Origin: Tricholoma matsutake
Lineage: Eukaryota > Basidiomycota > Agaricomycetes > Agaricales > Tricholomataceae
Reading direction: 5' to 3'
NCBI GenBank assembly: GCA_026075535.2
Contig: AP026543.1
Coordinates: 2,914,001 to 2,978,000, forward strand
Length of the DNA: 64,000 nucleotides
Each line of letters starts with the position of its first letter. The stretch's first letter is position 1. A program made the position numbers and the translations under genes. This document shows positions 1 through 64,000 of the stretch, piece by piece. The notes below the pieces were generated by a model that saw nothing but the letters and a program-made list of their open reading frames with translations, was not told the DNA's origin and made no database searches.

Positions 1-2006
1 AACCAACCTTTTGTATGTTCCATAATAAAAGGTCTTCGTGAAGGCTTTTGGCCTTTTGACAAAGGAGATTGGAAAATCAAATTGGAAGAGGTTATACCAG
101 ATTATGAGTCAAACATTGAAGATGCAGAGGCAATCCGAGCCTTTCAAGACCGTGAGGTTGGGGCTGGTCGATGGTCCGAATCTCTGGAAAATACAGACCT
201 GCTTCTGGGAATGAAGATTTCCCCGATGTTTGTGGTTTGGCAAAACGAAAAACCATGCATTGTCATGGATCACTCTCCTTCTGGGATCAATGATGGCATT
301 CCTCAAGCAGAAGCCAAGGTGAAGTACAATGATATGTGAACGTTTGGTCAGAATCTGCACAATGCTCACACATCTAATCCAGGGCGACGTCTGGTGACTT
401 TTAAATCAGACGTCACATCCGCATTCCTCAACTTGCCAGCCCACCCCATTTTTCAACTACATCAAATGGTAAGAATCGAGGGTAAATTATTTGTTGTTCA
501 ACGCCTCATGTTTGGCAACTGTGCTTCACCTCGATGCTGGTGTGCCATGTCAGGATTACTGTGCTGGCTTGGTGTTTGCAAGCTGGGTATTGCTGGCTTA
601 CACATCTACATGGATGACTTTTTTGGCTGGGACTATGCTGACAACCTCATTTGGTACCGGGGGAAGCTTTGACCATGTCATCAAGTGCAATTTTTACTCC
701 CCTGGGATTCAATATCTTGTCCTTTTGATGACTGAAAGCAGGAACACGGTGATGATACTCAACCTGGGAAAACCACCAAAACAGCCAATGAGGCAATCAA
801 TGATATTTGCGATGAGTCAGAGGAAGGGAGCGAGATGTTCCAAATGTTTGTGGTCCAACCTATGGGAAGATAACTAGTTGGTACTAGTCATGAAGGTAGT
901 GCTATGAGAGACAAAGGTGTTTGGCATGGTCCAATCAAGCATTGATCAATATTGAGGATGATCATCAAGATCAACAACAAACAATGTTTATCATCGATGG
1001 TTGGAGTGTGAATTTCGAGGACCTTTTGATAGGTTGAAAGTATACAAAGGCTATAGTCAATGGCTAGGACATGTTGAAATGGTTGCTAGTGCTACTGACG
1101 AGAGGATTGAAGGAAGATTGAGGAGCTGATGATTGCAGAGGTTTCTCGCTGATCGAGAAAACTCGTAGAGACTTGGATTGTTTTTAGAAGATTGATCGGA
1201 TGCTTAGAACTGTATACGAGATGATAGGTGAAGACGATTTCTTTTTTTTCCAAGTAGATACTACAGAGTTTTATATGTTTTAAAGAAACTTCCTAAAATG
1301 GAATGAGAAACATGTGTAGAACATGAGGCAAAAGATATGAGTTAAGGCACAAGGCCAAAAAGGAGACTGGAATCCAAACAGGAAAGATATATATCATATG
1401 ATGAAAGAGTAATAAAGGGTATAGAACTAAAAGGGGACTGTCCTTTGTGTATAAACCATGCTAAGTCTCACAATAATTCGTCCAGCGGGTTCTGTATGCG
1501 ATAGGGACTTGAAATGAGGCTGACCTATTATCAGCAGGTTTGAGCATGAGTTGGAATACTTCCTGGCGCATGGTATTCCACCATATAGATAATGAATGCA
1601 GTGCCCAATGTCGCTCGTAGTCTCTTGATATCGATCAATAACACTCGACGATGGTCAACGATGGTCGATGACGCTCAACAATGCTCAATGATGTTTGATC
1701 ACATTCATGGTTGTTCGAGGTTGATCGGGGATGTTTGATGGTCATTTAGAGGGATCTTAGGGGCTTTCAAGGTAGTCCTAAGGTTGTGCAATGTGATTTC
1801 TAAGTACAATCAACGCGGTCGATACGATATCGCGCTCGGTAGACTTGGTCAGGAGTGGTAGTGCTGCTTCTGGGACCTTGTGGGAGTTAGCCAATGTGAT
1901 TAAAATGTGGTTGTAATGGTGAATCAGCCTTTGAGCTGAGGAGACAACCTATCAATGGTGAGGTTTTGAAGATAATTGGTTTTTGGGTGGACATCAATGT
2001 GGGCAG
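1..2006 (+). pseudogene. YR-1 reverse transcriptase fragment
   Basis: Reads as the upstream and palm part of a YR-retroelement reverse transcriptase: a segment with MKISPMFVVWQ (about 211-243), then FKSDVTSAFLNLPAHP, then the catalytic loop YMDDFFGW near 607-630.  The reading stops at TGA after YNDM and again after YRGKL, where the family has Arg. Coding sequence is interrupted at 752 by LTR-like A and resumes at 1957 with KIIGFWVDINVGS before the R1 insertion at 2007. The interval 753-1956 inside these limits is not part of the gene. Not functional. Confidence 0.8.
753..1956 (-). mobile_element. LTR-like element A (solo LTR candidate) inserted in YR-1
   Basis: Flanked by the 5-bp direct repeat GGTGA (748-752 and 1957-1961). 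On the minus strand it opens with TGATAGGTTG (after two extra bases) and closes with GAGTATCA, so the ends TGATA/TATCA are inverted, as in LTRs. It matches LTR-like B (4187-5526) in opposite orientation over most of its length, for example the shared stretches at 1381-1620 and 4681-4960. No coding sequence is recognisable. A solo LTR of about 1.2 kb is the best reading; an internal region belonging to it is not present in the window. Confidence 0.65.
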
Positions 2007-2432
2007 TGTAAGGGGACTAGGGGGGTGCCCTGTGTGTTTTTCCTATTTTTTATGTTTGTCCTATATTTTTCCCCACCTCATTTCCTTCTATTCTTCATTT
2101 TCTATGATTTTTCCGGATTTTATTACTAATTTTCCCTTGCTATCATGTTTGTACATGTTGACACTTTTATATTTAGAGGCGGAGTACCCCTTCCAACACA
2201 TACCCCTTGGTATGATGTCATTCGGCGGCCTTGATCCACCTATCTCCACCTTTTTCTATTTTTAGGTTATATTTGATTTTTGTCATCTTCACATATACTG
2301 GGCATCAGCAAGGGGATCCTTAGAGTTTTCTCTTCGGATTTCCCTTTGCTAGGTGTGTCCCCAATGCCTGTATTATGTAGTATAATTTTAACTTCAGATT
2401 TCCCTTTGCTAGAGGCTTAGGTTGCCCTTATA
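2007..2432 (+). mobile_element. R1 copy 1: 426-bp solo-LTR-like repeat
   Basis: Bounded by the direct repeat GGCAG (2002-2006 and 2433-2437). Removing it rejoins the YR-1 reading frame at the codons for Gly-Ser. Ends are TGTAAGGGG and CCCTTATA. A second copy (56883-57308, opposite strand) has exactly the same length and its own 5-bp duplication; a truncated third copy lies at 58202-58555. The TG start, 5-bp duplication and absence of ORFs fit a solo LTR, although the 3' end is TA rather than CA. Confidence 0.75.
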
Positions 2433-3192
2433 GGCAGTATATCTTTATTGCCATCACCGTGTCCGATATCATCACAAAAATTGATCTTTTTCTCACTACT
2501 CCAGACCGTTCTCCTTCCCTGCGAGCATGGCAATGCCTGGCTGGTCACCTGAACTGGATGATAAATGTGCTTCCCTGGGGGCAACCAGCCCTGATGGAAC
2601 TGTATCACAAAATTAGCAGCAAATCCTGGTCACATTGTGGAATTCCCATCAACATGGCTGTCATCATTGATTTTCTGTGGCTAAAGCGCGTGATTCCTGC
2701 TGCCATTGGAATCCATTTCACTGATATGGATATTTGGCCTGATCATGATGCTGACATGGTGATGTGGACAGATGCAAGTCTTTGCAATGCTCTGGAATTT
2801 GTCTATTCCAACAAGGGCTTCATCTATTCCTGCAGACCTCCGCCTGTGGGGGTTAAAGTAGATATCTTTTTCTTGGAATTGCTCACCATCACCTCAGCAA
2901 TTCACCATGTGGGCTCCCTCCCACGTCCTCCACGCTGTGTGCTCATCTAGACTGATAGTCTGGATTCTGTTGCTGTCTTGAACTCCCTTCATACAGCCAA
3001 ATCACTGCACAATGCCCCACTGCTGGCCATTGCCGATATCATCCTCTGGATGGGGATGGATCTGCATGTTCAAGGGGAAGAAGAATGTACATGCTGACAT
3101 GCTGTCTTGTTTTTTGATAGACAAGTACCAAAGCAAATTCTCTGCTGACCATGTTGAGAGCTTTACTCCTCCACGGGAGCTTCTGCCAGTGC
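2433..3192 (+). pseudogene. YR-1 RNase H domain fragment
   Basis: After the R1 insertion the polyprotein continues with SDIITKIDLF, LAGHLNWMINVLPWG, the RNase H start WTDASL near 2767, FFLELLTI near 2870 and TDSLDSVAVLNSLH near 2952. These give the acidic residues of a retroelement RNase H (Asp in TDAS, Glu in FLEL, Asp in TDSLD). A TAG interrupts between VLI and TDSLD where the family has Trp (TGG to TAG). It ends at FTPPRELLPV, where hAT-a is inserted with an 8-bp target duplication (3185-3192). Confidence 0.8.
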
Positions 3193-3385
3193 TAGGGCAT
3201 GACATGGGTAACCCCTGGGTATATTTTGTGGTACCCGCGCCCATACCCATCAACACCGTACCCCTACAGTTAAGGGTGTGGTATTACCATGGGTTTCGGC
3301 GGGTTACCCATTGTTATTCGTGGGTTTTGACATAAATATGTATTTTAATAGTATAATTACACTAGATTAAACTAATATATCAAAC

Positions 3386-3720
3386 AAGAATCCCCCCCCA
3401 CTTGCATTTGCAGCTGTTTGCAGCGAGAGGGGGGGGTGGTGGCCGTAGTCACCCAGAACAAAACTCATTGCTCCCCGTTTCCACCCCACAAGCAGTTGCT
3501 CGTGGCAGCGGTTGGGGGTGCTGTTGTGGTGGTGGTCCTCAGGTCCGCTGCTGCTTGTTGTTGTCATCCCACCTGTGATCCACCCCATGAGCAGTTGCTC
3601 GTGAGGCTGGGGGCGGGGTGTGTCATTTCTTGTTCATCACTGCTCCCATCTCTGTTATCCACCTTGTGAGCAGAGGCTTGCAACGGTGGTGGGGTGGTGC
3701 TGTCGACAGTGTCATCTCAT
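3386..3720 (-). repeat. Cassette part 2 in hAT-a: GAGC palindromes and a C-rich/G-rich hairpin
   Basis: At least two copies of a palindromic motif around GAGCAGTTGCTC occur near 3490 and 3583, with a diverged copy near 3663 (CTTGTGAGCAGAGGCTTG). A hairpin with C7 and G7-8 arms spans about 3391-3432. Read on the minus strand this lies downstream of the hairpin-exon/intron tandem array, the same order as in hAT-d. The small open frames here look like by-products of the repeat, not genes. Confidence 0.6.
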
Positions 3721-3721
3721 T

Positions 3722-4155
3722 GTTATAGCACCATTAGAACCTAAAAGTTGAATAAAAACATTAGTTAGTTAGGAAAAAACAAGAATGAAAGATAGAAAAA
3801 AATACCTAGGGCCCAAACAATGATAGATGTTGTTTGGACCCATTATAGCACCATTAGAACCTAAAAGTTGAATAAAAACATTAGTTAGTTAGGAAAAAAA
3901 CAAGAACAAAAGACAGAAATAATACCTAGGGCCCAAATGATGATAGACATCATTTGGGCTGGTTATAGCACCATTAGAACCTAAAAGTTGAATAAAAACA
4001 TTAGTTAGTTAGGAAAAAACAAGAATGAAAGATAGAAAAAAATACCTAGGGCCCAAACGACGATAGACATCATTTGGGCTGGTTATAGCACCATTAGAAC
4101 CTAAAAGTCGAATAAAAACATTAGTTAGTTAGAAAAAAACAAGAACGAAAGATAC
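3722..4155 (-). repeat. Cassette part 1 in hAT-a: tandem 120-bp hairpin-exon/intron units
   Basis: Four near-identical units with an exact 120-bp period (the motif TTATAGCACCATTAGAAC begins near 3723, 3843, 3963 and 4083). On the minus strand each unit reads as a 55-nt segment holding an inverted repeat (GCCCAAATGATG, a 5-nt loop, CATCGTTTGGGC) and ending CCTAG, followed by a 65-nt segment with a GTATTT donor, CTAACTAAC branch-like motif and TTTTAG acceptor. Predicted introns: 3741-3805, 3861-3925, 3981-4045; predicted hairpin exons: 3806-3860, 3926-3980, 4046-4100. No protein is evident. Confidence 0.75.
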
Positions 4156-4186
4156 CCACATCATACCCGTAACACCGTGGAAATGG

Positions 4187-5526
4187 TGATAGGTTGTCTC
4201 CTCAGCTCAAAGGCTGATTCACCATTTCAACCACATTCTAATCACATCAGATAACTCACACAAGGTCCCAGAAGCAGCGCGACCACTCCTGACCAAGTCT
4301 ACCAAGCGCGATATTATATTGAATGCGATCGAACATCGTCGAGCATCATATCGAACGTGATCGAGCATTGTATTGAATGCGGTCGAGCATCATATTGAAC
4401 ATGGTCGAGCATCATATTGAACGTGTTCAAGCATCGTATTGAACATGGTTGAGCATTGTATTGAATGTGGTCGAGCATCGTATTGAATGCAATTGAGCAT
4501 CGTATTGAATGCAATTGAGCATCGTATTGAATGTGATCAAACATCATCAAGCATCGTATTGAATGCGATTGAGCATTGTATCAAATGCAATCAAACATCT
4601 TCGAGCATCATATCAAATGTGATCAAACATCATATCGAACGTGATCAAACATCGTCGAGCATCGTCGAACGTCATTGATCGATATTGAGAGACTGTGAGC
4701 GACATTGGGCCCCACATTTGTTATCTATATGGTGGAATACCATGCACCAGGAAGTATTCCAACTCATGCTCAAACCTGCTGATAGTAGGTCAGCCTCGTT
4801 CCAAGTCCCTATTGTGCACAGAACCCACTGGACACATTATTGTGAGACTTAGTGCAGTTTATACACAAAGGACAGTCCCCTTTTAGTTCTATACCCTTTA
4901 TTACTCTTTCATCATATGATATATATCTTTCTTGTTCGGATTCCAGTCTCCTTTTTGGCCTTGTGCCTTAACTCATATCTTTTGCCTCATGTTCTACACA
5001 TGTTCTCTAGCCTTTTTAGGTACTTTCTTTATTTTATATAAAAAGATGTACTAGATATAAAGAAAAACAGGAAAGTCGTCGTCTTCCTCCCAGATCACAG
5101 TGATTTGAGAGTTCAGTTTAGTCTTATTCAGTCCAAAGTTTGGTGTTTTACACTAAACTTCCTCGAAATTCCTTGCATTATGCTATTTTCGCTCTCACTT
5201 CCCTTGATTAGCCTTTTCTTCACTTCTACTACTCGTTTAGTCCCCTGATCTTGTGTCCAAACATATCTACCCACTTGAAATTACTCGAAACCTCTCAAAA
5301 AGCATCGCAACATCTCAAAAAGCATCACAACATCTCGAAAATCATCACAAGTCCTCGAAACACATTCTTTTAGCCTCAAACTGCTTCGACAAGCAGTTGT
5401 TTTATGACTATTTGACGGTCAATCTGACAGGTGATGTCTAGAGGGCCTCGCATCCTTCCTCTGACTCATGTTATACCATCCAAAGCCATTTTGTGGGTTT
5501 TGTTTGGGTTTTTGGGTTGAGCATCA
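4187..5526 (+). mobile_element. LTR-like element B (solo LTR candidate) inside hAT-a
   Basis: Opens TGATAGGTTGTCTCC and closes GGGTTGAGCATCA, matching LTR-like A (753-1956) in inverted orientation. A TATA-like TATATAAAAAG occurs near 5034, placed as in an LTR promoter. A clean 5-bp duplication is not visible (AATGG against TCAAC), so the insertion is inferred from the match to copy A. It is longer than copy A mainly because a minisatellite (4312-4680) has expanded. No gene is seen in it. Confidence 0.6.
4312..4680 (+). repeat. Minisatellite inside LTR-like B, about 22-bp unit
   Basis: About sixteen degenerate copies of a unit close to ATTGAATGCGATCGAGCATCGT. Variation between copies is mostly C/T and G/A. 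The corresponding stretch of LTR-like A (about 1640-1745) has far fewer copies. The apparent open frames on both strands are repeat artefacts. Spacers are neither uniform nor unique, so this is not a CRISPR array. Confidence 0.8.
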
Positions 5527-5619
5527 TCAACGGGTACGGTATTGCCCAGGTACGGCAACTTCTGACCCGTACCCATAACCATATTATCATGGGTTTACCC
5601 ATACCCATGTCACGCCTTA

Positions 5620-6612
5620 GCCGGCGTGATGGAGAGAGTACTTTTGAGTGCGCTGGGGGAAGAGGACCACTCCACATGTACCTTGCCCACCCCATGGAGC
5701 TGGCAGACCTTGATGCCAGAGCTCTTTATTTGCAGGTAAACTCTATTGAACACTCAACATCCAAAAACTATGCTACTGGGGCTCGAGACTACATCAATTT
5801 TTGCATCTTACACTCTCTTCTGTTGGATCCTACACCCACGACATTATCCCGCTACATCGCTTACTCATCTCAATTCATCACTTCCGGACCAAAATACCTG
5901 ACAGGCATACAACATTTTCTGAAAGACCTGTACCCTGATTTTGATGCCAATCGTGCAGATCCTCTCGTAAGAAAGTATGAGTGGATCCTGTTGAGAGGAA
6001 ACTCCCACTTTGCTTGCCTCATCTGCAGTCCTTCCTCAATGTCACCCATTGCACAGGAACCTATGACAACTTTCTGTTTATTGTTCTGCTGACTTGTGCA
6101 TTCTACGGATGTCATCATATGGGTGAACTGATCCAAAAGAATGATCACAGTTTGTTTGATTGGAGGAAGATCATCAAACAGGCATCGTTGACCTCCGAGA
6201 GTGGGCGTGCACAGTATTGCCTTCCATATCATAAGGGGGATCCTTTCTACTGAGGATCTGATGTCGTTTTGACAACACAAGATGTTGCCAATCCTGTATC
6301 ACTTCTCCAGGATTATGTGCAGCTATGGGATCGTCTCCATGGCGCCAAGGCAGCCTTGTTCCTCTGCGAGAACGGCTCTCACCCTACTTAGTCATGGTTT
6401 GAACTTATAAATTCTCTGCGGTTCTCGACCGTCATTTTGGAGGACATTCCCCTCGCACAGGTTACACCACCTTTCTGGCCTCCTTGGGCATTGTGGAATC
6501 TATCATTCAAGCTGTCGGATGGTGGTCCTCAGAGGCTTGGAAAATTTACATTTGAGAAAATCCTGCAGTTAGGGTCGAACAGCAATTGGCAGCTCTCCAA
6601 CTGCATATCTAG
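5620..6612 (+). pseudogene. YR-1 tyrosine recombinase (integrase) fragment
   Basis: Contains the N-terminal core-binding region (STSKNYATGARDYINFC at about 5757-5808; TTLSRYIAYSSQF) and the catalytic region. The segment CAFYGCHHMGEL near 6097 holds the expected first catalytic Arg position, here His, a one-step G to A change. The later box GGHSPRTG near 6448 keeps the His-x-x-Arg pair, and WWSSEAWKIYI near 6520 keeps the nucleophilic Tyr. Frame changes and TGA/TAG stops occur near 5990, 6251, 6389 and 6553; the final TAG is at 6610-6612. Role when intact: integrating the circular cDNA of the retroelement. Inactive here. Confidence 0.75.
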
Positions 6613-6691
6613 TCAAATTGCTCTATGCTCCTCACTTTTCATCTTTTCTCACCTCCACCACCCCCACACACATCATCATCAGCATCTTTTA

Positions 6692-6783
6692 GCACATTCA
6701 CTCCCTCGCATATTCTATTTGGGGTCCGTTTAGGCAGGTCTCAGTTTTTCCACTATTACTTCACTCTGAGCCAGCAGCAGAGG
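6692..6783 (+). repeat. YR-1 split repeat B1
   Basis: A segment with CTATTTGGGGTCCG and GAGCCAGCAGCAGAGG that recurs at 8665-8769. It follows the recombinase stop directly. Matching ends at GCAGAGG in both copies. The copies differ mainly by C/T and G/A. In PAT/Ngaro elements B1 is followed by A2 and then B2. Confidence 0.6.
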
Positions 6784-6995
6784 TCATCGTAAAGGCAGAT
6801 TCCAAGGGCAAGGAGCATTTTCGTAGGCCTCTGCGCCATCTTGAGTTCACATGACTAGCTTCGCTATCCACATTCATTTCCCCCTTTTCACATGATCTGT
6901 ACCTCGGTGCTAGGGGCTAGCAGATGCCAGGTATAAGACAGATAAAATGCAGCTAGAAGTCTTTTTGTGTTGCTTCCTCTTGACTACCATCACTC

Positions 6996-8209
6996 TAGGG
7001 ATGCCAAAGTTCAGCTCGGTCCAGTTCTCTGAGAGATTTCTCCAAACCGCGAACCTGAACCTGATGGTGGGCAGGGAGAGGGCAGAACCGCGAACCAGAA
7101 CTGACAGAACTGGGTTTGGCAGGTTCAGTTCTGGTTTGAACTTGGTTTGAACCTTAGAACCTATGTGGTTAGCAAAAAAATGTGATTCACCCTATGAGCA
7201 GTGGCTCATAGGCATGGGGGTGGGTGCCACTGTTCATCGTTGTGGGAGGGGGGCATGGCTGTTAGCACCTGGTCCACCCTGCGAGCGAGTGCTCGCAGCA
7301 GTGGGAAATGGGTGCTGGGTCGCTGTCTCCCTCCTCCTTCGCAGTAGACACCCACGATCCACCCTAGAGTGGGTGCTCATAGACGTGGGGGTGGGTACCG
7401 TGTTGTTCAGCGTCGTTGTCGTCCATCCCTGGTGCCATCTTCCTCTTTTTGTTATGGTGGGGTAATCATTTGTTGGCATTGCCCAACATTGCTGGCACCC
7501 ACAATACCCTACAAGCAGAGGCTCATAGGCATGGGGCGGGTGCTGGTTGTTCCTTGCCAGTTCTGGGTGTTGTTGTGTCGTAATTCCTGGTTTGGTAGGG
7601 TTTGGGGAGCCATTAGCGTGGCATGGCAGGCATGAGGGTGGGGGTACATACCTGGCAGGTACCCACTACACAGCGCCATCCCTCGTACGTCGGAGCTGCT
7701 GTTCCCCCCTTTTCATTCGTCGTTTGTCATTTGAGGTGCGTGGATGCCCGTTTTCGTGGTCATCATCACATCATTACTGTAAAAAGATAAAGCAAAATAA
7801 TTAGCTAGTATAATAAAAAGAGAGAGAGAAACTTACAGGGGCCCAAACGACAAACGCATCATTTGGGCCAGTGTTGCACGCGAGGTGGTTCGTTTGTAAC
7901 CATGAAGAGTTGTTGATGGTGGAGTGGTATGGCTTTGTTTGCGCAAGTAACTTGAACAAAAGTAGCAAGTATTTTGAAACTCAGTTGCGCGGGACAGGAT
8001 TTTCGCCAATTTTTGACTTCAAAAACCTTGCGTCGGTTCTCGGTTCAAACCCGTTCGAACCGAGTTCACATAAATGCTAGAGGTGCCGAACCTGGGACCG
8101 AACCTACTGAGGAGGGAGAGAACCAGAACCAGACCGAACCAGAACCGCAGGTTCAGTTCAGGGGTTCAAGGTTCGAACCGAGGTTCTGGACCGAACTTCG
8201 GCATCCCTA
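6996..8209. mobile_element. hAT-b: non-autonomous hAT-like element in the YR-1 3' region
   Basis: Perfect 8-bp target duplication CATCACTC (6988-6995 and 8210-8217). Inverted termini TAGGGATGCC(A/G)AAGTTC. Subterminal regions are dense in AACCG/CGGTT motifs (GGTTCGAACC and similar) at both ends, a usual hAT feature. No transposase. It carries a degenerate copy of the cassette at about 7185-7875 on the minus strand. Confidence 0.85.
7185..7875 (-). repeat. Cassette copy in hAT-b: hairpin exon, intron and GAGC palindromes
   Basis: On the minus strand, GGCCCAAATGATG pairs with the following TCGTTTGGGCC (about 7836-7870). This is followed by a predicted 59-nt intron (7777-7835) with GTAAGT donor and TTTTTACAG acceptor. 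Further along the minus strand are four degenerate palindromes of the GAGCNNNNGCTC type near 7520, 7370, 7285 and 7200. Order and orientation match the cassette in hAT-a and hAT-d, though termini of the three elements are unrelated. Confidence 0.6.
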
Positions 8210-8664
8210 CATCACTCGCAAGCAACACAGGTAAGCGCTTCGCGCTCTTATTGCCGCCAGCTTCTTACTTTCACGGTACTGTTATTTAAGGCTCCGCCTA
8301 TCTGAATAACACTTACTCGCATTGTAAGAGTTTCCGCAATTCATTTCAGGCTGATCTCAACTAGGTCCTTAGGTCCTCACTTTCAGGATTCATCTGGTTC
8401 ACTGTTATAGCTCCGCTATTCTACCCAGTTGAATCTTACTTGTGAGCGGATATGGTTATCCATTCTATCTGAGTCCCTGACACAGTCACATGACAAATAC
8501 AGGCTTTATCGAATCGTTTAGCTAAACGTTCGATTTTCTTGGTTGGCCCGCCCTTCCCTCCCTTCTTTTGTTGTTTTTTCTTTTTTGCAAGACTTGAATT
8601 GTGTTTTAGTCAAACGGTCTATATCTGGTTTTGTACTATAGTCTGTCAGTGTTTGTAGTAATAG

Positions 8665-8769
8665 CGAGCGCATTCGCTCCCTCGCATTATGGCCTATTCT
8701 ATTTGGGGTCCGTTTAGGCGGGTCTCAGTTTTTCCGCTATTACTTCACTCTGAGCCAGCAGCAGAGGCG
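8665..8769 (+). repeat. YR-1 split repeat B2 and right end of YR-1
   Basis: Second copy of the 6692-6783 segment. Sequence identity stops at GCAGAGG (8769), which I take as the right boundary of YR-1. The region between the B copies (6784-6995 plus 8218-8664, after removing hAT-b) would be A2; it cannot be checked because A1 is outside the window. Confidence 0.6.
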
Positions 8770-9052
8770 AGTCGGTACTAGAGAGAGAATGAGGTCACAT
8801 GACTCAAGCGCGTCAGTTTTCCCAGCACGCAAAACATCCACTTTGGGTACACTAGCTCATTCTTCGTACGTCTACCTCAACATTCAATAAATTATTCATC
8901 TTCGTAGTTGACCTTCCACTTTGCTTGCATAAAGATGAGACATCTTTTTTTACGATTTGACCCGGAGCCGATCTGTCTGAGTGTGGAGCGTTGCTATCAT
9001 TATATTACACACGTCTTCGTACTAAACAAAATTCCCTTGCAAAAAATAGCAA

Positions 9053-11673
9053 TTAGAGACGAATCACCTTGATCGGCATCATTGGATTCCTGGATCGTCC
9101 CTTGACAGTGGGAGAGGTTACGCCGCTCATCTCCCAGACAATCTCCTTGTCCGACAGGGCAAACCGATACTTTGATAGAAGGAGAGATAACACCACCTCT
9201 GTAGTTCATGAGAAATGCGCATAGTTACAGATAAATAACTTGGAAGAAGTCACGTACTCATCTCGAGTTGGGAAAATTTGAACCCACTGCAGAGCATAAG
9301 TAGAGGACTTCCATCGGTACCCTTCACACTTACATGCATGCCCGTGAACCACCGCTGAATGTCATCCTTCGTAATCAATGTACTTAGTCAGCTGATCGTC
9401 GAAAACAACGATAGCTTACAGATGAGAATAAATTCCAGGGATCGGAGCCTCCATCAACGTGTCGGGAAGAGGCGACAACCACCTTTCAGGCTTCCATTCG
9501 TACGAATCAGCTCCCCACAACGCAGGATCACGATTACAATTGAGAATCGATGGAATAACGACGGTATCCTTCGGCACGACAATCTCATGCATCTCCCGAC
9601 CATCGACGCCTGTGATTGGTGTAAAGAGTGGCAGGACGGTGTTCTTCTGAGCCCTGAGTGTGAACTCTTAGCCAGTGACATCTGGATCGGAATGTAACGT
9701 TGATTCTTACATTTTGCTTAAGAATGGGACGGGTGGGTAACTGGTGAATATCCGCATCACCGTATGAAACAGAGGCTTTTGGACGATAAGCTCACAGGCG
9801 AAGCGTCTCTCGGCAGACTGCGTCAAGGAAAGGAAGGGAGACAAGTTCATCATACGAGAAATCTTGTCCGCCGTTGTTGTGAAGAGCGTCCGTTATCTCG
9901 CTCCGGAGTTTGTCCTGAATTTCGGGGTAGGTTGCCAAAAGATGTAGAGTTCGAGAAAGCGCATTCGATGTCGTATCCATTGCCGCAAAAATGAGAGTCC
10001 TGACAGAGAAATGTATACAGCGGCTCTAGTTGTAAAATCAATGAATACGTACGACATCTATGAATGACAGGGTACAACATTAGAAGATTTTGGTTTTTCC
10101 AAAGAGACGATATTTCACCTGTCCGATGACTTCCGAGTCAGGCAACTTGCCCTCATCTGAGGCTTTCTTGTTAGTTTGCACTAATGAAACACGCAAAATT
10201 TAAGGCGGGCCGAGGGCAAAACGTCCAAAGGCACATACTGAGAATACTGATGATATCCTGTCCTCTCGCCATCTGCCTCATAACCGCCTCATCATCTTCC
10301 TGCAGCGCACGTTTCTTCGACTCAAAAATCTCGACGGAAGTTTCGTGCATAATGTCGATGATATCTCGCAGTTTTCTGACATTTTTAAAGGGGAGGAGAT
10401 CGACGAGGAACCTACGAAATCTAGGAGGGCCAAGCTTCACAAGGGTAGGGAGATACTGCAGAAAAGTATGTAGGGTGAACATTACAGGTCTGCAAATATG
10501 GGAAACGGTTAGGCTGCCAGTTATACTTACGAAAAATGCGAAAGTACATACAACATTTTCTTGACAGAAATGCTGTAAGGATGGGCATCCGAGTCGTCAG
10601 TCAATGGATCAAGAGAATATCCAAGGCCGCTCTGAGCGACTAATTCGACAGCCGTTCGCGTAAACCATTGATGGATATCAATCTGTCATTGTGAAAATGA
10701 GAGGATATTGGGATGCATATAAGACACCTACCTCTTGTGAACCATTCGATACTTTTGATCCTAGAGCGTTACTGAGCTAAAATATCATAGTTCGAGGGAC
10801 TTCTCCGATAGAACGAGAAACCAGACCTTGTGTGTCACCTCATAAAATATAGGAACTGCGTTAAGAATATGATGAGGAGGCTCGTTGGTTAGGAGGACAT
10901 AGTTACTCATTTGCCGCATATGTGCGATAGAGAAAACGGGGTTCATCATCTTTCGTTGCCTGCGATGATGTTCGCCTTCGACAATTCGTTAAGTCCCTAT
11001 TCAGAGGCGCACACGGCATGCGACTTACCCACCATCGACAGAAGGCCGTCGCCAAAGGCAATCTTGTTTGTCCTTAGGTGCACCCGGGCGTCAGAAGGAT
11101 AGTGGGAAATTCTAGACATATGTACTTACGCGAGGGTCTGAGGGGAACTTTGAAATATATGTTGATCCTGCACCCTTGCTTTAGCAGTTGGAAATGAAGA
11201 ATGTCTCGCATCTAACCAACCTTGACTAGGATGTGATGCAAGGCCTTCGGGTCGGAAACATAGAGTCGCTTCTCCTAATGATAACTTTCAACGGTATGTC
11301 GTAACTCATACAGTGAATAACCCCGTACACCTCGGAAGGCGTTGATACGAGCTACCCCAGCATCTGATCGCAGATGAATGCACCTGTATACCCACATCGC
11401 GATGAATAATAAACAACGCACAATTCCGCCCAAGTTCCTTGTGAAACTCCCAACCATTAATGTCCATGAATTTCAAATTATTACCTTTCACACATATTAT
11501 CCATGTCGCGCAGGTGTAAAATGTGTAAGGCAACACTCACCCGTCCAGAACGAATCCGAAACCGGGCCTCGAACATTGTCAAGACTAGTTTTGACCACCA
11601 GGCGACGCAAGGTTGGCCAGCAACTGCGGAGAATAGCACACAGAAAGATTCCTTGAGCGATGAGAAGCAGCAT
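9053..11673 (-). CDS. Cytochrome P450 monooxygenase, 19 exons, 538 aa
   Basis: Haem-thiolate monooxygenase. All exons join in frame: 11673-11541, 11484-11422, 11363-11329, 11274-11221, 11167-11130, 11072-11029, 10975-10907, 10855-10827, 10776-10732, 10682-10552, 10489-10239, 10162-10119, 10057-10053, 9999-9796, 9740-9711, 9653-9420, 9366-9334, 9286-9258, 9198-9053. This gives 1617 nt and stop TAA. The protein has an N-terminal hydrophobic anchor (MLLLIAQGIFLCAIL) with SLDNVRGP, the I-helix AAMDTTSN, K-helix ETLR, PERW, and the haem loop FSGGSRACI with its Cys ligand. No internal stop occurs, unlike the surrounding transposon genes. Introns are 47-65 nt. The exon at 10053-10057 is only 5 nt. 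The acceptor of exon 12 was chosen for phase. The likely site of action is the endoplasmic reticulum; substrate and CYP family are not assigned. An upstream in-frame ATG at 11736 is possible. Confidence 0.9.
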
Positions 11674-12593
11674 GTTAGAACACTGAATGAGAAAACTTGG
11701 GATCTTAAATAAGATTTGCAATCCCAGCCAGAACAATCATAGCCCGGTTTCCAGCAAAGGCCACGGCATCGAAGGGCTTCCGCCAGGTTCATTAACCTAA
11801 TGCAGGTGGGTTTACATCACCATGGGATCTATAGAAGCAAACATATCAGGAGCAACAGGTTTTCAGATCAACCGAGAACTTCGCCGAAAACAATAGTTTC
11901 TGTGTTTTGACTGAAATTAGACCTTTCGTGTGGCCCCAAACTCCCTTCGATCCACCCAAGATATCTAGTTTCAGTCACTTTGCTGAAAACATAATTTTCG
12001 ACGCAAGTTTCAGCTGACCCGAAAACCCGTTCGTTCTGATGAAAGTTAGAACCAATCCCTAATGGGCGATGTAGTCCATGTGCCATGACCAAGGTCGCAG
12101 TGGAGCATTGGATAGAAGCACGGGCCCCGATTGTATAATGAATGACTTGTCATCTGTGCAGAAATACGGGACGAACAATCAGGAGTCAAGTAGCACTTAA
12201 CCCTTACTGCCGACGATCCTGACACCACGACAATAGTGAAAAACATGACTTGAGTTGACTTCCATTCGACGATGTGCCCTCTGTCGTCCGGAGATACAAG
12301 GAAAGATATAGAGGATACATCTTGACAAACTCAGCCATGTGAGTAAACAGAACCTGGAGAGTGGGCGCGATGTGGACGAATGGAGATTGTTCTAAATGGG
12401 AGAGAAGAAATATTATGTGAATCTGATACCAAACGGGAGAGATATGTTACTGGCGATCACGGGTGTTGTTAAGATTCCATTCGAACGGAGCACGCTGGCG
12501 ATCCCAACAACGACGCCATACCTTCTTGGACTGGCACCCCAACAAGAACCCCGGGAAAATACAGCCTCCTACCCAGGCGCTCGTTAAGCGTTT
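11674..12593. other. P450 upstream region, no gene assigned
   Basis: Contains the presumed P450 promoter. Short open frames on both strands show no recognisable motif. A loosely repeated motif (variants of GAAACTAGATATCTT / TGAAAACATAATTTTCG on the minus strand, about 11870-12050) is visible. I cannot support a gene here. Confidence 0.4.
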
Positions 12594-12716
12594 TTGCGCA
12601 AGTTCCAAATTGCACCTAACCTTCCCACAGTCTGCCACATGTTAGTGGACATGATCCCATCATCACGCCCACTAATCTGTAGCAAATCTGCTTTCACCCG
12701 TGAATATACTATCACG
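12594..12716 (+). repeat. Fragment shared in inverted orientation with the RecQ-like remnant at about 50.0-50.1 kb
   Basis: The stretch encoding NLPTVCHMLVDMIPS matches the reverse complement of about 50000-50115 almost base for base across CCACATGTTAGTGGACATGA and on to CACCCGTGAATATA. At the other site it lies next to a RecQ/DEAD-like Walker A segment, so both may be pieces of one dispersed helicase-type gene. Neither copy is long enough here to name. Base composition is more CpG-rich here than at 50 kb. Confidence 0.5.
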
Positions 12717-14113
12717 TGTAGCGGCATTCAAAATGGTAGAGAGTTTCAAAATCACACTTCTCAAACAATCTCGCCAGCTTTTGCTCTCGGAGTCTTTTCA
12801 GACTATAGGGTACACTGTATGTGAATCCATATATGAACTCATTTGAAGGATGGGTGTTGTGGAAGCAAAGAGAGACATCGAATTAACAGATCAAAATGAT
12901 CACCTCTGACTTTATTCAGTTCTCTAAAGGGCAGAAGTATCTGAAAAATCCTGGGGAGCTCGTGGCCTCTTATATGTATCAATTAGATTATATCCCGAGA
13001 ATACTAGGGTTTTATAACGTGTTCGAGGCATTCGGTGGAAGAACGATGCAAAATGTGTGACAGAATGTGACATTTTGAATGCGTAAGTTCGCGTGACTAG
13101 TGTTACGAAAAGTTTTGAAACTCCCTGTTTTTGGCACTTGTTGACTCGGCTTACCTTTACAACCGGGTAGCGCGCCTGCGGCGGCAGAGCCCGCTACGTT
13201 TTGTAAGTGTGTGAGAGTGAGACATTGGGTTGGATGCGACTTCATGGCTGTTGCTTCAGCTGACATGCCTGTGATTGACACTCTGCAGCTCGTGTTTATG
13301 CCTCTCGCGAACGTGGAATACAGATGAGATTTTAGGAGAGGCCCTGTGTTGGGTGACGGCGGTTGTGCCTTTATTGATGACAATGTCTCGATGCCAATGG
13401 TCTTCAGCATTGTTGGTGAAGTCAGGCGAATTTCTTTCGGTGAAAATGAATGGATACTATGGCTAGGGAAGCCTCTTTCCATGAGTAGAATGATGGAATT
13501 GTTTTGGCGACAGCAGCTTGCAACACTGGAGAAAGTGGAATTTGAGGATTATTTGATTGACTGTGGTCTTCGTATTGTGCATTTTTTTCTCTCTGCTGTA
13601 TTCCTTAATGGCTGATGGCTCTTCTGAATAGTGTCATCCATGTGTGGAAGGGTGGACTAAGAGTGTGGATGGTGAGGATTGGCTGTCTGTTCGTCTGATT
13701 CCTGATCATACGGTTCATCATCTGCTTAGTGATTTATGTTCTATAGTGCTTATACAGAGACAGATGATGAGGATTTTGTGCACTGTCGAGTATGGCTTGC
13801 TTCATGACACGATCTTAAGCGATCTGGAGCATGTGTGAGCAAATTGATTAATGTGGCAGCATTTTGCTTATGATGGCATAGCAATATTTTGTGTTCGTAC
13901 TGTCTGTGGACAGGGTGGTGCTGTCTCTGTCTGTAGTGCCGTGATCTTTGGGATGTGTGATTTTATATTCTTTTGTCGCGTTTATGGTCTGTAATCATAG
14001 GTTTATTCAATATGAGTATTGTACAAGAGACTAGTGATGCTTTCGCTGAAAAGGAAACAATGATAGAAAAGAACATAGAAATACAGGCTAGTAAGACCAA
14101 AATTCACAGCTTT
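12717..14113. other. Region without a supported gene
   Basis: Two overlapping open frames exist on opposite strands (plus 13346-13615; minus 13012-13482). Neither contains a motif I recognise, and I see no consistent intron signals linking them to neighbours. The stretch 13615-14110 is AT-leaning with no convincing coding signal. A lineage-specific gene cannot be excluded. Confidence 0.35.
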
Positions 14114-15238
14114 TTATTCGGCCTTCGCTTTGCCTTTTGCCTCAGATGTCAGTTCTGAGGTGGCGGCATGCAAGGAGGATTGTATTGCCTGGGTTTCAGA
14201 GTCACTAAGGGGTCATTCAATTTTGAGGCCTTCCATAGCATCATCATCGTCATAGGTGCCAGGAGCAGTGATGGGCTGTTTATCTGTTGCACTAAAGGAG
14301 GTGAAGGCATCATCTGTAGCAGTGTGTTCATATCACAGTGTTTGTGAAGTGCTGTGCTATACTGGCATGACAGGCTGGGGGTGAGGCTCAACAGTGCGAT
14401 CCGATGTTGTGAGAACACGGATGCTCTCAGCATCAATCTTGAACATCTGTATAGAGAGAAAAGCAAAACATTCAACAGTGAATTGAAATGGTTCTTACCT
14501 TTCGAGTCTTCTGTTTGTCACTATCCCATGCCTCAAACATGAAGTGTGATGTTGCAGAGTACCATGGTCCGAGGTCGCAGCTCTTTGTAATATTTGTGAG
14601 GAGGAATGAGGTGATTGTTGACATCTTGGATGTCATGCTGTACAACCTTGGCATTTGTGTGTTGGAATAAGTCACCGCCATAGTCTGGTAGGATTTGAGG
14701 GTCATAGGATGTGCCTAGATAAATTTCATCACCTATGGGGTCATCAACAACAGCATAAGAACAGCATGGACAGCTGTTGCACACCAATGGGTAGATGAAT
14801 CCCGGCTTCGGTAGTGCCCTCCTCATTTTCATCTTCATCTTTGTTGCCTTTGTCACCTTCATCGTCTTCATTGGTTATGGTATCAAATGAATGTTTGACA
14901 CCAATGGTGCTAGATGTTGAAGTTGACATGGGAGCAACCTTGATATGGATTTGAAAAGGATATAGGACAGAGGTGTTGAGGAGCACTCACGCGGTAGATG
15001 GGACCGAAGTTAACAAGAAGGATGTTGGGTGCTCCATCAAGTCCACCAGCTTGGGAAAATCTCATCCAGTCAAAGTAGATATGTTTCTGTCTTGGCATCT
15101 TAAGAGGGATAGTAAGGTACACACCATCTTATTGTCATGGCTTTGAATCTTCTTTGCAGTTCCCAACAGTTCCATGCCCTGATTCTGAAATAAGCTGTGC
15201 ACATTTCCAGATGCTTTGAAAGGGTTTATGATTGCAAG
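14114..15238 (-). pseudogene. Uncharacterised gene, 3' part, split by gypsy-1
   Basis: Minus-strand exons recognisable by splice signals: IINPFKASGNVHSLFQNQG (about 15180-15238, up to the gypsy-1 target site), then FDWMRFSQAGGLDGAPNILL (about 15010-15090) followed by a GTGAGT intron. Next come an acidic stretch with GDKGNKDEDENEE, a Cys cluster VCNSCPCC (near 14770), DLFQHTNAKVVQHD, LIPPHKYYKELRP, a GTAAGA intron, and FKIDAESIRVL. The tail ends GKAKAE with TAA at 14114-14116. Internal stops are TGA or TAG at likely Arg or Gln codons, and there is at least one frame change near 14820. I do not recognise the function. The CxxCxCC cluster may bind metal. Confidence 0.5.
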
Positions 15239-15868
15239 TGTTACAATTTTCCTTGTAACTCATGGAACCTGACGCACCCGACGATCCCCTCCAGACAGGG
15301 GGCACCCCTTGATTCATGCCTAGGGCATGTCCTTGACATCAGACACACACATGACACATGCCAACTGCATGCATTTGATCCCCTTCCCGTGGAAGGCACC
15401 CTTGATGCATGGTGACTCCATGCACCTGAACCCACTCCCACACATGCTGTGATACAACAGCCCCCTGACATGAGGTCTGTGATGTCGGACTCTCATGATT
15501 GACATTGGACGCCTCATGCAAGGCATGAGGCCTATTGTTTCTATTATTACTTGATACACATCTACCTTTCCAATTGGACGATAAGGACCTCCCTTCTAGT
15601 ATAAGTACTGTGACTTGTAGTAGGGATGTCCTTAGTTTAGATCTAGGCAATTAACAGCCTTAACTTGCAACTCATGAACTTACTCAAAACCACTAAGGAA
15701 GCCCCTTAGTGCATGAACCTGAATGACTCTATGCAGAAGTCCTGCTAGAGTGCACTACCTATCTTACGTTGGACACTCTGAGTAAGACTAGTGCAGAACG
15801 ACTCGTTGAGGAAGCACCTCATTGAATGACATCGACTAGATCGAGTGGTTGAGGCTTCACCCTTAACA
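15239..15868 (+). repeat. Gypsy-1 5' LTR
   Basis: 630 bp. It has a TATA-like TATAAG (15600-15605) and, 33 nt downstream, the self-priming sequence TAGTTTAGATCT (15633-15644). The 3' copy is 26 bp longer, mainly from an extra stretch near 22976-23005 that contains a short palindrome (CTGCACTGCAG). Confidence 0.9.
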
Positions 15869-15882
15869 TAAGATCTAAACTA
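15633..15882 (+). promoter_or_regulatory. Gypsy-1 self-priming pair: RNA 5' end and primer-binding site
   Basis: The 12 nt AGATCTAAACTA at 15871-15882, two bases after the 5' LTR, is the exact reverse complement of TAGTTTAGATCT at 15633-15644 inside the LTR. The latter sits about 33 nt after the TATA-like box, where transcription would start. In Tf1/sushi-type elements the RNA 5' end folds back onto the primer site to prime reverse transcription. No tRNA-complementary site is apparent. Confidence 0.7.
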
Positions 15883-15941
15883 TCTGCTAGCCCACCTACC
15901 TAGGTGTAGGCAATACGTCTCGATACACACCACAGCCACCC

Positions 15942-17081
15942 ATGTCTAGACAAACCCCAGACCGACCACCAAGAGAAGCAGAACCACAGCCAGGTTCATC
16001 TTGGTACCAATACAACAGAAGACTAATCTGTTACTCGACCCCAGCACAGCGTTGGTTCTACGGATCAACTGACAGACAAAGAGGAGATTTCCTCACCGAC
16101 AAAGACTTTGAACACCCACACACACCCCCACCTGAAACATCCACCCGCTTCTTAACAGATGAAACTGACGACCTCTATAACGAGATGTCTGAACCCGCAA
16201 CTGCACCAACAATGTCTGTAAAGGACATTCGAATCCGATCACCCACAGACTTCTCAGGAGAATGGACCAAGACTGCCAAGTTCCTGCAGGAGATAGACCT
16301 GTACTTGCAAATCAACGACCAGGTCTATGACATGAACGACAAGAAGATCATCTTCATGCTGTCCTTCATGAATGGAGGGACAGCAGCTGCCTGGGTGCAG
16401 GCATTTGTCAACCAGCACCAATCTGAGGGACTAGGTGAATACGCAGACTTCCAACAGAAGGTCCTAGAGGCCTTCTCACTGATCAACAACACTGGAACGG
16501 CAAAGACAGAGATTAAGAATCTCAAACAAGGTTCAGGGAACCTCAAAGAATATGTGGCGAACTTCCGCATCCTGAAAGACAGGATGGGAATCACCGAAGA
16601 TGCAGCCATGATCGAGTACTTCATGGACGGACTGCATCCCGAATTACTGAAGAGGGTACACACAATGGAGACAGTGCCCAACACGCTCGAAGGCTGGATA
16701 AAGGCAGCTTCAAAATATGAAGGCCAATGGAAACGGGCCATGGCAATCCTGGGGAAGACTAGGAAGAACCAGAAGATGAAGGAAATGACGAAGAAAGGAC
16801 AGCCCTCTCTTGACATCAACTGACTAACAAACCAAGAATGCGTGGAACACCTCCAAAAGGGACTGTGTTTCATCTGCCACCAACCCAGACACCGATCGTC
16901 CGATCACAAGGATGGAAAAGACCCCACCCAGATGGGGTCAGCGCCTCCTCCTTACCAAAACTGCTTCACCCAGAAAAAGACTGGGGTGGACACCTACCAG
17001 AAGATCTGCACAATGCTGGATGAACTAGACAAAGAAGAAAAGGAACAAGCCCTCAACCTCATGGAGGAATCGGGTTTTTAG
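15942..17081 (+). pseudogene. Gypsy-1 Gag (capsid and zinc knuckle), one internal TGA
   Basis: Capsid-like region about residues 85-270 (SPTDFSGEWTKTAKFLQEID; GGTAAAWVQAF; LKEYVANFRILKDRMG). A TGA at 16821 follows SLDIN where Arg is likely. The same frame continues to a zinc-knuckle-like CFICHQPRHRSSDH (C-x2-C-x4-H-x4-H) near 16869. It ends at TAG 17079-17081, directly after a -1 slippery heptamer. Length about 379 codons, normal for gypsy Gag. It would form the virus-like particle in the cytoplasm. Confidence 0.85.
17072..17078 (+). promoter_or_regulatory. Predicted -1 frameshift site between gypsy-1 gag and pol
   Basis: Heptamer G GGT TTT in the Gag frame fits the X XXY YYZ rule and is followed at once by the Gag stop TAG. 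Slipping back one base opens the pol frame, which runs on without interruption into the protease (first pol residues FLEQRPDM). A downstream pseudoknot was not modelled. Confidence 0.6.
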
Positions 17082-18470
17082 AACAGCGGCCTGATATGAC
17101 GCCAGTCACCGCTGTAGTCTCCCTAGGGTCTGTACTCTTAGCTACCATGAATAGACAATCTATGCACCTGTCTATTTGGGTAACTGAGTCAGACAACAGG
17201 AAAGATGTCGCAACGAACACGCTCCTCGACTCTGGAGCAGGAGGAGTCTTTATTGACTTGAACTTCGTCAAACGAGAAGGGATCAGAACATATCCCTTAG
17301 GCCGCACCATCCAGGCCATGAACATAGATGGGACCCTGAACAAGCAGGGAACGATCACCAGATGCGTGAAAGGAAGACTCCACATCAACGGAAGGAGCTA
17401 CCCGATAGAATACCTAGTCGCTGGACTAGGCAAAGAATCGGTAATCCTGGGCCTGCCGTGGCTGCAGGAGATAAACCCGATCATCGATTGGAAGAAGGGA
17501 ACCTTTGAGTTCTGAGATGAAGAACAATGGGCTCAAATCCAGCGGATCCTGGAAAAGACAAGAAGAGCCAAATGGGCCCTCCCGAACACCCTAAACCTTC
17601 CTAGGGTAGATGCTGAAGGGGAGGCGCCAAATGACAGAATGGCACGAATTCGACACATCATGGCCAAAACAAGACAGAGGCTCTCTGAAGAGAAAGAGAG
17701 GAGCCTTGCCCGAGCCAGATTGGCTGTGGCAGAAACAAGAAAAAGACTCTCTGAAGAGAAGGAGAGAAACCTTGCCCAAGCACGACTAGCCATGGCAAAG
17801 ACGAGAGAAAGGCTCGCCGAAGAAAAAGAGAGGAGCCTTGCCCAAGCCCAATTGGCCATGGCAAAAACAAAAGAAAGGCTTTCAGAGAGGAAAGCAAAAG
17901 AACTAAATTCTGTCCAGATAGCTGTTGCAAAGACCAGGAGCAGCAACACCCCTAAACAAGCCAGAGGCCTTGAAGCAGCATGACATGCTGTTGCCAAGAC
18001 CCAAGAAAACCAGAAGAAGAAACAACTGGAAAAGGGCAAAAACAAAGAATGTGACAGGGCACAACAAATTGTGCAAAGGATGAAGGAATTGCTAACCTCC
18101 ACAGGGGAGGGAAGCACTGGCAAAAGGAACGTGAAAATGACACTACAAAACAGGATAAACTACCCTCAACAACAGACTACCCCAACCCACGATCATAGGA
18201 CTCCAGATCATGGTACCATCAATGCTGAAATACCTATGCCCAGGGAGACCCCCCCTCAGGTAAAGGTTGAAGAGGTACCTGATGAAGAACTACTGGCAGA
18301 CACAGGCATGGACATATGGATGATGAACCAGACCCCCGAACGAGACACAATTGAGGATGACTCGGTGTTGATTGCATACGTGCGAGGTGAACCAGTCATT
18401 GGCCTATTCAGACCAGACATAGAACTGCCCCTGACAGAGGAACATCAAGAGCTGACACACAGATACATCT
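17079..18470 (+). pseudogene. Gypsy-1 protease and coiled-coil linker of Pol
   Basis: The aspartic protease shows NTLLDSGAGGVFID near 17217 (catalytic DSG) and VILGLPWLQEINPIIDW near 17446. After a TGA (17513) the same frame runs into a charged helical segment: four and a half tandem copies of a 22-residue unit like MAKTRERLAEEKERSLAQAQ (17657-17945), then a TGA at 17981 and an acidic linker ending at TGA 18470. All stops fall at likely CGA Arg codons. The tandem helical repeat between protease and RT is not a usual gypsy feature. Confidence 0.8.
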
Positions 18471-21400
18471 GAAAAATGAACATGATCAGCAGGCTCACAA
18501 AAGGCAAGGGCTCCTCATGGTACCTACTCAACTCGGACATATGGATCAGAGCAAAGACATCCATATCTCAATGACTAGCGCACAAGCAAGAGGAGGGAAA
18601 GGAGACTAGCCAACAGACCCTAGATGATTTACTGCCACCAGAATACCAGAAGTACAGACAGGTATTCAAGAAAGCCACATCAGAATGATTCCCGGAATCA
18701 AGACCGTGGAATCACATGATTGACCTGAAGGAAGGCTTTGTACTGAAGGATTGCAAAGTCTACCCATTGACGCTGAAAGAACAAGAGAAACTCAATGAGT
18801 TTCTAGATGAAAACCTGGAGAAAGGATACATCCAACTGTCAAAATCACCCATGGCATCCCCGTTCTTCTTTGTGTCAAAGAAGGACTCTGACGCTCTATG
18901 ACCTTGCCAAGACTATTGCTATCTGAACAAAGGAATGATCCGGAACAACTATCCCCTACCACTGATCAGAGACATCTTGGACAAGCTGAAGGGAGCGAGA
19001 TTTTTCATGAAACTTGATATTCGATGGGGATATCATAACATATGGATAAAGAAAGGAGACGAGTGGAAGGCAGCATTCAAGACTAACCGAGGGCTATTCG
19101 AGCCAATGGTGATGTTCTTTGGGCTGTGCAACTCACCAGCAACATTCCAGGCCATGATGAATGACCTCTTCTGAGATATGCTAGATGAAGGATGGCTCGT
19201 CATCTATATGGATGACATCCTGATCTTCTCGAAGACGGAAGAGGAACACTGGATAAGGACCAAAAGGGTCCTCAAACAACTACAACAATGCGATCTCTAC
19301 CTGAAAATAGAGAAGTGCAAATTCAACGTACAGGAAGTCGAGTTCTTGGGCATGATCGTCAGACCCAATGAACTTGCAATGGACAACACAAAACTGGCTG
19401 GGATCAAGGACTGGCCCATGCCAAGGACAGTGAAGGATGTAAGATCCTTCCTAGGATTCGGAAACTTCTATTGATGATTCATTGGACACTTCGCAGATCT
19501 GGCCAGACCGCTGAATGACTTGACAAAGAAGAACCAGAAATTTGAATGGACGAACGACTGCCAGCAGTCATTCGATGTGCTAAAAAGGAAATTCAACAAA
19601 ACCCCAGTACTGCTGATGCCAGACACAACAAAACCATTTGTGGTAGAATCTGATGCCTCAAAATTCGTGACAGGCGCAGTACTCAGACAACAGGATGCCA
19701 ACGGAGACTGGCACCCATGCAGATACATCTTGCATTCTTTCAACAAAGCAGAAAGAAATTACGAGATATACGACCGAGAACTATTGGGAGTGATCTGAGC
19801 CCTAGAAACATGGAGACACTACCTACAGGGGACGCTGTTCCCTGTGATGGTATTATCCGATCACAAAAACCTGACGTACTTCCATCAGCCACAGAAACTA
19901 AACCGATGACAGGCTAGATGGGCCATCTACCTGTCACAATTTAACCTGAAGCTACAACATGTACCGGGATCACAGATGGTACAATCTGATGCCCTATCGA
20001 GGAGAGCAGATCACATAGCCGAAGAAGACACTGATAACGAGGACAAGACCATCCTCGCTGACAAACTGTTTGTCAAAATGATCGACACTGAGCTCCAGGG
20101 AGCCCTGGTCTCAGCAATAATGAAGGATGACCTCGTAAATGATGCTTTATGAGCCCTGAAAAACAACGGAACTCCCCCAATCAAGTCTGCATTGGAGGAC
20201 TGGAAATTCAAAGATGGCCTGCTCTTTTTCAAAGACAGATGCTATGTGCCACAGGATGAAACCCTCTGCTGAGCAATCATACAAAAATACCATGATAGCA
20301 TCACAACAGGACACCCTGGACAATGGCAGATGATCAAACTGATCCAATGAGACTACTGGTGGCCAGGAATGGCCAACTTCATCAAGAAGTACATCGAAGG
20401 CTGCGCAAAGTGCCAGCAAATGAAAGTGAATACACACCCAACGACCCCACTGCCGACACCAATATCATCTGATGCCAGCAGACCATTCGAGCTGGTAACG
20501 ACAGATTTTATCATGGACTTACCTGTGATAAACAGATTTGACTCAATCATGGTCATGGTAGACCATGGTCTTATGAAGGGGGTAATTTTTATCCCTTGCA
20601 CGAAGACGATCAATGCACTTGGCACCGCAGACCTTTACCTGCGCCATGTATACACAAGATTTGGACTCCCTGGAAGAATCATCTCAGACAGAGACCCTCA
20701 ATTCGCGTCCAAACTCTTCCAAGAACTCGGATGATTGCTCGGGATTAAGCTATCCATGAGCACTGCCTATCACCCCCAGACTGACGGAGAAATGGAGTGA
20801 GTAAACCAAGAGCTAGAGGTTTACCTCCGCATGTTCTGTTCGAACAAACCTGAAGATTGGGAGCATTATCTCCCAATGGCAGAATTTGCGCACAACCAGA
20901 AGACGCACTCCGGAGTAAAACACTTGCCATTTTACTTGATGATGGGATATCAACCATGTGCTATCCCCACCCCTTATGAAAAGACGAATGTGCTGGCTGC
21001 CGAACAGAGAATCCAAGAACTTCTCTCTGCGAGAAGGGAAGCTCTTGCCACACATGAACTAGCCAGACAGGCTATGGCTGCCCGAATGAAAGGGCGATAC
21101 GAACCATTCAAGGTTGGAGAACAAGTATGGCTTGACTCCAAGAACCTGAAGATTGGCTACCCAACGAGAAAACTGGCGCCAAAACAAGAAGGGCCCTTCA
21201 TGATTGAAGATGCCTTGTCGAGAACGACATACCGATTGAAACTGCCACCGAGATGGAAGATCCACCCAGTATTCCATGCAGCTTTACTCACATGATACCA
21301 TGAGAACGACACTCATGGGCAAAACTTCCTGACTCCACCACCCGACCTCGTGGAAGGAGAAAACGAATATGAGGTGGAAGCGATCATCGCACACAAGAAG

Positions 21401-21533
21401 CACAGCAAGACATGCCATTACCTCGTGAAATGGGTTGACTACCTGGCATCCAAAAACACATGGGAACCCGAATCGAACCTAAAGAATGCCCCCAAGATCC
21501 TGATGGCGTATAAGAAGAGGTACTACCTCTGAT
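18471..21533 (+). pseudogene. Gypsy-1 Pol: reverse transcriptase, RNase H, integrase, chromodomain
   Basis: [27 protein letters not shown] and catalytic YMDDILIF (near 19208). RNase [16 protein letters not shown] (19641) and DRELLGVI. Integrase: zinc region with GHPGQW and YIEGCAKCQ (20310-20420), catalytic Asp in TTDFIMDL and SDRDPQFAS, and the Glu region TDGEMExVNQELE. Chromodomain: EYEVEAIIAHKKHSK and YLVKWVDYLASKNTWEPE (21367-21480). In-frame TGA codons at 18686, 18899, 19172, 19472, 19475, 19796, 19907, 20150, 20270, 20348, 20732, 20798 and 21293 mostly replace Arg. No frameshift is needed to follow the whole protein. Confidence 0.88.
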
Positions 21534-21564
21534 GGAAACCCAAAAACCCCCCTCTCTTCCCACA

Positions 21565-22305
21565 ATGACACTCCCCAATATGCCTGCCGAACGACGATTT
21601 ACCCGAGAATACCTACGAAACTGATTGAACGCTGACGCCCTTCGCATTCACCTCGCCCACGATCCACCAAAATACCATCTAGCCAGGATGTGCTTCTACT
21701 ATGCGAGCACTATTGAACAGATGGAATGAAATCTAGAAGAAGCAATGAATGATGCAGATGCCCTGGGGATCGAGCAAATGATCCAGGAAATGATTGCACC
21801 GCAGTCAGACAGACTGAGAACAGCTGAGGAGAGACCTCACACCCCTTTAGGTCAACACAGATGACCACCAACCTCACTCTTGCCATTCAGCGAGCAGAGC
21901 GACAGAGACAAATGATGAGCTCCCTCTGGAGGCTCCTCCTGTTCTACGAAGAACCCAAAGATTGTGCCTAGGGCACCCGAAATAATTGATCTGACCACCC
22001 CCAAACCCGAACCGAAGACCACCCAACCGCCTTGGTCTCCCCCACACATGAGACATGCTAGATGTTTCATCTGCCAACAGATAGGCCACTTTGGCCTGAT
22101 TTGCCAACAATATGTTTGCAGGTATTGCAAACAGCGAGGCCCCAGACACTATAGGATGAACTGCCCAGAGAAACCTCGGAAAGATCGAGAGACCGATCAA
22201 AGAGAAGCCAAACACAGACAGCGGCTCTTCTTTAACTCCAGATACGATGATTTTGATGACGACACAATGGGAAACATGACAGGGGAGCCATATGGAAGGA
22301 TTTAA
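21565..22305 (+). pseudogene. Gypsy-1 extra ORF: zinc-knuckle protein downstream of pol
   Basis: A separate frame starting at ATG 21565 and ending at TAA 22303-22305, with a few in-frame TGA codons at likely Arg sites. The C-terminal half has two zinc-knuckle-like motifs, CFICQQIGHFGLIC (C-x2-C-x4-H-x4-C) and CRYCKQRGPRHYRMNC (C-x2-C-x5-H-x5-C), after an acidic/Pro-rich stretch with IDLTTPKPEPK. It lies between the chromodomain and the polypurine tract, so it belongs to the element. A nucleic-acid-binding accessory role is an inference. Confidence 0.65.
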
Positions 22306-22320
22306 AAGGCAGAGCTCAAG

Positions 22321-22563
22321 ATGATGGCATGACAAGACAGACCCATGCTCACAGGGATTATGATCCTTGCCATCATCGTTGGCACAACCCTGGCTGCAGC
22401 GGCAGCCCTAACCTTCACATTCTGCCTCTACGCCATCTTCCGAACAGAACCCGAACCCCCGATTACAGACGTTGAATTTGCCATCCTGCAATGCCCCCCT
22501 TTCAACGATACTACCGACTCCTTGACACTGCTACCTAGGGCAGCGCAAACCAGAAGAACCTGA
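22321..22563 (+). pseudogene. Gypsy-1 extra ORF: small predicted single-span membrane protein
   Basis: From ATG 22321 the frame meets TGA after four codons, then an open run from ATG 22345 encodes a strongly hydrophobic stretch (MILAIIVGTTLAAAAALTFT and the following residues) and a charged tail with FRTEPEPP, closing at TGA 22561-22563. If the TGA codons were once Arg, the frame would extend to TAA at the polypurine tract (22711-22713). Its position after pol recalls env-like third ORFs of some retrotransposons, but I see no similarity to a fusion protein. Confidence 0.5.
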
Positions 22564-22713
22564 TCATGGTCCGAGTTCGGACATGAATTATTCCTCCATC
22601 GTACCCCTCAACCCCGACCTACCCACATAACCAGACCACGCCCGATCAGACCATGAAGGAGAGACGAGGATTTAGGTCAAAGTGTGGAACTTTCAACCAT
22701 AGCAGGGGGGTAA

Positions 22714-23369
22714 TGTTACAATTTTCCTTGTAACTCATGGAACCCGATGCACCTGACGATCCCCTCCAGACAGGAGGCACCCCTTGATTCATGCCTAGGG
22801 CATGTCCTTGACATCACACACACACACGATGCATGCCGACTGCATGCATTTGATCCCCTTCCCGTGGAAGGCACCCTTGATGCATGGTGACTCCATGCAC
22901 CCGAACCCACTCCCACACATGCTGTGATATGACAGCCCCCTGACATGAGGTCCATGACATTGGACTCTCACGATCAACATGCTGCACTGCAGCATGTCCT
23001 TGACATCGGACGCCTCATGCAAGGCATGAGGCCTATTGTTTCTATTATTACTTGATATGCATCTACCTTTCCAATTGGACGATAAGGACCTCCCTTCTAG
23101 TATAAGTACTGCGACTTGTAGTAGGGATGTCCTTAGTTTAGATCTAGGCAATTAACAGCCTTAACTTGCAACTCGTGAACTTACTCAAAACCACTAAGGA
23201 AGCCCCTTAGTGCGTGAACCTGAATGACTCTATGCAGAAGTCCTGCTAGAGTGCACTACCTATCTTACGTCGGATGCTCTGAGTAAGACTAGTGCAGAAC
23301 AACTCATCGAGGAAGCACCTCATCGAATGACATCAACTAGATCAAGTGGTTGAGGCTTCACCCTTAACA
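22714..23369 (+). repeat. Gypsy-1 3' LTR
   Basis: 656 bp, collinear with the 5' LTR. Preceded by the polypurine tract and followed by the target duplication GCAAG at 23370-23374. Differences between the LTRs are mostly transitions, plus a short insertion near 22976-23005. Confidence 0.9.
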
Positions 23370-23705
23370 GCAAGGGAGAATTTGGGCTTGGAACTGTCAG
23401 TGATGTACTGTGAGCGTGAGTAAGAGTCAAGGAGGGTGAGTTGTTTATAGATATGGGTATACCTTCCTGGTGCTCATGTAATGGTTTCCTTTGGCAGAGA
23501 GCACCGTGCCTAAGCTTGATTTGCTGATGTCTCTGAATATAAGGAATTTCACAGTATGATGTTGATTCTTGTCGACAAACCTGAATATTCCTTTGTTAAC
23601 TGGAGTGAGGAAGAAGTCGGTTTCATAGCTGGCGCTGGCAAGTGTTTGGGTACCATGTGGAAGGAATTTGCTGACAAATCTCTTGTAGAATTCTTTCCTC
23701 TTCAT
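23370..23705 (-). pseudogene. Uncharacterised gene, 5' part, split by gypsy-1
   Basis: ATG at 23705 starts an open exon (MKRKEFYKRFVSKFLPHGTQ; FFLTPVNKGIFRFVDKNQ; NHYMSTRK) that runs into a GTATAC donor near 23462. An intron ending CTCACAG is followed by YITDSSKPKFSL, which breaks at the gypsy-1 target site CTTGC. Reading resumes left of gypsy-1 at 15238 with AIINPFKASG. A TATA-like TATATAAA lies about 50 bp upstream (near 23760). The exon chain looks like one host-type gene interrupted by the retrotransposon. Function unknown. Confidence 0.5.
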
Positions 23706-23799
23706 GATGTGAGTGGGGATAGAGAGAGCAGGGGAACATTGGATGTTGGAAGGAGAGGTTTATATACATGTCTAGGATGTGAAGTAAGCTGATGTCTTA

Positions 23800-26010
23800 T
23801 ACAGTAAATAGACACTTACTTGTTGTTACTCATGTCAGCATTTTTTTGCAGGTGTGGCATGAGGACCAGCACAGAGTGGCCAACATTTTGAAGGGTGAGA
23901 GGCAGTTGTAGATGGCTCAGGAAAAGTTGATGGGTTACTAATGGTAGGACATGTTGTTGGTTGTTGTTCAAGTTGAAGTTGCAACTCGTCCTTCTCAACA
24001 CCACTGACATCTTCATGCTCAGATAGGAAAGTTGAGAAGGGTCATTTAGCTGGGATGGGTACAGAAGTGTGTTGGTCAATTAACATCTGATAGTTTTCTA
24101 ATGTGTCTGTAGCATTTTGGGTTGTGCAAGACTGCAGAGATGGAAGGATGTTTTCAATTGCATGTGCGGAAATGTTCAGAGGGCCCAATCATTGGAGTGC
24201 AAGGTGTCATTTGGCTTCTGTACCCCATTTTGTCAGGGTTAAAAGGTATAGCATTTCCAAGCAATCTTTTTCCTTGTGTGCATCTTCTGATTCTCTGCAA
24301 CAGATTTTTTTTCTTGTTGAATGGTCGTAATATTAGCAAGCCATCCAGAGACCAGGCATGAGATATCATTACATAGGGTGCTTCAGTTCCTTTGCACAAC
24401 TGCAAATCAACAACGACTTGATGTAATGTTTGACCTTGGGCCCTATGTGCAGTCATGGCGAAAGCAGGTAAAATTGGCACTTGAGTATGTTGAATCTGGC
24501 ACACTTTTTTGGAGTATGGATGGTCAAATTTGATCTCAGTGGTGTCTGCTAAGATTGGCAAATGATGTGGAGGCAAGTCACCTAGTTCATTGGAGCTGTT
24601 GGTGACATGAACAATGACTGATAGGAGGTGTTGGTGACCTTGATCATCAACACAATATTGAATATGCTTGATGGTCCCTCGACTGCCATTGACAACACCA
24701 CCTTTGACATCAAAATTTTGGTAAACAAGTACTGGCATGCCTAATGCTAGTGGGATATGGCCTAATCATTGTTGCATTTGTCCAGAGGGAAGGTGCATTA
24801 GATGGTCTATCAAATTGTCATCCTCAATGATTTTTTTTTTTGATGTTTATCTTCAGCATAATACCAATGGAGATCTTGACCTGTTTCTCAAGCAAACACA
24901 GCAGCTGATCTTTCATTTAGAGCATCTTTTGTGGCATTATCATATATGATAATAGGAGTATGTTGCCATGGCTCAGTTTTGAAGTCTATATTCATATCTG
25001 GCCTGACAATGCGAGTCTGCAGCAGTTCATAATCACATGCAGTGCATTGACCATCTCGTAGCTGCATGAGTAAGTTCAAAAAATCTTGATTTTCAGGTCC
25101 TACTTGACGCTGGGGATGGTGAAGTAGGATCACGGTTGATATAGTGAGCCACAGCAATTTTCCGAAGACAACCTGCTGCTGAGTCGTGCTTGTTTCGCAT
25201 TTTCAAGTATTGATGCATGAGTATAGCCGTGCTTCATGAACAGGTGGAAGTTGGGCAAAATCTCTGGCAAAAATTATGCTGATGCCTCCGAATGCTCTAG
25301 TATCACCTTTTGCCATGCTGAGTGCTTCAGAAATTTTACAGAGAAAATTACAGCTTATCATGGAGACTTCATCAATAAACAAGTAGTCGACACCTTCCCA
25401 CATGGCCATCAGATCTCGGTGTGCTTTACTGTTTGGCTTTGTGGATTTTTTTGTGCCCAAGCCAAGCGCTGCATGTAATGTCATGCCAGAAATGTGTCAT
25501 GTGGCAAGACCCATGTAGGAAGCGAGGCAAAATCGTCAGGTTTGTTCCCTTTGTTCAAAAAAAGTTTTTATTGCATTGATCACACAAGTCTTACCTGTCC
25601 CAGCTGGACCTGATATGAACATTTGCAATGGTTCTTCCTGTTGACGCAAACTATGTTCAGCAATAATCTGAAATGCTTGAAATTGCTCTGGGTCAAGTGT
25701 CCATTCACATCCAAGGGCTTCAATGTCAACCATTGACAATGGTTTTCCAGCATCAGGCTGAAGTTCTACTGAAGGAATCAAAGCAGCAATTGGCTGTGCA
25801 TTGACCGCCAATCAAAAAGTCATCACCATCGCTGACAGTTGATGCTAAGTTGATGGACAATTGTAAAGGATTTTGCTCAGTCAAAGAAGATGCCTTTTGC
25901 TTCCATCGATCTTGTCGATAATCATATTCTGACTTCCAGTTACTCTCGAGGTCTGGCAATGTAGGACTGACTAATTCTGTGTGCATAGGATCAATGCCCA
26001 CATTTTTGTA
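23800..26010 (-). pseudogene. Helitron RepHel: Pif1-like helicase domain
   Basis: Walker A in SGPAGTGKTCVINAIK (near 25600), Walker B in YLFIDEVSMI (near 25370), FARDFAQLPPV (25265) and the C-terminal motifs GGVVNGSRGTIKHIQ (24690), PAFAMTAHRAQGQTL (24440) and YVMISHAWSLDGLLILRPF (24350). It would unwind DNA during rolling-circle transposition. In-frame TGA codons sit at likely Arg positions (for example after REQT, after SCINT, after AAVFA and after GQMQQ). A weak continuation at 23830-24110 (ENYQMLIDQHTSVPIP) may be the C-terminus. Confidence 0.82.
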
Positions 26011-27081
26011 TCAAGGATCTGATGAATCAACAGTGAACAGTCCTGCATCTTTGGCATGCATTACACTGTCCAGTGTATTAGCATTCATGTTGTTTTTTCT
26101 TTTGGAGTAACAAGTTTCTATGGACTCAAGATGCTGTAGTATGTCAGTATCATCAATATCTTCCAGGGGATCGTCATTCATGCAACAAATTCCACCAGTC
26201 ACTTCTGGTGCTGTTTGAAATTGTCATCTTCATGCACAATGTCGAGAAAAGTGATTATCATGACTATCTTTACACTCATGCAAAAGTTGCATGTTGTCCA
26301 TTATACTACTAATTTGTGGAGAACAATGTGAGCTGTGTTGAAATGCTATAAAGGCATCCTGCCATGACTGACCATGAACACATAGATCAAATGCAGTCTG
26401 CCAAGGTTTGAAAAGCAGAAGCATCAGTCTACAATATTTGGTGTATGATTCTGATTGATCTCATCGGGGAATGGAACCTACCAGTACAGGAATACGACAC
26501 AATAGCGGGTGTCAAATTTTAAGCATATGAGAATGATATTGATCATGTACTGGTGCAAATTTGCATGTAGGCCTTGTTTTCTCCATAGAGATAAGAATCT
26601 CACTGATGTCATTGATTCTGATACAGGGCTTGTCTGTATGCTGGAGTGCTCTGACCTTTTCGGTCTGAGCACAAAAGTCCCACAGCATCAAATCATCAAA
26701 TAATTGTCCTTGATATTTGTAATCTGTCAGTTGAGAAGGATGGGCCACCATATTATCATCTTCATTCACAGAAATGGCCACCTCATCATAGTCAATGGAA
26801 TCTTGTTGCCCATCAGATTCATTGGTGTTATGAAGTTCAGCAGCCTCTTGGTTGTCTGTAGTTTCATCCAATGGAGTAGAATTCTTGCATTTGTTTTCAT
26901 AACATTCAGGACTCAGGTCTTCACTGTTAATGTGAGCCTCACAATTCGTCCAGAAAAGACGACTGAATTCATGACTTGTGAAGTGGTCCTCATGATCAAG
27001 CAAGTATGAAACTACCTGTTGAGCAGACAACTCTTGCTGTGATATCATTGCATGAGCACATTTTTGGAGGACACGTTTTGC
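26011..27081 (-). pseudogene. Helitron RepHel: linker region between Rep and helicase
   Basis: Open stretches collinear with a Helitron polyprotein, acidic and low in motifs: SYLLDHEDHFTSHEFSRLFW near 27000, YKYQGQLFDDLMLWDFCAQT near 26700, CVHGQSWQDAFIAF near 26380 and NDDPLEDIDD near 26170. TGA interrupts the frame after a Pro-Arg pair near 26460 and again near 26230. No catalytic motif is expected in this part. Confidence 0.6.
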
Positions 27082-28197
27082 TCAAACATTTAGTGCATCA
27101 TCAGTTGGATTGTATTCACCTAATTTTTGAACTGCCAATTCTAAAGCTGCATAAGCAACGTGAGCTTTTAGCTGTGACTTTGAAATGTAATCAGTGATAT
27201 AGTATAGAATTGCCTTTGCAGATTCACCAGAGCCTATGAGCTGAATATCCATATTGCACTGAATTGTAGCAAGAGTTGTCTCATTAAAATTATTCACCAT
27301 TCCAGTCAAGCATTTCAGGTCAATTTCACCAGTTTCTGGATCCACCTCACTGTGTGCAAGAAAATTAGCTTCGTCTAAATCAAATTGGCATTCCTTGGGT
27401 TCCAGAGGCCCTGACCAATACTTGTAACATGTTTTTTTGTGAACATGTCACTGGCATTGTTCTGCAAGGTGGTGAAGGTCTTTTTTACATTCTTGCAAAG
27501 AAGACGGTGAGTCCAGTCCCCTCTTCATTCCTTGGATAGAACCCAGATGATAGCTACAAGCAGGCATGGACAATGTTGGATCATTGTCATTGGGAATGGA
27601 AGTAGAAATGGTGTCTTCCATAAAGTTCAGCAGGCGAGTTTTGAAATCTTCATCAGAAAGAACTTGATGTTTGATCTTGTCTGGATTCAGACCTCCTTCG
27701 ACCCAAATAACCATATGACAATGTAGAGTGCCTCTGCCTTGGGCTTCAACACAACCATAATAGCCTTTTACAACTCCCAATATGCCACCCTCCAAATTCT
27801 CAGTGCTGGGATCATAGCCAAGCAAAGAGTGGATGAAAGCCTTCATATAGATATTGAAGAATTTGGCAGCAACAACAGGGTTCTTAGCAACAAGCAGAGC
27901 TTGCTCCCAGTAATCTGGAACTTGCTCAGGCAATAAACGATCAATGTCAATTTCAGATCCAGCGAGAAATTTGACCAATGGATTATAGACATCAGCAGGA
28001 TTAATCATTAAATAGAAAGTAGGCATGCCTAGCTCAGTTATCATTGCTCGAATCTCGTTTCACATCTCAACACAAGCAGCAGAGGAACCAGGAACATGCT
28101 TGTTAATCACTCAGACTTCTTGCATCAATTTTAGAACTTGTCGTTCCTCATTGTTGTAGGCATTTTTCAAGTCTCCTTGAATGACTCTTTGAAGTAC
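27082..28197 (-). pseudogene. Helitron RepHel: Rep (HUH nuclease) domain
   Basis: MPTFYLMINPADVYNP (near 28020), the HUH metal-binding motif in QGRGTLHCHMVIWVEGG (near 27720), and the active-site tyrosines in YYITDYISKSQLKAH (near 27205). This domain nicks and rejoins single strands at Helitron ends. Stops are TGA at likely Arg codons (after LMQEV, after CVEM, after AEQCQ and after DALNV). Otherwise the frame is continuous. Confidence 0.85.
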
Positions 28198-29310
28198 TCA
28201 ATGAATAGCATCAGGGGAAGCAGTGGCAAAAGTATTTACAGCTGATGAAAATTGTTTACGCTTTATTTTCAGGCTTGTATGCAGTAGAAGAGTGCGGCAT
28301 TGCAAAATGTTGAAGGCTATAAACAAAAACAAGGGATGCTCTTGAAAGTGATGATCAGAAAGATGCAGCATGTGCTTCACTTGACGCTTTAGAGAAATGG
28401 CCTCCTTCTGATATTGATCCTCAAAACCTCCGAGTCCATAGGGAAACAAAGTGGGATATAACTTTGGAAACAACTTTGGATTGACAAACCCATTCTCTGG
28501 TGTAGGATCATGAGGAATTTTTATATACCCACCTTTGTTTTTTTCAATATGCCACAGTGCAGCTGCTCGAAGTTCATTAGAGGATGCATGACTGTCAACA
28601 TCCGAAATTACTAGTTTTTGAAATGTAATGTCTGCATTTGAAGGAATGGGCTGTTGATCATCAGCACTAGCATCATACTGAGAAGTTAAAGCATCACCAT
28701 TCTGGGTAGGCAATACATGCTCAATGTGGAATGGCAAAATGCTGTGATCTGGCAAGCTGTCCAATGCTTGATGATCAATATTGATTTTGGAATAGAGAGG
28801 ATTATGCACCTTTAACTATATCAATGCATGTCGCACTTTATTTTCTTGTACTGCTAATGGCTTTGCTTTTTTATGCAACCACTCTGCTGAAGGAGGAGAA
28901 GATCCGATGAAGATCACACAGACATGAGCCATGATTTCTTCTGCTGAAGGAGGAAGCACCATTGCAACATGTTCAGAACAGGTCCTAGAAATGTCCAGTT
29001 TGCCAAACTGAGGGCAGGCATCTTATGCTTCTCAATAGCATTCAGACACGAGCAGCACAGATTGAGTTCATAATCAGACCCATCAGACAAATGAGGCCAC
29101 ACTCCCAATGGATCAACCAAGATATCTTTTAGTACACCAGTTGTATATGGCATCGGAGGAGGAATAATGGATAACCAAGTTGCACTTCCATTTTCACCAG
29201 AACTGAGATCAGAAACATAATCTGGATGTCAGAGACAGTTGAGATCCACAGACTCTGTCAAAATCCAGTTACAATCAGAGGCTAAGCATGATTCCATGCA
29301 AGACAGAAAT
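28198..29310 (-). pseudogene. Helitron N-terminal region
   Basis: Contains GSDYELNLCCSCLNAIEK and MPALSLANWTFLGPV (about 28990-29100), typical of the Cys-containing N-terminal domain of fungal Helitron proteins, then LFPKLYPTLFPYGLGGFEDQ (28430-28490) and VKHMLHLSDHHFQEH. Stops: TGA after LNCL (29230), TAG after HALI (TGG to TAG, near 28815) and TGA after PDAIH (28200). Probably substrate- or DNA-binding; no catalytic motif. Confidence 0.7.
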
Positions 29311-31152
29311 ATGTCACATTTTGTGACTGTCATGACCCCCCTACAGAGTGTGACATGAATGCAGCCATAGTACAGCCATCGACTACTCTAGCTTACTGTA
29401 AAATAGCTATCTAATAATGATTGAGTACAGTTGAGAAGATGTTCACACTGTAACTGTGCTCTGTATCTGCACAAATGATGTGGTAATTCAAGTGAAGAGT
29501 CAAGGTCCCCATACCTAATGCATGCTTTCTTGAGCAATGTACACAGATTGATCACCTCATGATGAGCAAGGAAATCCATATCTTCATCATCTTCATCATC
29601 ATCTTCATCATCAAGCTCAATTATCTCACCCTGTGCGACAGCCATCTCATGTAGGACATCAGCTGTGATCTCGGCATCACCTCCTTCAAATTTATATGGT
29701 GAGTCACCAACTTTGTGCTCTTCAATTGGGTCAACAAGGTCGTCAAGGGTAGGTGGGGGTCCAATGATCCGTTTGTGCTTGACTAGGTCATCAATGGAAT
29801 CCATTAAATCTTTTTCTGCTTTGACGATCTGAGAGGGAGCTGGGCCAAGATCAGATCACAATTGAAGTGGGAGTAATCTGATTGTTAATCATGGTAATTG
29901 AGTTGTCAATGAAAGCCATGCTAGTGCTTCTTGTGCTTTTACAATGTAGCCCTCCACATTCATAACCGCATCGAGGGCCGGCTGCCAATCCTGTGCATTG
30001 TATCGATTACCAAGGTGATTTTTCAATTGTTCCTCAGCAGCAGGCAAGGTCATGCTGCTTGTTGTGAAGTTTCGGAGTATGTCCCATGCACCACAATCTG
30101 AACGTGGAGAAGATGTATCTATATCATGGTCTAAAACCTCCCTATAGAATCTGAATGAGCAATTGTATGAAGTGCTTCATTAACTATGTATACAATCACA
30201 AACCCTTGGATTTTTGTGTGGTCCCAGCAATTTTTGATGGTTGATCGTTCGACTTGCCTCCAGGCCTTGCATGCTAACAACATTCCTTCCAGTAAATTGA
30301 TCTTGTAAATTTCATGTTCCCCTGGCTCATCCTTCTTGATTGCATCAGGGCAGAACTCTCAGTGATAGTAAGCCTTGAAGCACCTGATAATTCCTGCATC
30401 CAATGGCTGGACAAATGAAGTCATATTGGGCTCAAAGGGCAAGAGGCAAATATTTTGCAGTTTATATTGGATATTGTGGCCTGAGAAATTGTCAAGTGTG
30501 AGACAGATATGTCAGTTCTGGTTGTGCACTTTTATGTCGAGATCCTTAATATACCTGAAGCCAAATCAGATCAGCCATGCACCTACCAACTTGGGCCACT
30601 AGTGCATAAAAAATAATTTGCTTACTCTTCGAATAGCTCACAAGTCATCCAAGCCTTCTTGTTGTTCCAATAGTAGAAGCCTCACTCAGCAGGGCTCTGT
30701 TTCTTAAAGCACCATGGCTTTTTTGCCTTACCAATATACATCGGCGGTAAGCACTCACTTCCATCCACATTACATGCAAAGAGTATTGTGATCCTAAAAT
30801 TTTCCTTCTTCTTTCCAGCCATCTGTTTTGAAGCAAGCCCTCAATCTGGTGGTGCACTAAGATTTTGGATCAGGAGACTGCAGTGATGATTGGCAGATCA
30901 TTTTACTGACTCACAAAGGAAACAGGCTGCATTCATCAGCATTCCACTGATCCTTCTTGCCAAAATCATTCCTATATGCTTACACTCTGCATCCATGGCC
31001 TCGATATCTACTGACCCAGCCTCCCCATGTCAACATCTGTCCTTGTAGCCATATGCCTTACAGAATGGGACAATCCACCCATTTCCACTGAGGTGCTCTG
31101 CTTCTGGAACATTAAACTCTTCCTCAAACTTGAGCTGCTTTGCCTTCAACAT

Positions 31153-31554
31153 TGTTAGGGCAACACCCACTATCTGCTAGCTAAGACTGTGCGGGTTCTC
31201 TCTACAAGAAGGGGGTGGGATCCACGCTTGTGATGGGGGAACTGATGGTTTTGATGTGAGGGGTTATTAATAGGTGAGTTTGTTGAGATAGGCCTTTCAC
31301 ACCGAAAGTGTAGGTGGAATACCTAAGAGAACACAACTGGGGTCCCCTAGGCATATATTTAGGGTTTATATACTATGTTACATATATTGTACATTGTTGT
31401 TACCAATGCATTTGCACATACATGTACATATTTATGCATGTGAAATAAAATTCTCACGCTATCAAAGTGTAGCGTAATTTGGCATCATGTAGTGTAATTC
31501 GACATAATAAAATAGAAATGAAATTTTATTAGGTAATGGGGTGGTTTTCTAACA
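31153..31554 (-). repeat. Gypsy-2 3' LTR
   Basis: 402 bp, same length as the 5' copy. I count by eye roughly twenty-odd differences between the two, mostly transitions. The polypurine tract is at 31555-31567 on the opposite side from the target duplication. Confidence 0.9.
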
Positions 31555-31565
31555 TTACCCCCCTT

Positions 31566-34500
31566 TTATGCCTTGACTTCCAGGTGAGAAAATATTATGT
31601 TTGTCCCCTCTGTGAAATTTTGGTAAGGCTGGAATTTCATCCCCTCATACACCATTCTTGCAATGCGACGCCAAGCATTTGGATTATGTTTAAAGAATTG
31701 GGCGATTGTGTTACGCACTCGCTTACAATTCTCTTTGGGTTCCCACGAATTATTTTGTCAGTGTAGTTTTTCCACTTTATTAAAAACTCCAATTTGTTCC
31801 ATCGAAGACATGAGTCTAGAATTTCTTCAACTATGTATTCTGGAGCACCTTCTACTATTATTGGAGGTTGTGGAGTAGTTTGTTGGCCAGGAATAGTGGG
31901 TGGGCGGTAAGGGCATAGGCGGGATATGTTAATCTCGGGATCAATCTTGAATGATCGGGGTAATTTTAGCACTACCACATTAGGCGAGATCACTTTAGAG
32001 ATTGCATATGGGCCAATTTGTTTCTCTGTAAGTTTCCTCAAAGGTCGTGGAATATTCAGGTCCTTGGTACTTAGCCATACCAAGTCACCAACTTTGTACT
32101 CTGGAGTGCATGCTCGAGTACGATCCGTGTGTCGCATCATGTCATCACGTGCTTTCTTCAATGCTGCCTCTGCTTCTTCTTGTACCTTTTGCATCTTCGA
32201 TACAAAATCTTCTACCGACTGTACTTTGACTTCCCTTCTGGGTTCTACTCCCATGCGAGGATGATATCCATAATTTGCGAAAAAGGGTGACATACGAGTA
32301 GCTGAATGGAATTTGTTATTGTGGGAAAATTTGGCAATTGCCAGCCATTTGGGCCAGTCAGTTTGTCAGTAGTTGACAAACATACGTAGGTACTGCTCCA
32401 ACTCCTGGTTCATTCTCTCTGTTTGCCCATCAGTCTGCGGGTGATATGCCGTAGATAATTTAGTTTGAATTCCCAATATGTTGTTTAGTTCTCACATAAA
32501 TGCAGAAGCAAATTGTGGTCCACAATCAGAGATAATGGTATTGGGTAACCCATGTAACCACCATACCTGATTTAGATAGAGGCACGCCAAGCCCAATGAT
32601 GAGGTTTCTGTAGTAGTAGGAATAATATGGACCTCCTTTGTGAAGTGGTCACATACTACAAATATTGCATTGTACCCTTGAGCCTTGGGTAATCCAGTAA
32701 TAAAATCCACAGATATATCTTGCCATGGCACTTTAGGTCCCAACACATACTTTGAAATTCCAGGCCACCAATAATTTCTCATTACTAATTCCAACATCTT
32801 CCATCTTCCTGGGTGTCTGGCAATTGGCGTATTGTGATGTAACTGGATGATCTCCCTTCACAAATCCTGATCCTTCGGTACATACACTTTTCCTCAAAAC
32901 AACACCAACCCTTGTTCCTCAGCCCATTCATCTCCTTTGATATTACCTTTCTTCTCTCCCTTCAGAGCTTTCATGGCTTCCACTACTTCATCATCCATTT
33001 CCGAACATTGTCTAATTTTAGACAACATTTCTGTTTCCGAGCTATCTATTAATAGATGCCCTTGATGCATAGCGCAAATACGAAAGTATTCAGGTTTGAG
33101 TAAGGTAACATTCTTATTGTCCTCCTCCACCCCCCTTTTATGATCAATACATCTGGATAATGCATCTGCTTTCCTCATTAAGCTTCCCGCTTTGTGGACT
33201 GAGTGAAAATTGAAACACGATAGGAATAGTGCCCAATGTGCTTGCCTGTGATTAAGCTTTTTAGCGGACATGAAGTATTGCAGATTTTGAGGATCCATCC
33301 AGATCTCAATCTCATGTGTACATCCCTCCAAATAATGCCTCCACACCTCCAATGCTCGTATTATCCCCAACATTTCTTTGTCATGCACATCATAATTCCT
33401 TTCCACATCATTCAACCCTTTTGACAAGTATGCACAAGGATGCCATTTGTCATCTTCACACAGCATTGATAATACTGCTCCAGTAGCAAAATTGGATGCA
33501 TCAGATTCCACTTGCAAAAGGTGTGTGAAATCTACTGGGGCTAATATTGGTCCCTCCACAAACCTCCTCTTCAACTCCTCAAATGCTGTCTGCTGCTGCT
33601 CTCCCCACCTCCACACTACTCCCTTTCATGTAAGGTTATGTAAGGGTGCAGCAATTTTAGAAAAATTGTGCACAAAGTGACAATAATAATTTGCGAGCCT
33701 CAAGAAGGCTTGAACCTCCTTGACACAGGTGGGTGCAGGCCAATCTGTGATCACCTGTACCTTGATCAGATCCATTTTGATTCCGTTAGGGCTGATCAAT
33801 AATCCTAGGAACTCAATCTTGCTTGCCCCAAACACACACTTCTCTGGTTTCAAAAATAGATCATTCTCTGCCAACCTCCGTAACACCTCCTGTACTATTG
33901 CCTCATGATTTTCTTCATCCTCCATGAATATCAGAATGTTGTCAACAAATATTATTACCATGCCTTTGTCTATTACGTCCTTGAAAATGTCATTCATCAT
34001 ATTTTGAAAGGTCGGGGGACTATTAGTCATCCCAAAAAACATGACAAGTGGCTCGAAGGATCCTCGACACGTGGCAAATGCAGCCTTCCACTCATCTCCT
34101 TTCTTTATTTGTATATTGTTGTATCCCCATCGTAAATCCAATTTTGTAAAGACCTTGGCTTTTCCCACCTTGTCAATTATTTCTGAAATCAATGGCAGGG
34201 GGTATGCGTTCTTCGCTGTCCACTCATTCAGATACCTATAATTGGTACACATCCTCTTCCTTTGGTCTTTCTTTGGCACAAAGAATATTGGTGATGTCTG
34301 CAGTGATTTCAAAGGTCATATGTATCCTTTACGCAATTGCTCCTTCAGGAATGCATCCACTTCTTCTTGTTCCATCGGAGATAATGGATATACCTTCGAC
34401 TAACCCTGGCTTCATCTCAATCGCATGATCCCATGGCTTCCACACTGGCATTCGCTCAGACTCCTTCTTCTGGAACACTGACAGATGTTCATGATACACT

Positions 34501-35305
34501 TTTGGCACCCATTCCTCCACTGGCTTCTCCACCTTCACAATATTCTTGTCCCACAACTGTCCTCCATGGATCGTTCTAAAGGTTTGCTTCTGCTCTTCTT
34601 TCTCGATCATGATTGGAACTTCCTCATTTGGCATTTCCTCATCCTCCACTTCCTCCATCGTAACAGAGTACTTTCTCGGACGTTCTTTCTCTTTCTTTTT
34701 CCTTTTTTCCTTCTTCATCTTCCTCCCATACACATTACATTCTTTAGGACAACAAGTCATTTGTACTTTCCCAGTTTTCCAATCAATTTCAGGATTATGC
34801 TTCCATAACCATGGACATCCTATTATTAGATTGGTTTTCCCAAGATCGGACACTTCGAATATGGTTCGCTCCTGATGCTCCTGATACTTTAGGATCATAG
34901 TCACCTCCTCCTTGATAGTTCCTCCACGATTGACTGTTCCGTCAATATTGTACACCATTATAGGTGTGCCAGCTTGCGTGTGTTAATACCATGTCTGGTA
35001 ATTAAGGATCGATTAATAAATAATCCTGTAGCACCATTATCAAGCAACACTTCCACATCAATAGCTGCATGCGTGTCCACTGTCTTCAGTCCCACAGTCA
35101 AGGTGATTTCGGGTTCTATTTGTGCAGAGCGAATAAAGAATTTAGGGGTTTTCAGAAATGATGTGTGAAAATTGTCACGTGATTCAGAATGGTTATACTC
35201 CTCCTCGATTTCCTTTTCTGATTTGCTCTGGGTTTCCTCAGATACTAATACATTGTAACAATTCTGGGTCACCAATGGGTAAACCTTCACTGGGACTCTT
35301 CCACA
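31566..35305 (-). pseudogene. Gypsy-2 Pol: protease, RT, RNase H, integrase, chromodomain
   Basis: Protease with EVLLDNGATGLFINRSL (near 35040; DNG in place of DSG) and TNLIIGCPWLWKHNPEIDW. RT with KLDLRWGYNNIQIKKGDEW (34130) and the catalytic box IIFVDNILIF (33930), where VDN replaces the usual MDD, a G to A change. RNase H VESDASNFATGAVLS, integrase KDISVDFITGLP-type segment (near 32700), SDCGPQFASAF and [20 protein letters not shown], and a chromodomain EYIVEEILDS ending SWEPKENC. Frame changes lie near 34958, 34390 and 31765; TGA codons fall at likely Arg sites. Stop TAA at 31566-31568. Confidence 0.88.
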
Positions 35306-36381
35306 AAATTTTTCTGCTTGCCTTCCTCTGGCTTCACTTCCTCAATTGTAGCTTCCCTTATCTTTCTTTTCTGCCTACAATTCCTAGAAATGTGTCCTAA
35401 CTGCCCACAGTTAAAACATTTAAGTGGGGCTTGTCTCCCTGCTTGATCAACCTCCATTGCCTCTGCTGGTGCTGCTGACTCCCTAACTATAGGTGTCACT
35501 GCCATGGCCAGTGGCTGTGCCCTTGGAGCTTGCACCTGAGGCACCTTTCCTTTCTTGGACTTTCCTCCTGATGACTTTCCAAATTTACTACTTCCATACA
35601 TCAACTTTGACTCTGCCTGTTCCTGCTGATATTGCCGGTCAAGGTGCATTGTCCAATTATACCACTCGTCCAACTTCTCTGGCATAGAAGGTAGTCGGTA
35701 GATAGACTTGAATAAATAGGGATTTAATCCTGCTTTCAAAATTTCTACCAAGGCGGCTTCTCCCATGTCCGTTTGTGAAGCTTCTGCTTTGAACTGCAAA
35801 ATAAATTCATCCGCCGTTAAGGAACCTTGGCGCATGGTCTTTAATTTAGCATTGGCTGTCACCTTTGGATTAGGGTCTCCAAACTGTGCCTCCAATCTCT
35901 CCAGAAATTCCTTGAAGGTTGCAAATGGTTTATTTCCCATGGCAATTTGATTAATAGCCTCATTTCTCCAGAACTGTGCTTTCCCCCCCTGAATGTATGA
36001 GAGAGCGAACATAATCCTAGACTCGGCTGTACGAAACTCTGGCTTCCTCCCATGGATGTACAATACTATAGAGCTGATGAAGGATTTTGTATTCTCCATG
36101 GTACCGTCAAAGTGTGGGGGCATGTACTTAGGTAAGCACACTTTTCCATTTCTGGATTTCTCTGCCATCTCATCCTCCTGCAATATCCACTCCACCATCT
36201 CCTCCATCTCATCATCTCTTTCTCCTATCATCTCTGGCTGTACTTCTGCTTGTCTGGGCTGTGATGCTGCCAATACTGACACTAATTGCAACATTTGTGC
36301 TGTGAGCGCATCAATTTTCACCTCCAGTGCTGGTATGGGAACAGGATTAGGACCGGGATTAGAAGTTGAAGGTTCGGACAT
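35287..36381 (-). CDS. Gypsy-2 Gag, intact 364-aa frame
   Basis: Open from ATG 36381 to TGA 35287-35289. Capsid-like region with PPHFDGTMENTKSFISSIVL, FWRNEAINQIAMGNKPF, LEAQFGDPNP and LTADEFILQFKAEA. A basic spacer precedes a CCHC zinc knuckle CFNCGQLGHISRNC near 35430. Length is normal for gypsy Gag and no internal stop is present. It would assemble particles and bind RNA. The terminal TGA could itself be a mutated Arg codon, but the -1 slippery site just upstream suggests it is near the true gag end. Confidence 0.85.
   Translation of the reverse strand: MSEPSTSNPGPNPVPIPALEVKIDALTAQMLQLVSVLAASQPRQAEVQPEMIGERDDEMEEMVEWILQEDEMAEKSRNGKVCLPKYMPPHFDGTMENTKSFISSIVLYIHGRKPEFRTAESRIMFALSYIQGGKAQFWRNEAINQIAMGNKPFATFKEFLERLEAQFGDPNPKVTANAKLKTMRQGSLTADEFILQFKAEASQTDMGEAALVEILKAGLNPYLFKSIYRLPSMPEKLDEWYNWTMHLDRQYQQEQAESKLMYGSSKFGKSSGGKSKKGKVPQVQAPRAQPLAMAVTPIVRESAAPAEAMEVDQAGRQAPLKCFNCGQLGHISRNCRQKRKIREATIEEVKPEEGKQKNFVEESQ
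35305..35311 (-). promoter_or_regulatory. Predicted -1 frameshift site between gypsy-2 gag and pol
   Basis: On the minus strand the Gag frame reads CAG AAA AAT TTT GTG, giving the heptamer A AAT TTT, which fits X XXY YYZ. A -1 shift leads into FCGRVPVKVYPLVTQN, the start of Pol, without a stop. The Gag stop is five codons further on. Confidence 0.5.
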
Positions 36382-36842
36382 AATTGTAGAATCTGTGATG
36401 AATCACTTCTTCGACAAATTCAAAATTTTTTCTTTGAGACCTCTCCAAATGTTTACAGGTCACGTGATGGTTCGTCGATTGTTCATCATTTGTCAGGCGC
36501 CTGTTTTGACACTTTGGATCAATAACCCTTCCAACAGTGCCTGATCTCAGAGATAACACTGAATTTGGCTTGTAACTAAAATAGTCGTCCGAATAGAGTG
36601 ATGTAAATCATAACTAAACCAGATCTGATCAGTTGTCTGGTTGCAGCTGTCCTAATGATGAGCACTGCCTGTCAATCACTATCAGTCGCAATGTAAGGTG
36701 AGGCCTGGTGTCAGCTTATGAAAGAAAAGGTAGATTACATATATACAAGTACTTCCGGCTTGTGCCGAAAGGATGAGTAATTGGATGTGGTGCAGTGAAA
36801 CAATGACGTATGTGCAAGTAAGAGAAGGCACACTGATATGGG

Positions 36843-37076
36843 TAGTTGTGGTCTTCTGTTAGGGCGACACCCACTATCTGCTAGCTAAGACCATGCGGGT
36901 TCTCTCTACAAGAAGGGGGCGGGATCTGCACTCGTGATGGGGGAACTGATGGTTTTGATGTGAGGGGTTATTAATAGGTGAGTTTGTTGAGATAGGCCTT
37001 TCACACCGAAAGTGTAGGTGGAATACCTAAGAGAACACAACTGGGGTCCCCTAGGCATATATTTAGGGTTTATATA
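36843..37076 (-). promoter_or_regulatory. Gypsy-2 promoter and possible self-priming pair
   Basis: In the 5' LTR a TATATAAA box (37069-37076) is followed about 30 nt later by AGTTGTGTTCT (37042 to 37032). The sequence just after the LTR, GAAGACCACAACT (36856 to 36844), is its reverse complement at 10 of 11 positions. This resembles the exact pair in gypsy-1 and suggests self-priming. Confidence 0.45.
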
Positions 37077-37258
37077 CTATGTTACATATATTGTACATTG
37101 TTGTTACCAACGCATTTGCACATGTGCATACATATTGAGGCATGTGAAATAAAATTCTTACACTATCAAAGTGTAGCATAATTTGGTGTCATGTAGCGTA
37201 ATTCGACATAATAAAATAAAAATGAAATTTTATTAGGTAATGGGTTGGTTTCCTAACA
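36857..37258 (-). repeat. Gypsy-2 5' LTR
   Basis: 402 bp. Starts TGTTAGGAAACC at 37258 on the minus strand and ends CGCCCTAACA at 36857. Flanked on the outside by the target duplication AACAT. Confidence 0.9.
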
Positions 37259-38159
37259 AACATCAGACCAGTAACAGACTCTTTCTTCTCCTCCTCTATA
37301 TGCCTCACCTAGAGAACAAGGGCCCTTTCAACATCTGGTCCTGTGATGACATGTGGACACTTCAAAGAAAGTGAGATATGACCCACCTCTCAAGCTCCTT
37401 GTGTGACTTCATCTTCCTGGACAGGGTGCACTGCATAAATATCAATGCACCATCGGACTTCAAAGCAAAGTGCTTCACAATGTCACCTTGGGTTATTCTG
37501 GGGTGCTGGTCAATGAATGCAAAAACTGTCATCTAGTCATGTAGTGTTAAGTTTTCATGCCCCTTTTCTTTGATTATCTTTGCAGAAGTTTTTGGTGCAT
37601 CCTTTGCAACAGGAACCTTGGGCTTTCGCTGGTTTGGGCTTTTTGTGAGGTTTCTGAGTAGGCTCAGGGGGCATTTTGTTGAATATGCAACTAAAATTTC
37701 CATACACTGCTTATGAGGGGAGACGTGGCATTGAAAAAATTGACATTTCACACACTATACTTTCCTTGGACACAGCTATCATTCTTGTATATTACAATTC
37801 TGGGCATGCCCAAATGATTGACTGGGCACTCAATCACAATCACTGTCAAAAACTGTGTTTTCATACTGCATATCACCACCACCAGACCTATGCATTATGC
37901 ACCTCTTGTCCCTGCATCCCATGATGGTTCCAATGCAAAAGCTATGCAAGATGAGAATTATGCATGATTACATTATGCATTATGAAAAAGTCTACTGTAT
38001 GACTAAATTTACATGTTTTTGTTGAGATGTGAGACTGCACCTCACAAATGGTTTGGAGTCTGATTTTTCCACTCTCAAGGTGAACCAAACATAGTTTTGA
38101 ACTTATTCCAACTTGTAATGCTTGTGGAAATTGTATTATGAAAGTTACATGACATGCTC

Positions 38160-38417
38160 ACTACACCAAAAATTCACTCTAGTCTAGCCACAGCATTTCC
38201 TAAGAATCACGTGGTGCAAAGAAAGTGCTGGGTCAATAGCATTCAGTATAGTCAATACTTCATCCTACATGATAGGATCTTCACATACTCACCTATTTTC
38301 CTTCTTACTCAATACCAGTTCATATAGCCCACTGGTGGCTGCATAGACAAATGTTCCAAGTAGTTATGAGTAGAATTATAATGGTCCATAAGTCTATAGG
38401 AGAGGTAGAGAATCAAT
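38160..38417 (-). pseudogene. Unknown intron-containing gene, copy M, part beyond gypsy-3
   Basis: The reverse complement aligns with the plus-strand copy P at about 48800-48990: TATAGACTTATGGACC against TACAGACTCATGGACT, and a shared AATAGGTGAGTATGTGAAGA donor region. With 48059-48425 it makes one minus-strand gene fragment into which gypsy-3 is inserted. Reading frames are broken. Not identified. Confidence 0.5.
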
Positions 38418-38645
38418 TGTAAGCTCACCTCAGATAGAGTTGAGCTTCACTGAGTCAGACAAAGCAGAATAGGATCAGGATATATAATCGAGTGAGAGGT
38501 ACAGAAGAATACAGTAGTGGTAATGGAATGTAAGAGAGAAAAAGGGGAAGGAAGGAAGGCGAGGTCTCGAGCCTGAAGTATATATATGGGGAATAATGAC
38601 AGCTGTTTAAATATACATAACCAATGAGTAAGCTCCAGGATTACA
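38418..38645 (-). repeat. Gypsy-3 3' LTR
   Basis: 228 bp. Nearly identical to 47828-48053 apart from scattered transitions and a short indel near 38455. Confidence 0.9.
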
Positions 38646-38729
38646 CCCTCCCCCCCTCTGAAAAATTCTGCACATCAGCCAGCAACCAGAGAAGGGAAAT
38701 AGGTGAATATAGTAAAACTGCTCATCGGG

Positions 38730-39973
38730 TAGTGTTGAAGGGTCCAGTCCATAGAACTGAAAAAAGACTGAAATTGGACTGAATTGGACTGGAAAAGACC
38801 AGACCAGTGGTCTATTTATGGACTGGTCTTTTGAGTTCAGTTAGCAGTCTTTCCATTTTGAAAAATGTTGTAAAACCAAAGAAAACCAGTCTAAACCAGT
38901 TTTATTGTGGGAACATATATTGGACCATGTTCCCACATGAAATCCGGCAAATTTGACCTCTGGTTCATAAAAGATGGTTAAGAATTGAGCAAGATATAAC
39001 CAAATCTATTTTTGTATGAGTATTTTGTTGTATCAGATTGATTTTCATTTCATCTTACTCATATGTTGATCATTTGCTTGATTATATGAATGATCATAGG
39101 ACTGACATGTATAATAATACTCCCACCATTTGTCAATGCATGCTATGCATCACATAATTTATGGTTGTCACATTACATTTCTTGGTGTTCAGCATGAGTC
39201 ATTCAGTAGATGTATTTTTATATTGATCATAGCCAAGTCAAATCTTGATGAAATGTCTTAAAAGTTAAACCAAATGATGGGGAATTACAATGTCTATCCA
39301 TCTGTATAGTGGTTATAAGGTCCAGGTAATATTTGCTAAGATACATATGGGTTATATTAATACAACACATTTCACAACAAAACATTGGTCTGAACCAGTC
39401 TTAACTGGTCTTTTTTGGTCTTTTAACCAGAAAGGACTGGTCCTATGGTGCCAATCACTTAGTCACCACTACTTGTGTGCAGACACAAAATTGCTTTGGG
39501 GGTCAAAAAATATACACTCTTACTATATATGGGCATAAGTAAGGCCACAAGGAGTGAACATTTTGATGTAGTATAGCCCCACAGGGCCACTCAGAATAGC
39601 TGAGCATGCAGCATTCAACTTTCTGGGTACCAAAATGGCTGAAAATCTGGTAAAATAGCCTGATTTGTCAGCCATGTGCAAACTTGGGGATGGGTGGAGA
39701 AAAAAACTCCCTCAATATTGAGTCTAAATTTAATTCCTCTTGAGGATCTTTTTGGCTCGCCAAAAGGAGCATTTTCCCAAGAGGAAATAAATCAGGGATT
39801 TTTTTTGAATTTTGTATGATTTTTGCACAAAAGTAGTGGTGACTAAGTGATTGGCACCATAGGTGGTCCAGTTCAGTTCTAGCAGTATCTGGGTTGGTCC
39901 TGGACTGGTTTAGGTTGCAGTCTTTATGTTTTTGGGTCAAAATACTGAACTGAACTGGACCCTTAAACACTAT
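38730..39973. mobile_element. hAT-c: non-autonomous hAT-like element inside gypsy-3
   Basis: Inverted termini TAGTGTT(G/T)AAGGGTCCAGT. Flanking 8-mers TCATCGGG (38722-38729) and TCATCAGG (39974-39981) differ by one transition. Subterminal regions are full of GGACTGG/CCAGTCC-type motifs. No coding sequence. It lies between the chromodomain end of gypsy-3 Pol and the 3' LTR. Confidence 0.78.
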
Positions 39974-40039
39974 CATCAGGTGCATTAAAAACCCCTCAGG
40001 GAAAAGCTACCACCAGCAGGGACATGATGAAGAAGAAAT

Positions 40040-43000
40040 GAACATGACACCTCCACCGTCCTGCCAACCAGTCGTCCAATGCCACATTGTCTGCCAACTC
40101 GGAACCAGGAAGCCATTGGTCTTCTTCAGGCCCATAACCCACCCATTGCACGAGGTATGTGCATGCTGCACCCACATTTGCATGAGTTGATGATCCTTTC
40201 TACAATGTATTCTTGTATGCCATCTTCAGTGGTGATTGAGCTGGGTCGTGCCAGTTCTCAGGAGGGGAAGAGTGATTTGTCATTTTCATTGTAGGGTTTA
40301 ACTTCAGCAGTGTGGAAAGTTGGTTAAATGTTGGAGGTTGGTGGGAGGTTTAGTGTTATGGTGGAGGCCTCATGGTTGACATCCGTGATTGGGAAGGGGC
40401 CGTCAAACCTAGGCATGAACATAGTGACACATTTCTCACCTTTAGCTGTATACTGTCATCGCCTATTTTGTGTTGAAAGCATGACACAGTCCCCAATGTC
40501 AAGATTGAGGTCTGGATTGCATGCACAGTTTGCAAATGCAGCTTGTGAGATTTTTGCCTTCAGAAGATTGTCCTGTGCTTCAAAAATGTCTAGTTGCAGT
40601 CTTTCAATAAGTTCTCAAGCCACCTGTTCCTCTGGGGGTGTAGGGACAATCAGCATGATCAGTGGGGGAATGAGTCTCAGGCTACGTCTGAGTCATAGTT
40701 GAAAAGGCAAGAACCCAGTCAATTTGTTTACTGTGTTCATGAGATCAAAACAGACCTGTGGAAGAGCCCATGACCAGCCTTTCTGATTGTGTGCTACATG
40801 ATATTGAATGGCTTGGTTTATTGTTTGGTTCATTTGTTCACTAGCACCGTCTGTTTGTGGGTGGTACATGAAAGTTTAAGTTTAACCCCGGTTAACTTGT
40901 GTAGTGCTGTCCAAAATTTGGAGACGAACAACTTGTCACGATCGGATATGATCTCTAGTGGCAGACCATTCTCGCAGTACCAATGGTCAAAAAATATTGC
41001 CGCAAGATCCGAGGCAGATATGTCTATCCTGGTGGCAACAAGTTGAATGTCAGCATTCAGTCTATCTGTCATTGTTAATATGCAATTGGAACTGTTGTCT
41101 TTGGGCTGTGGCCCAATGAAATCAATAGCAATGGAGTTGCCTCATTGGTCAGGTACAGGCAGCGGATGTCATGGGCCAGCAGGCTTCATAGTTTTTGATT
41201 TGTTACATTGGCAGTCTGCACAGCTTGGGACATATGCGAATTCAAGGTCCCAGCACATGTTCAGCCAGTAGTATGAGTTTCAGAGGGAGCCATACAACTT
41301 TTCGAACCTGAAATGTCCAAGTGAGTCATGTGCTAGTCAGAACAAGGACTCCCTGATGTTTCCTGCTGCAGGGATTACAAGTCAATCACTGATGAACAAG
41401 AGGTTGTCTTTCTCCTGAATGGTAGGCATTCCTGCTGCTGCACTGCACAGTTTCTTGCACCAATCATTGGTTTTGTAACCCTCAATGATAACAGTATGTA
41501 GTTGCAGGTCTTGTGATATGGACAGTACTGCTGTTATGGCTTGTGTCATCATGACATCGGTCTCTGCAAGAGCATGTGCTGTTAACAGTGGGCAAACATG
41601 CATTGCTGGTAGGACGGCATGGACAGTTACAGAGTCGTCATCATCAGGACAGAAATTGTAAGGAGATCTGGCTGCTTTCACTGCCGCCTCACTGGAGGTG
41701 GACAGGTTCACAGGTAGATGGGATAATGCATCCACTACTGTGTTACTTTCTCCCTTGATGTATATGATCTTTGTGTTGAATTGGGACATGAACTCCATCC
41801 AATGAGCTTGTTGTTGGGATAAGTTGGGTTGGGTATCAAAATTTTTTAAGGTTTTGTAATCAGTGAAAATGGTGAATGAGCATCTCACCAGGTCCGCTCG
41901 CCACTTCTGTAAGGCTCTGATAATTGCGAGCATTTCCTTTTCATGAGCTGGATAATTCAGTTCTGCTCCTTTAAAGGCCATTGAGTCAAAGGCTACTGGA
42001 CGTGCTGTCTCCCAGGTTTTCCCAAAGGAGAGGACAGTGCCAGAGTGGAAATTGCTGGCATCAGTTGTGACAAAAAAATTTCCCATTGGGTCAGCATGGT
42101 CTATTGTTGTTAGGCAGTCGCAGCTGACAACAATGGCCTTTACTGCCTCAAAGGCAAATTGATGTTCTGTGGTCCACATGGGGAATGACCAGTTGGCTTC
42201 AGCAGTTGTTAATGGTGTCAGCACAGCGGTGTGTGTGGCAAGGTTAGGGAGGAATGAAGCCAGGGAGCATATGAGACCTAGAAAATGGTGGACGTCTGTT
42301 GCCGAGCATGGCCATGGCCATGCAAGAATGCGGTATACCTTCTTAGAGTCTGCTTCAACTCCATCTGGTGAGATGTGGTGCCCGAGGAAGTCAATGGATG
42401 AACAGTAAAGACATGTTTTCTTTGGATTGCAGTATAGGCATGCAGGATGGAGAGCAGTGAGTATGATGCAGACATTATGATGGTGTTCTTTGATGGTGTT
42501 CGACCATATGATGATGTCATCTAAGTATACATGACAGATCTTGCCAATGTATTCATGGAGGGCAACAGCCACCCTACATTGATGAATTGCAGGAGCATTT
42601 TGAAGGCCCATTGGCATGACCCATTTGTATAGTCCAAATGGTGTGGAGACAGCTGTCAGTGGTATGTCATCTGGGTGCATTCCTGTCTGGAAAAAGCTGT
42701 CAGTCATGTCAATCATCACCCAGATCTTTTCTTTGGCGCAGTCATTCAAAATGTCATCCACTCTTGGTAGTGGATGAGAATCAACAACAGTGTTGGAATT
42801 CAGTTGTTGGTAGTCATTTACCCAGCATGTAGTACAATTGGATCAGCTTTAGGGATGATAAAAGTGGGTGATGCCCAGGACAATGCTGATGGTCTAATCT
42901 GGCCTGCATCTAGGTGTTTTTGCAGCAATATACTCCAGGCCTCACAGAATTTCTGTGGGCATTGATAAGTTCGTGTTTTGATTGTTTGCTTGGCATTTTT

Positions 43001-44015
43001 CAGTTTGATGTGGGCTTGGATGTCTGTTGGCAATTCATCGACATGCAGTATGGGTTTGAAAATTTCACGGATTTTGGCTTTCAGTAGGTCTTCATGGTGC
43101 ATCAATTCAGCTAGGTGGGTCAGTGTTTCCATGCACTGTTTGATTGCACCAACAACGTCAAAGGGTTTGACATAGTTGAATGACATCAGTCACCTGTGGG
43201 CACTCAGTACATATTTTAGTTCTGCTAGCAGCAGTTTGCAGTCTGCATGGACTTGTTTTAGTTGCTCCTTTAGTTTCAGTCTCCTTCATTTTGGTGGTGG
43301 CAAAGGTACAGGGTTTAACAGATCATAATTGTTATATTTATCAATACAGGTTTGTGCAGCGTGGTTGGTAACTATGAAGTTGTGCAATAAGAATGGCAGT
43401 CCAAGGATGATCAAGGTACAAAGGTGTGGAGCTACAAGTGTGCATACAGTTTGAGATGTCCATTGTCCATCTAATGAAGCTACAGAGAGTTTTACCCATT
43501 TGGTCAAGGTGGTACGAGACAATGCATCAGAAGATTTGAAAGCCACATCTACAGTTTCTGGTTCGGGTAACAGGCAGCGGCATAAGCCCAGTTTTGTTAC
43601 TAGGTCTGTGTGAATCAGTATGACATGAGTGCCATTGTCTAGCAGCATGGGCATGGTAACAGGCAGTAAAGTGTAAGGCCCGCTAATGCAGGCCTTCCAC
43701 CAGAGATGGGGTGCATGGACAGGGGCACTCACCTCATCAGTCTCATCGCCTTCTGTGTCAGAACCTCCCCCCAGTGTGGATGACGCAGAGGGGAAGGTAG
43801 CAGGGGTTTCATCAGCCCAAGAACCCACAGCGGCAACTGGCTGAGTTGGCCCTTTGTTGCAGGGTCCGTTGTTCCCAGAGCTTGGGCCAGCAACAGGAGT
43901 GGTGGTGACGGTGACTGCAGGTGCCAATGTAGTTGATGCCATTGTTGGGAGAGGGTGTAAGGCATGATTAATGATCCCAGTGTATGTAGCAGCATCTGAG
44001 AAACCATAGGGGCAG
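40040..44015 (-). pseudogene. Gypsy-3 Pol: protease, RT, RNase H, integrase, chromodomain
   Basis: Protease region with MPMLLDNGTHVILIHTDLV (near 43640). RT with WVMIDMTDSFFQTGMHPDD and ICHVYLDDIIIWS (42530). RNase H with FFVTTDASNFHSGTVLS and NYPAHEKEMLAIIRALQ. Integrase zinc region with SCADCQCNKSK (41210), SDRDKLFVSKFWTAL (40940). C-terminal chromodomain with EYIVERIINS and YGPEEDQWLPGSEL (about 40090-40180). One frame change near 42822. TGA codons at likely Arg sites in the integrase. The RT-RNase H block 41382-42761 is open for 459 codons, the longest undamaged retroelement frame in the window. Confidence 0.85.
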
Positions 44016-44284
44016 TTTTTTGGAGTACTTTACACTCCCCCACCTATTCTGGTTGGATTCCAGTTTGTCCAGCTGGAATTTCCAGAATTTCTCGAATCTG
44101 GTGGAATTTTTTTTGTATGTAGTTTTCCCTATGCAGCACAATTCTGGTCGGAATAAGGATCCAATTTACAGCCGGAATCCCTGGAATCTGACTGGACTCA
44201 TCACAACTGGAATAACAGGAATAACCGGACTAACTGGAATAACTGGAATAACTGGAATGCACGTGCTTTCCCAAATAAAAGTTC

Positions 44285-44372
44285 GACACACATCAAGAAT
44301 TGAACACTCGACCTTGGGTCTGCATACATAACAGCACACTTAACCACTGAGCTACCAAGCAATTATTCTTGG
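44285..44372 (-). ncRNA. tRNA-like segment (A and B boxes), left side of hAT-d
   Basis: On the minus strand TAGCTCAGTGGTTAAGTG matches a Pol III A box and GTGTTCAATTC, about 40 nt later, matches a B box; a TTTT follows. The arms do not fold into a clean cloverleaf, so this is a tRNA-derived or SINE-like sequence rather than a functional tRNA gene. Confidence 0.4.
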
Positions 44373-44629
44373 GCATACATTTAATACTTTTATTACCCAA
44401 CCAAGGTACATAGTTAATCACAGCCATTAACGGAATAATTAATAAGTATGCATACACATGACACCTGACACATGACTGCCAGCTCACAACCACCACCACC
44501 ACTGTCACCAACGCTGCCTCCTCCTCCTCTCCACTCTACCACCACCACTGCATGTGCACCCACCACCACCATTCCCACACCCATTGCCACCATCACCACC
44601 ACCTTCAAATGAGCCGACTGGATGGAACG

Positions 44630-45200
44630 CGGGCCCAAACGACGCAGATTGCATTGTTTGGGGCCTAAGTATGTTTTTTTTCATTTGCTTCTTGTTTTTT
44701 TCATACTAACTAACTTGTTTCATTTGTTTTATAGGTTCTACTCGACTGCCAGACATAGCATGGGCCCAAACAACATGATTGGACAGAACACAGGCCCAAA
44801 CAATGCAGATCGTGTCATTTGGGCCCTAAGTAAGGTTTTTTTTGTTTGCTTTTTGTTTTTATAAACTAACTAACCTTTTTTTTAGCTTTCTAGGTTATAA
44901 TCTACTGGCAATAATGCCACCACTTGCAAACGAGCCAACGCAGGCCCAAAAGATGCAGATTGCATCGTTTGGGCCCTACATAAGTTTTTTTCATTTGGTT
45001 TTTGTTTTAATAAACTAACTAACTCATTTTTTTTTAGTTTTCTAGGTTATAATCTACTAGTAATGATGCCACCACCCGCAAACGAGCCAACACGGGCCCA
45101 AACAATGCAGATCACGTCGTTTGGGCCCTATGTGAGTTTTTTTTCATTTCCTTTTTGTTTTTATAAACTAACTAATTGTAATTTATTGCTTTTTAGGTTG
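44630..45200 (+). repeat. Cassette part 1 in hAT-d: tandem hairpin-exon/intron units
   Basis: Four hairpin segments of the form GGCCCAAAC...GTTTGGGCCC (near 44632, 44792, 44943, 45095) are each followed by an intron-like segment: 44669-44734, 44830-44893, 44981-45052 and 45132-45196. These have donors GTATGT, GTAAGG, ATAAGT (G to A) and GTGAGT, AACTAACTAAC branch-like motifs and CTAG/TTAG acceptors. Units are about 155 bp. Same arrangement as hAT-a but on the plus strand and diverged in sequence between units. Confidence 0.7.
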
Positions 45201-45484
45201 TATACTACTGGGGACGACCTGCCACAATGAAAAACACACAACCCACACCCACGCCCACCCAATCCCCTCCTCCCCATTCTAATGGGATGTGAGGCTGTCG
45301 ACACAGGCTAGGAGGGTGCAGAGGGATGCCAGGAGACCCCGGAAGGGGGGTACCTGCCTAGTAAGCACCCACCAACCTCTGTACTTGGGCCATGTCGCAC
45401 TGACGTGCCCAACCCCCCCCCCCAAAAAAAAGAAAAAAACAGAAATCCAGACAGGGGACGACAGCGACAAACAACGACAAGCCA

Positions 45485-45850
45485 CCCACCCCCAGCCTCA
45501 CGAGCAACTGCTCGTGGGGTGGATTGTGGGTGGAAGCCCAGGTGCAGGGACAGGAGATGACAATGACACACCACCCACCCCCAGCCTCATGAGCAACTGC
45601 TCGTGGGGTGGATTGCAGGTGGAACAACAACAACAACAAGCCACCCACCCCCAGCCTCACGAGCAACTGCTTGTGGGGTGGAACGTGGATGGAACGGCAC
45701 CCAGGTGCAGGGATAGGAGATGACAATGCACCACCCGCCCCCAGCCTCACGAGCAACTGCTCGTGGGGTGGATCATGGGTGGAATGACAATGATGACAGG
45801 CCACCTACCCCCAGCCTCACAAGCAACTGCTCGTGGGGTGGATCGTGGGT
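45485..45850 (+). repeat. Cassette part 2 in hAT-d: five GAGCAACTGCTC palindrome repeats
   Basis: Five copies of CCCCAGCCTCACGAGCAACT-GCTCGTGGGGTGGA-type units (near 45490, 45580, 45650, 45742, 45812), separated by GGGTGGAA... spacers of 35-60 bp. A plus-strand frame (45289-45723) repeats the peptide HEQLLVGW, but both strands give similar frames because the unit is palindromic, so I do not call a gene. Confidence 0.75.
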
Positions 45851-45879
45851 GGAAGGACAGACAACAGTGGGGTTGCGTC

Positions 45880-46150
45880 CCCTCCCCCTCCCCCATACTT
45901 CATGTGGGGAGGGATTTTTTTTGTACTCTTAATTATTTATTAGTATTGTGCCCCCCCTCCCCCGTTTTGCATGGGGGAGGGATTTTTTTCTTCAGGTTTT
46001 TACCTCCCCCCTCGCATTTGGTGCAAGGGGTTAGCTTTTTATGTATATAAATAAAACTCCCTCTCACATCTTGTGAGAGGGAGGATTTTTTGTTTATCTA
46101 TGTAATCACAATCATCCCCACTTCCTCGCATTCAATGTGAGGGATGTGGT
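45880..46150 (+). repeat. Array of C-rich/G-rich hairpins, three followed by T-runs, in hAT-d
   Basis: Five successive inverted repeats: CCCTCCCC/GGGGAGGG (45888-45915, then T8), CCCTCCCCC/GGGGGAGGG (45955-45980, then T7), CCCCTCGCA/TGCAAGGGG (46008-46030), CTCCCTCTCACA/TGTGAGAGGGAG (46057-46083, then T6) and CCTCGCATT/AATGTGAGG (46123-46144). A related hairpin occurs in hAT-a at 3391-3432 in the equivalent cassette position. Confidence 0.7.
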
Positions 46151-46231
46151 TAATTAAAAAAATTTGATCTTTCACTACTCCAAAAAAAATTAGAGTGTCA
46201 TGAATAAACATTATATTACTATCTAATAATT

Positions 46232-46325
46232 CTCCTGTGGCTCAACTGGTTAAGCACACATGTTTGGTTTGTCATGTGATCACTCTAATCAAGATGTCTT
46301 GAGTTCAATCCTTACTCTGCACAAA
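46232..46325 (+). ncRNA. tRNA-like segment (A and B boxes), right side of hAT-d
   Basis: TGGCTCAACTGGTTAAGC matches an A box; GAGTTCAATCC, about 55 nt later, matches a B box. A stem CACATG/CATGTG lies at the anticodon-arm position but with an over-long loop. The element faces outward, mirror-image to the segment at 44285-44372. Probably tRNA-derived; not a functional tRNA gene. Confidence 0.4.
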
Positions 46326-46601
46326 TATATTTTGTAGGCACTTTGACAACTTAAGACTTGAAATTTGACTATCCATTAGGGTATATACTCTAAGTTGAGC
46401 ATCTGGAGTAACCAGAATCTGGTCAGAATAACTGGAATAACTGGACTCCAATCAGAATAACTGGACTCCAACTGGAATAATTGGACTCCAACCTGAATAA
46501 CTGGACTCCAACCTGAATAACTGGACTCCAACCAGAATAACTGGAATCCAACCAGAATAACTGGACTCCGACTGGAATAGGTGGGGGAGGGTAAATTACA
46601 G

Positions 46602-47696
46602 GTTTTTTGATATGTGGTACATGTTAATCTGCCAGCACTTCCGGCAGCTGTTGTTGTTGTCAAGTTGATCGCATTTGGCAGAAGTGAGGGCAGCCAAACA
46701 CTGGATCATGCCCATGATTGCAGTGGATGTTGCAGCAGCAGCATCCACAGTATAAGTAGCAGCATTGGCTGGGCCATTGGTGCCATGATGATGCTTGTTG
46801 TTATCTTTGCATCTGTTGAACACCTCCTTGGTGACTTCATGCACATGTTTCAGGTCTGCACGGCAGTTTTCATTGTGGCATTTGACCTTGAGAGCCCATG
46901 GATGTAAGATTAGTATCTTGTCAACCTTGTTTGCATTGCAACAGCATACTAACTCAGGATCTAGACCAGCTCTGAGCTTTTCATGGAGAGAGGCATCTGA
47001 GAAGTGGGAAGCGGTATTGGCGAGAAGAGAGTTGAGAGATTGCATCTGTGAGAACCAGTCCCAGAACGACTGGTTTTGTTTCAGGGTTGCTGCTAGAATG
47101 CATCAGTGAATGGTGGGCTCCCAGTTGGGGTTAAGGTAGTTTGCACGAAGTTCAGACATAAAATCTGTAAAGGAGAGGGTCAGGAGCCTGTTGCAGTTGC
47201 TGCTGATCCAGTCACAGATTCGAGTGTCCCTGAAGCAGCCCAGGATTTTGTGGACTTGGTCTTCCTCTTTGATCTCCTTGCAGTTGAAAAAATCAAGGCA
47301 TCCCAGCTTGAAAGTGCACATCACTGCAGGATCAATCTTGCCTTCAAGAAGAATAGGTGATTTGGATTGGTGAATTTGTTTGACAGCAGCAATTTGGTTC
47401 AGAACAAATGACATATTATGCAAGGTACAGTTGTTATTGGAAAGAGGGTATTCAAAATCTGATCAGGAGTTAGACACAGGCTGAGGATGGCAAGGATGTG
47501 TATTTGGTGTGACTGTATGCATCACAGGCAGCTGCAAGACAGGTGTCTGTCTCCCATCATCGGACTCGGGGATGGGAGTTAATGTGGAAGAGGCCATAGG
47601 AGAGAGTGGCAGTGTGGAAGCAGTGCCTGATGGGCTGGCTGATGCATGGCACGATGCTAGTGTGTTGGGAGCAGAGACAGTAGTCTGCTGGCACAT
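46602..47696 (-). pseudogene. Gypsy-3 Gag
   Basis: One minus-strand frame from ATG 47696 with TGA at about 47461 and 47101. N-terminal Ser/Thr/Pro-rich part, then MSFVLNQIAAVKQIHQSKSP, VMCTFKLGCLDFFNCKEIKE, DFMSELRANYLNPNWEP and FWDWFSQMQSLNSLLANTA, a capsid-like region. It ends in the start of a zinc-knuckle segment (NNSCRKCWQINMYH) where hAT-d is inserted at 46602-46609. Function in particle assembly when intact. Confidence 0.8.
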
Positions 47697-47827
47697 CGAT
47701 ACACATGTTGCAGGGGCAGTATTTCTTTTTTATGACAGTTTGGAAGCTAATGAACAGCTGGTAACTAGTGATGATGCACAGTAATGATGGAGCAGTTGGG
47801 GGTACTGATCTGTATTCAAAAAAAAAG

Positions 47828-48053
47828 TGTAAGCTCACCTCAGATAGAGTTGAGCTTCACTGAGAGATGAAGCAGAATAGGATCAGGATATATAATCGAG
47901 TGAGAGGTACGGAAGACTACAGTAGTGGTAATGGAATGTAAGAGAGAAAAGGGGGAAGGAAGGAAGGCGAGGTCTCAAGCCTGAAGTCTATATATAGGGA
48001 ATAATGACAGCTGTCCAAATATGCATAACCGATGAGTAAGCTCCAGGATTACA
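47828..48053 (-). repeat. Gypsy-3 5' LTR
   Basis: 226 bp, matching 38418-38645. It contains a TATATATAG box near 47990. The sequence following it on the minus strand is a T-run and TTGAATACAG, not an obvious tRNA primer site. Confidence 0.9.
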
Positions 48054-48058
48054 TCAAT

Positions 48059-48425
48059 ATATTGAGTTGGAATGCAGTCACTCACCCAAGGCCTACAGAA
48101 ATTTTAAATCTCTATGTAGTGTACACAAAATGGTATAGCCAGGTGACTAAACAAGTTCCCTTGAAATATAGACCATCCAGGTAGTAGAAGAGGCCAGAGG
48201 ATGCACCAAAGAGCAGTTGGAGAGCAGGTTAAACCAAGTGTTCCCAAAAAGACAATAATCTGAAGATATCTCCACAGTGGTGCGGCACATTGGTAATCGG
48301 AGAGCAGGAGTGGATAGAGGCAAGGTTATCCCATTGAATGCAAAAACTCTGGAGAGGAAGGGGTAAGATATATGCAAAATGAGAGAATTCAATGCTGGTT
48401 GATCAGACAGCACCGATCAGCAATC
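48059..48425 (-). pseudogene. Unknown intron-containing gene, copy M, part upstream of gypsy-3
   Basis: The reverse complement aligns with copy P (48500-48790): shared TTTTTGCATT, CCTTGCCTCTATCCACTCCT-type sequence and the donor region CTTGGGTGAGTGACTG. Translation in one frame keeps WFNLLSNC and similar, against WFNIFSAM in copy P. Broken by substitutions and by gypsy-3. Not identified. Confidence 0.5.
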
Positions 48426-48489
48426 ATGGATGTCATACCATGCCTGATCATTCCATTCATCTGTACTCTTTTGAGCACTGTGCCTCCAT

Positions 48490-49740
48490 TTCTCAATGTA
48501 TTTGCTCTGTAGTTTTTGCATTTGATGGAATAAGCTTGCCTCTATTCACTCCTACTCTCTGATTACAGCACATTATGTCATTCTTGAGCTATTCTCGAAA
48601 TCTTGTCTTTTTGAGAACACCTGGTTCAACATTTTCTCTGCTATGTTTCACAGGCTCAGCTGCTATCTGGATGCTTTTAAGCACAAGGGAACTTCATATA
48701 CTGTTGAATTACATCCTAATCCATGCACTACATCAGGAAATTACAGCACTGTAGGCTTTGGGTGAGTGACTGTAACCTACTTCATCACATTGACTCTTCA
48801 CCTCTCTTTTACAGACTCATGGACTATCCTGAGGTGTCAATCATGCTTAGGATGCCTTGATACACATGTCTACACTGCTACTAATGAGCTCTGTGAGCTG
48901 GCATGGAGTGACAAGGAGGATAGGTGAGTATGTGAAGACCTTACCACATAGGATGAAGATCTGACCTTAATGATTGTATCTAGGCTTTTTCTGTGGGGGA
49001 ATAGACTATACTAGACAGTTATTAGGTGCTTTTGATGCTAGGTAAGGTGTGCTCCCAATGGTGAGTCATTCTCATATCTGTTGATGGCAGACCCATGCTC
49101 TGGTGGGCCAGAATCTTATCCTCCTACTCTTAGCTCTATATACTTATGTTCTATATCAGTAATAAGCCTAGCAATTGAAGAAAGCAAACAGTTTTGCCCC
49201 ATGGATCTTTCAGAATGAGTATACCTCCTCCTCACTCCCTATTGTCTTTTCTGTCTATACTGACAACTTCAGAGCCTTTAGGTGGCATATAACATTGTTT
49301 ATTATGACCATAATATTCTCCTTCAATGTTCCTATTAGAAGGAAAAGGCTCAGGAGTGTGAGTAAGTGGTAACCTCTCCCCCTCCTCATGCAGGTGCATT
49401 GACACACAACCCCCCCCCCACTCCCAGCTCCCTCAACCTCATTCCTAACCACTTATCCATATATACACCCCATAGTGACTGTAGATCATGTATAAGCTCA
49501 GTGATGGTCCACTCTCTCCTCCCTCTGTTACTTCTCCCCATTTCCCTCCTTCCTACCACATGCAGCACTCACTATCACTCATTTATGTAGGCATATACAG
49601 CTCTATACATGTAGAAGAGCCCCTCAATGAAGAGAAGAGACTCCCCTTCCTCCTCATAACAGGGGGAAAGGCTGATTACATGATCAATATAGGTGTAAAA
49701 GCAGTTTAATAACACTACATATACATATGTAAGTGTTATC
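48490..49740 (+). pseudogene. Unknown intron-containing gene, copy P
   Basis: Exon-like stretches encode CLFENTWFNIFSAMF, LDAFKHKGTSYTVELHPNPC and TSGNYSTVGFG, then a 53-nt intron (48762-48814, GTGAGT to TTTTACAG), and DTHVYTATNELCELAWSDKE, then an intron 48924-48983. A later stretch gives IVFSVYTDNFRAFRWHI (49220-49280), and near 49600 LNEEKRLPFLLITGGKADYM. Splice sites are good, but frame breaks occur (for example near 48840). I do not recognise the family; it could be a captured host gene or part of an unrecognised transposon. Confidence 0.45.
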
Positions 49741-49979
49741 TACCAAAAAAAGTGAAGGAAAATGTTGAGGAATGAGTGGAATACTGTGCTCATCATTGGG
49801 GATGACGAGCACAATGTGGTGCAGCAACATTGATGGCAACATCGGAGGTAGCCAAGTTTCATGTTGACATGTGCCATTGTGCCGAGCTTGATCTCTCTTA
49901 TCAGTTTGTTATCTATTGCTTACATGATATCTATATAGATTGGGTGGGCTAGGCAAGCTACCTTACACAGTTGGGAGTC

Positions 49980-50560
49980 AACAATATTGAAGGGATATAT
50001 TCACGGGTGAGGCAAATAAGCAGATTTACTACAGATTAGTGGGGGTGATGGGATGGGATCATGTCCACTAACATGTGGCAGACTGTGGGAAGGTTAGGTG
50101 CAAATTGGGATAGTTCACTTGAGAGCACAAAATGTTTGTGAACTGGTTAGATTATGCACATGATGGAATCTAAGTTTCATAGCCTAGTTGCTGCATTTGA
50201 AGCCTGGTCTGAATTCATCACATTCCTTCTGTCAACTCTGCCCCTTTAGAACAGTTCACTTATTCAGGACTTGTGTATCAATGGACCTGTAATATCTTTG
50301 GCACTCCACACTGCTTTCCCCATCTTGGATGTAACCTGCAGGGAAAAAAAGAAGCAGCATCCAAAAGGTAAGTGTCTTCCCCATGCCCATGCCTGCAATG
50401 ATGATCACATCTCAGTCCATGTTTTAATATAGATTCGACAGCTTTGGCCTGCCAAACTTCAAAGGCATGGATAAAGTTGGAAGATTGATTGAGTGAGTGA
50501 GTGGATGTCTGATAACAATGGTAGAGGTTTTGAGGTGTCTAGCGCCATAAAATAAACAAA
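49980..50560 (-). pseudogene. RecQ/DEAD-like helicase remnant
   Basis: On the minus strand HAFEVWQAKAVESILKHG is followed, after one frame change, by DVIIIAGMGMGKTLTFWMLL, an ATP-binding Walker A segment with the Q-motif-like upstream context of RecQ-type helicases (near 50330-50480). Further along, FAPNLPTVCHMLVDMIPS matches the fragment at 12594-12716. The rest is too decayed to assign. A transposon-captured or dispersed helicase gene is likely. Confidence 0.5.
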
Positions 50561-51098
50561 AGTGAACTTTCATTCAACAAAGACACATTGTGCATACTTA
50601 GCAAGAATTATTTATGGTCTGGCTTGATTTAACACTCCGAATAATCTAAGTGACAAGATATCATGGTGGCCATGGTGTTTACCTTTGTTTTATGCCAGGC
50701 CCTCTATAGCATTTGAAACAGAAAAGTTCCTGGTTTTTCCTTGGAAAAATTCAATCACTTACAAGTCCCTGGGTTGGAGGCTGGGAAATACCCAAGAAAT
50801 TCTCAATTTTGATGACCACAGGATGTCCATGCCATTCTTGCTGCTTAGAAAATATCACATAAGCTGCACTAGGCATTGAATACTAAGGGTCCAATAGTAA
50901 GATGTCACCACCACCTCCAGTGATGGCAGCATGCAGTACAAGGGCAACTGCTGCACTGACATCAAAAATGTGAGATGAGATCACAAAGATGTCAGGTATG
51001 GAAGTCAAGGATGCAGATTCAGCAAGAGCTTATCTCATGCATGGGGCCTATGTGGTCAAGGGAGCAGAGACCAGCATGGACATGTTGAGTATGGTTGT
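50561..51098. other. Region without a supported gene
   Basis: AT-rich with short open frames and no motif recognised. It may include further decayed exons of the helicase remnant, but I see no reliable splice or protein signal. Confidence 0.4.
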
Positions 51099-51106
51099 GC
51101 TGCAAC

Positions 51107-51761
51107 TATCATTTGAAGGTCTGGTTTGTTGAACTGGAAAAAAACTGAAGTCAAACCAGACTGAACCATGGTCCAGTTTTTTTATCGGTTGTGGTTGCCT
51201 TACATTTCTTGACAAACTGGTTGCAGTTAGCATTTGAAAGTCCAGACTGGTCCAGTTTTTTGGCATCCCAGGAAGGCAATCGCAACCAGACTGGCTCAGG
51301 TAAATTACCAAATAAGAAAAAAACTGGACTGGACTGATACGAACCAGTTTTTTCAGTCTTTTGCATTCAGGGACTGTGCCAGACTGGTTGCAACTGGGTT
51401 TTGAAACAAACTTTGGTTGCAAGTTGACCAGTTGCCCTACCTCCGAGCTCCCTTCAGATTCAAAATTTAAGGAAATCAATTAAGAACTGACTTAGTTATG
51501 ATGAAAACAATCTGTCAATGTTTTCATTAGGTTCAGATATTTGTGCAACTTTGTTCTTATCATAACTAAGTTAATTCTCAACCAATTTCCCTAAAAGTTG
51601 GAGCATTTTGTAGCTATAGAATAGACCTATTGACAGCAATCAACAGTTTGGTCTATGACCAGTTGCAACCAGACATTTGGTCTGGTTGCCTCTGGTCTAT
51701 TTTTTGGTCTGGTCTGGTCCAGTCCAGTTTCCAGTCCATGTGACTGGACTTTCAAACACTA
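51107..51761. mobile_element. hAT-e: short non-autonomous hAT-like element
   Basis: Inverted termini TA(T/G)(C/T)(A/G)TTTGAA(G/A)GTC(T/C). Flanking 8-mers GCTGCAAC (51099-51106) and GTTGCAGT (51762-51769) differ at three positions, all transitions. Subterminal CCAGTCC/GGACTGG motifs recur at both ends. A central inverted repeat pairs GACTTAGTTATGATG (about 51488) with TATCATAACTAAG (about 51558). No coding sequence. Confidence 0.6.
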
Positions 51762-51895
51762 GTTGCAGTTGCGCAGATTGAACATTTATTAAAGACCAAC
51801 AAAAGTCAGTCCTAACTGGTTACAACTGGTCTATGTATATCGTACTACAATATAATAAAAGTGGGGACAAGCTCAGAGCAAATGAAGCACAAAGC

Positions 51896-52117
51896 TGAAC
51901 CAGTCAAAAACATTTGACCAAGGTCTACGCAAGCGATCAATTCTTATCTGATCTTTATCTTCCTTTTCATACATCTCTTTCATGGTCCCTCTTGATACAT
52001 CTCTTTCATGATATGCATATTTAGATTCCTCCCCATGTCTCGTTTCCATGTCCTGCTTCTTTCCCCATTACTCACATAGAGCTCGTTAGTCCTTTGGACT
52101 CAAGATTTCTTCTTTCT
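51896..52117 (+). repeat. YR-2 split repeat A1
   Basis: Starts TGAACCAGTCAAAAACATTT, ends ATTTCTTCTTTCT; matches A2 at 56251-56472 with scattered transitions. It overlaps the first in-frame ATG of the gag-like ORF (52094). Confidence 0.9.
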
Positions 52118-53239
52118 GCAGGAACCATTCCTTTGTCTTCAAAGATGAGTCTACCATGCAGCTCTGATGGTTGTTTCCTCCCTCAGTGTGCTGCCCCTTC
52201 TGCCATAGTGATGCACCTAGCCAGACACGCCAAACTTTGCACCCAATCAGTCCCTAGACCTTCTGCCCCCTCACCACCACTGTCGCCATCACCTCTTTCA
52301 TCCCCTTTGTTGCCCTCTTTGTCGCTGTCTTCCATTTCATCCCTCTTAAGCTCCTCTCGCCCACCTACACCATTATCCATGTCAGACAATGTCGGTAGCT
52401 CTTTTCCCAACCTGCCAAACCCTCCCCTGGCTGATAGTGCAGCCTCCATGGCTTCCATCTTGTTGCTTTTTGTGGGCATGGCTCAACAAAACCAGCAACT
52501 TGGTATGCAAGCCCAGAACAACCTGCCTGCGCCCGTTGCTCCTGCACCACCATCTTTCCCAGCATTCATCTCCATGGACGTCTCCCATGCTGGTAAGTCA
52601 CCCCCTGGCCTGTTCCCTGCTATTGAGACAAGCATGCTTCTGGAAATTGCCCAGAATGAGTCCCACCCAATTGATCTCTGCAAGCTGGATTTGTGTTTCA
52701 GGAATAAAGTGGATGTCGAGCATCTGGAAAGCACCACATCCTGTGTTGGGGCACTTAAGGAGTACCCATCCCTCCATTCCCTTCTCATCCCCCTTTTCAC
52801 TTATTTTGCTGTTCTTCAAGCCTTTTCCGCCTCTGCTGGCGATGCACATGCTACTTTCCTCATTGGTCACAGTGCGGCTCGCTATATGGCTCACCTTTTA
52901 GACCTTCACCAGAACTACAAGTGGACAGCTGTGGTTCAGTATCATATGCAATTCCATCTCCACTGCCACCAAGAGATGCTCAATGGGTCTTACTCTGGCT
53001 GGGCCCAGCCCAACCAGCTTCTGATGTCCAAATACCTTTTTGGTCACATGTGTGCTACTGGTGGCACCTCCTCATCGTGCTCTGGGTCTGGGAAGTCCAA
53101 GCACAATGTCAGCAGCAAGACATGTTTTGCTTTCAACAAAGGATCCTGCTTGACATCCCCCTGCCTGGACAGATGCATTCACAAGTGTTGCAAATGCAGC
53201 GCTACTGATCATGGTGAGAAGACATGCAAGAAGACCTAG
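52094..53239 (+). pseudogene. YR-2 Gag-like protein
   Basis: 381 codons to TAG 53237-53239. Ser/Pro-rich N-terminus (residues 50-100), a middle domain with DLCFRNKVDVEHLES and SARYMAHLLDLHQNYKW, and a C-terminal Cys/His cluster CFAFNKGSC...CLDRCIHKCCKC...HGEKTC typical of Ngaro Gag. The TAG probably replaces a Trp codon because the same frame stays open into the RT. Confidence 0.75.
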
Positions 53240-55022
53240 GGGCCTGGCTCGGTGGGCCTGCAGCCTGCTTCATGCACTGCCACCTGCTGGTGCCAACGTA
53301 TGCACTCTGATTCCTCATCAGTCTCGGTTCCCTCGTCAACCATCTCCACCTTGCCTTTCATATCTAACCTCCCTCATACTGCTTTATTCCTGCCTAGTCC
53401 ACCACCACCATTGTGCCCTAATTCCAATCCACACTGTAATACCTATAATTCTTGTGCATCTCCTTCCCCTCCCATCTCCACTCCCCTCATATTTGCTGCC
53501 TGGCACCACTATCTTACTGACTACCCTGACCCCATATTTGTAAAGTCTATTCTCAATATAATTCAGTTTGGTGCCAACATTGGCTTTTTGGGTGAAGAGT
53601 CTGGGAAAGCTTGCAGGAATCTTAAGTCTGCTCTGGAGCATAAGGATTTTGTTGATGTCTCTGTCCAATCTCTTCTGGATAATGAGCATGCTGCCAGCCC
53701 TTTCACCTCCCCTCCCCTTCCCAAATTTTGTTGCTCCCCACTGGGTGCAGTTGGTCACAAACATAACCCAGGGAAGCTTTGCATTATTAAACACCTTTCA
53801 TGGCCATGTGGGGGATCTGTCAATGATGACATTCCTGATGATGAAGCCCATATTGTCTATGACATGTTCGAGCATGCAGTCCACAATCTGAGGTGTCTTG
53901 GCCATGGTGCTTTGATGGCCAAGCTCAATCTGAAAGAAGCATTTCACCACATTCCCATTCAGGCTGCTGATTGGCATCTCCTCAGCATTGACTGGGGCTC
54001 CAGGTTTTATTACCCGCTTCTGCTGGCATTTGGGCTTAAGTCTGCGCCATACATTTTTAACCTCTTTGCTGAGGCTCTTCATTGGATCATCCAGTGACAC
54101 ATCCCATCAGCACTTCACCATTATCTGGATGACTTCCTCCTCACATTCCATTCCTCCTCCGATCCCTCATATGCAATGCTGCAATTGAATGGGTTTTGGC
54201 TTTAGGAAACGAACTGGGGCTTCGTTTCCAAGACTCTAAAACAGTCAGCTCAAGTTCCTCAGACTCGAGCTAGATTCTATTATGATGGAAGCTCGCCTTC
54301 CATCTGATAAGCTTGCTTACTTGACAGATCTATTGGACAATTGGACCCTGAAGACTAAATGTACTTTGCATGAGCTCCAGGAACTTACAGGGTTTCTCCA
54401 GTTCACATCGCAAGTCATTCCAAAGTCAAGGACATTCATCCACCATCTCTTTGATTTCTCATCGACATTCACATCCCCCTTTGCTACCCGCTTTATTCCT
54501 AAATCTGCTGCATCTGATATTCATTGGTGGCAGACTTTCAGTGCACAATGGAATGGTGTAATGGTCCTTATGCCCTCACTTCCCTCCATCTCTGTCTACA
54601 CAGATGCTAGTGGGTGAAAGGGCTTGGGTGGTGTGATGAGTGACCAATGGTTCTCTGCTTGGATGCTGCACTGCTATCGCTGCCGTGACATTCAATTTAA
54701 GGAGATCTTTGTGATCTTACATGTGATTCTTTGCTGGGGTGACTCATGGGCAGGGCTTCATGTTACTTTTTTCTGCAACAATTCAGCAGTTGTCGCATGG
54801 ATGAACTCTGGGACTGCCAAATCCCCTCATGTGATGCCAGTGCTCCAGGTGATTACCATGCTGGCTGCTTGTCTCAAATTTTCTTATTCTTCTATTTGGA
54901 TTTCTACTGTGGAGAACTCGCTCACTGATGCTGCATCTCGTTTCCAGTACACCAGGCTTTTCCAGCTTGCCCCGCACCTCCCCTCAAACCCTCATCATGG
55001 AAACCCCACCTCATTGGTATGA
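53240..55022 (+). pseudogene. YR-2 reverse transcriptase and RNase H
   Basis: RT in the Gag frame: NPGKLCIIKHLSWPCGGSVN, LMAKLNLKEAFHHIPI, FGLKSAPYIFNLFAEAL, then TGA (54095; likely Arg) and the catalytic box HHYLDDFLLTF. A frame change near 54230-54270 leads to EARLPSDKLAYLTDLL and RNase H: VYTDASG, TGA for Trp at 54615, KGLGGVMSDQWFSAWM, FKEIFVILHVI and CNNSAVVAWMNSGTAKSP. In the last motif Asn replaces the expected catalytic Asp (G to A). Non-functional. Confidence 0.8.
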
Positions 55023-56034
55023 AGTGCACTCTAACATGTCACCCCATGCTGCCTTCTACCTCTGGCATGGCCTTGCCTCTGGCACCCGCAACACTTACTC
55101 TACAGGTCAAAAGTCCTACCTCGACTTTGTCCACCTTGAACCCAGTCTCCTTGACCAGCCTGGCAGATTCCTGCCAGCCACAGATAGGTCCATTGTCGAG
55201 TGGGTGTGCTCCCTTGGTGATTGCAGGCTGCAGCCCAAAACCATTAAGGGCTACCTCTCCACCGTTCATTCCCTCCATGTTGATGAAGGCTTACCTTTCA
55301 CAGCTTGTGAGTCCAAGTCAGTGTGCCAGGTCATTCATGGCATCAAGCGCTTCCATGGAGAGTGTGAGCATAATCCCAAGCAACCCATCACTCTCCCCAT
55401 CCTCCAACAGCTTGCATCAGTTGCTGGCAATCTCTCCATCATTTTCAATGCATCTGTTGATGCTGCCACCAAACTTGCATGGGCTGGTTTCCTGCATTGT
55501 GGTGAATTCACCCTCAGCCATGGTGAGAAGTTCAATGCAGCCTTGAACCTCACACATGGATGTGTGACATTTTTTCCCTCCATTGAGGATCCCACACACA
55601 TGAGGCTTGATCTTCCTGCTTCAAAGACTGACCTGTTTTGCAAAGGCATGTCAGTTTTGATTGCCAAGGCACCTGTGCCAGTGGGTTCTACAACATGTGC
55701 TGTTTCCACACTTCAACACCTTTTCACCATTGATCCCCAGCCACTCAATGCTCCTCTCTTCTCTGATCCCGATGGCTCCCCCCTCACATGCACCACCTTC
55801 GTCTCCACACTCAAACAATGTCTTACATTGCTCAGCATCGTCACATCGCAGTTTGCTGGTCACAGCTTCCACCAGGGGACTGCTTCTGCTGCTGTTGCTG
55901 TGGGGTATGCAGATCATGAGATTCAGCTTCTCAGCTGCTGGGGCAGCAACACATACAAACTCTACATTGATGTTCCACATGAGCGCATTCTGGGTCTCTC
56001 TGCATGTCTCCATTTGGCCACTCCTCATGCTTAG
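54928..56034 (+). pseudogene. YR-2 tyrosine recombinase, open 368-aa frame with mutated catalytic arginines
   Basis: Uninterrupted from ATG 54928 to TAG 56032-56034, overlapping the RNase H frame. N-terminal core-binding domain with TRNTYSTGQKSYLDFVHLEP and TIKGYLSTVHSLHVD. Catalytic domain: WAGFLHCGEFTL (His at the first Arg position), FAGHSFHQGTASAA (His-x-x-His where His-x-x-Arg is expected) and CWGSNTYKLYIDV (Tyr present). Both Arg positions are one G to A step from His, so the protein should be inactive although its frame is intact. Confidence 0.82.
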
Positions 56035-56078
56035 CCTTTCATTCCTCTGGCCCTTTCCTTTGCTCCTGCCTTTGTGGC

Positions 56079-56250
56079 TTGAGTTTGGCCTCCCATCACA
56101 GAGTCCATGTGAAAGAGCTTGGGCAACCAAATACATTTATTTGCTTGCAAACCTCACAGACTCGTGCCTTTAAGACCTGAGCCCTGTGATCTCTCCTAGC
56201 ATCTCTCCCTCCTCTCCCCTCCTTGTCTCATCTTGGGAGCCAGGCATAGA
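56079..56250 (+). repeat. YR-2 split repeat B1
   Basis: 172 bp; contains CCCATCACAGAGTCCATG and GGAGCCAGGCATAGA; matches B2 at 56571-56742. It abuts A2 with no spacer. Confidence 0.9.
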
Positions 56251-56472
56251 TGAACCAGTCAAAAACATTTGACTGAGGTCTATGCAAGCAATCAATTCTT
56301 ATCTGATCTTTATCTTCCTTTTCATACATCTCTTTCATGGTCCCTCTTGATACATCTCTTTCATGATATGCATATTTAGATTCCTCCCCATGTCTCATTT
56401 CCATCTCCTGCTTCTTTCCCCATTACTCACATAGAGCTCGTTAGTCCTTTGGACTCAAGATTTCTTCTTTCT
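56251..56472 (+). repeat. YR-2 split repeat A2
   Basis: 222 bp; second copy of A1 (51896-52117). The spacer to B2 (56473-56570) is unique, pyrimidine-rich and non-coding. Confidence 0.9.
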
Positions 56473-56570
56473 CCCACCCCTCATAGCCCTTACCCCTCTT
56501 TTCTGTTTTTTCTTTTCTTGTTCTTTTTCTTTAGCACTATACTCATGTATGTACATTTGCCTGTGCTGGA

Positions 56571-56742
56571 TTGAGTTCAGCCTCCCATCACAGAGTCCAT
56601 GCAAAAGAGCTTGGGCAACCAAATACATTTATTTGCTCACAAACCTCACAGACTCATGCCTTTAAGACCTGAGCCCCGCGATCTCTCCTAGCATCTCTCC
56701 CTCCTCTCCCCTCCTTGTCTCATCTCAGGAGCCAGGCATAGA
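56571..56742 (+). repeat. YR-2 split repeat B2 and right end of YR-2
   Basis: 172 bp; matches B1 with a few transitions. Similarity stops at GGCATAGA, which marks the right boundary of the element. Confidence 0.9.
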
Positions 56743-56875
56743 AAGGGTTTATATTCCTTGGGGCTGTGCACAGACCATTTGGTCATGTGCTCCCAAAAAA
56801 GAAAGTGGCACCACTTGCCAAATGATGGCCAACAAGGACCCATGCCTCCCACCTTTCTCTGTCTGCACCCACCAT

Positions 56876-57677
56876 TAGTGTTTATAAGGGCAACCTAAGC
56901 CTCTAGCAAAGGGAAATCCGAAGTTAAAATTATACTACATAATACAGGCATTGGGGACACACCTAGCAAAGGAAAATCCAAAGAGAAAACTCTAAGGATC
57001 CCCTTGCTGATGCCCAGTATATGTGAAGACAACAAAAATCAAATATAACCTAAAAATAGAAAAAGGTGGAGATAGGCGGATCAAGGCTGCCGAATGACAT
57101 CATACCAAGGGGTATGTGTTGGAAGGGGTACTCTGCCTCTAAATATAAAAGTGTCAACATGTACAAACATGATAGCAAGGGAAAATTAGTAATAAAATCC
57201 GGAAAAATCATAGAAAATGAAGAATAGAAGGAAATGAGGTGGGGAAAAATATAGGACAAACATAAAAAATAGGAAAAACACACAGGGCACCCCCCTAGTC
57301 CCCTTACAGTGTTGCCTTGACCGACTTGGGGTATTTTTGTATTTTTGAAATAACTTGACACAATGCACTCAGCCTGCTTAGTGTTCAGAGAGGACCCATC
57401 AACTTTTGGGGCTCTCTATCTATATAAATATTTTCAGAGTTCCATACAATTTATTGGAATTGATATTGCCTTTGACTCATTTTTTGCAAGTCAACCAGCA
57501 AAAATGAGTCCAAGGCAATATCAACTCCAATAAATTGTATAGAATTCTGAAAATATTCACAAAGATAGGGAGCCCCAAAAGTCGATGGGTACTCTCTCAA
57601 CACTAAGCAGTCTGAGTGCATTGTGTCAAGTTATTTTAAAAATACAATAATGCCCCAAGTCAGTCAAGGCAACACTA
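56876..57677. mobile_element. Foldback hAT-type MITE (371 bp without its insert)
   Basis: Perfect 8-bp duplication CCCACCAT (56868-56875 and 57678-57685). Ends TAGTGTTGCCTTGAC and its inverse. The two halves (57314-57480 and 57490-57677) are near-perfect inverted repeats about 175 bp long with a short loop, so transcripts would fold into a long hairpin. R1 copy 2 is inserted seven bases inside its left end. Confidence 0.85.
56883..57308 (-). mobile_element. R1 copy 2: 426-bp solo-LTR-like repeat inside the MITE
   Basis: Same length and ends (TGTAAGGGG, CCCTTATA on the minus strand) as copy 1 at 2007-2432. Flanked by the 5-bp duplication GTGTT (56878-56882 and 57309-57313), which is part of the MITE terminus. 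Confidence 0.8.
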
Positions 57678-57719
57678 CCCACCATGCACCCCTCAATACA
57701 AATGACTGAATGCAATGGG

Positions 57720-57900
57720 CCCAAAAACATTAGCTGCCGCTTGGGCCCCAGGTTATGTTTTATCATTCTATCCTGTTCTTTACTAATGAACTTCTTTTCT
57801 TCATTTTTAGGTTCTTACCTTTTGATATTGATGACAATGATGATGTGGCACACCCCACCTGCGAGCCACTGCTTGTAGGGGGAGATGCACAGGGATACAG
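57720..57900 (+). repeat. Cassette copy at 57.7 kb: hairpin exon, intron, GAGC palindrome
   Basis: A diverged GGGCCCAAAAAC...GCTTGGGCCCC segment ends at CCAG and is followed by a predicted 59-nt intron (57752-57810: GTTATG donor, TACTAATG branch-like motif, ATTTTTAG acceptor). Then GTTCTTACC and one GAGCCACTGCTTGTAGGGG palindrome near 57865. Order matches the three cassettes inside hAT elements; no terminal repeats were found for an enclosing element here. Confidence 0.55.
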
Positions 57901-58195
57901 CAATGACAAATGGGGACAACAACATGACAACAACAAACAGGGACAACATGGGCAACAGTGAATGGGGATGACAACAACACAGCAATGATGAAAGGGGGGG
58001 ACAACAACAACACAGCAATGATGAACATGATGACACAGCAACGATGAATGGTGGGGACAATGATGACATGGCAATGATGAACAGTGGAAATGACAATGAC
58101 ATGACAAGGATGAATGGCAGGGATGGCAATATCATGGCAAGGACAAATGGTGGGGACAGGGATGATGCTAATGATAACAATCATGATGGGGGATG
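57900..58195 (+). repeat. Degenerate GA/AC-rich minisatellite
   Basis: Repeats of GGGGACAACAACA and ACAGCAATGATGAA-like units 30-40 bp long. The plus strand can encode an Asn/Asp/Gly/Met-rich repeat and the minus strand a His/Ser/Pro-rich one, both artefacts of the repeat. Confidence 0.65.
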
Positions 58196-58201
58196 GGATG
58201 G

Positions 58202-58555
58202 TATAAGGGCAACCTTTAGAGGCCATTTAATTAGTGGACTAGCAAAGGGAAATCTGAAGTTAAAATTATGGTACATATTACAGGGAGTGGAGGTGCACCT
58301 AGCAAAGGGAAATCAGAAGAGAAACTCTAAGGACCCCTTTGCCAATGCCCAGTATATGTGAAGATTGCAAAAATCAAATGATAGCCTAAAAATAGAAAAG
58401 GCAGAGATAGGCAGATCAAGGCTGCCAAATGACATCATACCAAGGGGTAGATGTCAGAAAGGGTACTCTGCCTCTAAATATAAAACTGTCAACATGCACA
58501 AATGTGATAGAAAGGGAAATTAGTAATAAAATAAGGAAAAATCATAGAAAATGAA
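58202..58555 (-). mobile_element. R1 copy 3, truncated
   Basis: Begins TATAAGGGCAACC like copy 2 and follows it to GAAAATGAAG, where similarity stops about 70 bp short of the expected end. No target duplication can be assessed. Confidence 0.7.
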
Positions 58556-58719
58556 GTGTAAGTCTGGTACCCTCACAGACTTACTACATACACACTACAT
58601 GCATGTGAAACAGCCATACACACCAACACACATATGTGCACACAAAACAACTGTATACCAAAAACACTCCAATGCACACACACATCAATATCCACATCAA
58701 AGAGGAATTTTACAGCCTT

Positions 58720-60380
58720 GCTGGAAGGGTAAGATGTCATGCATTCCTCAGTTTTATTCAAATGGTACTTCATTGTAATGTCACAGGTAATCACAATTGT
58801 CATGGACAATGTGAAGAACAATGATACAATGATGACATCACTTGAGTGGCAGTGCCATGAACAAGGCATCAATTTTCAGCAACCAATTATTGTATGTGCT
58901 ACATGCCTCACACCATCCACCTAGCAGCAATTCAGGTAAACCTTTACCAGCTTGGATGTATATGATATTGATTAATTGACACATCTAGCTTCTCAAGGGC
59001 ATTGGGGCTATTTCAAAATCAGGAAAGCTGCAGCACAGATTGGTAATTATCAAGACATTGTTTTGGCACCTCTCTTGTGTGAATCTGATGAAAATGTTAT
59101 TGTGGAGGAGGACTTAAAGGACAGTGAGGATGCAACTAAAGAGTTGATGAAGGCAATTAATACTGTTCTCTCTGCAATTGAAAAGGTATGAAATAGGTTG
59201 CTTCTCACTGAACTGAATTTTATATACCTCCAACTTCAAAAAATTGTCAAAGCAGTCCAGTCCAGCCCCCCAGCATCTTCAAAACTGGGTCCAGGAGATT
59301 CAATTTGTGCAAATCAATGATGACATCAACAAGTCTGATCAATGCAGCACTGTCCCCCTCATGCTCATTCTTGGCATGAGGACATGATAGTCCTTGACTT
59401 ATCAGATGCTCCATAAGTTTCCATTTAAATATGGTGATAAGAATCAACTTAAATACATCCCTGGCCACACTCTTGACTATCGAACCACAATTGATTCATA
59501 TGTGTCAAGAAACGAGGATCTCCACAGCTGTAAGCTTAGCTAGTGACAAGGATTGGCAGTCCATTGCTTTGGTAACATCATGACTGAAGTCATTCTGGTC
59601 AGCAACGACACAGATGTCATCTATGAAAACCCTGATGATATGAAAACCTCAATGATATCCACAACACTTGCTATATTTTGTGGCTTACAAGAGGACCTCA
59701 AGCAGGTTCTATGTGACCTACCAGAAGATGCATCCCTGCAACTGAAGCTTGGTCTCTTTGATGCATATTGCAAGCTCAGTGATTGCTACTACAAGTATGA
59801 TGAATCCCCCTTTTACACATGGGCCACATGTATGTATTCTTTTTTCATTGCATCTGTTTCTGACCTCATCATTTATACAATACTCAATCCCAGAATTTCT
59901 TATGGGGGCATGAAGGCAGACTATGGGGACAATGAAGCATTATCTGAATATCTTGAGGACTCAAATGCAAAGCTTGTTGACTACTTCAAAAAAAACTACA
60001 TGAAGTCCCATGGATCAACACCCATACAAACACCTAGGGTACCACCGCAGCACTGACATTGGGTTCACCTCAAAAATATTTCTCTTGCTGGCTTATTGGC
60101 TATCAAAATAGACTGGACCAGGGGAAAAAGATGTTGAGGAGTTGGTGTACTGGACATGTAAGTCTCTTTCCTTCTTTCATCATCAATACTGATAGAGTTT
60201 ATAGCAATCAAACTCTGGAGAGCCACATACAGGAACTCAAAGCTGTTTAGGAGTCTACGCAGCAGTGTCCATTTCAGGAAATGAGTGTCTCATTGAGGTA
60301 GAGGCAAAGCATGCAGATGCAGCGGGTGGAGGAGGAGTGGAGGGCAATGGGGAGTTGAGGAAGAGATCACAAATTCTACC
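58720..60380 (+). pseudogene. hAT transposase, decayed
   Basis: Recognisable pieces: VMDNVKNNDTMMTSLEWQCH (58800-58860), MPHTIHLAAIQ before a GTAAAC donor (58935), KELMKAINTVLSAIEK before a GTATGA donor (59185), LQKIVKAVQSSP, DWQSIALVTS and SFWSATTQMSS, then SMISTTLAIFCGLQEDLKQV, KLSDCYYKYDESPFYTWAT and NPRISYGGMKADYGDN (59650-59940). This is the middle to C-terminal part of basidiomycete hAT transposases; the C-terminal dimerisation region (about 60060-60370) is hardly readable. Several frame changes and TGG to TGA occur. Two predicted acceptors read AA instead of AG (near 59233 and 59880). It could once have mobilised the non-autonomous hAT elements here, which I cannot show. Confidence 0.7.
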
Positions 60381-60384
60381 TTAA

Positions 60385-61095
60385 TTTACATGTTCATGCA
60401 TGAGAATACCTGAGGCATTCCCAAGATTATCTCCAAGTTTTAATCCTCCAATCCCTTTGAAATCAGATCTCAGTTAATGATGGAGTGCACAAAAGAGTTC
60501 TTAATCATTATAGGGTATTTCAAAGCACTTGCCTTTGTGGTGTCCACAATACAATGGTCATGTAATTCTACACAAGCCTTCCCAAATGTCATCTAGAAAT
60601 CTTAATCATCCAATCCCATTGAAATAAGTCTCAATTGATGATGGAGGCATGCAAGGTTGATGGAGGTGTTGTGTAAAACTGAAAGCACTTGCCATTGTGG
60701 TGACCACATTCTAATGTTCATATAATTTTACAATGTATGTATTCCCAAATATTGTCTTGAAGTTCCAATCATCCAATCCCTTTGAAATGAGATTCAATTA
60801 ACCATGGTGTACAAAATTTATTGAGGTTGATGACAGTATTTCAAAGCACTTGCCTTTGTGGTGCTCACATCAGGAAAAATCTTTGGGGCTACAGGTACTA
60901 TGTTGATTTCCCCCTGTTATACTCTGCTACATAGGTCTATAGCAACCAATGACTGGTAGCTCACATAGACTTCCTTCAACTTTTCCTGATGCAGATTACA
61001 ATAGTCATGTATTTCTACAAACAGGTTTCTGAGATATTATCTAGAAGTTTGAATCATCCAACCCCTTGAAACAAGACTCAATTAGCATTGCCAAT
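60385..61095 (+). repeat. Tandem repeat, about 160-bp unit, three to four copies
   Basis: Recurring blocks: AAGCACTTGCC(T/A)TTGTGGTG near 60526, 60680 and 60846, and TCATCCAATCCC(T/A)TTGAAAT near 60605, 60767 and (CCAACCCCTTGAAAC) 61058, the first also near 60450. Non-coding and AT-rich. Confidence 0.65.
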
Positions 61096-62840
61096 ATTCA
61101 AAATGGCTCAAGCATGGGCAATAGGGCTGCATTCCACTTCATTGGCATACAACACTCATTGATCCTGGATAATGATGACAAATAGTAGCAGTCAAAGTTG
61201 GGTGATTATTGTGGTGCAATTATTGGATGATTACAAATCAAAAATTGTGTCAATAATCTGAGTCACCTTGACCATGACAATTATCAAGGGCGATTATGGG
61301 TCAATTACTATTCCTGGCACTGGGTTTGAGAGTGGGTAGGTGTTTTAAAACTTAATATTGGGCCTTCCCCTTGGACTTGGGACCTCTCCATTCTCAGAAT
61401 AGGTGCTTGTAACATATATCAGTATGGCCATAAATTTTGTTTGAAGGAAACCAGCTGAGTTTTGGTGAAATTACAGGAATGGTAAGCAAAAATTCTACTG
61501 ATTGGGAGGAAACAGTGCTGGAAATATTTCTATGGACCATAATCTCTAGAATCTTTTTATATCTATGATCCTTATATAGAAGACAAGCTATGTACAAATT
61601 TTTGTGGCTAGGGATTGGCTCTAGCCTGTTCAATGGAGAATTTGAAATGAGTGTGACAATCCTGGTGAGTGGGGTTTGAAGTATGTGTAGAACAGTTTAA
61701 TTAAGATAGGTGACATGCAAATCCATCACCTGTTTATGTAAGCCAAATCTGAAGCCTTCTGCAACCACTTCTCCTCTTGCCACATTTCAAGAAATTTCAT
61801 TTGGGAAGGCTGCCAAAGAAGCTATGAATGATTCCTAGGAGTTAATTTTTTAAAATATGTAGTAGTTGGATAGGAGAGGGCCTCCTAAATCTAAATTTAT
61901 TTTTTTATGCTGATTATTTATCATTTCTGATGCTTTTTTTGCACATTTCAAAAATTCTTGACACTGACATTTGGCCATGCATGTGACCAGTCACATGGTA
62001 ACTTGATTACTAATCCAGTTGCAGAAAGATACCACAGCCACTACACTTCACTGTCTAACCAGTTGCTGAAGTGAAATAGGCATGCATTGATCTTCTGCCT
62101 ACTCTAGATATTTGGCAATAGAGAGTATTTGCAAGTCTGAAATTTGGCAGATGTGGAAAGTTATTTTGGCAGGTAAGATCTTGGTTGCAAATGTAAATTT
62201 TTTTCATAACGTCAAGATTTGGCCATGGGAGCTTATTTATAAGTGATTACATAAGGTGCTGGATTTGCATGTTGCCTATCTTAGCACATTGTGGCATCAT
62301 GGTGTTGGCTAAGTGGGAACTGAATTGGCTGGCCTGAGAATGTGACTGATGTGACTGATTTATTTTCAAACACCCACCTTTTATGACTCATGACACTGGT
62401 AAGGCTCTCTCCACTCTATATCTAATCATTTTTTTACATGGATAGATGTAATAGAAGCATATGTACCCTTGACAGAAAGCCAGAGGTCCAAATTGACCTG
62501 GAAGTATAAGTCTGAGACAATTTTTCAAAAACTTTCAAACACCTACCCAACAATAGTAAGTATGGGACACAATTATTTTGACAGATCTATGACCTTCTGC
62601 ATGATGTAAGTTGGATGTAAGCAAAAATGCATGTCAAATAATCGCGATTATCTGTGTCTTAAAAATTGTGGACATAATCTGCAGATATTGACCACTATAA
62701 ATAGCAGATGACAAATTTAAAACCAAAGCAGTCCTGATCTCCTGATGCAGAAAAGGAAACAGGACTATGAAGGGCCTCAGTGGACAAAAAGATAGCACTT
62801 CCCAGAATAGAACTTTGGGTTGTAACTAGACATTTGTTTG
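61096..62840. other. AT-rich region without a supported gene
   Basis: Short open frames only, no splice-linked exons, no terminal repeats recognised. Possibly old transposon sequence. Nothing I can name. Confidence 0.4.
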
Positions 62841-63152
62841 CACACGTACAGTTATGCTTTGTTCACAAAGTTTAAAGTTACACTTTCATTCAGGAAGTTA
62901 TGCTTTTGTTCACAAAGTTACATTTTTGTTTCGAACTACTCCACTCTGGCTTTGCTCTTGCCTTGGGGACCAGCAATGCAATGCAACCCATCCAGAATGG
63001 CTTTATTTTTGTGAAAAGTTGAAGATTCATCACATGTCAAGGCATACCAATTCACATCCCCAGACAATCATTCCAATGGCTGTGAGTAGCAAACCCCAAA
63101 GCCAATCTCACAAACACCATAAAATCCAATTATTTACATCTTCCATTTTTTC

Positions 63153-63452
63153 ATGGCCATTGTGCAACCACCTCCCTGTAGGATATGCAGATGTCATTCG
63201 TTACTCCTAGAGGGTACTACTCACACATGTGTCTGTGGACACTCCACGACAGATCATGTATGTGAGGCTGGCCCTCCTCTGCTCCTTCCTAAAACATGTG
63301 ATGATGGATGCATTTTTACTGCTGTCAGTGCCCAAGCAACCGTGTCTGTTTTTTTTTTGACAAACCTTTTTCAGACTGATGTTCATCCACACACCTGCTC
63401 GCTCTGTGCTCACTGCCACCATGCATTTTTTTTCATGAACCTTCAATATTAA
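63153..63452 (+). CDS. Small Cys/His-rich ORF, function unknown
   Basis: 99 codons from ATG 63153 to TAA. Cys/His clustering in CRICRCHSLLL and HTCVCGHSTTDHVC suggests metal binding, followed by CDDGCIFTAVSAQATVSVF and HTCSLCAHCHHAF. The frame may be one exon of a longer gene: preceding and following sequence keeps some Cys spacing, but I see no decisive splice sites. Could also be chance. Confidence 0.3.
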   Translation: MAIVQPPPCRICRCHSLLLEGTTHTCVCGHSTTDHVCEAGPPLLLPKTCDDGCIFTAVSAQATVSVFFLTNLFQTDVHPHTCSLCAHCHHAFFFMNLQY

Positions 63453-63625
63453 TTCTTCACAGTGCCAGTATGCTGCCAAACTCATCCAATGCACTGTCAG
63501 GGTCTCACACTGCATTTATCACACCAATCCACCAAATGACACCTCCATGAGCATTTGCCCCATGGCAGCCTCCACCATGGCAGCCACCACTAGCCATGTC
63601 CACCAATGATTGACAGGTCCAGGCC

Positions 63626-63633
63626 TATAAAAG
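63626..63633 (+). promoter_or_regulatory. TATA-like box
   Basis: TATAAAAG within a C/A-rich stretch, followed by pyrimidine/CA-rich leader-like sequence to about 63760. It resembles a promoter or LTR-type TATA box. The sequence beyond (63780-63960) can encode KPLIFF and VPTPTKVGSFVKQAKKLHLA on the plus strand, without a recognised family. Confidence 0.3.
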
Positions 63634-64000
63634 ACACCAAGCCCCAATGACAAGATTGGCTCCAGCTGCACCATGTAGCATCACAGCAAATCCCTTTGCA
63701 TCTACATCAGCATCAGCACCTCCCTCTCATCAAATTACTGTCTTGTGCATGTCACATCACAACATACACACAACTATGTTGTTATAGTCCATCCAGAGCC
63801 TGTGAGTTGTAGTTCTACTTTGCAAAAACCCCTGATCTTCTTCTAGATCTTTGGGAGTCTTGAAACAGACAGTGGAGAACTTTTTTGCGATCTCAGGGTC
63901 CCAACTCCTACAAAAGTTGGCTCTTTTGTCAAGCAGGCCAAGAAACTGCATCTAGCCTTTGATATTACTCTTTCTTTACAAAACTCTGAATCCATGTACA

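Follow-up and report, generated by a model that had tools for sequence, protein, structure and literature searches.

By the usual view, a non-autonomous DNA transposon requires nothing but its ends. In Marasmius oreades, MarorhAT-4, -11, and -12 are short non-autonomous hATs with related TIRs and are thought to be mobilized in trans; the words "intron," "hairpin," and "noncoding" occur nowhere in the main text of that paper (PMC9674265). The elements we describe here from Tricholoma matsutake are likewise short hATs lacking a transposase. However, they have the same structured, intron-bearing interior between TIRs of unrelated types.

Introner-like elements were reportedly described by van der Burgt in 2012. 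Introners resemble the matsutake module in that they, too, are spliceosomal introns present in repeated copies and linked to DNA transposons (PMC9860276). The intron of the module, in contrast, belongs to a longer cargo, where it lies beside an exon-like hairpin, and this cargo sits within hATs where ends were found. The microRNA hairpin of a plant MITE is usually formed by the inverted repeat of the element itself. The MITEs that gave rise to plant microRNA genes are, like our elements, small DNA transposons with hairpin-forming sequence (PMC10004981), but the matsutake hairpins lie within the element, often in arrays, are linked to an intron, and recur in several families. A non-coding mobile repeat is already known in Tricholoma, namely megB1, a dimeric Alu-like retrotransposon of Agaricomycetes that in many fungi lies in the rDNA spacer; its description sets it apart from the module (PMC10627285).

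We began from a 64,000-nucleotide stretch of contig AP026543.1 (the window) and searched the T. matsutake assembly TMA_r1.0, in which the observation extends far beyond the window. The module is probably a gene for a structured non-coding RNA that undergoes splicing, and several non-autonomous hAT families of this fungus carry it as internal cargo.

The module in the window

On a single strand, window elements a, b, and d carry an H1 hairpin (GGGCCCAAA...TTTGGGCCC), a spliceosomal-type intron of ~65 nt whose 5' splice site abuts H1, and then H2 hairpins of the form stem-GAGC-[A/C]NCT-GCTC-stem. The intron has a CTAAC-type branch point and an AG end, and the exon-like sequence flanking it is T-poor. 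The first-pass annotation had reported this hairpin, intron, and GAGC-palindrome order, and we recovered it: nine H1 hairpins, at 3809, 3929, 4049, and 7839 (module on the minus strand) and at 44631, 44792, 44942, 45094, and 57717 (plus strand), are each followed by an intron-like segment and then by H2. Order and strand are identical in all four window loci. Several marks of an RNA gene had been missed in that annotation, namely strand-specific loops, G-U-tolerant pairing, a donor abutting the hairpin, and T-poor exon-like flanks.

The hAT-d element (44023..46601, plus strand) has TIR-like ends GAGTACTTTACACTCCCCC and GGGGGAGGGTAAATTACAG and an 8-bp TSD, GTTTTTTG, at 44015-44022 and 46602-46609. 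It holds four tandem hairpin-intron units, with H1 at 44631..44665, 44792..44826, 44942..44976, and 45094..45128. Introns follow in units 1 (44669..44734, GTATGT...TAG), 2 (44830..44893, GTAAGG...TAG), and 4 (45132..45196, GTGAGT...TAG); unit 3 keeps an intron remnant (44980..45045) whose 5' splice site, ATAAGT, has lost the GT. The fold of 44626-44670, around the first H1, had a z of -3.3, and that of the fourth H1 a z of -4.8. Five H2 hairpins lie at 45476-45541, 45565-45630, 45635-45700, 45725-45790, and 45795-45860 (covariance model R1, E 2e-14 to 1e-12). The region at 45880..46150 contains H3 hairpins in which one arm is C-rich and the other G-rich, several of them followed by T-runs; two examples folded with z of -2.7 and -6.0, and this is possibly the 3' end region. 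ARAGORN found no tRNA genes in the ends of hAT-d.

The hAT-a element (3193..5619, TIR TAGGGCATGACATGGG) has its module on the minus strand, a TSD degenerate by three transitions (GCCAGTGC/GCCGGCGT), and a nested insertion of 1.36 kb at 4187-5548. Its three tandem hairpin-intron units have H1 at 3809-3841, 3929-3961, and 4049-4081 and introns at 3741-3805, 3861-3925, and 3981-4045 (GTATT...TAG), with R1-matched H2 hairpins at 3462-3527, 3561-3626, and 3638-3706, all on the minus strand. The hAT-b element (6996..8209, TIR TAGGGATGCC) also has its module on the minus strand and is flanked by the TSD CATCACTC at 6988-6995 and 8210-8217. It contains one H1 (7839..7870), an intron (7777..7836, GTAAGT...CAG), and four R1-matched H2 hairpins (7168-7233, 7255-7320, 7340-7404, and 7487-7549), again on the minus strand. 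The fourth copy that had been placed near 57720-57900 proved real, with H1 at 57717..57748, an intron at 57752..57810 (GTTATG...TAG), and a single H2, represented by its inner helices alone, at 57850..57887 (R1, E 3e-5), all on the plus strand; however, no hAT ends were detectable there.

Structure and constraint of H2

H2 is a hairpin of ~55 nt with an imperfect stem of up to ~20 pairs. We examined it in 39 module-bearing loci forming 16 sequence clusters. The motif matched 45 times on the sense strand of the intron, in 30 of the 39 loci, and twice on the antisense strand. The loop had been left free in the search, and 43 of the 45 sense-strand loops read [AC]NCT. Across the 39 loci, G-U outnumbered A-C by 40:4 at non-CpG pairs, while CpG pairs, our internal control, gave 13:15; because of kinship among these loci, the binomial p-value of 1.7e-8 takes them as more independent than they are. 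The covariation score of 0.327 was reached by none of 500 shuffles, and slid structures scored at most 0.134. We filtered the sequences of the H2 alignment (A1) so that the outer bases of helix 3 were pairable, with A-C allowed. RNAalifold predicted the two inner helices and nothing else, and the outer helix P1 was paired in just 49% of cells. The inner helices of H2 thus have a conserved secondary structure with compensatory changes, the covariation being of RNA type.

The R1 model was built from 31 H2 domains, all from loci outside the window. It matched the window 13 times at E<0.001, always on the module strand and within one of the four reported loci (five matches in hAT-d, three in hAT-a, four in hAT-b, and one at the fourth locus); a 14th match (E 0.095) is a hAT-d hairpin read in antisense. 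R1 also matched 21 of the 27 scanned a- and b-related loci, the remaining 6 being b-ended, transposase-derived copies (L063-L068).

Changes in family d were almost solely CpG transitions (G-U:A-C 32:28), and thus no constraint is visible in individual copies. Family a gave derived G-U:A-C counts of 34:5 at non-CpG and 16:11 at CpG pairs, which we set aside as evidence because three H2 positions were pooled. Whole-element folding revealed no clear strand difference, with sense/antisense windows at z<-2.5 numbering 5/5 of 44 for F70, 4/1 of 39 for b, and 18/13 of 84 for d.

H2 could instead be a small-RNA (milRNA-like) precursor and the cassette a Dicer primary transcript, which would be a version of our explanation rather than its opposite. 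The hairpin length and imperfect stem agree with this, as do the MITE-derived microRNAs known in plants (PMC10004981). However, H2 conservation peaks at the loop-proximal GAGC-MNCT-GCTC and not on one arm, and we consider this version unlikely.

Terminal repeats, H1, and the adjoining intron

The vehicles belong to hAT-like families that have target duplications of 8 bp, and their terminal repeats are of at least four types (a, b, and d in the window and a fourth, F70, elsewhere). Short terminal inverted repeats and the 8-bp TSD of the hAT superfamily were found for all four, with one mismatch in the TSD of F70. The claim that three hAT-like elements of the window differ in their termini therefore holds. 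Among 20 d copies, the TSD was exact in 13, differed by one transition in 4, and was poor in 3. Family a (n=20) had 7 exact TSDs, 5 with one mismatch, 2 with two, and 6 copies without both ends; 13 of the 14 fetched copies with both ends measured 0.7-1.4 kb, and one measured 2.5 kb. Family b (n=11) had 6 exact TSDs, 2 with one transition, and 3 copies without a usable pair. Among the copies surveyed in these families, L014 and L028 agree fully in their flanks, as do L051 and L053, and either pair may represent one insertion counted twice. In all 20 fetched d copies, hAT ends flanked the module; these copies had been chosen by their hairpin-intron unit and so show the position of the module and not its universality.

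A single ancestral hAT family could have held the module while its terminal repeats diverged later. Such descent would fit the equal order and strand of the four window loci, the TAGGG start of two TIR types, and the families with left ends GAGGTCTTTACACTCCCCC, which are plainly kin of d. Yet b-type ends, with 78-87% identity over ~170-200 nt, flank the module in some copies and module-less transposase remnants in others; one piece of L063 matched PF05699 at E 9e-13. The ends of L062 and L049 are 86% alike, but their interiors have no other alignment of >80 nt, although both carry H2. Moreover, the ends of d and F70 show no resemblance to those of a or b. We consider a single family improbable; the first-pass annotation had named it as an outcome that would refute its proposal, and the evidence speaks against it, if less finally than against simple-sequence composition.

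That annotation had also proposed a module traveling inside different transposons. An ordered module inside hATs with unrelated ends was confirmed, but for movement of its own we found no terminus belonging to the module. TSD/TIR pairs were sought around modules as signs of self-mobility, and a, b, d, and F70 gave hAT ends. No hAT ends were found for L058-L061, for F93 (its left end is d-like and its right side enters other repeats), or within 40 sample loci of 0.8-1.2 kb, mostly too short; the right ends of F80, F83, and F85 were likewise not found. The genome has at least 151 PF05699 matches (150 of 449 candidates scored). Among six listed on C1:0-10 Mb, none had a listed H1 site within 10 kb, the H1 list being complete to 2.99 Mb and beyond that point comprising GTAAGT-followed sites alone.

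Genome-wide, GGCCCAAAN{10,22}TTTGGGCC had 4022 exact sites and its reversed-pattern control none, which excludes chance. GTAAGT lay within 12 nt of H1 in 1461 matches, compared to 0 for the reversed control and ~26 expected by simple arithmetic at equal base frequencies. In a sample of 40 loci holding 47 H1, a strict splice-signal rule held on exactly one side of 26 and on both sides of none; at random positions of the same loci, it held in 2% per direction. A loose rule failed at 19 of the 47. A d-like subfamily with the donor ATAG|ATAAGT or similar accounts for many of these failures and has nevertheless multiplied, implying that transposition does not require splicing. Because the search pattern included the H1 arms, nothing follows from the invariance of these arms, and the inner pairs of H1 are almost all CpG (G-U:A-C 187:105 in 170 related copies), a count that we set aside as evidence. 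An H1 pattern had no matches in viral contigs. The site counts, the covariation, and the strand-specific H2 matches together argue against simple-sequence composition, the other outcome that the first-pass annotation had named as a refutation.

H1 and H2 are both strong palindromes, H1 being nearly symmetric, and could be protein-binding or cruciform sites in DNA, with the intron-like tract as a T-rich spacer that is itself a DNA feature. This reading has little probability in our judgment: H2 loops are strand specific, DNA palindromes do not predict the excess of G-U over A-C at non-CpG pairs, and donor, branch, and acceptor stand in intron order beside H1. Still less probable is a hairpin-intron unit that inserts itself into host DNA as an introner-like mobile intron. 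Tandem units of 120-160 nt at thousands of sites, each with an intron within, would suit it, but conservation reaches H2 some 100-400 nt downstream, the units lie inside hAT elements wherever ends were found, and the hairpin is exon-like. The string "basidiomyc" is also absent from the main text of the introner paper (PMC9860276).

No shared ORF was seen among the four elements when compared by eye, and their longest sense ORFs (73, 81, 91, and 132 aa) are of low complexity and dissimilar between families. No Rfam family reached threshold in the whole window, and none of the 16 weak matches from a permissive search of 44400-46250 attained its gathering score, the best having an E of 0.007. Some eukaryotic transposons carry Fanzor/TnpB-like nucleases together with structured RNAs, but a guide RNA of such a nuclease riding in hATs is extremely improbable, given that the module is internal and intron-bearing and that the genome gave no match to PF07282 (TnpB-type zinc ribbon) among 3 candidates scored, where intron-split genes could escape; a PF07282 control matched 6 of 14 named genomes.

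A spliced RNA gene as candidate cargo

For the spliced RNA gene that we favor, transcription, splicing, and function are predicted from sequence. RNA polymerase II would transcribe the module, because T-runs just within the intron would halt polymerase III. Splicing would then join H1 to the H2 exon, yielding an RNA that folds from H1 and H2. The DNA would be moved by hAT transposases in trans; the fold would be kept in spreading lineages, and inserted copies would decay, chiefly at CpG. Unrelated ends around a common cargo most likely reflect capture of the module by different hAT ends through repeated replacement of hAT interiors, followed by spread of the cargo-bearing versions. Template switching during gap repair is a known route to non-autonomous hATs, and in post-excision gap repair it could have replaced these interiors. 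As for the action of the RNA, our best guess is that it binds a factor of the host that functions in RNA binding or RNA silencing.

That one RNA fold exists in thousands of copies within differently ended hATs implies RNA-level selection inside these elements, now or until recently. We tentatively suggest that the selfish or regulatory unit might be the RNA and not the transposon. Such a spliced, multi-hairpin RNA gene would have captured ends from different hAT families on repeated occasions and would act in trans, e.g., by tying up a factor for silencing or RNA decay, which would let elements with the cargo outcompete plain deletion derivatives.

In the matsutake genome, 25.4% is "unclassified" repeats (PMC10211490, Table 2), of which the module cargo may form part. 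Within the titles and abstract beginnings of the literature searched, nothing describing such a cassette was apparent; if the RNA is indeed the selfish or regulatory unit, it would be an RNA passenger class that this literature does not describe for DNA transposons. The module offers a clear test of whether transposase parasites carry RNA weapons or RNA shelters.

Module anatomy and copy number

The first-pass annotation had described three hAT-like elements with different ends, plus a fourth locus, in all of which a hairpin, an intron and GAGC palindromes recur in a fixed order. We confirmed this arrangement in the window and extended it genome-wide; the structure, order, strand, copy number and hAT vehicles of the module are established. 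On the module strand, all nine window H1 hairpins precede an intron-like segment 59-66 nt long, which begins 2-3 nt past the hairpin with GT in eight cases and ATAAGT in one. Downstream lie the H2 hairpins (stem-GAGC-[A/C]NCT-GCTC-stem). hAT-d (44023-46601, + strand) holds four hairpin-intron units and five H2, hAT-a (3193-5619, −) three and three, hAT-b (6996-8209, −) one and four, and locus 4 (about 57717-57887, +) one of each. The hAT-a copy carries a 1.36-kb insertion (4187-5548), whose two flanks join at one point in a relative (L029).

A covariance model trained solely on A1, a gapless alignment of H2 domains from other loci, matched the window 13 times (E < 0.001), every match falling within one of the four reported loci on the strand of the module. 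With window sequences absent from training, this check is independent of the window but not of its families, because family d relatives were in the training set.

The genome search covered 161,040,721 bases in 13 contigs (window, C6:2914001-2978000). The H1 pattern GGCCCAAAN{10,22}TTTGGGCC occurred at 4,022 sites versus 0 for the reversed control. With GTAAGT 0-12 nt downstream, there were 1,461 matches (728 + 733; control, 0), where our own arithmetic (4022 × 2 sides × 13 places / 4096) gives an expectation of about 26. The H2 pattern gave 8,066 forward and 3,031 reverse matches (control, 0); since forward matches overlap (100 listed matches represent 35 distinct sites), the H2 count is several thousand.

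Splice signals were examined in 40 loci from sites listed on contig C1, picked with flanks unseen and containing 47 H1. The first 20 loci hold 21 of the 45 listed sites of their stretch, the omitted 24 being mostly tandem clusters or repeat copies, and the second 20 are consecutive clusters. A donor, branch point and acceptor were present on one side of 28/47 H1 and on both sides of none, and a strict rule held for 26/47; at random positions in the same loci, the rates were 3.9% and 2.1% (strict) per direction. By inspection, a T-rich intron homologue lies on one side of 46/47 H1. Strand was assigned by T content, with a side-to-side difference below 0.25 in 15/47. T accounts for 68% of the first part of the intron region and 53% of the second; the 50 nt preceding H1 contain 14% T and the window as a whole 28%. 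A d-like subfamily with the donor ATAG|ATAAGT or similar contributes many of the H1 that fail the rule. One locus, L081, was set aside as a different palindrome without the T-rich intron homologue; the remaining 39 form 16 sequence clusters, with 19 d-like loci.

Rfam returned no family at gathering score across the window, and a permissive search of 44400-46250 gave 16 weak matches, none at gathering score (best E, 0.007). The longest sense open reading frames of four elements, spliced or unspliced, are 73-132 amino acids, low in complexity and mutually unlike by eye. A genome search for a zinc ribbon of the TnpB/Fanzor type found none.

Several other features were observed. The hAT-a insertion holds a ATCGAGCATCGT-like 22-nt tandem repeat, and parts of it reappear inverted at 1230-1954. 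Immediately upstream of locus 4 is a near-perfect 369-nt palindrome (57308-57676; about 90%, 15-nt spacer), and both are flanked by two copies of another repeat (56903-57222 and 58239-58556). By eye, reading frames in the window (1-64000) resemble remnants of DIRS-type (tyrosine recombinase), Gypsy and helicase-bearing elements. On C1:860923-1066157, one pair of H1-pattern sites occurs thrice at about 95-kb spacing (860923/878301, 957472/974900 and 1052065/1066125), which suggests a large tandem segmental duplication.

Carrier elements and their interiors

The carriers of the module are hAT families. We retrieved 20 family d copies through their hairpin-intron unit, and in 20/20 the module lay between two identified ends. 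Target site duplications of family d were exact in 13/20, with one transition in 4 and poor in 3; of family b, exact in 6/11, with one transition in 2 and no usable pair in 3; and of family a, exact in 7/20, with one mismatch in 5, two mismatches in 2 and no complete pair of ends in 6 (the pairs L014/L028 and L051/L053, whose flanks are identical, are possibly duplicates within these counts). In the window, the duplications are exact for b and d, and that of a has three transitions. A fourth terminal type, the 1,379-nt element assembled by joining L070 to L109, has ends TAGTGTTTTAAG...CTTAAAACACTA and a duplication with one mismatch. Its left end also occurs in L080, where no right end was found. 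Likewise, L083, L085 and L093 have d-related left ends (GAGGTCTTTACACTCCCCC), and their right ends were sought and not found.

Elements with b ends are of two kinds. H1 is present in L049-L057 and the window copy, while the b ends of L063-L068 (78-87%) enclose other interiors. In L063, one piece hits the hAT dimerisation domain (PF05699; E, 9e-13), with closely similar pieces in L064 and L068; L065-L067 have yet another interior. Scanning 27 a- and b-related loci (9/20 a loci and 18/20 b-search loci) with the H2 model gave matches at E < 0.01 in 21, the six without a match being L063-L068; the 78 matches include a few weaker ones on the antisense strand of hairpins already matched. In L062, which likewise has b ends (86%), two H2 matches lie within the element, and beyond those ends no alignment to L049 exceeds 80 nt. 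Interiors thus appear to have been exchanged or replaced faster than ends.

Strong H3 hairpins (C-rich arm and G-rich arm) occur at 45880-46150, at 3393-3440 (−) and in the L070/L109 element. They lie near the cargo 3' end in three families, several precede T-rich stretches, and together these could possibly form a transcript end signal. Just within both hAT-d ends are outward-pointing tRNA-like stretches (44303-44370, −, and 46233-46320, +), listed together with L114; the L093 family has a comparable stretch close to its left end. We take the hAT-d stretches to bear A- and B-box signatures; ARAGORN made no tRNA call for them or for the L093 family.

H2 as an RNA fold

The motif [GA]AGC[AC]NCTGCT[CT] occurred 45 times in sense (in 30 of the 39 loci) and twice in antisense; two sense loops read AGCT, which is identical on both strands. 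A search with the loop unconstrained, requiring pairable outer bases, returned [AC]NCT in 43/45 sense loops. Of 31 H2 domains less than 85% identical (drawn from 43) and folded singly, 30 gave the GAGC-loop hairpin by inspection. A fixed three-helix structure on A1 had 74.2% of cells paired and double changes at 15/19 pairs. Its covariation score was 0.327 versus 0.201 ± 0.015 for shuffles (0/500 reached it) and at most 0.134 when the structure was slid along the alignment. Pairing was 95% in helix 3, 76% in helix 2 and only 49% in the outer helix P1; RNAalifold predicted the inner two helices only.

Since inclusion in A1 required that four outer bases of helix 3 be pairable (counting A-C), we repeated the key pair count on 44 unfiltered unique sequences. 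Six non-CpG pairs gave 40 G-U and 4 A-C, while two CpG pairs, the control against strand-biased mutation, gave 13 G-U and 15 A-C (P = 1.7e-8, indicative only because the sequences are related). A requirement for pairing in the sense RNA would predict this G-U excess; a mere DNA palindrome would not. In 76 family d H2 with AACT loops, nearly all changes were CpG transitions (32 G-U and 28 A-C). Thus, inserted copies decay without visible constraint, which appears between families, i.e., in lineages that spread. Taken together, H2 is an RNA fold. Family d copies (L009-L028) and sample loci differ mostly by CpG to TpG/CpA, the pattern that methylation of cytosines in repeats should leave.

Proposed role of the module RNA

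Of the explanations, the best fit is that non-autonomous hAT families share a cargo gene for a structured, spliced RNA; we infer its transcription and splicing from sequence. The module would be transcribed by polymerase II, because H1 is preceded, at 50-150 nt, by C-rich sequence (C, 34-37%; T, 25-27%) and T-runs in the intron argue against polymerase III. Splicing would then join H1 to the H2 exon. U1 pairs with the 5' splice site from −3 to +6, and H1 ends about 2-7 nt before the donor, at the edge of this stretch; the hairpin may therefore guide splicing or label the exon junction. Next to its loop, H2 would present a constant motif in the manner of protein-binding hairpins, and the likeliest role of the RNA would be to bind a host RNA factor, benefiting the element or its relatives. 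The broken-donor subfamily shows that splicing is dispensable for DNA transposition, and thus any benefit of the RNA must be in trans or past. The making, splicing and usefulness of this candidate RNA are directly testable.
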